This document shows positions 1 through 64,000 of a stretch of DNA of 64,000 bases, piece after piece; position 1 is the stretch's first letter; every line of letters begins with the position of its first letter. Location: NCBI RefSeq assembly GCF_032854445.1, contig NC_088301.1, positions 3,658,001 to 3,722,000 on the forward strand, in the 5' to 3' direction. Below the pieces are notes generated by a model that was not told the origin of the DNA, did not search any database, and saw only the letters and a program-made list of their open reading frames with translations. The position numbers were made by a program, and so were the translations under genes. This DNA comes from Liolophura sinensis (Eukaryota > Mollusca > Polyplacophora > Chitonida > Chitonidae).

Positions 1-94
1 GGGATCTGCCCAGTTTCCTCCCACCATAATGCTGGCCACCATTGTGTAAGTGAAATATTCTTGAGAACACCAATCAAATAAATAAATAAATATT
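1..94 (+). mobile_element. SINE family A, 3' part (truncated by window edge)
   Basis: TTTCCTCCCACCATAATGCT, then GTGAAATATTCTTGAG, then CACCAATCAAATAAATAAAT, the shared 3' body and tail of this family. The tRNA-like head would lie left of the window. Confidence 0.85.
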
Positions 95-359
95 TAACTA
101 CCCACTGGTGATTTGGAGTGTGAGCTGATCACTCCAGAAGTGGTGTAAGCTGAAGCTGTATTACAGTCTTTTCACTTTGGCGAGGCATTTTCTTGGTAAC
201 CACAATGGTGATACAATGGTGTGACTTGTAAAACTACACATGTAGAATAGAACTAACGGGGTATCAACATTTCAGGAAAGCCACCAGAGAATGATTGAAG
301 TGCACTCAAAAATATCTGTTCCAGGACGGCAGTCTATAGGCAAGACTATTGATACTTAC

Positions 360-523
360 CTTGACAGCTAGAAGGTCTTTGACAACAGACATCTTGGATA
401 TGTTTCCAGTGTCTTGGTTCTCATCACCAGGGGGCAGTGGCAGAGCGCCACTTCGCCCGATCTCCCCCAGTGTTGTGCAGGCCCCTAACAGTAACTGCTC
501 ATCTCTGTCCTTCAGAAATGCCA
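360..523 (-). CDS. ECPAS: ECPAS exon 21 (last exon inside window)
   Basis: Residues 805-859. [20 protein letters not shown] and [10 protein letters not shown] match the family's CTALGEIGRNGPLP block. I chose the acceptor CACTTCAG|TG over upstream CAG sites because it alone keeps the frame. Donor AAG|GTAAGT; the next exon lies outside the window. Confidence 0.9.
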
Positions 524-3500
524 CTGAAGTGGAAAATAACTGACTGGTTTAATGCTAACCTCATCAATATTTTAAATACTTGCATATGCCAGACACCATA
601 CGATTAAATGATGGATACTAGAATTTTTTTTTTTTTTTTATGTATTAAGCCAGCAATCTGACCAAAAGAACAAAACAAAAACCTACCCCATCCTCCCACC
701 ACTTTCTTTACAGGTCTGCTGGGTCTCTAACAACTTTACGACTATTCTCACCAATTTTCTTCAGTGCAGTGATGACACATTCTCTGTACTGTTTGTTGCT
801 TTCATCAGATTCTACATCCTCAATCACCATTGGCTCAGATGCCTTCCTCATTTGCTGGGCCACCAAGTAGCCAATAGCCAACATTGAGCCATGCTGAACC
901 TCAAAACTCTGTGGAAAACAAGAAACACCAAACAGTTTTTATTCATTTATTTGACAGTTGTTTATAACAACATAGTCAAGAATTTTAAACTTTATGGTGG
1001 TATATAGATTTCATGTATGGGGGAAGCCAGATTGTACAAAACCACTGACCTCTGACAAGATACTGACAAACTCATCACATCATGACATCTGACACGTCAT
1101 ATTGCTGATCTTTAGTGAACTTCTACAAATGACCTGAACTTCTAATAAAGACTAGTATAACATGACTCACCTTTCCTGACAGATTACTGATGGACATCTC
1201 TATAATCCCCTAACTTATGAAACACACCTGGTATAACATGACTGACCTTTCCTGACAGATTACTGATGAACTTCTCTATAATCCCCTAATGTCTGAAACA
1301 CACCTGGTACAATATCACTGACCTTTCCTGACAGATTACTGATGGACTTCTCTATAATGCCCTGACTTCTGAAACACGCCTAGTATAACATGACTCAAAT
1401 TTCCTGACAGATTACTGATGGACATCTCTATAATCCCCTAACTTATGAAACACACCTGGTATAACATGACTGACCTTTCCTGACAGATTACTGATGAACT
1501 TCTCTATAATCCCCTAAGTTCTGAAACACACCTAATATAACATGACTGACCTTTCCTGACAGATTACTGATGAACTTCTCTATAATCCCCTAATTTCTGA
1601 AACACACCTGGTACAACATCACTGACCTTTCCTGACAGATTACTGATGGACTTCTCTATAATGCCCTGACTTTTGAAACACACCTCGTATAACATGACTC
1701 ACCTTTCTTGACAGATTACTGATGAACTTCTCTATAATGCCCTGACTTCTGAAACACACCTCGTATAACATGACTCACCTTTCCTGAAAGATTACTGATG
1801 GACATCTCTATAATGCCCAAACTTCTGAAACACACCTGGTATAACATGACTCACCTTTCCTGACAGATAACTGCTAGACTTTTCTATAATGCCCTGACTT
1901 CTGAAACACACCTAGTATAACATGACTCACCTTTCCTGACAGATTACTGATGAATTTCTCTATAATGCCCTGAACCTCGCACTGAGACCTGGTGTAACAT
2001 ATCGCAATGGCGTACAGCTGGGCGGCGTAGTTTCTCATATCCTCCTTACTGTTGAAGATGAAGGCCTGAAACAACAGAAAATGTGCAACTTAACATAATA
2101 CACTCATAGTGTAACTCTGAAAAACCAAAGACTCACCCTTACTCAGTATTTCAGTACTTTATTTTGCCATCATCAGTTAAGCTGTTGAGCTCTTCTGAGT
2201 TAACTGTGCAGCTTACCTACAACCACATGTAGATTGTGAGATTGGCCTAAATATGCAGACACATATCCACAATGCATTCTTTACTTCATGATTACACTTA
2301 GCTCTCTAGATACTAATTATCGAGACATAGTATAAATATTAACCTAATGTTTAATGCTTCATGAAAGAATTTTTCATTTACATAAAAGAGGCCAGGCCTG
2401 TCAAGTCTGTGGGTGGAGGAACATTCGCTTGAAACTGAGTTAACAGCCAAAGCACCGGCAGCTGGACGCTAAAACGCAGCCTCACCAGAAAAGTGCTGAA
2501 TATGCTAAAATCTGCAGCCTGCTCCAAAATGACGGCAGATAAATAGGAAATCTTCTGAACATTTCTGTGCATCTTTTTTCGCCTGACCCTCTGGCATACT
2601 CATACCCTTATACTATCATAATTTTTAAGAACTCAAAAAAATTTTTGTCATCAAGATCACAAAATGGAGCTATATTATATGTTTTTACTCTTTCACCTTG
2701 CTTTAAGAGCAAGCGAGTGCTTGTGGTTTAATGTCATAATTAGCAATTTTTCGTCATATGATGACGAAGGCATGTAATATGCTTCCTTGCATGATGGATT
2801 TCCACCGCTCTTTTATCTAGTGCTGCTTCACTGAGATGATGTACCAAAGGCAAGTAAGCTGCCCCACCCGAGCCATTATACTGATATGGGTCAACCAGTT
2901 GTGGCACAATACCCTTAATGCTGAATGCCACGTGAGGAAGTTACAACTTCCTCGCCCCCCAAGCGGACGCTCTACCAACTAAGCTATCAGGGATGGTCCC
3001 TGTTTTAAGATATTCTTGCATTAAGCATTTAAGACCACAGCATGGAGTAATTTGTCTGTATTCATGGATATTATTTTCCTTCCTTGCAAAGCCTTATTTA
3101 AAAACCCTCATTGTAAACTGCATTTATGGAATACCACTATATTTGCACAAAATGTTTTGTTCATTGCCATACCTTGATCCAATCCAGATGTTCCCTAAAC
3201 TGAGAAGCTAAATGACCGCGAGCTGCAGCAAACACTTCTACCAGACAGAACATGGCTGGAGGACCTATAATGTCAAGGTCAAAGGTACAAAGAGTTGTAG
3301 ACAACTAAACCTGAATTACCAATTCAATACATTCTATCTGTATGGACAACCATACACTGTGGATGTAAGCCACTTCAGGCACACCTACATGACATGTCAG
3401 CTTAAACCAGCGATCAGATGATGAGGGATAGACTCATGTCTACTTTTAAACAAACTTGGAATCTGCCAAACTCAATACTTCAAATAGCAAACTCACATTG

Positions 3501-6500
3501 TGTTTAGATATAAACTCCAACGGTCCTCATGGGGTGTTTGATCACGCTGATATAGTGCTATATGTACATGTGGGTGGATCCTTCAAGGCTTAAGTCAGCT
3601 TTCAACAGACCCAGAATGTGCTTAGATATAAACTCACCTCCAATGGTTCTCAGCAGCTGTGTGATCAGATGTATGTATTGCTGAACGGGCCAGGTAAAAC
3701 TTGGATCAAATTTCAACAGACTCAGAATGTGTTTAGATATAAACTCACCTCCAATGGCCCTCAGCAGCTGTGTGATCAGATGTATGTATTGCTGAACAGG
3801 CCAGGTGGAACTTGGATCAACTTCCAGCAGACTCAGAATGTGTTTAGATATCAACTCACCTCCAATGGCCCTCAGCAGCCGTATGACCAGATGCATGTAT
3901 TGCTGCACGGGCCCTGTGGGACTTGGATCAACTTTCAGCAGACTCGGAATGTGTTTAGAGATTCAGAATGTGTTTAGACATAAACTCACCTCCAATGGCC
4001 CTCAGCAGCTGTGTGATCAGATGTATGTATTGCTGAACGGGCCAGGTGGAACTTGGATCAACTTTCAGCAGAGTCAGAATGTGTTTAGATATAAACTCAC
4101 CTCCAATGGCCCTCAGTAGCTGTGTGATCAGATGTATGTATTGCTGAACAGGCCAGGTGGAACTTGGATCAACTTTCAGCAGACTCAGAATGTGTTAAGA
4201 TATCAACTCAACTCCAATGGCCCTCAGCAGCCGTATGACCAGATGCATGTATTGCTGCACGGGCCCTGTGGGACTTGGATCAACTTTCAGCAGACTCAGA
4301 ATGTGTTTAGAGATTCAGAATGTGTTTAGATATAAACTCACCTCCAATGGCCCTCAGCAGCTGTGTGATCAGATGTATGTATTGCTGAACAGGCCAGGTG
4401 GAACTTGGATCAACTTTCAGCAGAGTCAGAATGTGTTTAGATATAAACTCACCTCCAATGGCCCTCAGCAGCTGTATGATCAGATGTATGTATTGCTGCA
4501 CAGGCCCTGTGGGACTTGGATCAACTTTCAGCAGACTCAGAATGTGTTTAGCTATGATGGGAGAGTCAGCTTGCATGGAATTCAGGGACTCCAGGTTGGG
4601 TTTCACTCCTGCATCATTTGCGAGACACATCCTAAGGTACATCAGCATCTACAACGCAATCACCACATATACAGAAAATCTATAATTTCATGAAATTTTA
4701 ACCGCCTAACCCCTCTGCTTTGTGAACTGTAGTACTGCTGTTTCCTGTTTTGAGTACTTTGGCCCAACAAACTTGATTTATCTCGATAATTAGAGAGCTC
4801 TGGCCCATCAATGAAAACCCATGAGGTTTGTTCAGACACTAAATAAAGTTCAAAAAATGTTTTGCACTGACAAACTGTTTGTTTGTTTATTTCATTCTTT
4901 GACACCATACTTAAGAATACTCCCCTTATGCGCTGACAGTCAGTTTCATTGGTGGAAGGAACAAATTGTCCAAGCCAAGCCACTGAGCTTTTATGTACAC
5001 AATATCGGTGGAAGAGAGACCGGTCCTCAGTACAAGTTAGATTGCATAAATGCCAACACCACCATCATTGACAGTCACCAACAGCCTCATGAACAGTAAA
5101 AGCGATGGAATCTGTCCATTCCCAGACTAATTCCAGTATTGAACCCACACTTTGTTTGTCCTAGTGATACCAAATTGACACCCAATGATGACATTTGTTT
5201 ACTTCATGACTGGAGGACCTGAATTAGCTTACCTCTCCATAGGTGACCGGGTTGAATGGTAGCACATGTGTACCAATGGCATATGTCTGATTGCTGGACA
5301 GTCTTTCCTTAGCCTGGAGTGAATAAACAAAAAACACCATTACCACTTATCTTTCTGACTGGTAAAACACAGGTGATTTCTTATCTACATACATCATATG
5401 AATGTTCTTGTTCAGGAAAAAGCCTTGTTTTGTTTTCTTTTTTAATTGTACAAACAAAATACAACTACATGAAGAAAACTAGGGAGGAATATCATATCCG
5501 CACTGGAATATTGTTGGAAAATGGAACTTTCTGAACAGGAAAAACATGACTAATCTTTTAAAAAGTAAACGCACACTAACACTCACCCATAAGCCTTCTT
5601 TTGCTACAGGTTCAGAATGAAGGAACTGATTAGTGGACATGGTAGACATGTGATCAATGTAGAAGATCATTCGACAAGTGCCATGGTCACTCCACTGGAA
5701 GTGGTAGATTTGTTCGTCTGGCAGGTTTCATGCTTCAGTCTGGTTATGACAGTATAATGACTTACCTTGCCAGTGATGTAGGTGACCATGTTCTCAAACT
5801 TTGGCAGCTGAGCCGACTCGTGAGTGACCTCTGGCTTCTCATGCTCATCATCTTTGGGTAATGACCTCAATGCCTTCACAGCCTCTGAGTATATCTCCTC
5901 TTTACTGCAATATGAGCAACAAAATCTCATATTCCAAACTGATTTTTGACGACAGATAACGCCAAGCCTCAGGAATGAGTTACATGTATAGGGATATTCT
6001 CATGGTTTTTGATTGGTTGTATTTTACAACTGAATAGTATCTCTAGTACCCCTCGGGTACGTTGGTTGTGTTAAAATGCACTTTCAGAAGCACATAAAGG
6101 TCTTAAAAGATACTTTTGATGCCAAAAGTCAAGTTTTTCTGATAAGAAAATCACACTTCACAAAAAAAACTCTTACATGACCTAATATTACAGGCGGATG
6201 AATCAATCAGAATCCAGCAAAGTGGGTTACCTGAAGAAAACTAAACCTTTACGTGAAATGGAGTATTCAACAATAAACCCAGAAGTTGTACATGATCGTA
6301 CTCTGAAGGTTAGTCTCCTGATATATTCTGACACAGCAACCATCTCAACAGGTGCCTCATGTACTCACACGTCCCCACAGGCCAGAAGCAGGAGGTAGCG
6401 TGAAGACACATGGTCTGGGGGGAACACCATCTGGGAGTATTTGACCGCCATGATCCGTGCCTGAGGCTCATCCTGGAGGTGGGGACACAAACCACCAAAA

Positions 6501-9500
6501 TACATGTTAGCTTCTGTCATTAAATCATACTTTGAAAGCAGAAAACTAATACATAGGACATGATATGTAACTCTCCTGTGAAAGAAAGACGTACATGTAT
6601 GTTATATAATGGAATTGTCAGTCTGCTAAGCATCTAGTATACTCACTGTACTTCAAAACTGCTTCTAACATGTACATGTCACTTATAAACTACTACATGT
6701 AGTATTCTTGTTATTTCTCCCAGAAATAAAAACTTTTTTCTCAAAGTCAAAAATTAAATAAAAACATATACTTAAAAAAAATCAACAGATTTTACACCTC
6801 TCAGAAAATCAGTAGATGTCTATGCAGGAGTCAAAGCACAAAACCATAAGGCATAGTCTTTCCCATTAGCCAAGATGCCTATTTTTTCCATAGCTTAGAC
6901 AAATAAATGTTGCTTAGATACACATACATCTGTAAATCCATCATCCTTAAGTGGCTAGAAATACATTATACAAATGAACACTCATACTCCTGAAAAAAAT
7001 GGAGAGAAAAGTGGTCTACACGGCTGAGAAGCCAAGCTATTTCTCCTTGTTCAGGACAAACTTGGTAGGCCCCAAGCAGCTCATCATGAAAAATGAAAAA
7101 ACTGATCTACATATACTAGAATGAAAGAATTGAATTGAGAATAAACTGAACGATTATTGCTGAATGCCATTTCTCAATACTGCAGCCAGGTCATGGTGAG
7201 AACATGCTTAAACTGAAGGCACCATAAACACATAATAAACCACAGCAATCAAACTGAGCACTGCTCACAAATCGCAATCACCTTTTCAAAGTTTTGTATA
7301 ATAAGAGCTTCCATGAGCATCTTATTGGTGTTGTCCATGTTCCTAAAGGCAGAGGACAGGATGGAGAGGGCCTCCTGTACACCAAGTCGCGTCTCACTGT
7401 CCTCCTACAGAACACAAGGTACCCCATTATACCCCATCAGTGTAATCATGATCTAAAATCAATGCCAGGAATTCTTTATTTTGAACATTTATATTTTCTT
7501 TTTTGTTTTGGTTTTTTTATACATATTTTACTCCACAGAACTTCACTTTATAGCATGGTGATCAGGTATATGGATGAACAAAAAAATGAAGTAGAAGTAG
7601 AAAGTGCAAACCTCAGCACCTTTGCCAGAAACCTGACACACCTCCTGACACATCTATGTGTATGGGCAACCTCACTGGCTCAGTGTATGGGCAACGTCAC
7701 TGGCTCAGTGTATGGGCAATCTCATTGTCTCAGAGTATGGGCAACCTCACTGGCTCAGTGTATGGGCAACCTCACTGGTTCTGTGTATGGGCAACCTCAT
7801 TGTCACAGAGTATGGGCAACCTCACTGGCTCAGTGTATGGGCAGCCTCACTGGTTCTGTGTATGGGCAACTTCACTGGCTAAGTGTATGGGCATCCTCAC
7901 TGGTTCTGTGCATGGGCAACCTCACTGGCTCAGTGTATGGGCAACCTCACTGGTTCAGTGTATGGGCAGCCTCACTGGCTAAGTGTATGGGGAACCTCAT
8001 TGGCTCAGAGTACGGGCAACCTCACTGGCTCAGTGTATGGGCAACCTCACTGGCTAAGTGTATGGGCAACCTCACTAGCTCAGTGTATGGGCAACCTCAC
8101 TGGTTCAGTGTATGGGCAACCTCACTGGCTCAGAGTATGGGCAACCTCACTAGCTCAGTGCATGGGCAACCTCATTGACTCAATGTATGGGGAACCTCAC
8201 TGGCTCATTGTGTGGGGACCTCACTGTCTCAGATTGTTCAAGCTACAGCTTGCTGTGACTATCAGGCCACTGACCAACTCGGACACGTATATGAGTCCTA
8301 CTACATTGTTCTGGCTGCGGCTGTAAGTCAGGAGGTTTGTCAGATACCTGGTGAAGGTCGATGGTTTACTCCAGACAATCGGGTCTCTTTATACATACTG
8401 TGGATATAGCATCAAAAAACCTCTGTGCCAGCCCTACGTCATTGGACACTAGAGAGGGCAAACGTTTTCCTAACTTCCCCACAGCCACATAAGCTAGGTT
8501 CCTTAACTTTGCATCCTGAAAATTAAACATAAACTGTCATCTCAGGATATGAAATTTCAATACCACAATGTTCTGTACCTCCCTTCCAGAAGATTTCCTT
8601 TATTTGTCGGTACAAAATTCTCAAGAGAGACTATTTAGTAACATTTCATCCACTAGACGATGCAGTGGTAAAACTGAATTTATTCTTTGGAGGTCAAAGT
8701 AATTCAAACACTTCACACTTATAAAACTGTCAGAAATGTTATTGTGTGACCTTTTCTAGAAGAGAAAAATGGAAAAAATATACATACTTGTTGAAGTGAA
8801 GCATTCCCTTTTGAATTCAATTAATGTTTTAATAGACCATATTTACCCTAATTCTTCAACCTTATCACACATGAAAGAGTAACTTTCAGTGCAATTAATG
8901 CACATTTTTAATTTGATTTTGGAGACTAAACAACATTGGTTGGATTGGCTTCACAAAAAGTTTAATTTTATTGGTGAACACAGAATGAGGCCTTCAAAAT
9001 ATGCTCGAATAAACATTTTACAAGTAAGTGAAAAGGCTGAAGAATTACAGTTGGCCCAATACCGTAACAAGGAAGGCAGAAGTGCACACGTACCTCCTTG
9101 TTATCACGTATGAGGTTTAACATGCCAGATATCAACACCTGACCAATGGCTCCCAAGTTTTCATCTGTACAACTACAACAACAGGTGATATGTATGTAGG
9201 TGTATACATCAAAATAGTCTGTGGTTTTCTGTAGTCTGTAGTCTTATCACGAAAATGTTAACTTCATATTAAAGACAAAACCCTTTTATCATATATGGAC
9301 AGAAAAAAACAGCATGACCCATGGCATATTGTTAGCAACCGAATAAAAGACTGAAACTCATTTGATAAAAGCATATTAATTTTGAGAAAATATAAGAGGG
9401 GATTAAAGAGGGGATTTTTAACTCTGGCTTATAGTTTTCTGATGAACTGACAGTCATACAAATTGATCAGAAATAAACCCAGAATGAATGAATGAATGAT

Positions 9501-12500
9501 TATGGCTTAACGCCAAGTTAGCAATATTTCAGCCATATTGTGATAAACCCAGAACAAATGAGATTCCAAATAAGACTTAAATTTACCAATATCTGAAATG
9601 TTAGCAGCCATAATAATATGCAATGCATACATGCATACTTCCAGCATATAACCAAAAGACAGACAGACTTACTAGAGGCACATGTGATGAACAAACTGTA
9701 CAGCATATTTCTTCAGCTTCTGGTGGGTATTAGCTCCATACATACACTCAAACACCGCCTGGAAACAGAATACATCTTGTAAACACCATGCTCAATTTTT
9801 CCATCATATGATGACAGTCAGTGCTATTGGTGGAGAAAACCAGAGTATGGATAAATGACTGACCTTTGGTAAGTTTACTGACCAGCTTTCAGATACGCCC
9901 ACCCAATTCGGGGAAGACAAATGGCCTGCAATGAATGTCAGATAGCGTACATAGCCACATGAGAATTGTCAACCACTTTCTGTCATCAAGACGTCGATGA
10001 ACAGTGAGAGCAGGGGATTTACTAATTCTCTGTCCAAAGCCAGGATGGGGGGTGGGGGTGGGGGGGGGGGTTGGGCAAGAGTTAGAGGGAGGCCTTCAGC
10101 TTAACTCATGAACTGACTGCCTGGAGGAAACATGTTCGCTGCTTTGTGGGACATGTGGACCTGAGGATGAGGAAAGGGTTGATGTTTGTCATTTTTAATG
10201 CAGTAACAAAGAATTTCTAACTTACACATGATGGCACTCAGGTTTTTCATGGGCAGAATAAACCGGAGTGCAGGGGGTATACCGATGGGCCAGAGTGCCC
10301 ACCGACCTTTGGCAAGTTAATCATGAAGAACTTTGCCGCATGACATACATGTACCAACTCCATATTGGTGGAAGACAAGTGGTCTTCAACAAATGTTAGA
10401 CTGAGTAAACAGTACTAATAGTATTTTTGGCCATTTTATTGTCTACAGCTCTCTACACTGAGGGTGGGGGAATCTACAAATCTGTGACTAAACCACGTCT
10501 TGGAGGGGATGTTGAAGACGGCTCCAGCTTAACTCACATGTATGATCAAATGTTAGGGAGGGAGAGCCTGAGAGAAAGTACAGGCAACCTCACAAGACTT
10601 GAGGATTTGGGGGAAGATCTTCAGCTTATTATAAACTCAGATGTTAACACTGCATCTGGCTTACCTGAACAGCCTGGGGGAAACTGTTGGCAGCCTCACC
10701 AGACTCAAGGATTTGGGGGAAGATCTTCAGCTTATTATAAACTCAGGTGTTAACACTGCATCTGGCTTACCTGAACAGCCTGGGGGAAACTGTTGGCAGC
10801 CTCACCAGACTCGAGGATTTGGGGGAAGATCTTCAGCTTATTATAAACTCAGGTGTTAACACAGTATCTGACTTACCTGAACAGACTGGGGGAAAGTGCT
10901 GGCAGCCTCAATGGACTTGAGGATTTGGGGGAAGATCTTCAGCTTATTATAAACTCAGGTGTTAACACTGCATCTGACATACCTGAACAGCCTGGGGTAA
11001 TGTGTTGGTAGCCTCGCGGGACTTGAGGATTTGGGGGAAGATCTTCAGCTTATTATAAACTCAGGTGTTAACAATGCATCTGACTTACCTGAACAGCCTG
11101 GGGGAAACTGTTGACAGCATCACCAGACTCAAGGATTTGGGGGAAGATCTTCAGCTTATTATAAACTCAGGTGTTAACACAGCATCTGGCTTACCTGAAC
11201 AGCCTGGGGGAAAATGTTGGCAGCCTCGCGGGACTTGAGGATTTGGGGGAAGATCTTCAGCTTATTATAAACTCAGGTGTTAACAATGCATCTGACTTAC
11301 CTGAACAGCCTGGGGTAATGTGTTGGTAGCCTCGCGGGACTTGGGGATTTGGGGGAAGATCTTCAGCTTATTATAAACTCAGGTGTTAACAATGCATCTG
11401 ACTTACCTGAACAGCCTGGGGGAAACTGTTGACAGCATCACCAGACTCAAGGATTTGGGGGAAGATCTTCAGCTTATTATAAACTCAGGTGTTAACACAG
11501 TATCTGACTTACCTGAACAGCCTGGGGGAAAATGTTGGCAGCCTCGCGGGACTTGAGGATTTGGGGGAAGATCTTCAGCTTATTATAAACTCAGGTGTTA
11601 ACACAGTATCTGACTTACCTGAACAGCCTGGGGGAAAGTGTTGGCAGCCTCACGGGACTTGAGGATTTGGGGGAAGATCTTCAGCTTATTATAAACTCTG
11701 GTGATAACACAGCATCTGGCTTACCTGAACAGCCTGGGGGAAAGTGTTGGCAGCCTCACGGGACTTGAGGATTTGGGGGAAGATCTTCAGCTTAACTCGG
11801 GTGCTAACACTGGTCCTGATGTGAGCTTTGTTTGTGTTTGATTTCTGAAGCACGCAAGTGAAAAAGCGAAAACAAATTACATCGACAAGCAAATTTACAC
11901 AAGGAGAAAGAATTTATTTATTTATTTGATTGGTGTTTTACGCCGTACTCAAGAATATTTCACTTATACGATGGTGGCCAGCATTATGATGGGTGGAAAC
12001 CGGGCAGAGCTCGGGGGAAACCCACGACCATCTGAAGGTTGCTGGAAAACCGTCCCACGTACGACCAGAGAGGAAGCCAGCATGAGCTGGACTTGAACTC
12101 ACAGCGAACGCATTGGTGAGAGACTCCTGGGTCATTACGCTGCGCTAGTGCGCTAACCAACTGAGCCACGGAGGCCCCTAAGGAGACAGAATGATGAATA
12201 AATGACACAGATAAAATCTATAATATTATAATCATAACTGCTAGTCAATAAAAACGAAGTAATAAGTCAGATGCCTTGATCCTTGTAAACAAATCCTACA
12301 TGAATAACTATCAAAACCCAATGAAACTTATCACAACAGACTCAAGTACTGCACAATTTACTTTACAGGTAATTCAAAGTTTCAGCATTTATACTTGCAG
12401 TTGTATGTAAGTTAATATTTTAGATTACCTGTCCCTTTAAGAGAATAGTTCCAAGAAACAGGTCAAAGAGCTTCTTAACTATCACAGGATCATTCCAGTC

Positions 12501-15500
12501 AGCACTCCTGTGAAAGAAATCCCATATAAAAGTTTAATTTCTGTTCAATTAAATCTGCTTTATTAGACCGATGTTGTAATATTCTGGATTGTCAGCAAAG
12601 CCAGCAGTCACATATTAATCTCCTAATGGAGTATCATCCAAAAAGTAAAGTGAAACAGTGTTTAATGGTTTTTCTTGCAACAAAGAATTGGGGTATGTCT
12701 GTACTCAGATTTTTCACCTACAGCAATATTGGCTCATCTGTCCAAGATGGTAAGGTGAAACAACCTACAAGACAGATCCAAACTTCTATAACCCTTGACC
12801 ATTTTTGTATTACATATAAGGAAGACGATCAAAGTCCGATGACGTAAACAGAACGGAAGAGTCTACTATAAAACAGAATGTTGTTTTCTCCGACACAAAT
12901 AAATGACGGGAATCACACACCAGATGTACCAAAACAATATCTGGCGACGTTGTTAATTTCATTCCATCCTTGGCGAAAGCTTTTGCGACATCATGACGTT
13001 GTATGGATGTGAAGTATTTACAAGACTATAGTTTTCCATGCTTATTTAGAAGATAACACACTTTAAATGTTTTGGGGAGGGTTATAGAATTAATATATTG
13101 TTTCCTGCTATGGGGGTCTAGAGGGCAGTTTTATAGTCAATAAAGTGGACGTGCTTTAAAAATTTTAAGTTTCAGGCTACACCTTCAAAGTAAAATAATA
13201 AGCTCGTTCACCTTACTGACTATGAATCTGCCACTAGACACCCAGAGTATGAAACATTATTTCTTAACTGAACATCCATACAGGCTTACATGTTCTAGAT
13301 TAACATTCAGTCAATATAAATACAATTCCACCTATGTCCTTTTGATAAAATTAAACTGCATGGTTCCTCGAACGCTTAGTGGACATCGTTCTGTTAGATT
13401 TCTTTCTGTCTTTTTTTGATTGATGTTTTCGCCATACTCAAACATATTTCACTTTCTAGCCAACCAGTATTTCAGTTCGAACAAATTGGGCAGAGCTCAG
13501 GAGAAACCCATCTGCAGGTTGCTTGCACATCTTCCCACATACAACTGGAAGGGAAGCCATCATGAGTGCTATTTGAACTCACAGCCACTGCACTGGAGAG
13601 AGGCTCATCAGTTACTGTGCTGTGCTAACACGCCAACCACTCAACCACGTAAGGCCTCTGTGTGTTAGATGTATATGTATCTGTGTACACACATACATGT
13701 ATGCACTTACCCAGCAATCCTCTTCAACTCCATGTCTGAAAATGTTGCCACACTGAAAAGAAAAATCACACATCATACAGTACAGTCCTTGTCAAAATAT
13801 TGTTGTTTTCACAAGTCACAAAAGTCAACTGTAACCTTTAATGTCATGCTTGGACGTCATTATGCTTTGACATGATTTCTGGATGTCATTAACTTGTAAT
13901 GTCATTTCTGGATGTCATTAACCTGTAATGTCATTTCTGGATGTCATTAACCTGTAATGTCATTTTGCAGGCCATTATTTAAGAAATAAAGCACAGTTTG
14001 CCATGATCAAATAACCCAGATAATGAACAGTAGATGGGAGTTGTCCCCTGTCTGAGAACAAGAGGCTGGAGGCCTCCTGTGTGGCAAACTACGTTTTACT
14101 TATATACTAACATACTATTATGAAATAATGGAGCATTTAGGGAGAAAAATAACACCAAAAACAACCGATCTCTTCTTTTTGTGAATATGCAACGATCTAG
14201 ATTGTTTTGTTATGATTTTGGGCAAGTCCATGCCAATGGAATGGGTGGGAAATGAATCATCCAATCAGAGCGAGACACGTGACAGTTATTGACCAATAAA
14301 TGCACATTTCCCGCCAGCACCTCTCCATGTCAGTTTGAGCTCTAAATTCGAACAAGTATGTAACTCCTCAGGCTGGATTTGTTCCAGTGGCCAGTTCCAG
14401 ACATCATTCCATGTATTCCAACACCAGCACTGCTCAGAACAGGGGCTGCAGTGGAGCGGAGATAGTGTTTTGTGTACCGCCAACTGAGTCCTGCATCACG
14501 GGAGATGTTTGCCATCATCGTGCACAAGCTGTTCACTCCCATCGCTTGCATGTAACACTTGCAATCTGCTGCTTACGAAAGAGGACCTTAAAAAAACACA
14601 TGGCGGGTGCCCATGTTGCACTTGTCCAGATGTAGTCCCTAGATGCTAGTTGTTTGATCTCAGCTCTTTATATCTCCTACACACGATAAGAGATTATTGG
14701 CCACATGATGTCAGTACTGGTAAATCTCTCACCTCTAAACTTAGCTGCATGACCAATAACGTGTAAATTCATTTTGCCTTTGTCCTCGGAAAACGTGATC
14801 TGTCAAATTTTGAAGAAAACAGACGTTCTGACAGCACAGCCCAGCACCTCTATTTTATTAGCGAAATGGAACCATCCCTGCATCCACGACAAGGATGTCA
14901 AATGTGTTTTGATTATCCATTTGAGCACACTTCGCTCACCTTGGCCTCTGGTGTTAAAGTTTTTGGAGGTATGTTCGAATCTGTAATATCACTTGGCATG
15001 TCATTATTTTTTAATATAATTTTCACACCTTCTTAGTTTGCAACCAAAAGTTTGAAAGTAAAATGTTACCCAGATCAAGCAGACCACAGACAGATCAGTA
15101 AGACCTACCTGTGACGAGTGTCAGAGGCCCCCACCACAAAATGGCAGATCACATCCTGCTCTGGGAACACGTCCCCGCCGAGAAATCGCAGGATTCCCAT
15201 CTTGGCCTTCTCCAAGCTCTCTGGTGACAAAGGACCGTCTCCAATTACGCGTTTGTATGCATACTCACTCAGTCCACCTGGGACAGTGGGAGTGGATGCT
15301 GAACCTGAAGGGGGCACTGCTCCAGTAGGGGGAACTCCACCAGCTGCAGGGGGAGCTGTTCCTGCAGTAGGTGGACCACCTTCCTGTTCAGGCTGAGGCG
15401 GTGCAGCTGGAGTTGCTGAAGATGGGGGAACACTGAAACGAAATGTTCACAGGAATCAGAAATAGTCTTTTTTTTTCTTTCCTTTTACAGGTCATGACCT

Positions 15501-18500
15501 CTCTCAACAGACTTGAGTTTGAGCTGAGGACAAACAGTTAACTATGGTCAAGCATTATTACATTATTACATCAACCACTATACAAGACACAATAAAGCTT
15601 TTATCTCTTGCTCAAATCTCAGTTTGCTACATGAAGTTGGGCAAAGGAGGCTTCTTAAACTTTGCTTAGGATAGTATCATCTTTCATTCACAGCATCGGA
15701 CATAACTGTTTAAAAATGAATGTGTAGTTATTGGAAGACTTTCACAAGAAGCCACAGTTGGTAAAGTTTATGGTGCTAGCCTTGTTTCTTACTGAGCCAC
15801 TTATTCAGCTTTTTTTGTGAAATGCAGTTATTCAACGAACCTGATACAGTATCTAGCACATAACCAAAACACTATCATGGATAATGTTACTCCCAAAGTG
15901 ACTACCACCATAATGATGGGTAAATTCTAACTACGGAATATGTCCTTAATGTGTTCGCTTGGTTTTGTTGTCCTGATGTCAGACAGATAGAGGAATGTCA
16001 AAGGAGAGAAGGCACATAAAGCCTGGTGACCATGGGAAAAGCCATTAAAAGCTGGATGTCTCAATACCACAGATTTCACAAAAAAGTTGGTGTCAAACAT
16101 AGCACCTTATACCACTTGCCAGTGAAGACCCTGTTATTTTGTCTCAAGGGTTGACAGAGTGAATGGGCAGAGGGTGTTCAAAACCTTGTACAAGCCACAT
16201 ACCTATATGGGAAAAGTAGAACATCAAGTAGAAACTCCAGGAGAAGCTTTGATGCTTGTGGCTTATCAGAAAAACTAAACATAGCTTTTCTTTTCTCCAC
16301 ATTTTCAGGCAGTTTGATATGGCCCAGAACAGGTAGTAACAACTGTAACAAACTGCAGAAACAAAACAATGCGTAGAGAATTTCAACACTGTTGTTTATG
16401 AACTGCATAAAGATGTACTACTGAATGAAAATTTGCAAAGTACAATGTTTACATGTCCTGAAACCTGAAGACAACTTTTAAAAGACATCCACATGGTGAA
16501 TATTTAATGTAACAGAGCTATGAGCACTGAAGATAATTTTTAAGGAAACAATCAGCATCTAGGAAACCCAGTATAACTTTGACTTATAAAATGACATTCA
16601 TTTTATGGATGGTAGAAACCATGGTAAAACAGCAACCTTACCACGATACTTAAGATAGGTGTGATGTGTAGACAGACTTATATGCTATATTGATGGAATC
16701 CAAATGGCCTTTAAAAGATTAGTGTCCAGATTTAGCTACTTGTTTTAATTATAAAGATAGATGGCCAACCAAAGTCAAGCTGGCCTAAATAACCCGGGAA
16801 TTCATATCAAAACGATGTCATTTTCAAGATGGATTCTAGATACACGGAAGACAGAGCCGTGAACTCTCAGTGGATGACTTTGAAGTTCTGATTTATGACA
16901 CTGACCTCTTGCCAGACTTCAGATTCTGACTTTTCAGACACATTTCGTGTGTATATCAGATTTAATATTTACTATTCTTTCCTTCTGTCCGCTTCAAATA
17001 ATCATTCTATTCCACGACTGATTCTAAATTCATACCCATTTGCGATGACAACTACCGGTACATGTTACTGACGGAATTGGACTGAATTGGACATTCTGTG
17101 TTGTGTACAAGTCAGGGATGTTGAGAGGACAGCCTTGGAGGAGGGCCAGTTATCGTGCATATGTCAACATCATGGGTATCAGGCAAATTGTCCCAGTAAA
17201 GACATCCTGGGTTGTGTACAAGTCAGGGATGTTGAGAGGACAGCCTTGGAGGAGGGCCAGTTATCGTGCATATGTCAACATCGTGGGTATCAGGAAAATT
17301 GTCTCAATAAAGACATCCTGGGTTGTGTACAAGTCAGGAATGTTGAGAGGACAGCCTTGGAGGAGGGCCAGTTATCGTGCATATGTCAACATCGTGGGTA
17401 TCAGGAAAATTGTCTCAATAAAGACATTCTGTGTTGTGTACAAGTCAGGGATGTTGAGAGGACAGCCTTGGAGGAGGGCCAGTTATCGTGCATATGTCAA
17501 CATCATGGGTATCAGGAAAATTGTCTCAATAAAGACATCCTGGGTTGTGTACAAGTCAGGGATGTTGAGAGGACAGCCTTGGAGGAGGGCCAGTTATCGT
17601 GCATATGTCAACATCATGGGTATCAGGAAAATTGTCTCAATAAAGACATCCTGCGTTGTGTCTGACACCGTTATGACTACAGTGGGTTTAGCTTCAGGTT
17701 TAATCGACTCCTGTCCCAGTAGTGGCCAAATCTTTTGAGTTCAACTGTATTTTTCTTGTAGCTTTACATGTGAATACATGTGCTGACCAGGACCATGGTG
17801 AATGCATGTGCTGAGAAGGACCATGGTGAATGCATGTGCTGACAAGGACCATGGTGAATGCATGTGCTGAGAAGGACCATGGTGAATGCATGTGCTGACA
17901 AGGACCATGGTGAATGCATGTGCTGAGAAGGACCAGGGTGAATACATGTGCTGACAAGGACCATGGTGAATGCATGTGCTGAGAAGGACCATGGTGAATA
18001 CATGTGCTGACAAGGACCATGGTGAATACATGTGCTAAGAAGGACATGGTGAATACATGAACTATTTTCTTGTCCATGTCAATGACTGAACTTAGTAGTC
18101 AATGATCTTTTGATCACAAATTTGACTGCTTAGTTAATGCTATTAAATGGGATATGTCAAACTTTCTACGGGCCAGAACTGAAATGCCTTTTCTTCAATT
18201 GCTAGAGGTTTTGGAAGGCAGACATTTTTGTCCTGTATGGTGCCCGTACCTGTCCTGTTGAGGCTGAGGTTTACTCTCCAGGCAGCTGATGAGGATGGCT
18301 GCCTTCTCAGCCTGCTCCTCTATTTCCATCCGAGGATAACCCATCTTTATGTAGAGGATACTGAAATTCTGAAAACAACATCCAAAGTAAAGTGATGAGA
18401 CAGATACTGAGAGGGAATGACGACACCATGCCTCAAATACTGGTTTTGTCAAGCCTGAAAATAGATGCCGGACACTTTTTATTTATTTATTTGATTGGAG

Positions 18501-21500
18501 TTTTACACCATACTCAAGAATATTTCACTTTTAAGACGGCCGCCAGCATTATGGTGGGAGGAAACCGGGCACAGCCCGGGGGAAACCCATTGGACAATTT
18601 TGCTCATGTAACATAATACTGGACCATGGTGATGGTTTGCTGGTACATAACCAATGCTGCCATGTCATGTCTGGATTAATGTGTGTTGTTTGCCAGATGA
18701 AGTTGCACACAAATTGCACAAGTTCCAACAGTGGACAATTATCATCTTTTGGCCGAAACATACAACAGATTTACAGTGGACATTTTGCCGCTCAATGCTC
18801 AGTCTATGTTGCCATGACTCTGGTGATCAGATTTTTTAAATTTCCTTTAAAAGACCAACACTCTAAATTCACTTTGGATTTGCATCGAGACGGAAAAGAA
18901 GCAACAACCATGCATTTATTTATGTGTCAATGCGAACTCCTTGATACTGTATCAGCTCAAGCAGTCAGTCAGAAAAAGTGATTTATCAAATGAATGAACT
19001 ATTGCTACAGAAATGAACAAAGCAGGCCACTTACTGTGACAAATGGAGAAGACGCTGGGTCTTGGTATTGCATCAACAGTGCATCTACAGGTAGCTTCAC
19101 CTTAGGGCGGCTCTTCAGCCTCTTGTTCACATGGATCAAAAGCTCCATCACCTGAAATACACAGGTGAATTACAGCACTTATAAACAAATCATCATAGGA
19201 TTTATTTACTTATTTATTTGAATGGTGTTTTACGCCGTACTCAAGAATATTTCACTTATACAACGGCAGCCAGCATTATGGTGGGTGGAAACCGGGCAGA
19301 GCCCAGGGGAAACCCACGACCCTCCGCAGGTTGTTGGCAGACCTTAACACGTACAGCTGAAATCATCAAAGGAATTATCAAACTTGTAAAAGAGAGAATT
19401 ATAGACACTGTAAATGAGTCAGGTAAATTACAGCCCTCACAAATAATTTTGTTTATTGGACTGGTATTTTCTGCCATAGGTACGAATATTTGACTTATAC
19501 ATGTAAGAAAGCAACCAGCATTATGTCCCCTCATAAATGAGACTTTAATCAATCATCATGATTTATTTATTTTTTTGATTGGTGTTTTACGCCGTACTCA
19601 AGAATATGTCACTTATACGACAGCGGACAGCATTATGGTGGGAAGAAATTGAGAAGAACCCGGCGGAAGAAGCCCACTGCCATCCGCAGGTTGCTGGCAG
19701 ATGTTCTCACGTCAATTATCATGGGGATCACATGTACAACTCTTCCATAGAAGTCATGTAAATTACAACAAATGTATTAAAGCGGGTTGTTGTACTTTAA
19801 AATCAATACCATCAAACAATGGGCTTGATAATACAAGTCTACATGAACCTCTGTCATATAATAACACCTTAAAAATATTTCTATGCGGATATCTTAAGCT
19901 TATACAATATTTAGTACAAACAATATTTACATGTTATCACAAAATTCATACAAAGTGCATTAAAATAAGCTGACATCAACTGTCTGAAACATTTCAATTA
20001 GAAATTTTTTTAGGTAATTTTTCAATACATAGATAATGTACTATTTCTTTTGTTCTTGATTTTACTTGTTGCTTAACAATTTCCACTATGAACAAATCAA
20101 TTTGTAATTTACCTTTTTCCGAACAGTTTCTTCTGGACTGCATAATTTCAGCAGCACGGGTGGCAGGAATTTACTAAGTCTGACTTCTAACTGTTCATCT
20201 GTCTCTGCTGACCCAACGCGAAAGAACACTCGTTCCAGCAAGGCTGAAAAATAGGGTGTATGAGTGTTACACAGTATGGTAAACTGCAAATGTGAAAACT
20301 TCATGCTGTTACAAAAATGTTTCATTTTCACTACAGATCATAATAGTTCATCGCCCCTTCAATGTGGTCAAAACTCTCACATTACATTTCTAGTGCGTAC
20401 CTGTTATATCTACCTCTAATGTGCAGGGTGCAGTTTTCTCAGTCCATCTTTGGACTCACTGTCCTGTTTTATAATTATGATCTCATTGTAATACTGAGTC
20501 CATCCTTGTCTCTCAACAAACATGGCACAGATTTGAAACCCTTACCACCTTCCCATTCACAACAACCAAACTCCCCTCCTCATTATTATGTTATATAATT
20601 GTACATTATTATTACAATTATTATTTATTCTATAATGTGACTCTCACATCATAGACTGTTTTTGCTAGAAAATTTCGCACCAGCAACCCACCAGATCAGC
20701 AAAACTGATTTTTCTAGGCCACATGGTTGAGTATACTAGCATTTGATTTTGAGCACAACTGTTCAACAGCTTTTTCTTGAAAACCGATGAATGATCGATC
20801 TAAACTTTAGCATGTCCGTAGGCTGAGCCTAGTTGCACTAAGTCTGAGAAAACCATTCACTTTCAGTAAAACCTCTGGAAGCTCACCATTGGCCAAATAT
20901 ATGTCATAACTTCAAATTCTGGTATAACTTTCAGACTTTATTTTTTGTCTGTATCTTTGTAACTTTTTGACCTGTAAATCGAAAAGTAAGAGCACTAGAA
21001 CTTTGAAACTTTCCCCACACTGTTTCCCGAGGAATGTTCTTCCTGTATGTTAATGTGAGAACAGAACTGAACACCAACCTTCAGAGATAGAAATACAAGC
21101 CAGTTACTCATCTTAGTATCTTGTGAATAATTACAAATGCATCTTCTGAAACTGTATACCATGATGCCTTCTGAGGGCTGTTGTCTTAAGTAATGAACTC
21201 TCTGTGGGGGAGTACAAAAGCCTCTATTGCCACATAAAAAATATAACCTGGTTCAAAAGTTTTTTTCAATCAGTCATTCACCAACAGATGTACCTGTAGG
21301 CATGCCCATAATTTGGGAAAGCTCCTTACAATATATTATCAGCGGGATACATACAAGCTGTAAATTTCCATAATATTTTATTGAGGCTTTTTATTGTGAG
21401 TTTGTTATCTGGTACTAATTTCTAAAGCCAGTATCTGCAGCAGTTATAGTGAATGCAGTCTTGAGTTTTGTAATTCATATACCCACATAATCTTTGCATA

Positions 21501-22710
21501 TTTTGTTTCACTAACATTCACCTGAAGAGTTTGAAGTCGGAATGTATGAGTGAGGTTTCCAAGGGATGGGTGTTTAGGTAACTATTAATGTATTTCCTGA
21601 TACTATGTCATACTCTGCATCATTTGTAACTTTCGAGCATACCTTTAAAGTGATTACTGGATAACTATGCATGAGAATTTGGCAATTCTTCTCTTTACCT
21701 TAGACATTCATTAGGAAACAGAACATATATGTATGATCTTGTGTCTGGAAATGACTTTCCAGAGCCTTGTATGTCCCAGGCCTTTCATCTTTTCAGTTGG
21801 ATCTAACCACTTGAACTTGACTTTTTTAAGTAAACATTGTTTATGTACTTTCTGTCAAATTAGCGATGCCCTTCACAGCAATACGTACCCGTCAGAGATC
21901 GCTACTCTCTCAAGGTCGTCTGGTATGTAACAGTCAGCTTTGAAGGTATTTAAAAGTGTAAGAAAAAGGCTGTACGATATTTTGTACAAAGATAGTTGTA
22001 ACATATTACCACCGGTATTTCAAGGAAAAGATAATAGTGCATGTACATTCGCGTATATTAGCTGAACTGGGCCCAGTTTCATAAAGATGTCGTAACTGGA
22101 CAGTTCTACCCTCCTATAACTGCCTGGGTTCTACTGCACTATCCAGGAATCCCCACGGACATTGTATACTCAGAAGCAGCCATCTTTCCCATTTAATTTC
22201 ATAGCGAAAAAGGATGATTTACGACAGCAAATAAAAACAATGACGACAACAAACAACACAGACTTGTATCAAAAATGCTGGCAGTTCATTTTTTTTTTTT
22301 TTCTTCTTTCATTCAAACCGTATGATCGATATCAGTTATTTATGGGCCTTACAAGCCTGTTGTTTGTGACCTGGTCTGGGACATGTATTAAAAATGACAT
22401 AACAAAATCGATCCTTGTTTTATGTAAACAAAATACACCTTCTGGTAGGACTGATCGATCCTATATGTCATCTACTAAAGTACAAACCACTCGAATAACC
22501 CCAGTAACGCATTTGCCGCAAAGGTGCATAAGTAAAACCGACCTTGACTAAGCCCAATTAACTATTATTGCTCCAACAAGTAGACAGAAAAACTTACACA
22601 CAACATAAAGTTAAAGGATTTAGCTGGCAGATACAACGCTGACATTCAGCTGTCACAAAACATGCCAATATATTATATGCAGACTCACCCAAGTCATCGG
22701 CGGCTGCCAT
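360..22710 (-). CDS. ECPAS: ECPAS/ECM29 proteasome adaptor and scaffold, 5' half (whole locus, spliced)
   Basis: ECM29 is a large HEAT-repeat protein that binds the 26S proteasome, stabilises or inspects core-regulatory particle assembly and links it to endosomes, ER and motors. I recognise it by family-specific stretches seen in translation: [10 protein letters not shown] and [20 protein letters not shown] (residues about 30-70), [62 protein letters not shown] and [11 protein letters not shown]. Twenty-one exons were traced; all have GT donors and AG acceptors, and the summed length (2,577 nt) is 859 codons with no frameshift. The start ATG (complement of 22,708-22,710) opens MAAADDL, like the vertebrate N-terminus. 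The family is usually about 1,800 residues, so the 3' half lies left of the window. It is head-to-head with mucolipin, 420 bp ATG to ATG. Introns carry SINEs and minisatellites, and three introns begin with tandem copies of the preceding exon end. Confidence 0.93.
752..908 (-). CDS. ECPAS: ECPAS exon 20
   Basis: Residues 753-804: [20 protein letters not shown], an acidic stretch, then VITALKKI. It matches the IQHGSLLALGFTVG block. The donor ATT G|GTGAGA was chosen because it joins in phase to exon 21. Confidence 0.88.
1155..2000 (-). repeat. 76-bp tandem array built from ECPAS exon 19 3' end plus donor
   Basis: Donor-equivalent positions occur at about 1,164, 1,240, 1,317, 1,392, 1,468, 1,544, 1,620, 1,696, 1,772, 1,848 and at the true exon (1,924), spacing 75-77 bp. 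Each unit on the minus strand holds a copy of GGGCATTATAGAGAA, CATCAGTAATCTGTCAGG and AAAG plus a donor-like hexamer. The copies nearest the exon keep GTGAGT, several farther ones read GTCAGT, and one lost GT. More degenerate units continue to about 1,050. Confidence 0.9.
1931..2065 (-). CDS. ECPAS: ECPAS exon 19 (source of 76-bp array)
   Basis: Residues 708-752. [19 protein letters not shown] is followed by [13 protein letters not shown], matching the NSKEEMRELAA block. Acceptor GTTTCAG, donor AAG|GTGAGT. The 3' half and donor recur about ten times in intron 19. Confidence 0.92.
2695..2995 (-). mobile_element. tRNA-derived SINE family B, near full length, ECPAS intron 18
   Basis: Minus strand opens with CCCTGATAGCTTAGTTGGTA then GAGCGTCCGCTT, a tRNA-like A-box region (complement of 2,975-2,986). 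The body includes CATTCAGCATTAAGGG, and the end is TTAAACCACAAGCACTCGC, a tail I know from molluscan SINEs. The B-box region is degenerate. Confidence 0.8.
3173..3264 (-). CDS. ECPAS: ECPAS exon 18
   Basis: Residues 677-707, [20 protein letters not shown] then DWIK, matching the MYCLLEAV...EWIK segment. Acceptor ACATTATAG, donor AAG|GTATGG. The one-base phase from exon 17 is respected. Confidence 0.9.
3590..4560 (-). repeat. 111-bp tandem array built from ECPAS exon 17 3' end plus donor, higher-order structure
   Basis: Donor positions are 4,452 (true), 4,341, 4,211, 4,100, 3,989, 3,859, 3,748 and 3,637: spacings 111, 130, 111, 111, 130, 111, 111. The repeating pattern of 352 bp is a three-unit higher-order repeat, with a 19-bp insertion marking one unit in three. 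Seven of the eight keep GT; the one at 4,211 reads TT. Confidence 0.92.
4453..4648 (-). CDS. ECPAS: ECPAS exon 17 (source of 111-bp in-frame array)
   Basis: Residues 612-676: [19 protein letters not shown], then [24 protein letters not shown]. The intron acceptor is GCGTTGTAG and the donor is GGAG|GTGAGT. The final 101 nt plus the first ten intron bases are repeated seven more times downstream. Reading through the first donor keeps the frame for another 37 codons. Confidence 0.9.
5233..5313 (-). CDS. ECPAS: ECPAS exon 16
   Basis: Residues 585-611, with [13 protein letters not shown], a close match to the family's TVLPFNP motif. Acceptor CACTCCAG, donor GAG|GTAAGC. Confidence 0.9.
5314..5765 (-). 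other. ECPAS intron 15, nothing seen
   Basis: Short open frames only; no motif. The neighbouring introns 14 (5,905-6,368) and 16 (4,649-5,232) are likewise plain. Confidence 0.6.
5766..5904 (-). CDS. ECPAS: ECPAS exon 15
   Basis: Residues 538-584. [16 protein letters not shown] is followed by a charged loop and [11 protein letters not shown]. Acceptor ATTGCAG, donor AAG|GTAAGT. Confidence 0.9.
6369..6472 (-). CDS. ECPAS: ECPAS exon 14
   Basis: Residues 504-537, with [20 protein letters not shown] matching the VFPSDHIPSRYLLLL block. I chose the donor GAC GT|GTGAGT over the GT two bases earlier because only it keeps frame with exon 15. Confidence 0.9.
6473..7281 (-). other. ECPAS intron 13, nothing seen
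   Basis: AT-rich, no open frames of interest. Intron 11 (8,516-9,093) is similar. Confidence 0.6.
7282..7404 (-). CDS. ECPAS: ECPAS exon 13
   Basis: Residues 463-503. [17 protein letters not shown] and KMLMEALI match the ETRLAIQEALS and LMEALV blocks of ECM29. Acceptor TTCTGTAG, donor AAG|GTGATT. Confidence 0.92.
7656..8225. repeat. 25-bp minisatellite, about 23 copies, ECPAS intron 12
   Basis: The unit is CTCAGTGTATGGGCAACCTC plus ACTGG, with a 25-bp period (for example 7,681, 7,706, 7,731). The unit lacks stops in several frames, so long open frames here are spurious. Confidence 0.95.
8399..8515 (-). CDS. ECPAS: ECPAS exon 12
   Basis: Residues 424-462, [20 protein letters not shown] and onward, matching the AYSAVGKL block. 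Donor ACA|GTATGT, less standard but in frame with exon 13. Confidence 0.87.
9094..9172 (-). CDS. ECPAS: ECPAS exon 11
   Basis: Residues 397-423, with [18 protein letters not shown] matching the LGPMLLNGL region of the family. Acceptor GTTGTAG, donor GAG|GTACGT. Confidence 0.87.
9483..9550 (-). mobile_element. SINE 3' fragment, ECPAS intron 10
   Basis: GAATGAATGAATGAATGATT then GGCTTAACGCCAAGTTAGCA and ATATTTCAGCCATAT resemble the terminal repeats and conserved 3' domain of molluscan SINEs. The 5' part is absent. Confidence 0.6.
9673..9758 (-). CDS. ECPAS: ECPAS exon 10
   Basis: Residues 369-396. Encodes [22 protein letters not shown] and HHMCL. The phase-2 donor TA|GTAAGT joins exon 11 correctly. 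Confidence 0.87.
10047..10075 (+). other. Poly-G tract with G-quadruplex potential, ECPAS intron 9
   Basis: Runs of six, five, eleven and three G separated by one or two T. The G-rich strand is the template strand for ECPAS transcription. It lies about 500 bp beyond the 106-bp array. Confidence 0.6.
10560..11800 (-). repeat. 106-bp tandem array built from ECPAS exon 9 3' end plus donor
   Basis: Exon-end equivalents fall at 11,725 (true), 11,619, 11,513, 11,407, 11,301, 11,195, 11,089, 10,983, 10,877, 10,771 and 10,665, exactly 106 bp apart. All eleven retain a GT donor (GTAAGC, GTAAGT or GTATGT). The unit carries copies of AAGCTGAAGATCTTCCCCC and the exon end followed by the first intron bases. 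Confidence 0.93.
11725..11844 (-). CDS. ECPAS: ECPAS exon 9 (source of 106-bp array)
   Basis: Residues 329-368 with [20 protein letters not shown], a strongly conserved ECM29 block. Acceptor GCTTCAG, donor CAG|GTAAGC. The last part of this exon plus its donor is repeated ten more times in intron 9. Confidence 0.92.
11911..12178 (-). mobile_element. SINE family A, full length with tRNA-like head, ECPAS intron 8
   Basis: Minus strand begins GGGGCCTCCGTGGCTCAGTT with A-box TGGCTCAGTTGG (complement of 12,157-12,168) and B-box GAGTTCAAGTCC (complement of 12,089-12,100). It runs through the common body and ends in CAATCAAATAAATAAATAAA. This is the best-preserved copy in the window. Confidence 0.92.
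12429..12507 (-). CDS. ECPAS: ECPAS exon 8
   Basis: Residues 302-328, [19 protein letters not shown] and onward, corresponding to the DWNNP-type segment of the family. Acceptor TTTCACAG, donor CAG|GTAATC. Confidence 0.88.
13411..13657 (-). mobile_element. SINE family A, diverged full-length copy, ECPAS intron 7
   Basis: Carries all segments in order on the minus strand: AGGCCTTACGTGGTTGAGTG head, GAGTTCAAATAGC B-box, body and GATTGATG-type tail, but with many substitutions; an old insertion. Confidence 0.8.
13711..13752 (-). CDS. ECPAS: ECPAS exon 7 (42-nt microexon)
   Basis: Encodes [14 protein letters not shown], which directly continues the SDTRH block of exon 6. The phase fits on both sides (two bases in, two out). 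Acceptor CTTTTCAG, donor GG|GTAAGT. Flanking introns carry a SINE copy and a recombinase fragment. Confidence 0.85.
13866..13968. repeat. 29-bp tandem repeat, ECPAS intron 6
   Basis: GTAATGTCATTTCTGGATGT followed by CATTAACCT repeats at 13,896, 13,925 and 13,954, with a diverged copy before. Confidence 0.85.
14342..14575 (-). pseudogene. Crypton-type tyrosine recombinase (DUF3504-like) C-terminal fragment
   Basis: A minus-strand frame reads [20 protein letters not shown], then [31 protein letters not shown]. This resembles the catalytic end of Crypton recombinases and host DUF3504 domains (patterns like AGLS..YTNHSLRAT and GHKSESSLRSY). The H-x-x-R (HYLR), GH and terminal Tyr are retained. 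An in-frame TAA lies just upstream (about 14,585) and the frame stops right after the Tyr, so only about 75 residues remain. It lies in ECPAS intron 6, same strand, with no splice sites fitting the ECPAS frame. Confidence 0.65.
15109..15432 (-). CDS. ECPAS: ECPAS exon 6, with Pro/Gly/Ala-rich linker
   Basis: Residues 180-287, the longest exon seen. Its first half is low-complexity P, A, G, T and S. Its second half is the conserved segment with [19 protein letters not shown] and GASDTRH. A flexible linker also sits just before the RVIGD block in vertebrate ECM29. Acceptor CGTTTCAG, donor AG|GTAGGT. Confidence 0.92.
15433..16202 (-). other. ECPAS intron 5, nothing seen
   Basis: No repeats, SINEs or coding similarity noticed. 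Confidence 0.6.
16203..16352 (-). CDS. ECPAS: ECPAS exon 5
   Basis: Residues 130-179. It begins [13 protein letters not shown] and ends [14 protein letters not shown], an amphipathic helical stretch typical of the HEAT region. Acceptor TTTCTGCAG, donor AG|GTATGT. Confidence 0.9.
17087..17660. repeat. 111-bp tandem array, five copies, ECPAS intron 4
   Basis: GTGTACAAGTCAGGGATGTT recurs every 111 bp (17,103, 17,214 and so on). The unit is a multiple of three and free of stops in two plus-strand frames, producing long repeated frames. I see no match to an ECPAS exon or a known family. Confidence 0.93.
17765..18060. repeat. 28-bp minisatellite, about ten copies, ECPAS intron 4
   Basis: The unit is GGACCATGGTGAATGCATGT plus GCTGAGAA, with a 28-bp period (17,821 to 17,849). 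Two alternating variants (GAGAAGG and GACAAGG) suggest a 56-bp dimer. Confidence 0.93.
18250..18368 (-). CDS. ECPAS: ECPAS exon 4
   Basis: Residues 91-129 plus two bases. It encodes [15 protein letters not shown] and ends in SKPQPQQD, both characteristic of ECM29. Acceptor GTTTTCAG, donor AG|GTACGG. Confidence 0.93.
18478..18594 (-). mobile_element. SINE family A, 5'-truncated, ECPAS intron 3
   Basis: TTTATTTATTTGATTGGAGT then CACCATACTCAAGAATATTT and GGAGGAAACCGGGCACAGCC; it stops after GGGGGAAACCCA, lacking the tRNA-like head. Confidence 0.88.
19035..19151 (-). CDS. ECPAS: ECPAS exon 3
   Basis: Residues 52-90, phase 0 at both ends. It continues the family block [18 protein letters not shown], then [10 protein letters not shown] and PFVT. 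Donor GTAAGT. Confidence 0.93.
19200..19352 (-). mobile_element. SINE family A, 5'-truncated, ECPAS intron 2
   Basis: Tail, body and the GACCCTCCGCAGGTTGTTGG segment are present; the tRNA-like head is missing. Confidence 0.88.
19440..19530 (-). mobile_element. SINE family A, short old fragment, ECPAS intron 2
   Basis: GTTTATTGGACTGGTATTTT then ACGAATATTTGACTTATAC and CAACCAGCATTATG align with the family's 3' body with many differences. Confidence 0.6.
19560..19715 (-). mobile_element. SINE family A, 5'-truncated, ECPAS intron 2
   Basis: Third copy in 520 bp, all in the same orientation. The body is intact to CATCCGCAGGTTGCTGGCAG. Confidence 0.85.
20113..20243 (-). CDS. ECPAS: ECPAS exon 2
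   Basis: Residues 8-51. The acceptor is TTTTTCAG and the donor is AAG|GTAAAT. It encodes [11 protein letters not shown], then [12 protein letters not shown] and EETVRKK, the conserved N-terminal helices of the ECM29 family. Confidence 0.93.
20244..22688 (-). other. ECPAS intron 1, no feature seen
   Basis: 2.4 kb of AT-rich sequence. A 129-codon frame at 22,162-22,551 has no recognisable motif. No repeats of note. Confidence 0.7.
22689..22710 (-). CDS. ECPAS: ECPAS exon 1 (start codon)
   Basis: Residues 1-7, M-A-A-A-D-D-L, plus one base of the next codon. The donor is GG followed by GTGAGTCT. It is joined to exon 2 across a 2.4-kb intron; the phase (one base carried) is satisfied exactly by exon 2. 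Confidence 0.85.
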
Positions 22711-23130
22711 GTTGATCACAAGTTCGCCTTGTGGCAGTCGTATTTCGCATGTGGAGTTTTAGGGGCCGTACGTAAATGTCCACATGCTTACTTTGAATTT
22801 GTATGAGTAACTCATTATTTTGTCTTGTAACACTGGTGGCTTGCCCTATACACAGAATATCACAAATTGCAACTGGTAAAATTTCCAGCTAATATTGAAA
22901 TAGCAGGTACGGAGAACACCCAACTTTTTACTGTTAGGAAGCAGAGAAAACTATCCCTCGAGCGGATTTTAGTACGACAACCCGTCACGTGAGAATACGG
23001 TTTACGGCAGTATTTGGAAACTGAACTCTATGTTATCGAAGTACGAAAGTGAAACCTTGCTTTAAAGTGATTCCTCTTGAATGTATCTTTATGTTGCGTG
23101 TCATTATCGACGAAGAAAGCTAAAGTCGAC
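22711..23130. promoter_or_regulatory. Divergent intergenic interval between ECPAS and MCOLN starts
   Basis: The two start codons face away from each other across 420 bp, so both 5' UTRs and core promoters should fall here unless 5' non-coding exons exist upstream. No TATA box is obvious at a fixed distance. A CLEAR-like E-box sits at 22,984-22,993. An in-frame TGA at 23,068 precedes the MCOLN ATG, supporting that ATG as the first in-frame start. Transcription start sites cannot be read from sequence alone. Confidence 0.7.
22984..22993 (+). promoter_or_regulatory. CLEAR-like E-box (GTCACGTGAG)
   Basis: Nine of ten bases match the palindromic CLEAR consensus GTCACGTGAC bound by TFEB/MITF family factors. 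It lies 138 bp upstream of the MCOLN ATG and 274 bp from the ECPAS ATG. In mammals MCOLN1 is an established TFEB target; that this site is used here is inference. Confidence 0.55.
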
Positions 23131-23371
23131 ATGAGTGCGTCTCATATTTCTTCATTTGGACGGAGAAGTCCGAATCTTGAAGTAATGGAGGCTAGAGGGC
23201 GGGCAAGTTCGGACAGTTTGCTTGACAAGCCAAAAGTGAGTGACAATGAAACTGACAGTGACAATGATGTGTTCAAAAGTCAGGAAAATGGTGTTTCGAG
23301 AAAACGGCGAGGAAATTCGCTTCTCGCACCCTCACACGACAAGCATAAATTAAGGAAAAAGCATCGCACAG
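23131..23371 (+). CDS. MCOLN: MCOLN exon 1 (start codon, cytosolic tail)
   Basis: First in-frame ATG after a TGA at 23,068. Residues 1-80 are Ser-rich, then acidic (DNETDSDND), then polybasic near RKRR and KHKLRKKHR; nothing here is a named domain. Donor CACAG|GTACGT, phase 1, which matches exon 2 13 kb away. A short additional exon in between cannot be excluded. Confidence 0.8.
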
Positions 23372-26300
23372 GTACGTATTGAAGTGAGAATAGCTAAGTG
23401 ACAGGTTATTGTAAGTATGTGACTCATCAACTGATCTAACCATGGAGGTAGAATAGGAGACACAACTATGGGGATTCAAAGTGTTCAGTGTACGTTATCG
23501 ACTTCGCAAGGGCCGCTCTCTGTTGTGACAGGAGGTTAGAGCTGTCTGGCTTTTTCAGGCCTAGGCACAAGCCGGTGAACAGCCATGATACGTGTGTTGA
23601 TGGAGACTTAAGATATCCACAAACTCTTGTGTGAATGTGCTGAGAGGAAAATGTTTCAGAAATATCTTTTGCATTACTTCCAAAAACTCGGAATTCGCGC
23701 TTCCATCTCCTAAAAAACGTGGTGTGTATGCACTTTTCATTTTGCTCGTTTGGTTGGGATAATCTTTTTTTTGAAAACCAATTGGAAAGTATTTCAGTAT
23801 TCTGGCAAAGACAGGCAATATCGTGATTTTCTCCAAGGCTAATCAAATTTTAAAAATTTTTTAACACTGATTTTCTCTGAAAATATGCTTCCATCCTTCA
23901 ATTCACTTTATCAGTCAATAACTTGATATGTTATTTCACACGAAATTTTATTTTTCTCAGTTGATAGGAAGGTATTTCAAATTACGAAAAATCAGTTTAG
24001 AGCACAGTCTTTTTCAGATTACTGTAACAACATAACCAAGTATCTTACAGCTGTCAATCAAACATGCTCATAGATCATTTTATAAGCTGTTTAGAACCGG
24101 CTGGTGACCAGCTTATTACGATGTATTTGCAGGAAAAAATGCTACATGTAGAGGTAATATATGTGTTCCTTATAGAAACCTTCTTTTCTGGGCAAGTCTA
24201 GCTGATCGTTAACATTAAGTGTACGTCGAAGGGGGGCAAGAGAGCATAAAGTCTTTTCATAACTCAATAGACCAGCAGTTCAGTCCTCCATAACCAGGGC
24301 GAGTAGTGCCTCCTTATATTGTACCTCCATGATCTAATGATGCTGACGTGCAAAGCTACAGTACTGCTCAATCCTAATGATATATCTGGCACAGATGTGG
24401 GTCAGAAAATCTGTGTAGGAAGGGCATAATATCCCAGGAAGATCTTCACATCATACACCGATCATACAGCCAAGATGGGTGTACTGTCTGTGCATGATGG
24501 GCCCAGGATCCGACCATCATCCGCAGAGGATTTTACAACATACACTAACATTTACACATAAACTCCTCTAACTGACAATGAATTCCACATTGTTCAACAC
24601 CAACCTTGTTATTGAACGTCCACAAACGGTGTAGTTCTGAGGGTGGTTACAAATTCTCACATAATCATAATAATACGCAGATGGAGTTTTTACTGTTTCC
24701 GCAATTATTCGCTAGTAAGTGCTAAATATAGTGCATAGTTATAATAGAAATTATACATAAATTATACATAATTTAAGCAATAATGCATGATTGTGCATTT
24801 CCACTGACACTGAGAAACTTTGTTGAGAAACGGGACAGCAAAACTTGAAGTCATGTATTGGGCTAGCTCAATTTTTACTGGCTAGAATGAGTAAGATGCG
24901 ATCAGGATGGTGCCAACATCCGCCCCTCATGGCCGTATGATCCGTGTAGGATTGGCGGATGATAGAGTTTATCGTAAGGATCTGGCAGTAGTACATAGTC
25001 CAAGATCGGCCATGGATGACCCCAAACCAACGTCAGGGCATGTTCCATGTAAAAACTGGATGCAGTTGCCATGGTAGTGTGACATGGCATGAGAGGCAAA
25101 ACTTATCTATCAAATACATCTACATGGCCTTAATTTGTAGACACTTATGTTCATCTGTGTTTTCATCTGTTGATTTATCATAAGCACAATGTTGATCTGT
25201 TATTTCCTTGGCTGCAAATGTCCGAGATTCCTTGGTGATGCTCAAAACAAATGGCTGTACTGACAGCCTCAACATATTTGATGAGGGGAGGTCACATTTT
25301 TAAATGAAGTACGCTCTGACATTGGTTTGGGGCCATCCTTGATCGCACCAAATTTTGTCAAATGAAAGGCGATTGAATCCATTCCATAAACACTATATGC
25401 AGTAGGCCGTATACCAGCCTCCCACATATATAAGAAGTAAAGGTATGAAACGACTTTGGACCAGCACCACAAAATGTAGTCTGCAGTCTATCATCCGACG
25501 ATGTGATCTGACTTGTAAACTGTAATAAAACTACTTCCTGGAAACAGGTGACTACATGCTTGTACCGTGTTATTTAGCATGTCTTAAGCCTATTGTCAAT
25601 ACTCATGTACCTCTGCAGATAAGTTAACGGGGTATCTGTATATCCCCGGGAGAGTGTTACCACCAGAGATATGACGGGACAAGACAGCAACTGGCTAAAA
25701 CATATTTCAGTTGACAGTGGGATTCTCAAGCTTTCTAAAAAGTATCATACTTTATTATTTTAATGAGATTTCACCAAATAACATGTAGAAGAAAATGTCA
25801 ATACTGCGCAAGTCGCTCATGTGAATCAAGGCAGGTATTTTGAGAATTTTATCCATTCAAACACGCTTCTATTAGATTGCGCGGCCTTTGCTGTGACATA
25901 ACCTTCACCTATTCACTCCATGAAGTGTCACAGATCTGCATAAGACATAACGATCATTTTGATATTGTTTACAATGATTTAGTTATGTATAGTGGAGGGA
26001 CCTTTTCAAACAGGGTTGTGGGACAGGTCTGTATCATTTACATGCCACCACAGACATAACATTAGTTGATTTACAAGCTGTAGAATATTCAACAACAGTA
26101 TCCTAAATTATTTCAAACAGAAGCGTACCGTTTTGGCCCATACCACAATATACTCGAGGCCTACTTATAAGAATTGAAGAATTTAAATTTTGCTCCTTTG
26201 TCTTTCTTGCATACAAGGATTGATTTTTTCTGTTTTCTTATATAAAATACTGAAAAATAATTGAAACGCCATGTTCAAGCGGAGGTACTTTCTCTGACGT

Positions 26301-29300
26301 CTGAGATAACTAGGTCAGAATTGCTCTCATCTTAAAAGCCACCACTACAAAACTGGAACATAAAATTCAGCATCAGCTGAATACCTAGATCCGCCTCGGC
26401 GATGTCTAGATTTATTTCCATTTGTTTCAGAATTGAACACGAATCTAGTTGTACAACAATTGTAATTTTGTAAATATTTGATAGGGATCAAAATCACAAG
26501 CACAACCCCTCCAAAGACCTGAACCAGGAATACCCTGGCCGTGTATCTGCAGGCTACCTAAACTGTAAATGATATAGCAGTATCAACAGTTCAAGCAGTG
26601 GAAGAAATATTCTTCCAGTATGTCCTATTTCCGAGAAAGCTGTTTATCACTTGGACCTTCATCGCCGAAGTCCACAATTTTTATCTGTCATTGGCTACTG
26701 CTTGGATAATAATACTGAAAATAACTTAGACTTTAGAGAGCTAGAGTAAACGTGACATCTCCTTACAGTCGATAATGGAGACGCACGGAAGCTGTGTCAA
26801 GACGAAGTTTCGCTAAACTTTTACTGGGTTGAAAAAAGCTAAAAAAAAAGAGCTATTTGATGCAGTTTAAGATACTTTCAATGGTAGTCTTTCAGTGGAC
26901 ATAAACATTAGTCACGCGCTGTCTTTCACTGTAAAAGCTAGGCTCTAGGGTGGTAATCAGCCTCTTCAACATTTCACTGACTTTTGATTTCACACAGATG
27001 TCACTTACATCTGATAATTCATGTACATTTAGACCTGTTAATCCATAGAGGACCGAAAGTCACAGAAGGGGAGACCACTCTACCATTTTCATGAAGTTGT
27101 CTCCCCTCGATTGCATGCCTGTAAGCACTTAAGTGTTAGTGAAACTGTATGGATGGATTGGAACAGAGTTGGTAACCTACCTCTAAGGTGTAAGTGTCCA
27201 CCTCTAAGTGGGCAGACATAGGATCAAGCTGGGTATAGCCATGTAACATAATGACCATGTTAGGTATAATGATGGGTATTTTTCTGAGTAAGGAAGTATT
27301 CATCAAAACCGCTATCTATTGAGGATGGGTATGTTTTTGAGTAAGGAAGTATTCCTGAAAAACACTGTCCACTGTGGATGGGTATGTTTTTAAGTAAGGA
27401 AGTGTTCATGAAAACGACTGTCCATTGAAGATGGGTATATTTTTGAGTAAGGAAGTATTCATCAAAACCACTGTCTATTGAGGATGGGTATATTTTGGAG
27501 TAAGGAAGTATTCATCAGAATCCGTGTCCATTAAGGATGAGTATGTTTTTGAATAAGGAAGTATTCATCAAGACCACTGTCCATTGAGGATGGGTATTTT
27601 TTTGAACAAGGAAATATTCATCAGAAATGCTGTCCATGAAGTATGAAATATTCGTCAAAAAATAATCATCAAGAACACAGTCCATGAAGGATGGGGGTTT
27701 TTGGAAGAATGAAATATTCATCCAAACCATAAAATAATAGTTCTCCTAGATCTTGATGGTTAGGATTAAGGAAGAGAAAATGAGGTCATATGGTGTGTTT
27801 TTGCTTTGTCATAATGATGACCTACATGTGGATCACTTTATAGCCTGACATTCTGATTTGTGGCTTAAATGCTCATGTGTTGTTAAATATCACGTGATAA
27901 GAGCATAGACTATGGGAATAGTGTTCATGTCAGCCGTGTACTGTGAGACATCTTGAATAGAACTCATTAAAGCCCTAGATGTATAGCCCAGTTACAGTGT
28001 ATTACTATCTTCTCTTTAAAAATGGAGATAAGCATATGATAAAATAAATGGATGTTAAATTTAAGTTTGTGACAATAGTTTGTTCATAGTTATTCATCCC
28101 CTGATCTTGGTTTTCTCCCACCATAGTGTTAGCTACCATTGTATAAATGAAATATTCGTGAGTACCGCCTAAAACACCAATCAGATAAATTAATCATTAT
28201 TCAGGTGCTCAAGTGACATGTCCCAGTGAAAACATGGATTTTAGGGCAGCTAATAAAGTTTCTTTGTGTTAATGCCCTTACAAAATGAATTTAAACTGAA
28301 AAGCTTTTTATCTTCAGAAAATGAGATAGATTAGAAAGCCCAGACCATATAAATCTAGCTTCAAAGAGTCTAGCAGGACATTCCATATGCTTCATAGTGG
28401 TTAATTTAAAATTGCTACTGTCAAGTTTACTGATAAAATAATTAAAACAAATTTATTAGTAATTTTTAAATTCGCATTCTAGAACTGTAATTAATTTGTT
28501 ATCTTGGCATTCAGGAAAATTAGCATGGTAGATTTCTTGTGATCTGAGAAAAGTGTTAAATTCTGCATTATCTGTTTTGTTATTGCTTTTAATGTTGAAG
28601 TACATGTATGACATCATGTATGAGCAGTGTGCAGAGTGCTGAAGTACGTGTGATGTTATGTATTAGCAGTGTGTGGAGTGATGAAGCACATGTATGATGT
28701 CATGTATGAGCAGTGTGCCGAGTGCTGAAGTACATGTATGACATCATGTATGAGTAGTGTGCCGAGTGCTGAAGTCAGTGAGTTTAATAGATATGAGCTG
28801 AGATGAAGATGAAAGTTGTGAGGGTAATGAGTTAACATGTAGGTACATACATGTATATGTAGCTTATTAGTTAAATATAAAAGTCAGAATTAAAACTTGT
28901 CTGATTTTTTTAAGCCAGCTCTTCACCAGTACACGTTTTATCACCCACAGTTTGCCTCAAATGGCAAAATGATCCAAAATGCATGAGGTCTTTTGGGAAA
29001 ATATTGAAATACTTATGACTCTATTAAGGTATATGTGTGTCCTGTAGAATACATCAGTAAGCCGCTTTTTGAAATGAGTGATATACATGTACATGTAGGG
29101 CATCAAGTATTGTGGGAATTATGAACGGATACCCCTGTTTTTGTGTTTCATTGCTTTTTATTTTCAAGGTGATTTATGAATTCTGTTGTTACTTCCTCAT
29201 CCGTGGAGGGTGTAGGTTTACGTTGTTGGGTTAGATGTTGACCCACCCATACAAGCTACCCTGGTTTTAGCCCTTAATCATGTTAGTCTTGTCAACACGC

Positions 29301-32300
29301 TAGTCTATTCCACCTAGTGATAAAGCCATAAGGTAGTAAGCTTGATAGGGCACTAAGATACCATTTTATCATACAGCTGTGATTTGAGGGAAATACGCAT
29401 AGAAGTTTGTCAGCTTTTGTACACCTATGGTTCGCTTAACTGACTCTGTTTGGACAAGGCTGACTGATAAGTGACAAACCAGCATTATGGCTTGATGCCA
29501 TTCTTCTGCCAGTGGAGGAGCCTCATGTCCTAATAATATAGTACCAGTACTACATGTGTAACTGTCAATTCAGGAGTTTTACTCTACCTATAGCTGGTGG
29601 TTCACCACAAACTGTTATAGAGGACTAACTTTGGATGCGCATGTAGTGTGGTACACAGCACATGCTTGATTACATAGGTCAAATGACTGAATTTCCTGGT
29701 TCAAGTATTTTGTGTGTTTGTGTGTTGGGTTCAAAGTATTATACAAGAACATGCCCTCAGCTTCAGAAGAACTGGAGTCCACAACTGACTGGCAGAATGG
29801 AAGTAAGTTTGGAAAGGTAGATTTTGGAAAATAGCAGAAAAAAGTATTTGATTTGACACTTCACATATTAACAGAATTGTGCCGCTTTGATGTGTCACTG
29901 AGTGGGGCTCTGGGAATTTGTGTTCTTTTACTTTCAGTTACAATACTGAGTAGCAGAAAACTATCCTGCTGCCTGCCATGGGTGTATGTGTTCTCTGTCT
30001 TTAGTTTATTGGGTGCACAAAGCTAGTACATCCTGTTTTTTGTGAAGTTGGTCTGATGTGTTCTTGCGTATTTCTATATAGAAGCCGTGTTCTCCTCCCA
30101 CTATGTACGTGTACATCTTCTGGTAAGAAAGTTAATTTAGGGTCTGCTGCAGCATGATTGATTTTTCAGTTTCTCTCTAAGCTTTAGAATAATTGGGATT
30201 TAATGAAAGCTAAGGTTTGTTTTCCACTTTAGTTTATGCTCATTTTAATCCCTGTACATTTGATTGTCAAATGTTTATTCCGAGAATGTTTTAGCCAGAT
30301 AGGCCAGGCAGGTTTCTAATGGTGGTATGTTTTTATGTCCATGTAGCCTATGGGGTTATACGTGCATGCACTGTTCAAACACAAAATCAGACAAATTGGA
30401 ATGGAAAGGACTCCAGGAACATGAGTTTATGACATAATTCCACTACATTTCCAGCTGTGAAATACATGTTTTGTTTTGTTCTAAAAAAAACATATTTTCA
30501 TAGGCAAATAATGGTCTTAAAATATTACTTTGGCTGATTAAAGTCTATGATATGAACCTGCCTCCCACAGAAACCATATCACACCTGCTTTAGATCAGCA
30601 GAACTTTGGGGTCAAGTACAGTACTTAATCTAACTTTGAAACTACAAAAAGATATTTTAATACCATTTATGAATTCCAGCAGTGAAATGGAGAATAGCAG
30701 TAATTATTGGTGGCTTATTAACATGAAAATCAATCTGATGACATAGATGAATGTATTGACATAACCTGAATGTTCTAAAATCTGGCCGTAGCCTCATCCC
30801 AGCCAATCACACAGACTTCCAGCAGTTTGAAGAATCACAGCATTGGACTGAAGACCTGATCAAGTAACAAGGACCACATCAATGTCAGTGGACAGACAGG
30901 TGTAAATCTGAGCCATTACCTTATCTCTGTGACCAATTTCCTTGTACTGACAGATAATACTCTGGCCACTCTGTGTGGCTTAGCACAAGAGATAAGACAG
31001 TGTTGACTGGTGGTATACCTGTCAGCTGTATACCACTGTTTAGACTACCTTGATAGTGTGACCTCTCTCACCTTTGGGGTCAGATACGATTGGTTATATA
31101 TCCTCCACCAGCTTTGCATCATGTGATACTAAATGGTCAAAACTGGTGGAGTTTGATGTAAGCCTGTTTACGCTTACAGTAACTGTCTAATGTCTCAAGG
31201 AGAGCTTTGTTATATCAAGGTGACAACATACAGAAAGGCGCACTCTGATTTGAGTCATACATATACTATGTTATAAAATATTTTTAAGAGCTAGAATAAA
31301 TTCCTCCAGAAAGCTAGAATGAATTGATTTTGTAGTACTTTTTTGGGAGGTTAGGTGTGATGCAATAATCCAGATTATAAAGGCCCAGAAAATGTCTTCA
31401 ATAGTTACTATAGTTCACCATTATCTCAAACCTAGTTTTAAAAGGCACCTAAAAAGGTAATTTTCCTGTCTTATAATATCTAAGAAATGTAAAATGAACT
31501 TACTCTGGATGGATCAGCCTTAAGACCTCACGAAAAGCATTATTTTTGTCAGTAATGTTGTCCAAGTTTTGTGTCTAAGAATCCCAATGGCTGGAAGTTT
31601 CAGCAGACTGGAGTGTGGCCTTAATATATGGGTACAGGGCTTTGTTCCAGAGTGGTTAGTGTGCTAATACAGCACAGTGACTCCTGGGCCTTTCAACAAT
31701 GTGATCGCTGTGCTTTCAAGTCCAGCTCATGGTGGCTTTCTTTTGTGGAGCATATATGGGAATGTCTGCCAGCACCTGCAGATGATGGGGGGTTTCACCT
31801 GGGCTCTGCCTGGTTTTCCACCACCATAATAAATCTTACAATTTACGATGTCCCCAGGAATATTTCACTATGTCCATCCCTCAGTACAGGTATCATTCTT
31901 GCTCTTTCTAATCTAGCTTATGAAATAGCTGATATCTGATTGTATTTTTGATACCTCAAGTGTTAGGATTAAACAAACACATACATCTGGCTAAGCCTGT
32001 GTACACCTTTAAATCATGATAAAACTGTGTTACCGTGATTACACCTTAAATATTATCAGTCTTGTGATGTGGTGATCCTAGTTGATAGAACAGCCAAAGA
32101 TAGACAGAGCTTAACCACATGTACATGTATGTATAAGTAGCTGTTGATGTTAGCTCCCTGAAAGCTGTGTGATTCACTACATACTTTACAGGTGATGATA
32201 CAAGACCACATTCTGTCTCTGGCCAACCTGTCTGAGGACAAGATGTTGTGTTGACATCAGCAGGTGTAGAGTTTCCTGATTGTATTATGTTACAGCCAGC

Positions 32301-35300
32301 CACAAATGTTTTAACCTCCCTGACTTTCCTGAACCCCTGTAGCTTGAGCAGTTTAACAATCACACGGTATGCTTTAGTTTATCAGGTGATTTAGTTATTG
32401 CTCGGTGACATGTGGTACAAATGTGCTATGGCTATTATAATAAATTATGTTCACCATCACACTAATCTGAGCGTTTGCTTTCAAAGGGAATAGAACGCTG
32501 TAATACATGGAGTAGTTTCTCCCGCACTAGCTGCTGATGCTTCATATACTTTTTTAAGGATAATCTTACCACAATAGGAATTACCGTCACAATGATGAGG
32601 TAAGTTTGCCACTTTGAAATTGCCACTGATATTTTTGTAAACTACCAACAGAACTTTGTCGTATAAATATTATCATTATCACAGTGCATGCATGTATGTA
32701 TTGTTTTTGCTTTAACTTGGTTTTTGTAATGGATATTATATTTTGATCACAAAATGAGACTGCCACTGCTCTACTCTAACTTGGGTTAGCCAGATACTCA
32801 TGAATTTCTGTGTTTTTATGAAGTGTATATTTCAAGGTTGGTTCAAGGAACCAAATTTGGTATTAAATAATGGCCTAAAGTTGCTCTTGCACATCTTGGG
32901 TTAAAACTGAATATGCTTATAGAAGTTGTTTTATGCACCAGCAGGCTTATACAAATTGTTTTATGTATCAGCAGGCTTATACAAATTGTTTTGTGTATCA
33001 GCAGGCTTATACAAATTATCTGATGTATCAGCAGGCTAATACAAATTGTTTTATGCATCAGCAGGTTTATACAAATTGTTTGATGTATCAGCAGGCTTAT
33101 ACAAATTGTTTTATGTATCAGCAGGCTTATACAAATTGTTTTATGCATCAGCAGGCTTATACAAATTGTTTTATGTATCAGCAGGCTTATACAAATTGTT
33201 TTATGCATCAGGAGGCTTATACAAATTGTTTAATGCATCAGGGACTTATACAAATTGTTTAATGCATCAGGAAGCTTATACAAATTGTTTGATGTATCAG
33301 CAGGCTTATACAAATTGTTTTATGCATCAGGAGGCTTATACAAATTGTTTTATGCATCAGCAGGCTTATACAAATTGTTTTATGTATCAGCAGGCTTACA
33401 CAAATTGTTTTATGCATCAGAAGGCTTATACAAATTGTTTTATGCATCAGCAGGCTTATACAAATTGTTTTATGCATCAGCAGGCTTATACAAATTGTTT
33501 TGTGTATCGGCAGGCTTATACAAATTGTTTTATGCATCAGGAGGCTTATACAAATTGTTTTATGTATCAGCAGGCTTATACAAATTGTTTTATGTATCAG
33601 CAGGCTTACACAAATTGTTTTATGCATCAGGAGGCTTATACAAATTGTTTAATGCATCAGGAGGCTTATACAAATTGTTTTATGTATCAGCAGGCTTATA
33701 CAAATTGTTTTATGTATCAGCAGGCTTATACAAATTGTTTTATGCATCAGCAGGCTTATACAAATTGTTTTATGTATCAGCAGGCTTATACAAATTGTTT
33801 TATGTATCAGCAGGCTTACACAAATTGTTTTATGCATCAGGAGGCTTATACAAATTGTTTAATGCATCAGGAGGCTTATACAAATTGTTTTATGTATCAG
33901 CAGGCTTACACAAATTGTTTTATGCATCGGAAGGCTTACACAAATTGTTTTATGCATCAGCAGGCTTATACATGTAACCAACAAATAAATATTAAGTGAA
34001 TTGAGCAGGTAAGCCGTGTTTGAAAATTATTGAAGGATATTTGAAACACAATTGTGCAATTATAATTTTGTTTATAAGCTTAAGGTTTTAAACAGTAAAT
34101 GATACAGAACTGAATAATAAAGATTGAACAGTTATATGTTTTATTTTAGGGGCAATATGTCGTCTTGTTCTCAAGCCTTATCCCCAAATACATGTAGTTA
34201 TTTTGACTGTGTTCACTACCCATGGCCTAGATAGCTTACTAAGTGAGAGTTGATGAGAGTTGTCTTAAAAACCATGGATGTTTAACCTGTCTGTACCCAG
34301 TACAGCTGTAGTTTTATGATGTCAAACCTCATTGTCGGCATGCAGTAACTAGGGATAGCAATTTTCAGGTAAATGGGTTGCTGTCTTAAAAGCCATGGAT
34401 GTCTAACCTCTCTGTACCCAGTACAGCTGTAGTTTTATAATGTCAAACCTCATTGTCGGCATGCAGTAACTAGGGATAGCAATTTTCAGGTAAATGTTTG
34501 GGTTGCTGTCTTAAAAGTACTGCATGTGTTGACATCAGGTTTTGCACCAGTTTGGCTTTCCTTTAAAACCAGTAATTGGTTTTTACATGTTAAACTCAAG
34601 CGCGATAAAATGTTTGGGGTCACAGGTGGTGTCTTATGTGTATAAGTGCCCTAAATGACCAAAAATTTGGTCCACAAAAGCACATTTTTAGAGGCAAATA
34701 ATTGTCTGAAATCATTATTTTTGGTGGTGAAACTTACAATTTTCCAGTAGAATATCATCCCATGTTCCAAGCAAACCTCGAAACACCCTTCTAACATCAG
34801 CAGAACTTGATAAAATAGGAAAATGAGAAATTCAGTCATTGTCGAATTTTATGGTCATTTAGGGTAGTACTGTATTTTATGAAGTTGTTCATATTTTGCA
34901 TCCATGTTAAGAATAACACACAGCTTTGTGTAAATGAGTTTTCATTTTCCATATCCATAAGAGTTCTGGAATGAAAATGGTTAAGTCGTTGTCTGATCTA
35001 TGTTATGTCATTGGCAGGCCTTGGACATGTAGCTCCTGGTATCTGTATTGAAAGCACTCAGTGTCACACATATCTATACATGTGTAGGGATACCCTAATT
35101 CCCCCACCCCCCACCAATAGACATAAAGGTAGAAATAAACGCTTGAATGCAATAAATCTTTCTTTATGACGATCATTTTAATGAGGTCTTTTTAATGATC
35201 TTACCACAAGGTTCTGGCTGAGAAATATTTACTTGTCCACAGCTCTTTAGAAGTAGATCTACACACACCTGTATACATTGGAAAGTCGTGCAAATGTACA

Positions 35301-38300
35301 AAAATGCTGAAGAATTACGGTATACTGTTATACACTGTGCGTAGATATAATTTATAGGTCAAGATTTGTCTCGAGCACATTAGGATGGTGCAGAAGTCCA
35401 GCTTCCCATTTTTGTAGTTCAGAGCCTGTGTTTTAACCCTTGTTTTCTCTGACCTTGGTGTACAGATTGCTTGAAGCATATGCTGACAGGTGGCTGGCAG
35501 GGCCAGGGTTAACGTCAACGTCAACCTATTAACATGGGATATCTCTGCACCATAAGTGATCTGTCAAAAGGTTGATCAGGTGTCTTCTTTGTGTGTCACT
35601 GTATTATGATATGGTGGTAATTATCTTTGCGTCATTTTGAATACATTCAGTTTTCTGTGTTGATCTGAATTCGAAAACTCACGTTGGTGAAAAGAGCCTG
35701 GTCCGGTATGGTTCAGTGTCATATATCAATGGGATCTGTAACCATGGACATAGTGAAGTTATCCTAGCATGTTCTCCACTGGATAGTGCGTTGTTTTGTA
35801 TAATTTGTAAGGAACAGGTAGTTTACTTTCATGTACTCTGCTATGTGGAAAAAGCCCATGTTGCTAAACCGACTAATATTCTAGTCGTGCTGTGTAATTC
35901 AGGTAACAAACTTCTACATGTTAATAGGTCAGGTGTCCGTAAAACTTGTGAAGACCTGACAGATCCGGGCTCATTTGTTTTAAGTTGTATTGCTGTGTCA
36001 CATTTGCAGCACTGTTTAAAATTCTGTGCTACAAGTGTAACCCAAGGCCAACCTAGAACAATGGTAAGAAAACCTAGCCCAGAAACTGATGACTGTGTGT
36101 TCAGAACAACTGAATGCCTAACACTGTGTACATGGAGGTGTTGTATGATTTAAGCACATATAAAGTGATTGTCCACTTCCATTCTGATTGGTCTAGTTTT
36201 AAACATTCTTGAAGCATTTCCTTAACATGAAAATGGTCTTTGTTGTTTGTTTCTCATTGAATGGTCATAATGTTGGGAAATTTACATAATGGCCACCAAG
36301 ATCAGATAAGTTAAATCAAACAAGGTAAATACTTCAGACTGAAAATACATGTGCTGAGGCTTGAAAGGTCAAGAATGGATTGGGCACATGCATTTCTGAA
36401 GTTTAGAAATGTACAATATCATAGCTATGCATGAAATTATGTGAGTTTTTACATCTTTCAGAGCTAAAAAATATGGTCGAGAACTGTCAAGGGGAAGTTA
36501 ACTCCGGCCCTCCAAACTCTATCCCATCCATTGTGGTAGATAGAATTAACTCAGAGGATCACGACTTCCTGTCTACGACAGCGTCCATCAACATGACAGG
36601 ATCAACAGAACAAGTCAAGCCTGGCACACTCTATACACCAGGCATGGAGGATCGCCTACGCAGAAAACTGAAATTCTTCTTTATGGATCCATGCGAAAAA
36701 TGGAAAGCCAAGCGAAGGTTTCCATGGAAATTGGGATTACAAGTGCTAAAAATTTTATTGTTAACAATCCAGGTGAGAAACTTGTCTTAATGTGCATCAA
36801 TCAAATTAAAACACAAAATTATCTTAGAATCTTAGAATATCAAGAACTTGAAATCAATTTGAATTTCCCAAGCCAAAAAAATTTAACTTGAAATATAAGT
36901 TATTTGAAGCCAGTATTTGTAGGTTAATTCATATTGTATTTACATGTAGATCTAGTAACAAATGTAAAATGTCCTGTTTGGATGAAAGACAGTTATAGTC
37001 ATGACATTGTTTTTAAATCTACTTCCAGCTGGCCACATTTGGTTATGAGAGGTCTAATTTTGTGGAGTTTGTGGAGCGAAACACAGTGTCTTTTAAACAC
37101 CTCTTTCTGAAAGGCTGGGACCCCAGCTTTGAGACGATGCCCTACCCCCCTGCCACAGGGGTTTATGCCATCTATGAGAAAACAGAAGTTATCAACCATA
37201 TGAACTTTGCCTTACGGCGGGTAAGAAAAATGATGTTGGTTAGTAACACTGAGGTACAAGTACTACCAGGTACGAGCTTTATTAGGACATACCAGCAGAG
37301 TGTATACATGGACCTGAAGATACTTTCACCTATTTTTTAATTGATTTATATACTTAAATTATACACTCAAAAATGTTTAAAATTTCAACTTTCCTGTTGG
37401 TGCTGTGATATTTTGTTGCAGTCCTTTCCTTTTGTTAATGCTTATTGCAGATTTTCAACAGGGAACAATGTTTTCATGGTTTTCTCCATGTAAGAATATA
37501 TGTATATGAAGTGTCACATGGAGATAACTTAGGGTAGGAGTAGAGGTAGAGGAAAAATCTTGCTGAGTATAGCACTCAGCTGTTCCTTGTGGGCCAACCG
37601 TCTGGTATGCCTGAACGCTGCATTTGTTTAGTGTCTAGTGCTTAGCCCAGTTACCTCCAACAATAAACCTGACTACCTGATATAAGTAAAATATTAAAAA
37701 CAGTTAAGTGTAAAGAAAAAAAAAGTAAAAGAAACAAATAAATGAGGCATGTGTACAGTGTAGTGTCAGTCTTAGGGTGGGGAGTCAAATTATAACAAAG
37801 ACTCCATTGAGTTTAGTGCCACGAACTATGACAAATACCACTGAGGTCACAGATGTGAATTGCTGGCATGTTTCAGTATGAACAAACACCTTTGATTGCA
37901 CTGGGTGGATTTCGCGTCATACGTGATGTCAACGGGTCAGCATTACCAGTACAGCTGTGTAAGGTGACTTATGCAGTTGGAACCGTCTACGACAATAACA
38001 CATTCATCTTCGACTCGGAACTGAAAACAGGTATTGTTAATCTTGCCATCTGTACATCATCTTGGTTCAGCCATTTCACTTAAGCCCTTTCTTCAGTGCA
38101 ATTTTGGCATACATGTATAATCATTTTGAAAATGAGGCTAAGAATGATTTGTTTATGTCATTAAAGAAGCAAACTTCATAAAACTCACAGTTTCTTTACA
38201 CCCACTAGTTCTCTCAGAATGTTTCAAAATATTGGTTGCAAAGGCAGTTGAAAAGCTTGAAGAATTGAAAGATATTGTTGTCATATGTAAGATGTCATGT

Positions 38301-41300
38301 CATGCCAACTTTAAAGTGAACATTCATTCAGTCAATCAGTTGATGTGTATATACATGTACTTACATATAGCTGCACTGTGTCCATAATGGCTGTTAGGAT
38401 GTCTTCACCTTATCAATCACTCTGCATAGGTAGATCTACATGTACGTGCAGTGTGTCTCTAGAAACTCCTGTATGATGTTTTCAGTCGGTCAGTCATTTT
38501 CTCTACATGTACATTGTGTCAGCAAAATCTTTTACGATATTTTCAGAGTGTTTCTTTGTGCACAAAGTCGCAGTTTTCAATTCCACCACAAATCGTACAG
38601 AGATGGTTTACGATATTCAGAAGTTCCTGGAAGAAAAGAACAAATCCCTGAACTTTGACAGGTTTGTACTAAATCTTGTGTTCTGAGAGCTCTTCTAGTA
38701 TCAGCAATTGTAATACATGCATAACACTCAGACCACATCAATCATTTACTAATGTATGGTTTTCAGGCTCTTGGAGGTACAGTTGAAGTTTGCCCTGAAG
38801 TCTGTGAATTTAGAAACATACGCTCAACGTGCCGCACCCGAGTGTTACAAGTTTAATATAACTGTGAGTAATCCCCACTTTCAGCTTGCCACATGCCTGT
38901 TCAGTCCATTCGATCACCAAAGCAAAATAATTAGCATTTTTGATTTTATGCCCATGTTGTTTCCTCCCATCATAATGCTGGCCGCCATCGTATAAGTGAA
39001 ATATTTTTGAACACGACATAAAACACCTACCATATAAATGAACAAATAGATAAATTATTTCCATGTTCTGAGGGATAATTATTTATCATGGACTTATACT
39101 GCTGTGTTAGTATGACTTACTGGACATCTGTATTCAAGGGGAGATAACACTGTCCATCTTAAGGGTCTGATGCAGAAAAAATGTTACAGTTTGTTACCAG
39201 CTTAACTCAAAAGCTGTTAAGTTTTATACTGAACACAGCTTAAAACATTTTCCGTCTGGCAGCAACCTGCGTATGGTTGTGGGTTTCCACTGGGCTCTGC
39301 CCGGTTTCCTCCCACCATAATGCTGGCCGTCGTCCTATAAGTGAAATATTCTTGAGTATGGTGTAAAACACCAATCAAGTAAATAAATAAAATTAAAACT
39401 TTTTCACCATTATTAGAAAAAGGGTCAAACCAAGAATGGCCGTTCAAAGTTTACCAGTTCCATGAATGATTGTGACATGAACATTTTCCTAAGGTATTGC
39501 AGCATTTTGCTCACGTTGTAAACTACAAGTACATCGCTCAGGTGAATGTTCACTATGTCCTCCTCAAAGTAGTCTCATCTTTCCGGTCTGTCTACGTGTT
39601 TAAGTTGACCTTTTTGCCCAGGATTTATCAACCCAGTTATTGTCAGATTTTTATGTATGTAACACCAAAGAAGGGGAGATGGTGAGGGCAGCTCCATTCC
39701 AATCAGTGATGTGTGCCAAAACTAAATACATATATATTAAAACCAAAAAAAAATATCGTCAGTCAATACAGCACTGAAATATACACATGTATAGAAAGAC
39801 ATAAAAGCCAAAAAATGTATACATATTTTATGTTTTTAATTTAATTTTTTTTTATTTATTTCATTGGTGTTTATTCCATCAGGAGTAATAAGTATTTTAA
39901 TTGGATAAAGTCAAATATGACTTGTGTACAGCCCATAACATTGAAAAAGAACATTGCATACTTGAATTTGAGTTGAATTCACCCAAGGGGTATCAGAATT
40001 CAGAAAATTATATACATATTAATAACCCAGGCAAGATGTAAAATTCAAACGGTATAAATCAACTTCAGATTGATTAGGCTAAGAAAAGGCAGCTAGTAAA
40101 ATGGAAGATCTGCCATTTTGATTTGCCATTTTTATTCATATATTCACCGGACTAAAGTTTATAATAGAGATAGTGTTCGTCTGGTAGAAAAAATAATTAA
40201 TATTTGCAAAACAAAATATTGCATAACAATATTGTATAAAACATAAACTTCTGAGAATCTGTCCCAAAACCTGTTATATCACATAGAAACAAGAACCAAT
40301 CCACCCACAACATATACACCTGCCGTGAAAATGCACATATGTAGTATGTATTATTTTTGTATTGTTTCTTGCAGATAACTTTTGACAACAATGACCATGA
40401 TGGTCAGATGTTAGTAGAACTGGATACTTATGTCTCAGCGCTTGTCTGTAAAGGGGAGATCATTTATAAAGGTATGGTTATTGGAACTGGATACTTATGT
40501 CTCAGCGCTTGTCTGTAAAGGGGAGATCATTTATAAAGGTATGGTTATTGGAACTGGATACTTATGTCTCAGCGCTTGTCTGTAAAGGGGAGATCATTTA
40601 TAAAGGTATGGTTATTGGAACTGGATACTTATGTCTCAGCGCTTGTCTGTAAAGGGGAGATCATTTATAAAGGTACGGTTATTGGAACTGGATACTTATG
40701 TGTCAGCGCTTGTCTGTAAAGGGGAGATCATTTATAAAGGTATGGTTATTGGAACTGGATACTAATGTGTCAGCGCTTGTCTGTAAAGGGGAGATCATTT
40801 ATAAAGGTATGGTTATTGGAACTGGATACTTATGTCTCAGCGCTTGTCTGTAAAGGGGAGATCATTTATAAAGGTATGGTTATTGGAACTGGATACTTAT
40901 GTCTCAGCGCTTGTCTGTAAAGGGGAGATCATTTATAAAGGTATGGTTATTGGAACTGGAAACTTGATATACTGTTTCATCTGTACTTGTGTTCTATCAC
41001 ATAAACCATCAAGCAAATAATTATCAAGTGAATAATTTATGTGTTTCACATTAGGATTTTCAGACATCAGTGGTTTTGATACCTGTTGATCCGAGTGTTA
41101 CTTTTGATCAATTTTTATGAAGCTTGGCCCAGTGGTTGCTTATGTTATCCATGTTGTGTTCATGTTGATGATTGTCAGTCTGTGTGTTTCAGCCGATAAT
41201 GATGCACGTCGGCGAGAGCTGACAGCGTTTGACGCTATGGTGATGATGGTCAGTCTGCTGTCCTGTCTGCTCTGTATTAGGTCATTAGCCAGGGCACAGA

Positions 41301-44300
41301 AACTTAAGATGGTATGTGATTTCGGTTCTGTATCAGACCCTTAGCCAGGGCACAGGCACTAAACATGGTATGTGGTTTTGGCATGAAAATGTGGTTATTC
41401 AGTTTGAACATGGAATTGTGGACAATGTGAATATTTGAGGAAAGTCCCTTGTGGGCCCGTGATAAAGAAGGTAGTGCTATATTTCATTGTTTAGCGTGTA
41501 CCTGTTTCCATAAGACTGTACTAAATCTTCGTGATTACTACAGAAAATGTGCATCTATATCAGTGAAATAAAACAAAATCAGTGTATTTCCAAATGCTGA
41601 AGTGACATTTCGATATTCTGTATTGATCAGGAGTATGCCAATAACAAGAATGTACACATTTACTTTTATACACAAGAGTGACAATGGTAAATATTAACAA
41701 AGCATTGGTGAGAAATATACAGCTTATATGTATATGGTAGCTAAGATATGAATAGAATGTTCACCTCAGGTAATAGGAAGATTGCATGGAAGGGTGAACT
41801 CAAAATGAGTGGAAAAAGAACGAAAAGAAAAGCGTGGATATAATGACTAATGGCTCTAATGCCTTCATTATTTAGAGTTTTGTTATATATAAAACAAATA
41901 GTGTTGTATTTCAATAAAATGAATAAATAAGTGTGTTTAAAGTGCCAGTCTTTTTTTCTGTTTTTGTGCAGGAGGTTGCTAGATACTTCAAAAACAAACA
42001 CAACAAAACCCTGGGCACATCCGACAGACTTGAGTTCTGGAACTTTTGGTATGTGCTGATCATATGTAATGACATCCTTACTGTAGTCGGAACCGCGTTC
42101 AAGATACAACTGGAAACTAAGGTAAGTCAAGGTTGAGATAAAGCCATAAGATAAGGGCAGGTCAGTGACCCATCCAAGCCGTTATGGTCGACCTTTCAGC
42201 ATTACATGGCTTCTCTCCTTGGAATCAGAGTAATAATAATTTATACCTAATACAATTTTGATTAATTAACCTAATTGTAAAACTCTTCCATAAGAATTTC
42301 ATTCAAGTTTGTGGCACTGTGAGACGATAATAAGGACTTGAAAACCCACCTTCGAATGTGTGTACATGTTTATGTAGTTTTTATTGGCCAGTCGTGGAAG
42401 AACAAATTTTTGGTTTTACATTTTCAGCGTGCACAGAGTTCCTCAGAGAACTATGACCTGTGCAGTATGATGTTAGGAACAGGAAACCTCATGGCCTGGT
42501 TCGGTGTGTTAAGATATCTGGGCTTCTTTAAAAAGTATAATGTAAGTAACCTAGACATTTTACAGGGAAAGACATTTTCTAATGTTAGACTGATAGGCAT
42601 CTAAGCCTGGGCATACAGAGCAGCTTAAACCCTGGCAACCCAAAACACCAATCTACAGGGCCATATAGACCAGGTGGTTTATGTCTGCAGGGCCATATAG
42701 ACCGAGTGGTTTATGTCTGCAGGGCCATATAGACCCGGGTGGTTTATGTCTGCAGGGCCATATAGACCGAGTGGTTTATGTCTGCAGGGCCATATAGACC
42801 AGGTGGTTTATGTCTGCAGGGCCATATAGACCGGGTGGTTTATGTCTACAGGGCCATATAGACCAGGTGGTTTATGTCTGCAGGGCCATATAGACCGGGT
42901 GGTTTATGTCTGCAAGGCCATATAGACCTGGTGGTTTATGTCTGCAGGGCCATATAGACTGGGTGGTTTATGTCTGCAGGACCATATAGACTGGGTTGGT
43001 TGTGTCTGCAGGGCCATATAGACCAGGTGGTTTATGTCTACAGGGCCGTATAGACCAGTTGGTTTATGTCTGCAGGACCATATAGACCAGATGGTTTATG
43101 TCTGCAGGGCAATATAGACCGAGTGGTTTATATCTGCAGGGCCATATAGGCCGGGTGGTTTATGTCTGCAGGGCTATATAGACCGGGTGGTTCTGCAGGG
43201 CCATATAGACCAGGTGGTTTATGTCTGCAGGGCCATATAGACTGGGTGGTTTATGTCTGCAGGGCCATATAGACCAGGTGGTTTATGTCTACAGGGCCAT
43301 ATATACCAGATGGTTTATGTCTGCACAGCCATATAGACCAGGTGGTTTATGTCTGCAGGGCTATATAGACCTGGTGGTTTATGTCTGCAGGGCCATATAG
43401 ACCAGGTGGTTTATGTATGCAGGGCCATATAGACTGGGTTGGTTATGTCTGCAGGGCCATATACACCAGGTGGTTTATGTCTGCAGGGCCATATAGACCA
43501 GGTGGTGTATGTCTGCAGGGCCATATAGACCAGGTGGTTTATGTCTGCAGGGCCATATAGACCAGGTGGTGTATGTCTGCAGGGCCATATAGACCAGTTG
43601 GTTTATGTCTACAGGGCCGTATAGACCGAGTGGTTTATGTCTGCAGGGCCATATAGGCCGGGTGGTTTATGTCTGCAGGGCTATATAGACCGGGTGGTTC
43701 TGCAGGGCCATATAGACCAGGTTGTTTTTTTTCCGGCATTGCCATGTAGACTGGGTGGTTTATGTCTACAGGGCCGTTTAGACAAGGTGGTTTATGTCTG
43801 CAGGGCCATATAGACCAGGTGGTTTATGTCTACAGGGCCATATAGACCAGGTGGTTTATGTCTGCAGAGCCATACAGACTGTGTGATTTATGTCTGCAGG
43901 ACCATATAGACCGAGTGGTTTATGTCTGCAGGGTCATGTAGACCGGGTGGTTTATGTCTGCAGGGCCATATAGACCAGGTGGTTTATGTCTGCAGGGTCA
44001 TGTAGACTGGGTGGTTTATGTCTACAGGGCCGTTTAGACAAGGTGGTTTATGTCTGCAGGGCCATGTAGACCAGGTGGTTTATGTCTGCAGGGCCATATA
44101 GACCAGGTGGTTTATGTCTGCAGGGCCATATAGACCAGGTGGTTTATGTCTGCAGGGCCATATAGACCAGGTGGTTTATGTCTGCAGGGCTATGTAGACC
44201 GGGTGGTTTATGTCTGCAGGGCCATATAGACCTGGTGGTTTTTGTCTGCAGAGCCATATAGACTGGGTGGTTTATGTCTGCAGGGGCCATGTAGACCGGG

Positions 44301-47300
44301 TGTGTGTGTCCATGTATGGACTCTTCTTTAGAAGACTTCTCCTTGTACATTTTGTGTAAAATTGTTTGATTTAACCTACTTGACCAAAGTCACAACTCTA
44401 AGAAACGACATTCTCGACAGATTTCTCTCTTTCTGTATTTTGAGTGATCTTTAGGAATCATGTTCCGAAATATAGAACTTCTCGGAGTTGAGACTTTGGT
44501 GAACTATGTAAAACTGCTGATATTATTCACAGCATATAAATTTCTCTTTGCCTACAATCACATTACGTGTGTTTAAATCTAATCAACATGACTAATATAT
44601 CTTTGTGTACATGTATATAAATGTGCAAAGATTTTTATGATTGTTTCAGATTTTAGTGTTGACATTAAAAAGGGCATTTTCCCAATGTGCTGCGGTTCTC
44701 TGTCTGTGCTCTGATGTTGTACTGTGGGTTCCTTTTCTGTGGCTGGGTCGTTCTTGGCCCCTATCACATCAAGGTAAAGATAATGGCTCACAATGCTCCC
44801 AGCAAAGCTGTTCTGTGCTGGGTCGTTCTGGGCACCTATCACATCATTGTAGAGGTAAGGCCTACAGTACTCCCAGCAAAGCTGTTCTGTGGCTGGGTCG
44901 TTCTAGGCCCCTATCACATCATTGTAGAGATAATGGCCTACAGTACTCCCAGCAAAGCTGTTCTGTGGCTGGGTCGTTCTGGGCACCTATTACATCATTG
45001 TAGAGATAATGGCCTACAGTACTCCCAGCAAAGCTGTTCTGTGGCTGGGTCGTTCTAGGCCCCTATCACATCATTGTAGAGATAATGGCCTACAGTACTC
45101 CCAGCAAAGCTGTTCTGTGGCTGGTTCATTCATCATAAAATCCTATCATAAAATGTGCATGACATCCCAAGTACACAGGTTGTTCCTATCACACTGTGGC
45201 CACTGCTTGGATGTGTTTCACTCTCTAAAATCTTCATATTCCACATACCTGTGTTCCAGGGTAATTTATCACCTGATGATCTTATTTGACCCACATTAGA
45301 TTTGCAGCATACCTGTAGTTGTAGCTTTCTGTTAAGATATTCCCTAACCTTGAAATATTCTTTGATGTTAAAGTATTCTCAGCCTTTGAAGTATTTTCTG
45401 ACCCTTGCCCTATCCTTTTATCACAGTTCCGTCACCCAAGCTCTACCTCTGAATGTCTGTTTTCGCTAATCAATGGTGACGACATGTTTGTAACCTTCTC
45501 GGCCACCCAGACCAATAACAACTACATATGGTACTACAGCCGAATTACCTCTACATCTTCATCAGTCTTTTCATCTATGTTGTGCTCAGTCTCTTCATCG
45601 CAGTCATCATGGACACCTACGAAACCATCAAGGTGAGCTTAAGCCCAAGCTTCTTTGTTTTGCTTTTCTCCTTACGGTAAAAAATTGTACAAATTGTACA
45701 GATAGGGACTGGTCCGCAGCCGTATATAAGGAGGTTTACCTTGTAGCCGCTGGGTTACTCTGGTTTTCCTCTGACTGACTAGTTTCCTTCACTCACACAA
45801 CAGAGCACCATTGTAAAATAGAAATAACGTTAAGTACAACGCGCTCTGACACTGATCAGATAAATAAATAAATGCCAGAAGACCTGTCAAGGTTCCAACA
45901 TTCAGAGACTTTTTCATTTATATTCAGAGACTCAACAATTCCTTTGCTTCCATTCTCAATTCCAGCTCCCATTGGTTTCTGCTATTAGTTTTAGTCAGAT
46001 TTGTCAGATACCTGGGTATGAAGAGTGGTGGTCCACTCTGGGTTTCTCTACCCATAAGCCTGATGACCAACGGTTATGTAACAAATTTTTCTGTGCGATG
46101 GATTAAATAAATAAAGAAGGGAAGTTCATTTGTTTACTTTTGAGATCATGACTTACATGTATCAAATTCATACATTGGGACATTTTGGTATGGTGCATAC
46201 TACATTGTGTCAGCATTCAGTCACTAGATGACCACAATATGGCTGCGGCAACACCATAATCATTTGGTCATTGACTGATATTCATGTACTAGAAAGTTTA
46301 ATCGCACTGTTCTTACCAGACTAGTTAATTGCTCTCATAGATTCTGGAGTATTAATGGTTCCAAGGACTTTTACAGCATGCCACGTTACGTGTGTATCTG
46401 ATGTATTTTATTGTTGTGTGACAGCATGATTAATTTTGAACGGTTTTTCCTCCAGAATCTACATGTACTTCATCAGTTCTGTATTTGTCTGTTGATTGTT
46501 GTATTATACAGCAGTAGGCCTATTATTATGTTGTATTTACACTTTATGTTGCGCTTTACTTTGAAACTGTTGTTGTAATGAAGTACTTATATATTGTACT
46601 GTGTTGTGTTACACAACTGTTATATCGCATTACAGCACTCTTATTTTGTACTATATTGTATAACATAACTGTTGTGTTGTATTACAGTACTACTATGAAC
46701 ACGGTTTCCCCAAGAGTGAGCTTCATGAGTTTATGGATGAATGTACAGACCCACCCCACTCCCCACTCTACAGACGGGAGACTCGCGGCTGTAATTTCTT
46801 CTCCATGCTGCCCTGCTGTGGCAGGTAAGCCCTTCAAGTGAACTCTGATTATAGTAGTGTGTTATACAAGTAAAGTGGGATGTGCAGTCATTTGACGAGA
46901 AGGGTTAATAGGCAGTAGTAGCCTGGGCTCTGTAAACAGTAGCCTGAGCTTTATAGACAGTAGCCTGGGCTCTATAGACAGTAGCCTGGGCTCTATAGAC
47001 AGTAGCCTGAGCTCTGTAGACAATAGCCTGAGCTCTATATACAGTAGAGAGTAGCATGTGCTCTATATACAGTAGCTTGGGCTCTATAGACATTAGCCTG
47101 TGTTATATGAACAGTAGCCTGGCCTCTGTAGACAGTAGCCAAGGCAGTATAGATAGTAGCCTGAGCTCTATAGACAGTAGCCTGGGCTCTCAAAACTGTA
47201 GCCTGAGCTATATTGACCATAACCTGAGCTCTATGGACAGTTGCCTGGGCTCTATAAACAGTTGCCTGAGCTCTATAGACATTTGCCTGAGCTCTATAGA

Positions 47301-47794
47301 CAGTAGCCTGAGCTCTATAGGCAGTTGCCTGAGCTCTATAGACAGTAGCCTGAGCTCTATAGACAGTTGCTTGAGCTCTATAGACAATAGCCTGAGCTCT
47401 ATAGACAGTAGCCTGAGCTCTATAGACAGTAGCCTGAGCTCTAAAGACAGTTGCCTGAGCTCTATAAACAGTAGCCTGAGCTCTATGACTTTATTCACTA
47501 CTTTGTCATTATATCACTTGTTGAATATGAACCTTGGTATTGGTAAGCAGTGCTGATCTGATTCACAACAGTGCAATTTTTGCCTACAATGTTTTTTTCA
47601 GCTCAACTATGATCTGACCCACTGTGCTAGTGTGTGTTATTTTAAGCACTAACTTTATGACTCAGTGAAAATTGATACTAACTTTACATATATGACTCAT
47701 TGGGATATAGTTTTGCAGTTTTAACATCTGATGTGTTTGTTATTTCAGGTCAGATCCTGACACACCTAATGAGCGCACCAGGCTGTTACAGTAA
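23131..47794 (+). CDS. MCOLN: Mucolipin (TRPML) cation channel, whole locus, 14 coding exons
   Basis: TRPML channels release Ca2+, Fe2+ and other cations from endolysosomes and are gated by PI(3,5)P2. Visible features: a long N-terminal tail (about 165 residues) ending in the polybasic lipid-binding block RRKLKFFFMDPCEKWKAKRR; S1 at about 169-189; a large luminal S1-S2 loop (the polycystin-mucolipin domain) with Asn-glycosylation sequons NGS, NNT, NST, NRT and NIT; S2 about 415-435; S3 about 465-486; S4 about 502-524; S5 in exon 11; the exact mucolipin pore filter N-G-D-D at 587-590; S6 about 611-636; and a C-terminal acidic dileucine E-R-T-R-L-L (694-699) for lysosomal sorting. Phases sum to 700 residues only after allowing one extra T at 44,677-44,680 and one missing T at 45,545. 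Human paralogues are 550-580 residues; the surplus is the N-terminal tail. Confidence 0.94.
27266..27735. repeat. 53-bp degenerate tandem repeat, MCOLN intron 1
   Basis: GAGTAAGGAAGTATTCATCA recurs about every 53 bp (27,288, 27,341 and onward), about eight copies, increasingly diverged to the right. Confidence 0.9.
28104..28190 (+). mobile_element. SINE family A, 3' fragment, MCOLN intron 1
   Basis: TTCTCCCACCATAGTGTTAG then AATGAAATATTCGTGAGTAC and AAACACCAATCAGATAAATT. Confidence 0.85.
28596..28775. repeat. 44-bp tandem repeat, four copies, MCOLN intron 1
   Basis: TGAAGTACATGTATGACATC begins copies at 28,596, 28,640, 28,682 and 28,726. Confidence 0.88.
31640..31875 (+). mobile_element. 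SINE family A, diverged copy with head, MCOLN intron 1
   Basis: GAGTGGTTAGTGTGCTAATA, B-box-like TTTCAAGTCCAGCTCATGGT, then GGGTTTCACCTGGGCTCTGC and CCACCACCATAATAAA; the 3' end is rearranged. Confidence 0.78.
32925..33975. repeat. 30-bp minisatellite, about 35 copies, with 210-bp higher-order pattern, MCOLN intron 1
   Basis: The unit is GCAGGCTTATACAAATTGTT plus TTATGCATCA. The variant CAGGCTTACA recurs at 33,391, 33,601 and 33,811, a seven-unit (210-bp) period. One unit near 33,240 is 29 bp and shifts all frames. Open frames of 317, 240 and 122 codons here are consequences of the stop-free unit. Confidence 0.95.
34262..34503. repeat. 121-bp direct duplication, MCOLN intron 1
   Basis: CCATGGATGTYTAACCTSTC and the following segment through CAATTTTCAGGTAAATG occur twice, 121 bp apart, nearly identical. 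A third partial start (TGTCTTAAAAGT) follows at about 34,507. Confidence 0.9.
36462..36772 (+). CDS. MCOLN: MCOLN exon 2 (polybasic PIP-binding block and start of S1)
   Basis: Residues 81-184. The unconserved tail is followed by MEDRLRRKLKFFFMDPCEKW and KLGLQVLKILLLTIQ. Acceptor ATCTTTCAG, donor CAG|GTGAGA. Confidence 0.93.
37029..37220 (+). CDS. MCOLN: MCOLN exon 3 (S1 end and luminal loop)
   Basis: Residues 185-248. FVERNTVSFKHLFLKGWDP matches the conserved NTIAFKHLFLKG segment just after S1. Acceptor ACTTCCAG, donor CGG|GTAAGA. Confidence 0.94.
37877..38030 (+). CDS. MCOLN: MCOLN exon 4 (luminal loop)
   Basis: Residues 249-299. Contains sequons NGS and NNT and the Cys of QLCKVTY, equivalent to the Cys in the vertebrate AICQHFY segment. 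Acceptor TGTTTCAG, donor ACAG|GTATTG, phase 1. Confidence 0.9.
38547..38661 (+). CDS. MCOLN: MCOLN exon 5 (luminal loop)
   Basis: Residues 300-337. ECFFVHKVAVFNSTTNRTEM and KSLNFD match the ECFFV...LNLTLDF region. The donor AG|GTTTGT is weak but keeps frame with exon 6. Confidence 0.9.
38767..38863 (+). CDS. MCOLN: MCOLN exon 6 (luminal loop)
   Basis: Residues 338-370. VQLKFALKSVNLETY and PECYKFNIT match the LQFKLKAINLQT...PDCYDFTLT stretch. Acceptor GGTTTTCAG, donor ACT|GTGAGT. Confidence 0.94.
38958..39055 (+). mobile_element. SINE family A, 3' fragment, MCOLN intron 6
   Basis: TTTCCTCCCATCATAATGCT, GCCGCCATCGTATAAGTGAA and a diverged AAAACACCTACCATATAAAT tail. Confidence 0.82.
39250..39392 (+). 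mobile_element. SINE family A, 5'-truncated, MCOLN intron 6
   Basis: CTGGCAGCAACCTGCGTATG, CTGGGCTCTGCCCGGTTTCC, then body and tail CACCAATCAAGTAAATAAAT. Confidence 0.88.
40375..40471 (+). CDS. MCOLN: MCOLN exon 7 (source of 67-bp array)
   Basis: Residues 371-402. ITFDNNDHDGQMLVELD then ALVCKGEI corresponds to the ITFDN...GRIKISLD segment. Acceptor TCTTGCAG, donor AAAG|GTATGG. The exon's 3' part and donor recur seven times in the intron. Confidence 0.9.
40405..40965 (+). repeat. 67-bp tandem array built from MCOLN exon 7 3' end plus donor
   Basis: Units start in the exon at GAACTGGATACTTATGTCTC and run through the donor AAAG|GTATGG to TTATTG. The true donor is at 40,472 and copies follow every 67 bp to about 40,941, eight units in all, nearly identical (one reads GTACGG). 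Confidence 0.93.
41193..41311 (+). CDS. MCOLN: MCOLN exon 8 (S2)
   Basis: Residues 403-442. FDAMVMMVSLLSCLLCIRSL is S2, matching the FDAFVILTCLVSLILCIRS block. Acceptor GTGTTTCAG, donor AAGATG|GTATGT. The exon end plus donor is duplicated once directly downstream. Confidence 0.93.
41255..41372 (+). repeat. 56-bp direct duplication of MCOLN exon 8 3' end plus donor
   Basis: The block with TTAGCCAGGGCACAG and ATGGTATGTG occurs at 41,285-41,317 and again, somewhat diverged, at 41,341-41,373. Both keep a GTATGTG donor, 56 bp apart. Confidence 0.85.
41972..42121 (+). CDS. MCOLN: MCOLN exon 9 (S2-S3 linker, S3)
   Basis: Residues 443-492. SDRLEFWNFWYVLIICNDIL then TVVGTAFKIQ is S3 (vertebrate SDQMEFVNGWYIMIIISDIL). 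Acceptor TTTGTGCAG, donor AAG|GTAAGT. Confidence 0.95.
42428..42541 (+). CDS. MCOLN: MCOLN exon 10 (S4)
   Basis: Residues 493-530. YDLCSMMLGTGNLMAWFGVL then RYLGFFKKYN covers S4 and the S4-S5 linker, matching LLGTSTMLVWLGVIRYLGFF. Acceptor ATTTTCAG, donor AAT|GTAAGT. Confidence 0.95.
42645..44305. repeat. 32-bp minisatellite, about 50 copies, MCOLN intron 10
   Basis: The unit is CCATATAGACCAGGTGGTTT plus ATGTCTGCAGGG, with a 32-bp period (43,521 to 43,553), and many point variants. Each unit carries TTTATGTCTGCAG|G, which resembles a 3' splice site, upstream of the real exon 11 acceptor at 44,649. Confidence 0.95.
44650..44773 (+). CDS. MCOLN: MCOLN exon 11 (S5), with +1 frameshift; source of 76-bp array
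   Basis: Residues 531-571 after correction. The frame opens ILVLTLKRAF, then a TTTT run at 44,677-44,680 has one T too many; beyond it the second frame reads NVLRFSVCALMLYCGFLFCG and WVVLGPYHIK, the S5 helix. Exon length is 124 nt (41 codons plus one), confirming a single-base excess. Read literally, it would stop in exon 12. Confidence 0.9.
44735..45127 (+). repeat. 76-bp tandem array built from MCOLN exon 11 3' end plus donor
   Basis: TTCTGTGGCTGGGTCGTTCT begins units at 44,735 (true exon), 44,811, 44,885, 44,961, 45,037 and a partial one at 45,113. The true junction CAAG|GTAAAG is replaced in copies by CATT|GTAGAG, retaining GT. Confidence 0.9.
45427..45632 (+). CDS. MCOLN: MCOLN exon 12 (pore and S6), with -1 frameshift
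   Basis: Residues 572-640 after correction. SECLFSLINGDDMFVTFSAT contains the pore helix and the NGDD filter. Near 45,545 the sequence CGAATTACC lacks one T, after which another frame reads YLYIFISLFIYVVLSLFIAV and MDTYETIK (S6). Exon length 206 is one short of 69 codons. Acceptor TTTATCACAG, donor AAG|GTGAGC. Confidence 0.92.
45715..45876 (+). mobile_element. Possible SINE-related fragment, MCOLN intron 12
   Basis: GCTGGGTTACTCTGGTTTTC, CACCATTGTAAAATAGAAAT, ACGTTAAGTACAACGCGCTC and a GATAAATAAATAAATG tail resemble the layout of the other SINEs but match family A poorly. Confidence 0.4.
46688..46824 (+). CDS. MCOLN: MCOLN exon 13 (C-terminal tail)
   Basis: Residues 641-686. HGFPKSELHEFMDECTD matches the DGFPETELRTFISECKD region. 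The Cys-containing NFFSMLPCCG resembles the palmitoylated Cys cluster of vertebrate mucolipins. Acceptor GTATTACAG, donor GCAG|GTAAGC. Confidence 0.93.
46916..47490. repeat. 21-bp minisatellite, about 27 copies, MCOLN intron 13
   Basis: The unit is AGCCTGAGCTCTATAGACAG plus T, with a 21-bp period. Being a multiple of three and mostly stop-free, it yields a spurious 166-codon Ser/Leu-rich frame. Confidence 0.94.
47749..47794 (+). CDS. MCOLN: MCOLN exon 14 (stop codon, dileucine signal)
   Basis: Encodes SDPDTPNERTRLLQ then TAA. ERTRLL fits the [DE]xxxL[LI] lysosomal sorting consensus. Acceptor TATTTCAG. The final codons and stop recur in a 3' flank repeat. Confidence 0.85.
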
Positions 47795-48025
47795 CAACCC
47801 ACCTGTTCCCAACTTTTAATTTTGATTCACCTGTTCGCAGCTGTTACAGTAACAACTCACCTGGTCCCGACTGTTACAGTAACAATTCATGTATTGTACA
47901 GCTCACCTGTTTCCGACTAGATACAGTAACAGTTCATGTATTCCCAACTGTTACAGTAACAACTTACCTGTTCTTGACTGTTACAGTAACAGCCTACATG
48001 TTCCCGACTGTTACAGGAACAACTC
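47780..48025 (+). repeat. Tandem repeat seeded by the MCOLN stop-codon region
   Basis: CTGTTACAGTAACAAC, containing the last codons and TAA of MCOLN, recurs with TCACCTGTTCCCGA spacers about six times across the 3' flank with some divergence. Confidence 0.75.
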
Positions 48026-48267
48026 ATGCGGACATGATGTCACATTTCAATTTGCTCATGTTACACAATACAATGGATTTACCAGTGTTGAATGAGATTA
48101 AAGAAGTGGTTATATAGATTTGCGTTCCACTGTATTGTCAGGGTCTCAAAACCAGAAGGTGTGAATTTTTAGTCAGTTGTGTATACCCTGTAGACCAGAG
48201 CTGCATATGCAGACATGCAGTAATCAGGTGACATGCTTATTAAAATGTAAAATATTTGAACCAGTTA

Positions 48268-48400
48268 TGTTTATTTATTTATATGGTTGATGTTTTACAC
48301 CGTTCTCAAGAATATTTCACTTATAGCTGTACGATGGTGGAAAGACACCCATGATCATGTACAGGTTGTTGGCAGTCCTTCCTACATACAGGTATGACCG
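48268..48400 (-). mobile_element. SINE family A, diverged 5'-truncated copy, MCOLN 3' flank
   Basis: TTTATTTATTTATATGGTTG, TTTTACACCGTTCTCAAGAA, TATTTCACTTATAG and CAGGTTGTTGGCAGTCCTTC. Confidence 0.8.
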
Positions 48401-49033
48401 TAGACTATTACTGTGTCAAGATCACAGTGGAAGTGGAGTGATTTTATATACAGTCTACTTTGGTTTGTTATGGAAAGCAAAAACTAGACAGTGTGAAGAA
48501 GTGATCAAACTGTGAGTGGTTCATGAGGCTTTTCACTTTAGCTGTTGTTCGGTTTGTTCAACGCTCTCATTCAAGGAGGTATCATTTATGAATATAAGAA
48601 CATAACATTGCTGAATATGCCAGTCTGTGTAAAGCAGCAGGAGGTGAGCCGTAAGCCAAGACTTGGTTGTTCAACAGACTGCTGGATTAGATATTGATCA
48701 ATGTTCTTTGAAACAATTTTTTGATGAATGTATGAATAGCCCGAATCTCCTAACAAAACCAGACATACTTGTACTTCTGTGATTCGTGAAACAAAATACT
48801 CAAATTGACATTGAAGAAAAAATTGAACTTAAGCATTTTCATCCGGAAGTCATGACTACATTGGTGGTAAGAAACCATATTTGTGATGTTAAGGTGATAT
48901 TTAAAGTCTTAGCATTTTGTTTGACATATTTTTACCAATAATCTTGTAAGATGTAAATATATGATTATGTGAAATGTTCTAAGTAATGTTATTCATACAT
49001 ACTCATGATGCAATATATGTATATGTATTTGTG

Positions 49034-49107
49034 TATATATATATATTTATGTGTGTGTATATATATATATATTTATGTGTGTGTATATATATATATATAT
49101 ATATACA
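49034..49107. repeat. (TA)n microsatellite with ATTTATGTGTGTG interruptions
   Basis: Three TATATA runs separated by two near-identical interruptions, in the MCOLN 3' flank. Confidence 0.9.
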
Positions 49108-51217
49108 TATTTCCTGGTTGAAGGTTATAGCAGTGATCTGGCCTGTTGGTCACAAAATAACCCCAAGTTTAAGTCAGAATTTACCTACCAGCTTTATACC
49201 AACTTCCTTTGTCTATACTATCTATGGGTTATTGTTACATTTGTCAGCAGCAGAAATTTGTTAGGCCTATGCCAACTGCAAAGAAGAGGAAACAAATGAT
49301 GTCCCATGAAGATGTCTTAGAGACCCATGTATAGGCCGGCAGTTTATACCAAGGCTTGCTGATTTCAGAGTGAAGAATGTCATTCCTCAAGGAATGTTCA
49401 GTGGTTCAAAAGTCATGTGTGTTGCCAACAGTGTACTCGTAACTGCTGTTAGTTCTCCTTAATTTTAGCTCTGTTTATCTATAATAGGGAAAGAGAAGTT
49501 TACTTGTACAAAAATAACATGTGAACTTGTATCCTTTTTTCTTTCAGATCATTGAAACCTGTGTGATTATCCAGGTTTATGCGGTTATATCTGTATAAAT
49601 GTCAGTGTGTACAGGGATTGTGTGGTGCTAGTTGGTGGACTGGGTTACATGCTGATTAACTCTTGAGTACAGTCTATACCAAGAGTGGTGATAGAAATCA
49701 AAACTTTGTTAGTGCTCTCTATAAAAAAGAGTGTAAATGTCTTAAATGAAACACTTTTGTTTGTTGTCACATTTTAGAGCTTTAAAAAGATTCACTTAGA
49801 TTACGTATTGTTATGTGTTCAAAAGCTTAATATTTTTCTTTGATGTAATTACCTTGCTGCGAAAGGTATTGCATGATTATTTATTTGTTTTATTGTTTCC
49901 CCTTTGAGGAAAGGTAATCAAAATTTAGGAAGTTGGTCAATTTCAGCATTTCAGTACAATACATAACTGATTCCAATCATATCAATTTGGTTGTTCCTAA
50001 TAGATAGGTAGTTGTGGGATAGAGTAGTCCCAATGAAGTAGGTCAGTATGACATCATGGAAAAACAGAATAATAATAATATATGGATGTTTTTGAGTTGT
50101 AGGGAGAAGTATATCTGCTCTGCTGTTTGTGGCGTACAAGATTTACTTCCCTTTGTACAGGTTTAGTGAGCCTCATTCCGCATATTGATTTTTCGTACTT
50201 ACGTTGCGTAACTCATCAGTTGTACCATACCCCAAACCAATGTCATATAAGCACATAACCAAGTGTCCATTCCAAACTCTATACAACAGTGTGTCTGTAT
50301 GTACATAGAACGTATTTGTGTTAATGTGTCTATAACCCAATACTGTATTTCACAACTTAAACCTGATTCAATACAATTTTTACTGCAACAATGTTTCTGA
50401 GTTAAATAGGTCTTTTGTGTTGGGTTGTGAAAACAGACCATTTCAAAACCTGGATATTTGAAATAAGAAAATAATAAGTAGATTTAAGCTCCTTTTCATG
50501 AGATTTGAATATCAAGTTTAAATTTAAGGGCATGCTAGCAGTCTGTGTTGACAAAATAAACTTTTCATACACTCACTACTAAAAGTTCAGTGTTCATCTA
50601 CTTAGCCTTAGATTCGCCAATTAACTTAACAGTATAAATAGGCTGACCCCCAGTAAACCTAGAAGTTGGGTTTTGTACGTATGAACTAATTGACTTCTCA
50701 GTTCGCTTTCTGGCCTTTTCTATTAAGTTTGGCCTAAGTTTTTGCAGGATCCATTCTATGAAAAGACAGAAACTAAAGTTTTATATGAAATCTACCTCAA
50801 ATGGAAGGATAAACCAGGCATATGAACATTTTATATACTGTTTGGAAAGAAAATGCGTAGTAATTATTTTACGAACTAGAAGGCTTTCAGATAAAATAGC
50901 CTAATAATTAAATTATGTAAAATAAATAACCCCAAACCATTAAGTGTATATGGAAGCCTTGTTGGCAAAGAACATTATATGAAGGTGTAAAAATGCTTTG
51001 GCTTATGTGAGATACAGAGATGTTATGTACCTATCATACCCTGTGTCTCTATAAACTAAACACCTGCATTTTTACACAGCTGAAAATTATGCATACATTT
51101 AGTTCCATTTATTTTTTTAAGGAGAGTTTTATTCAAATTTTTCAGAAGTTTTTCTCATGTTAAACACAGCTTTTAATGTTGGAATTGCTCCTGTTAATAC
51201 TCGAGAAAAAGACTTAA

Positions 51218-51349
51218 GACTGAAAAACTGAACAATCACAAATCACCAAAAAGGAGATGTGGTGTAAGAGCACTCTGTCCACTGACTGAAAAACTGAACA
51301 ATCACAAATCACCAAAAAGGAGATGTGGTGTAAGAGCACTCTGTCACTG
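51218..51349. repeat. 66-bp direct duplication
   Basis: GACTGAAAAACTGAACAATC and the segment to GAGCACTCTGTCCACT occur twice, at 51,218 and 51,284, almost identical; therefore recent. Confidence 0.9.
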
Positions 51350-53189
51350 ACATTATGGACTTAAAAGACAACGGTAGAATTATTAAATTTCCGTGAATTT
51401 AATGCTGTTGTGACAGTATGAGTACATGTTCTCTTCTATACAGTTCCAGCAGGCTGTCTGGTGATGCTTGCTTTACTTTTGCGGCATCTTTGCCATTAAT
51501 CTATATTAGTACTTCCTGTTGGGTAAAAAGGGAGAGGGGTGGAGAGGGCGCTTAGAGGAACATTGGCTGCACTGCTGCCGTTATTGAGAAAATACATGTA
51601 TACATAAATCATAAAGGAAACTGTGAAGCAGGCAGTTATGGCCACAAAACAGTTATTCGCTAGAGCTTTTAAGCGACCTTGTATTATATTACGTATTTTG
51701 AATCAAGCAAGAACACTTGGCGTCGCCCATTCCTGACATATAGCCACAAATGAGCCTTACTTGACGTCACATCTACTTAACGCACTGTCGCATAAGGCAC
51801 ATTATCACGTGACATCAGGAAAATTTTACGTGAACTGCCGAAGATTTTGTTTTTTAAAACCTTCACTTATACAAATTAAATAGAGTTATTCATCTTAAAT
51901 CCTTTTGAACCCTGGTTTTAGCTTTGTTCCCTAGGGTATCATTTTAATATTTCCGCGTAGCTTGTCTTAGGACAGAAGTAGCACTTTAAACGTGTTTTAA
52001 TAAAGTAATATCAACATATTATTTGAAAATTAAGGTATTTGTGCTACCAGTGTTTATAGTGTACCAGTACTCAATTCGCATATGTAGTGTAAATACATGC
52101 AGCTGGGCTGCATGTATGTGTACTGCCCTTGTAGTGCTCGTTGAAAATTGACCTTTACAGTAGTGCTCTGAAATGCCCCTTTATGGCAGACGATTGATAG
52201 ACGAAAGTTAGACACGACGCCTGTAGTAGTAAATTTAAAATGTGCAATGTAATCCAGGCTATATGTCACACATTTGTAGCAGAGACCTGGTCCATGTTAT
52301 TCTTACATATACTTTTTCAGTACGGTATTGGTTTCGCGTTGAGTCCTGACATGGGTGGGTGTGTTACCCAGGCACTCTGACCACCATCGTACATGTCCAT
52401 TCAGTGAAGTGTATGACGTTCAGCTGCAATCAGTCAATGCAGTTTAGATTTCGCAATGTAGAAATATTCACTTTACTGTACAACCACCATAAATAAAATA
52501 TATGTCAAGTGTATTTGTATATCTTGTCGTATAAAAGTGAAATATTGGGGAAAACTGGGTCTCTGTGGTTTCATGGGCACATCTGTCAGAAAGTTCAAGA
52601 CTTCGAAGCCGCAAATTGCCTTTTGTTTCCAAGTATGTTTAGCAGGAATTCAGCCTGTACCTTGATCGTTTTACCAGGTAGTATGTAATTACCGTCTTTC
52701 AGCATTTGACCAGAGTGATACATTATACATGTACATGTATTTTTAACTTTATAATCTGTTTCTTTTCACCAGTCGGCTATACTCAGCTGTCTGTAAAATT
52801 AGTCATACTCTTTACTGAAATTGCCTTCAGTCTATGACACGTAACAACATAAGCCCTACACATTGATATGTTCAAATTTCATTTTCTTGCAATGAAAATG
52901 AATTTATAACACTTTTTTAAATCCATAGTGTTAAACTGTATAAATCTGGTTTCGACGGAAAAACTCGGGTCACGTCATAATTATTCTGATTTGAATAATT
53001 TTATACAATGCTGAATATAGGCGATTGGTTAAAAGAAACATACTATTGGTGGCATAGTTGTGCCGTTGAATTGTCTCTGTCACGTCGTGCAGCACAGAGC
53101 CGAGGGAGAGGTTTTCCATCTGCCATAAATGTATTGCAGCTCTGTGTGTTTCCTCTAGTGGATGTTTCTGAGTATGGGTATGCCCTGGT

Positions 53190-56030
53190 ATATATCCATA
53201 CCAGACTAGGACAACACCGCCAGGTCATCCATACCAGACCAGGATAACACCGTCAGGTCATCCATACCAGGCCAGGACAACACCGTCAGGTCATCCATAC
53301 CACACCAGGACAACACCGTCAGGTCATCCATACCACACCAGGATAACACCGCCAGGTCATCCATACCACACCAGGATAACACCGCCAGGTCATCCATACC
53401 AGGCTAGGACAACACCGTCAGGTCATCCATACCACACCAGGATAACACCGCCAGGTCATCCATACCACACCAGGATAACACCGCCAGGTCATCCATACCA
53501 GGCTAGGACAACACCGTCAGACCATCCATACCAGGCTAGGACAACACCGCCAGGTCATCCATACCACACCAGGATAACACCGCCAGGTCATCCATACCAG
53601 GCTAGGACAACACCGTCAGGTCATCCATACCAGGCTAGGACAACACCGCCAGGTCATCCATACCACACCAGGATAACACCGTCAGGTCATCCATACCAGG
53701 CCAGGACAACACCGTCAGGTCATCCATACCACACCAGGACAACACCGTCAGGTCATCCATACCACACCAGGATAACACCGCCAGGTCATCCATACCACAC
53801 CAGGATAACACCGCCAGGTCATCCATACCAGGCTAGGACAACACCGTCAGGTCATCCATACCACACCAGGATAACACCGCCAGGTCATCCATACCACACC
53901 AGGATAACACCGCCAGGTCATCCATACCAGGCTAGGACAACACCGTCAGACCATCCATACCAGGCTAGGACAACACCGCCAGGTCATCCATACCACACCA
54001 GGATAACACCGCCAGGTCATCCATACCAGGCTAGGACAACACCGTCAGGTCATCCATACCAGGCTAGGACAACACCGCCAGGTCATCCATACCACACCAG
54101 GATAACACCGCCAGGTCATCCATACCAGGCTAGGACAACACCGTCAGGTCATCCATACCACACCAGGATAACACCGCCAGGTCATCCATACCACACCAGG
54201 ATAACACCGCCAGGTCATCCATACCAGGCTAGGACAACACCGTCAGACCATCCATACCAGGCTAGGACAACACCGCCAGGTCATCCATACCACACCAGGA
54301 TAACACCGCCAGGTCATCCATACCAGGCTAGGACAACACCGTCAGGTCATCCATACCAGGCTAGGATAACACCGCCAGGTCATCCATACCACACCAGGAT
54401 AACACCGCCAGGTCATCCATACCAGGCTAGGACAACACCGTCAGGTCATCCATACCAGGCTAGGACAACACCGTCAGGTCATCCATACCAGGCTAGGATA
54501 ACACAGCCAGGTCATCCATACCAGGCTAGGACAACACCGTCAGGTCATCCATACCAGGCTAGGACAACACCGCCAGGTCATCCATACCAGACTAGGATAA
54601 CACCGCCAGGTCATCCATACCAGGCTAGGACAACACCGTCAGGCCATCCATACCAGGCTAGGACAACACCGTCAGGTCATCCATACCAGGCTAGGACAAC
54701 ACCGCCAGGTCATCCATACCAGACTAGGATAACACCGCCAGGTCATCCATACCAGGCTAGGACAACACTGCCAGGTCATCCATACCAGGCTAGGATAACA
54801 CCGTCAGGTCATCCATACCAGGCTAGGACAACACCGCCAGGTCATCCATACCAGACTAGGACAACACCGCCAGGTCATCCATACCAGACTAGGATAACAC
54901 CGCCAGGTCATCCATACCAGGCTAGGACAACACCGCCAGGTCATCCATACCAGGCTAGGACAACACCGTCAGGTCATCCATACCAGGCTAGGACAACACC
55001 GCCAGGTCATCCATACCAGGCTAGGACAACACCGTCAGGTCATCCATACCAGGCTAGGACAACACCGTCAGACCATCCATACCAGACTAGGACAACACCG
55101 CCAGGTCATCCATACCAGGCTAGGACAACACCGTCAGGTCATCCATACCAGGCTAGGACAACACCGTCAGGCCATCCATACCAGGCTAGGACAACACCGT
55201 CAGGTCATCCATACCAGGCTAGGATAACACCGCCAGGTCATCCATACCACACCAGGATAACACCGCCAGGTCATCCATACCAGGCTAGGACAACACCGTC
55301 AGGTCATCCATACCAGGCTAGGACAACACCGCCAGGTCATTCTTACCAGACGATATAGGATCACATATCAGCAGGTCATCCATACCACACCAGGATAACA
55401 CCGTCAGGCCATCCATACCAGGCTAGGACAACACCGTCAGACCATCCATACCAGGCTAGGACAACACCGCCAGGTCATCCATACCAGACTAGGACAACAC
55501 CGCCAGGTCATCCATACCAGGCTAGGACAACACCGCCAGGTCATCCATACCAGGCTAGGACAACACCGTCAGGCCATCCATACCAGACTAGGATAACACC
55601 GTCAGGCCATCCATACCAGACTAGGATAACACCGTCAGGCCATCCATACCAGGCTAGGACAACACCGTCAGGTCATCCATACCAGGCTAGGACAACACCG
55701 TCAGGCCATCCATACCAGACTAGGATAACACCGTCAGGCCATCCATACCAGGCTAGGACAACACCGTCAGGTCATCCATACCAGGCTAGGACAACACCGT
55801 CAGGCCATCCATACCAGGCTAGGACAACACCGTCAGGTCATCCATACCAGGCTAGGACAACACCGTCAGGTCATCCATACCAGGCTAGGACAACACCGTC
55901 AGGTCATCCATACCAGGCTAGGACAACACCGTCAGGCCATCCATACCAGGCTAGGACAACACCGTCAGGTCATCCATACCAGGCTAGGACAACACCGCCA
56001 GGTCATCCATACCAGGCTAGGATAACACCG
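53190..56030. repeat. Satellite segment I: 33-bp units with 13-unit higher-order repeat
   Basis: The unit is ACACCGTCAGGTCATCCATA plus CCAGGCTAGGACA, with a 33-bp period. Variants alternate GTCAGG/GCCAGG, AGGCTAGGACA/ACACCAGGATA. The marker CAGACCATCC recurs 429 bp apart (13 units; 53,521 to 53,950), then 297 bp on (9 units). One divergent unit with TTCTTACCAGACGATATAGG at about 55,340 foreshadows segment II. Confidence 0.95.
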
Positions 56031-57770
56031 TCAGACCATTCTTACCAGACGATACAGGATCACATATCGCCAGGTCATCCATATCAGACTAGGATAACAC
56101 CGTCAGACCATTCTTACCAGACGATACAGGATCACATATCGCCAGGTCATCCATACCACACCAGGATAACACCGCCAGACCATCCATACCAGGCTATATA
56201 GGATCACACACCGCCAGGTCATCCATACCAGGCTAGGACAACACCGTCAGGTCATCCATACCAGGCTAGGACAACAGGCCAGGTCATCCATACCAGGCTA
56301 GGACAACACCGTCAGACCATCCATACCAGGCTAGGACAACACCGCCAGGTCATCCATACCAGGCTAGGACAACACCGTCAGGTCATCCATACCAGGCTAG
56401 GACAACACCGCCAGGTCATCCATACCAGGCGAGGACAACACCGCCAGGTCATCCATACCAGGCTAGGACAACACCGCCAGGTCATCCATACCAGGCTAGG
56501 ACAACACCGTCAGGTCATCCATACCAGGCTAGGATAACACCGCCAGGTCATCCATACCAGGCTAGGACAACACCGCCAGACCATCCATACCAGGCTAGGA
56601 CAACACCGTCAGGTCATCCATACCAGGCTAGGACAACACCGTCAGGTCATCCATACCAGGCTAGGACAACACCGTCAGGTCATCCATACCAGACTAGGAT
56701 AACACCGTCAGGCCATTCTTACCAGACGATATAGGATCAGATATCGCCAGGTCATCCACACCACACCAGGATAACACCGTCAGGCCATTCTTACCAGACG
56801 ATATAGGATCACATATCGCCAGGTCATCCATACCAGACTAGGACAACACCGTCAGGCCATTCTTACCAGACGATATAGGATCACATATCGCCAGGTCATC
56901 CATACAAGACTAGGACAACACCGTCAGACCATTCTTACCAGACGATACAGGATCACATATCGTCAGGTCATCCACACCAGACTAGGACAACACCGTCAGG
57001 CCATTCTTACCAGACGATATAGGATCACATATCGCCAGGTCATCCATACCAGACTAGGATAACACCGTCAGGCCATTCTTACCAGACTATATAGGATCAC
57101 ATATCGCCAGGTCATCCATACCAGACTAGGACAACACCGTCAGACCATTCTTACCAGACGATATAGGATCACATATCGCCAGGTCATCCACACCAGACTA
57201 GGATAACACCGTCAGGCCATTCTTACCAGACGATATAGGATCACATATCGCCAGGTCATCCATACCAGACTAGGATAACACCGTCAGGCCATTCTTACCA
57301 GACGATATAGGATCACATATCGCCAGGTCATCCATACCAGACTAGGATAACACCGTCAGGCCATTCTTACCAGACGATATAGGATCACATATCGCCAGGT
57401 CATCCATACCAGACTAGGATAACACCGTCAGGCCATTCTTACCAGACTATATAGGATCACATATCGCCAGGTCATCCATACCAGACTAGGACAACACCGT
57501 CAGGCCATTCTTACCAGGCGATATAGGATCACATATCGCCAGGTCATCCATACAAGACTAGGACAACACCGTCAGACCATTCTTACCAGACGATATAGGA
57601 TCACATATCACCAGGTCATCCATACCAGACTAGGATAACACCGTCAGACCATTCTTACCAGACGTTATAGGATCACATATCGCCAGGTCATCCATACCAC
57701 ACCAGGGTAACACCGTCAGACCATTCTTACCAGACTATATAGGATCAGATATCGCCAGGTCATCCATACC
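56030..57770. repeat. Satellite segment II: compound unit of about 72 bp, mixed with 33-bp units
   Basis: From about 56,690 the 33-bp unit is joined to a longer one with CATTCTTACCAGACGATATA then GGATCACATATCGCCAGG, repeating together about every 72 bp. The start of the segment mixes both types. Confidence 0.92.
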
Positions 57771-60535
57771 ACACCAGGATCAGATACCGCCAGGACATCC
57801 ACACCAAACCAGAATCAGATACCGCCAGGACATCCACACCACACCAGGATTAAACACCGCCAGGACATCCACACCAAACCAGGATCAAATACCGCCAGGA
57901 CATCCACACCAAACCAGGATCAGATACCGCCAGGACATCCACACCAAACCAGGATCAGATACCGCCCGGACATCCACACCACACCAGGGTTAAACACCGC
58001 CAGGACATCCACACCAAACCAGGATCAGATACCGCCAGGACATCCACACCAAACCAGAATCAGATACCGCCAGGACATCCACACCACACCAGGATTAAAC
58101 ACCGCCAGGACATCCACACCAAACCAGGATCAGAAACCGCCAGGATATCTACACCACACCAGGATCAGACACCGCCAGGACATCCACACCACACCAGGGT
58201 GAAATACCGCCAGGACATCCACATCAAACCAGGGTTAAATACCGCCAGGACATCCACACCAAACCAGGGTTAAACACCGCCAGGACATCCACACCAAACC
58301 AGAATCAGATACCGCCAGGACATCCACACCAAACCAGGATCAGATACCGCCAGGACATCCACACCACACCAGGATTAAACACCGCCAGGACATCCACACC
58401 AAACCAGGATCAGATACCGCCAGGACATCCACACCAAACCAGGATCAGACACCGCCAGGACATCCACATCACACCAGGGTTAAATACCGCCAGGACATCC
58501 ACACCAAACCTGGGTTAAATACCGCCAGGACATCCACACCAAACCAGGATCAGATACCGCCAGGACATCCACACCAAACCAGGATCAGATACCGCCAGGA
58601 CATCCACACCAAACCAGGGTTAAATACCGCCAGGACATCCACACCAAACCAGGATCAAATACCGCCAGGACATCCACACCAAACCAGGATCAGATACCGC
58701 CAGGACATCAACACCACACCAGGGTTAAATACCGCCAGGACATCCACACCAAACCAGGGTTAAATACCGACAGGACATCCACTCCAAACCAGGATCAGAC
58801 ACCTCCAGGACATCCACACCACACCAGGGTTAAACACCGCCAGGACATCCACACCAAACCAGGATCAGATACCGCCAGGACATCCACACCACACCAGGAT
58901 TAAACACCGCCAGGACATCCACACCAAACCAGGATCAGATACCGCCAGGACATCTACACCACACCAGGATCAGACACCGCCAGGACATCCACACCACACC
59001 AGGGTTAAATACCACCAGGACATCCACACCACACCAGGGTTAAATACCGCCAGGACATCCACACCAAACCAGGATCAAATACCGCCAGGACATCCACACC
59101 AAACCAGGATCAGATACCGCCAGGACATCCACACCAAACCAGGATCAGACACCGCCAGGACATCCACACCACACCAGGGTTAAATACCGCCAGGACATCC
59201 ACACTAAACCAGGATCAGATACCGCCCGGACATGCACACCAAACCAGGGTTAAATACTGCCAGGACATCCACACCAAACCAGGGTTAAATACCGCCAGGA
59301 CATCCACACCAAACCAGGATCAGATACCGCCCGGACATCCACACCAAACCAGGGTTAAATACTGCCAGGACATCCACACCAAACCAGGATCAGATACCGC
59401 CAGGACATCCACACCACACCGGGGTTAAATACCGCCAGGACATCCACACCAAACCAGGATCAGATACCGCCCGGACATCCACACCAAACCAGGGTTAAAT
59501 ATTGCCAGGACATCCACACCAAACCAGGGTTAAATACCGCCAGGACATCCACACCAAACCAGGATCAGATACCGCCAGGACATCCACACCAAACCAGGAT
59601 CAGATACCGCCAGGACATCCACACCAAACCAGGGTTAAATACCGCCAGGACATCCACACCAAACCAGGATCAGACACCGCCAGGACATCCACACCAAACC
59701 AGGGTTAAATACCGCCCGGACATCCACACCAAACCAGGATCAGATACTGCCAGGACATCCACACCACACCAGGATTAAACACCGCCAGGACATCCACACC
59801 AAACCAGGATCAGACACCGCCAGGACATCCACACCACACCAGGATCAGACACTGCCAGGACATCCACACCACACCAGGATTAAATACCGCCAGGACTTCC
59901 ACACCAAACCAGGATCAGATACCGCCAGGACATCCACACCAAACCAGTATCAGATACCGCCAGGACATCCACACCAAACCAGGATCAGATACCGCCAGGA
60001 CATCCACACCAAACCAGGATCAGATACCACCAGGACATCCACACCAAACCAGGATCACACACCGCCAGGACATCCACACCACACCAGGGTTAAACACCGC
60101 CAGGACATCCACACCACACCAGGATTAAACACCGCCAGGACATCCACACCAAACCAGGATCAGATACCGCCAGGACATCTACACCACACCAGGGTTAAAT
60201 ACTGCCAGGACATCCACACCAAACCAGGATCAGATACCGCCAGGACATCCACACCACACCAGGGTTAAATACCGCCAGGACATCCACACCAAACCAGGAT
60301 CAGATACCGCCAGGACATCCACACCACACCAGGGTTAAATACTGCCAGGACATCCACACCAAACCAGGATCAGATACCGCCAGGACATCCACACCACACC
60401 ACGATTAAACACCGCCAGGACATCCACACCACACCAGGATTAAACACCGCCAGGACATCCACACCAAACCAGGATCAAATACCGCCAGGACATCCACACC
60501 ACACCAGGATTAAACACCACCAGGACATCCATGCA
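57770..60535. repeat. Satellite segment III: 35-bp units
   Basis: The unit is CCGCCAGGACATCCACACCA plus AACCAGGATCAGATA, with a 35-bp period (58,321 to 58,356), about 79 copies. Variants are GATCAGATA, GGTTAAATA and GATTAAACA. It shares the core CCAGG.CATCCA.ACCA with segment I, so the two are related. Confidence 0.95.
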
Positions 60536-60855
60536 AGATCAGGATCAATATCACATAAGTTATGGTGTCATTACACAGGTTGTAGCGTAACATTATAACA
60601 TTATTATGTACAGGGGTTGCCATTACAACGCTTTTGTGTATAAACATCATTACATTAGGCATTACATTCAGCATTTTTATTACACCAACAGTTGCTATAC
60701 AGTGACCTCTTTGTTGCCATCTCACAGCATATTAAATAATACAAAAGATCTCTCTGTAAAAAGAATGCGAAATTGGAGATATACTATATACCCATAAAAT
60801 AATATATCACACATATGTCGCACATATTTCAAGCATATATCACATACACATTAAA

Positions 60856-60990
60856 TATTTTATCATTAAACTGGTGTTTAACGCCACACTAATCACATTT
60901 GACTCGTATGAAGGGGAGGGGGGCGGTCAGGTTTACCGGTGGAGGAAACTAGACACGAGAAAACCACCGCCCTCAGAAAGGTAACTCACA
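60856..60990 (-). mobile_element. SINE family A-like 3' part, next to the satellite
   Basis: AAACTGGTGTTTAACGCCAC, CACATTTGACTCGTATGAAG, GGTCAGGTTTACCGGTGGAG and GAAAACCACCGCCCTC follow the order of family A's body but form a distinct subfamily. Confidence 0.7.
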
Positions 60991-61664
60991 CATCTTTTCT
61001 CTTCAAAACGTTCATCAATATAACAATGGAATATACTATAAATACTACCATTCGGACGATTTCATATGAGAAAAGTTACACTCGGCTGGTATTTTACGTG
61101 ATATAAATTAGCCTCTCAAGACCAATGTATGTGTCTAGAGTGGCTTTATCTAGAGCGTACTTTCAGACAGAGGCGAAGTCGCACAGGCAAACCAATATGA
61201 CCATTATGGCATGCGTGAAACATAAGCTTCCTTTTTTTTGATGTGCAATTTAGGATGTGGACTAACATGTATAAAATAGTCTCAACCTTGTTCTTGGGGT
61301 TACAGTGGCTTCGTACAGTCCTCCTAAGGGCCCACGTTCAACACAAATGGATGTAAGATCCAAGTAAATGCCATGCTTTCGTAATTTCTTCAACGAAGAA
61401 CGTCTAGATAGGGAAAGGACTATCAGAACGAACCAGTCATTTTTCTCCTTCAATATTTCAGTCTCTCAGCTGTACAATGTAAATAACAGGAAAAGCTTTC
61501 CTGAGCTGCCGGCGGGACGAATTGAGGAGACAAGCGCTGTCGGATCGTTTAAATACGGAAGAGGTTAACTTGATTTCGCCTTAATTCCGTCGGCAAAACT
61601 AGTTTTTGAGAGCTTTCCTACTGGGTATGGATTGCGTTTTCTGCCTGTCTCCGCGCGACCACGG

Positions 61665-62807
61665 TCAAGAACGCGCTGCATCGGCAGATAGGTCGTCGAT
61701 GATTTTGTCTAAAATGTAGTACGCCGCTCCAAATGAGCTGCCCGCCTGGATCATCGTGTCAACGACAGGCAGAAACCGATCAAATTCTTTGGGGTACTCT
61801 CGCCCCGAAGCCCTTTCTCTGATGTAAGCTTTCACACCGGTCGCCACATAATCCCTGGTCAAACAAACTTCCTTGGCCTTGATAATGGCGTCTTGGTAAT
61901 ATTTGACTGAACTGCCGGTGCTCTCCGCCAGCTGCCTTAATGACTCATTGTCCAAACCGAACTGCTTTATATAAAAATCTATCTCCATGACAAGCACTGC
62001 GGTGTCCACAACAATGTCACTGCCTTGAATAGGAATGGCTCCTCCGGCTGCAGACATCGAAGCTGGTTTCCAAATCCTGGATTTCAGAAATTTCTTCTTC
62101 TGCGCAATGAAGCTGCTGCAAAAATTCCCAAGCGTGAACACCATGGCTTTTACTTTGTGAGACGGCAAAGCCAGTAGGACTTCATCCATCAGATGGGGAA
62201 ACTCGAAGCGCTCGGGTTCCAAGTTTGATATCACGTAAATAGGGCACTGGTGGAGGTTTAACGCTTTAAGGCTTCTTCGGGCATCTTTCAAAATGTTACT
62301 ATGAACTTCCTCTTCGGTGTGTGTACCGCACTGTTCTTCAACGGCTTTGTCAAATTTGGTACGGACAAAGAAGAGCGGCTTCTTCATCTTGGACAAAATC
62401 TCTGTCAACCATCCATCATGTGAGCTAAAGCGTCGATCAAACAAGACGAAGAAAAAGTCGAAATCCTCAGTGTTTATGACCTTCATACAGTTTTTCCTTG
62501 GAAAAGTGAAGAGATCCATGAGCAGGAAAATCCCAGAAAATGACTTTAGAATTAAATGGATGTGGGTAAGCAATAGGTTCTGTGATTGTGCCCAAACCCC
62601 CGACTGTAGCACTGCCTTCATCGTCGGGACTCACGTTCCTCACCATGTTGACAAAAGTAGACTTGCCCACCTGTGACCTCCCAAAGATGCCCACATTAAG
62701 TGGCATTCCTTCCATGCGTCCACTCTTTGTAGAAGATACGACGGCAGGTTGGACACCCCATTTTTCTCAACATACTCTATAATATCTTTTTGATCGTCCA
62801 ACTCCAT
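61665..62807 (-). CDS. Immunity-related GTPase-like (IRG/IIGP family), intronless, two frameshifts
   Basis: IRG proteins are dynamin-like GTPases of cell-autonomous defence in vertebrates; invertebrate members are of unknown role. Visible features: ATG at 62,807 opening MELDDQKDIIEY; P-loop G-R-S-Q-V-G-K-S (62,659-62,682); a DFPA in place of the canonical D-x-P-G G3 motif; FVRTKFD with the G4 T-K-x-D (62,349-62,360); then LKALNLHQCPIYVISNLEPE and a helical C-terminal half ending DLSADAARS. Coding starts in one frame, shifts near 62,706 (one A too few after TGGAAG), and shifts back between 62,484 and 62,495 at a five-A run; both ends share a frame, giving 380 residues, near the usual 400. It may be an active gene with assembly indels or a young pseudogene. 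Confidence 0.82.
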
Positions 62808-62818
62808 CTTTTCTCGTT

Positions 62819-62824
62819 CACGTG
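62819..62824. promoter_or_regulatory. Palindromic E-box CACGTG just upstream of the GTPase start
   Basis: CACGTG (context TTCACGTGAT) lies 12 bp upstream of the GTPase ATG. It fits the core of MITF/TFEB or USF/MYC binding sites. Function is inference. Confidence 0.3.
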
Positions 62825-64000
62825 ATGTTTCCTATGGATACGCGGTCACACGGTCTCTGCTCAAGGTATCCGATGCTTCCTAGCTTACCAGCGGTTCCTG
62901 TAAAAACACAACCAACACCGGATAAACCAAGGAGATCGCCATTGTGAGCTTTCTCTAGAATTTAATGACAGGTATATATAGTAATCAACCATTGTTGAAG
63001 TTACAACAATTTAACCTCTTTATTTATACGATTGATTACAAAAAATACTTCGTTTGTATGATAATAATCATGCCATTGGTTGGTGTCATGACAACCATCA
63101 TCTTACTGGATAGTCTAGCTCAAGGTTGTGTAAACCACTACAGAGCCCAGTACTTCAGTATAACCATCCAGTTCAAGGTTCTATAAACCACTACAGATCC
63201 CAGTAACTCCAGTATACCCACCATCCAGCTCAAGGCTGTGTAAACCACCACAGGGCCCAGTACTTCAGTATACCATCCAGCTCAAGGCTGTGTAAACCAC
63301 TACAGAGCCCTGTACTCCAGTATGCCATCCAGCCATCCAGCTCGAGGCTGTACAAACCACCATAAATCCAAGGGTAACAGAATACATGTACCGTCAAGCT
63401 CAACTCTAATCAGTATACCATATTTCACATCTAATACAGGGACATTTGTTTAGGCCGTAATAAACTTCATTTCATTTACACGACGCTTGTCAGATTAGGC
63501 CCTGGAGGAAATGAGTTGATTATGTACACGTAACCCCGTCGCACATACCATTACAACGTCATGTCGCCTGATCCATTCCATATCCATGTCTATGTACCGT
63601 AATAAAAAATGCGGATTCTTAACTTAAACAAATATATCTGTAAGCCTGGTGTTCAAAATGGAAGGTTATGTATAAACTTCCTCACCACGCCCCAACGTGA
63701 ACACATAGGGCGGTCTCCTGGTCACACTGTATGCTGAGTAATAAAACATCCAGTGTATGAATAACTGTAGAGGTCTGCTCCAAAAAGGTATAGCCTACAT
63801 ATATACGCTGTTCAATACTATCGCCTAACTGCTGTATACATCAGAAAGCAAATTTTCTACAGATACTCGGGTAGTTCAGTCTGAAAAGTTTCCTGCGGAA
63901 TTCCCAGGAAAATGCGCGGCCTACTTTCGTTATCAAAATAACCTGTATGCAGTCTCACAACAAAACACAAACCCACCCTATCACTTGTCGTATAATAGGG
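62825..64000. other. Right-end flank, no gene seen
   Basis: Upstream of the GTPase; contains only the degenerate repeat at 63,112-63,385. No coding similarity recognised. Confidence 0.6.
63112..63385. repeat. Degenerate tandem repeat of about 60-68 bp, four to five copies
   Basis: GTGTAAACCACTACAGAGCC then CAGTACTTCAGTATA and CCATCCAGCTCAAGG recur with indels. Confidence 0.85.

Follow-up and report, generated by a model that had tools for sequence, protein, structure and literature searches.

Mirage minisatellites of exon ends and 5' splice sites in introns of the chiton Liolophura sinensis

The DNA analysed in this study, a window of 64,000 nucleotides from the chiton Liolophura sinensis (GCA_032854445.1), carries ECPAS on the minus strand and a mucolipin gene (MCOLN) on the plus strand. 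The identity of ECPAS was established with Pfam, and its exon ends were taken from spliced alignment to mollusc ECM29 proteins; those of exons 9, 17, and 19 are agreed by all three proteins. From the first donors, the ECPAS reading frame is open across 49 exons and aligns with mollusc ECM29. A PDB search with ECPAS gave a single weak match, to a synthetic repeat protein. Mucolipin exon ends were taken from spliced alignment to two mucolipin proteins. In many introns of this chiton, the end of the upstream exon and its 5' splice site are repeated at the intron start as a ladder of near-identical copies.

In ECPAS (minus strand, arrays delimited by TRF), the functional copy of exon 9 lies at 11725-11844 and its donor array, 11.6 copies of 106 bp, at 10565-11794; the unit consists of the last 70-95 nt of the exon and 11-36 intron nt, depending on which of two measures is used. 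The array of exon 19 (exon, 1931-2065; array, 1155-1971) has 10.8 copies of 76 bp, with 41-70 exon nt and 6-35 intron nt by the same two measures. Exon 17 (4453-4648) is followed by an array of a 111-bp unit with 130-bp spacings (3595-4555), in which 99-103 nt are exonic and 8-12 nt intronic. Since this unit is a multiple of three and stretches of the array are open, a coding VNTR was considered; it was rejected because some copies are spaced 130 bp apart, and the 19 additional bases disrupt the frame.

The mucolipin arrays (plus strand, TRF) follow three exons that the earlier note numbered 7, 8, and 11 and that are 6, 7, and 10 in the present list, which is without one 5' exon; the earlier numbers are used here. 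Exon 7 (40375-40471, both proteins) is followed by 8.3 copies of a 67-bp unit (40410-40965) made of about 62 exon and 5 intron nt. The 56-bp array at exon 8 (41193-41311) has 1.9 copies (41271-41378), with 41-46 exon and 10-15 intron nt per unit; one of the two proteins supports the donor at 41311, and the other places the exon end 4 bases later. Exon 11 (44650-44773, both proteins) has a frame break near 44676, and its array of 5.2 copies of 76 bp (44735-45131) combines about 40 exon with 35 intron nt; the GT that these copies retain lies in a poor sequence context (ATTGTAGAG). A 52-bp two-copy repeat (46590-46691, plus strand, TRF) extends to the next acceptor, where it includes 4 nt of the exon.

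These are the six arrays that had been noticed from the sequence beforehand, and all of them were recovered by TRF as repeats of an exon 3' end and its 5' splice site, each beginning within the exon and continuing beyond the donor. Their junction self-similarity scores are 35-65, whereas the 99th percentile and the maximum of a null distribution from 352 cross-intron comparisons are 15 and 19. The intron bases per unit, earlier given as 7-37, number 5-33 when measured by local alignment and 5-37 when measured by TRF bounds. The window contains 31 complete introns (20 in ECPAS and 11 in mucolipin), not 33 as first counted, and thus six of 31 carry such an array.

A wider survey covered the 75 introns of ECPAS, mucolipin, and DNAAF11, with homology-checked exons only and a similarity score of at least 20 as the cut-off for an array; the DNAAF11 junctions were scored by a narrower test than the one run on the other two genes. 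The repeat unit spans the exon/intron boundary at 14 donor junctions and at one strong acceptor junction, and a second acceptor match, that of mucolipin intron 7, scores 20.5. This difference between donors and acceptors (Fisher p 0.0005-0.003) is to be read with the caveat that ECPAS and mucolipin were chosen because they had been flagged; the 44 introns outside those first flagged have eight donor arrays and one acceptor array. The units are 26-111 bp long, TRF adding longer composite periods, and are present in 2 to 41 copies. In DNAAF11, the 106-bp unit at exon 6 contains the whole 76-bp exon together with an acceptor stretch and the donor, and the array at intron 15, which covers only 3 intron bases, is also supported by separate inspection.

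Among intronic array loci with a period of at least 50 bp, 13 of 19 derive from the end of the upstream exon, as against about 7% under random placement, and only one of 15 short-period loci does so. If the array of ECPAS intron 36, whose unit is 30 bp although the TRF period is 210, is reclassed as short, these counts become 12 of 18 and 2 of 16. Long-period arrays are therefore about ten times over-represented at donors, and the proposal that a recurrent process is at work is supported by these loci and by the 14 donor arrays in 75 introns. Outside ECPAS and mucolipin, a home-made predictor gave 80 exons, nine of which lay in repeats and were removed; the remaining 71 have seven donor and two acceptor matches at 20 or above. 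Since several of these donor matches lie in arrays or on the antisense strand of arrays, the main counts were limited to homology-checked exons. Also outside the counts are another donor array, with 27-bp units, at predicted exon 113666-113852, one diverged upstream acceptor copy at predicted exon 102614-102757, and a marginal case at predicted exon C1 (20778-21024).

Tandem repeats are difficult to assemble, and a read coverage of 14x is given for this genome (PMC11068029), so that an assembly artefact has to be considered. However, the HiFi reads average 8.3 kb and the counted arrays are shorter than 2 kb, the copies diverge from the exon copy (identities 0.68-1.00), and the pattern is found repeatedly in three genes. 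An artefact is thus very improbable.

The earlier note had found no acceptor-side counterpart, which is correct for strong arrays inside the window but fails just to its left, where ECPAS intron 23 has a strong acceptor array of 12.2 copies of 86 bp (window coordinates -2022 to -964) with about 40 intron and 46 exon nt per unit. Of the upstream copies in this array, 11 align well and 10 of these retain AG; if one weak row is added, the count is 11 of 12. Acceptor decoys are therefore not always purged. Genome-wide word counts show tandem donor words in excess and acceptor words less so, the lean being only about 1.3-2.6 fold with a wide error. Overall, a donor-side lean is supported locally, in the three genes and in the introns that did not give rise to the idea, but donor exclusivity is not supported.

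The array units contain more exon than intron, and the size of the excess varies with the measure. In 11 arrays, intron sequence makes up a mean share of 0.19 of the unit when local alignment is used and of 0.28 when TRF bounds are used (KS tests against a uniform distribution, p 0.0009 and p 0.014, respectively); by the latter, only four of the 11 are below 20% intron, and exon richness is therefore moderate on that measure. Exons have a GC content of 47% and introns of 40%. It is possible that donors themselves are hotspots, for example if a co-transcriptional R-loop or stalled replication set the right breakpoint just past the donor. The intron part of 5-13 nt in nine of 11 arrays by local alignment and the roughly ten-fold excess of long-period arrays at donors are consistent with this, as is a genome-wide count of the word AGGTRAGT: the per-site frequency with which it recurs in tandem 58-88 bp away is 2.1 times that of its reversed control. 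The control is imperfect, single AGGTRAGT words being only 6% above it. By TRF bounds, however, the intron parts scatter over 4-37 nt, so that the apparent fixed edge depends on how far diverged copies are followed; acceptor words are in excess too, and a very similar pattern is expected from an exon-biased process in which the donor has to be kept. Hotspots at donors are considered unlikely. Slightly more doubtful is a broader conjecture, in which 5' splice sites of the L. sinensis lineage would be germline hotspots of tandem duplication with the breakpoint close after the donor, and a process linked to transcription or splicing would seed minisatellites genome-wide.

That most copies keep a GT was confirmed in the six arrays of the window, where 37 of 40 aligned downstream copies retain it; the count is limited to copies whose alignment reaches the junction. 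For all 14 arrays, the figure is 170 of 189 aligned copies, which might suggest that the ladders are functional, with alternative or decoy donors tuning splicing or recruiting U1 snRNP; counting only copies aligned to the junction nevertheless biases this figure towards retention. When the two short-unit arrays are excluded, GT is present in 106 of 118 copies, as against about 98 expected from neighbouring exonic dinucleotides, and the identity of the core donor is not significantly above that of the exon (Wilcoxon p 0.09). Most units are not multiples of three, and later donors would therefore shift the frame. Retention of the decoy donors is about the same as that of the adjacent exon sequence; a decoy function is therefore unsupported, and functional ladders appear quite improbable.

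The account preferred here, with somewhat better than even confidence, is exon-prone local tandem duplication followed by selection that keeps the first donor. Local tandem duplications, mostly of 50-110 bp, would arise across exon/intron junctions, in L. sinensis taking up exon sequence preferentially, and would then expand and homogenise as other minisatellites do. Selection would retain those duplications that leave the exon intact. As the first copy remains joined to the exon and has a complete 5' splice site, normal mRNA could still be made from the first donor; at the exon-6 array of DNAAF11, the NCBI protein of L. sinensis (P0241) uses the first copy. Such a bias and such a filter may together explain why the units are exon-rich and yet contain the donor. 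Acceptor arrays may be rarer because an acceptor unit needs a branch point and a pyrimidine tract, and because upstream decoys are transcribed first.

The chiton arrays are mirage minisatellites, a kind known from single-gene accounts in amphioxus (PMC3087553, PMC3902484), and a literature search found no earlier report of a mirage minisatellite in molluscs. Known from a few lancelet genes, they are now extended to a mollusc at a statistically tractable density, and a very large number of natural ladders of tandem 5' splice sites may be available in a single chromosome-scale genome. These make it testable how the spliceosome chooses among near-identical tandem donors, and whether the edges of exons act as hotspots of mutation. 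They are also a warning that gene predictors may annotate mirage copies as exons, as prediction did in lancelet PGBD5 according to the PGBD5 account (PMC3902484).

Intron gain by tandem genomic duplication of part of an exon with AGGT likewise involves a duplicated exonic segment, and the chiton units contain AG|GT. That the arrays record intron birth from a coding segment of this kind, as one amphioxus account suggests for mirages (PMC3087553), predicts that the intron start is a copy of the start of the next exon; in all 13 long-period donor arrays, the similarity to the next exon start is below the best of 60 shuffles, and an ordinary intron with a separate acceptor comes after the arrays. 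The intron-gain model is thus disfavoured, with hardly any probability left to it. Whole-exon tandem duplication resembles only the DNAAF11 exon 6 array, the other long-unit donor arrays containing only the 3' part of the exon. The amphioxus mirages, described in Adh, troponin C, the globins BflGb6 and BflGb9, and PGBD5, are tandem units of 10-160 bp across the exon/intron boundary, many of which are said to keep splice signals; in the same accounts, splicing of Adh and globin is reported as regular, and the first copy of both PGBD5 arrays is said to adjoin a 5' splice site (PMC3087553, PMC3902484). The chiton arrays share this anatomy and often the splice signals. They differ in belonging to another phylum and in being donor-leaning and present in 14 of 75 introns of three genes, whereas these amphioxus accounts concern single genes, one of which, BflGb6, has its array at the acceptor.

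Each of the six donor arrays described in the earlier note, tandem copies of an exon 3' end and its 5' splice site running into the following intron, does exist: ECPAS 9, 17, and 19 and mucolipin 6, 7, and 10 (exons 7, 8, and 11 in that note) each start inside the exon, with junction self-similarity scores of 35-65 against a cross-intron null of 352 comparisons (99th percentile 15, maximum 19). ECPAS, which encodes the proteasome adaptor ECM29, lies on the minus strand and extends leftwards from 22.7 kb past the window edge; three mollusc ECM29 proteins were spliced-aligned in 50-52 pieces each, and the 49 exons obtained after curation join into a coding sequence without a stop. Mucolipin (MCOLN), on the plus strand in the window, matches PDB Mucolipin-3 at 435 bits, and its exon ends were taken from two aligned proteins. 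With both mollusc proteins (n = 2), its exons show short frame breaks at 44676 and 45543, which could reflect decay of the gene, polymorphism, or an error in the assembly. DNAAF11, in the right flank, is matched by an NCBI protein of L. sinensis. The window corresponds to G000:C7:3658001-3722000 in a genome of 609.46 Mb and 632 contigs; the description of the published assembly gives 609.5 Mb, 632 scaffolds, and 14x HiFi reads of mean length 8.3 kb (PMC11068029), and a published correction renames the species to Liolophura sinensis, a chiton (PMC12441733).

Across the three genes, donors score at least 20 at 14 of the 75 introns (48 in ECPAS, 11 in mucolipin, and 16 in DNAAF11), namely ECPAS 9, 17, 19, 23, 26, 34, 36, 40, and 47, mucolipin 6, 7, and 10, and DNAAF11 6 and 15, the last a decayed array. 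The weak donor of ECPAS intron 38 (score 16) is left out of this count, and DNAAF11 junctions were scored by the simpler test of the cross-intron null rather than the wider one used on ECPAS and mucolipin. The DNAAF11 exon 6 array (window coordinates 87187-87554, right flank; 106 bp x 3.5) duplicates the 76-bp exon whole, with an acceptor stretch and the donor. The recurrence described earlier is supported, but exclusivity to donors is not. Two acceptors also score at least 20, with a strong score at ECPAS intron 23 (123) and a weak one at mucolipin intron 7 (20.5). By the simpler test, none of the 16 DNAAF11 acceptors has an array. The acceptor array of ECPAS intron 23, which also carries a donor array, lies just left of the window (-2022 to -964; 86 bp x 12.2); its unit combines about 40 nt of intron with 46 nt of exon. 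AG is retained in 10 of its 11 well-aligned upstream copies, not counting a row that aligns weakly but has AG and another in which no junction was mapped. Among the introns other than those that raised the idea (ECPAS 21-48 and DNAAF11, n = 44), there are 8 donor arrays and 1 acceptor array (binomial p 0.04). A 27-bp donor array seeded by the end of a predicted exon (window coordinates 113246-113852, right flank) is outside these counts.

Among 19 array loci with a TRF period of at least 50 in the introns of these three non-randomly chosen genes (three ECPAS intron-47 rows merged into one), 13 are similar to the end of the upstream exon, 1 to the start of the downstream exon, and 5 to neither; for ECPAS 38, one of the five, the score is 15 and the best shuffle reaches 12.5. 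A random 80-bp window in these genes spans a donor at 6.6% of positions, and 13 of 19 gives a binomial p of about 1e-11. Only 1 of 15 short-period loci (ECPAS intron 40) derives from an exon; with the ECPAS 36 array classed by its 30-bp unit, the exon-derived loci become 12 of 18 long-period and 2 of 16 short-period. Within the 264-kb region, 23% of the sequence is tandem repeat, vs 6-20% in four other blocks.

Since the intron content of a unit varies with how far into the diverged part of the exon its copies are traced, two measures are given, both excluding ECPAS 40 and DNAAF11 15 as too irregular; the reach of ECPAS 26 was set at 44 nt (53 in one copy), and a 59-bp spacing was used for ECPAS 47. 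Local alignment of the copies to the end of the exon gives intron parts of 11, 12, 6, 11, 30, 13, 10, and 5 nt in ECPAS 9, 17, 19, 23, 26, 34, 36, and 47, and 5, 10, and 33 nt in mucolipin 6, 7, and 10 (mean share 0.19; below 20% in 8 of 11 arrays; KS vs uniform p 0.0009). TRF bounds give 36, 8, 35, 4, 30, 17, and 29 nt in ECPAS 9, 17, 19, 23, 26, 34, and 47, 5, 15, and 37 nt in mucolipin 6, 7, and 10, and 13 nt in DNAAF11 6 (mean 0.28; below 20% in 4 of 11; p 0.014). By either measure, exon sequence therefore outweighs intron sequence in the units, whereas a sharply fixed edge directly after the donor is supported by local alignment and not by TRF bounds.

Genome-wide, tandem word pairs 50-80 bp apart were compared with reversed-word controls. 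The donor word AGGTRAGT forms 4,685 pairs vs 2,089 (singles 50,967 vs 47,888), the acceptor word TTTTCAG 5,072 vs 1,692 (235,905 vs 108,701), and TTTTNCAGG 705 vs 264 (41,822 vs 25,555); with chance pairs removed, the words stand to their controls, per site, in ratios of 2.14, 1.21, and 1.63. The donor-word excess is about 2,500 pairs, which are not necessarily at real exons, and one array yields several. Scaled to annotated sites, of which the three words match 15, 10, and 2 of 75, donors are ahead of acceptors by only 1.3-2.6 fold, a lean that rests on poorly known match fractions and an imperfect reversed control and is weaker than the local 14 vs 1-2. A donor-specific duplication hotspot is possible; most of the facts are accounted for by a putative filter on duplications that tend to take up exon sequence.

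GT is retained in 170 of 189 aligned donor-array copies, although the count takes in only those copies whose alignment reaches the junction and is thereby biased towards retention. When the two short-unit arrays are set aside, GT is present in 106 of 118 copies vs about 98 expected from neighbouring dinucleotides; thus, the decoy donors look neither purged nor specially kept. Only the first copy of the DNAAF11 exon 6 array is encoded in the NCBI protein, and the ECPAS alignment to mollusc ECM29 passes through the first donors. Unit length is not a multiple of three in most arrays, so later donors are expected to shift the frame.

Other repeats were also observed. Outside annotated genes, an array of 7.3 kb (53194-60532) has 214 copies (TRF) of units of about 33 bp, GC of about 0.5, and strong strand skew. 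An element with a tRNA-like head and a AATGCTGGCC...AATAAATAAATA tail, which we take to be SINE-like from its appearance, recurs at 11930-12180, 19220-19340, and elsewhere. A predicted exon in the right flank (window coordinates 116083-116497) contains a repeat in frame (SDISAMNVN...) that may be a coding minisatellite. On another contig, a myosin-head segment (positions 118-152) is matched twice close together (G000:C1:26642195-26642299 and 26643291-26643386), possibly as alternative exons of a muscle myosin.

The exon-end array pattern is real, recurrent, and already known in kind. No mollusc report of such arrays was among the matches listed in literature searches, which largely did not cover subscription journals, and neither 'tandem repeat' nor 'minisatellite' occurs in the main text of a chiton genome comparison (PMC12005716). 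As far as the literature was searched, the novelty is the density in a mollusc and the donor lean. In amphioxus, tandem repeats across exon-intron boundaries, named mirages, are described in Adh, troponin C, globins, and PGBD5; according to these reports, the globins have mirages at 5' boundaries as well as at 3' ones, and each of the two PGBD5 arrays is said to have its first copy next to a 5' splice site (PMC3087553, PMC3902484).
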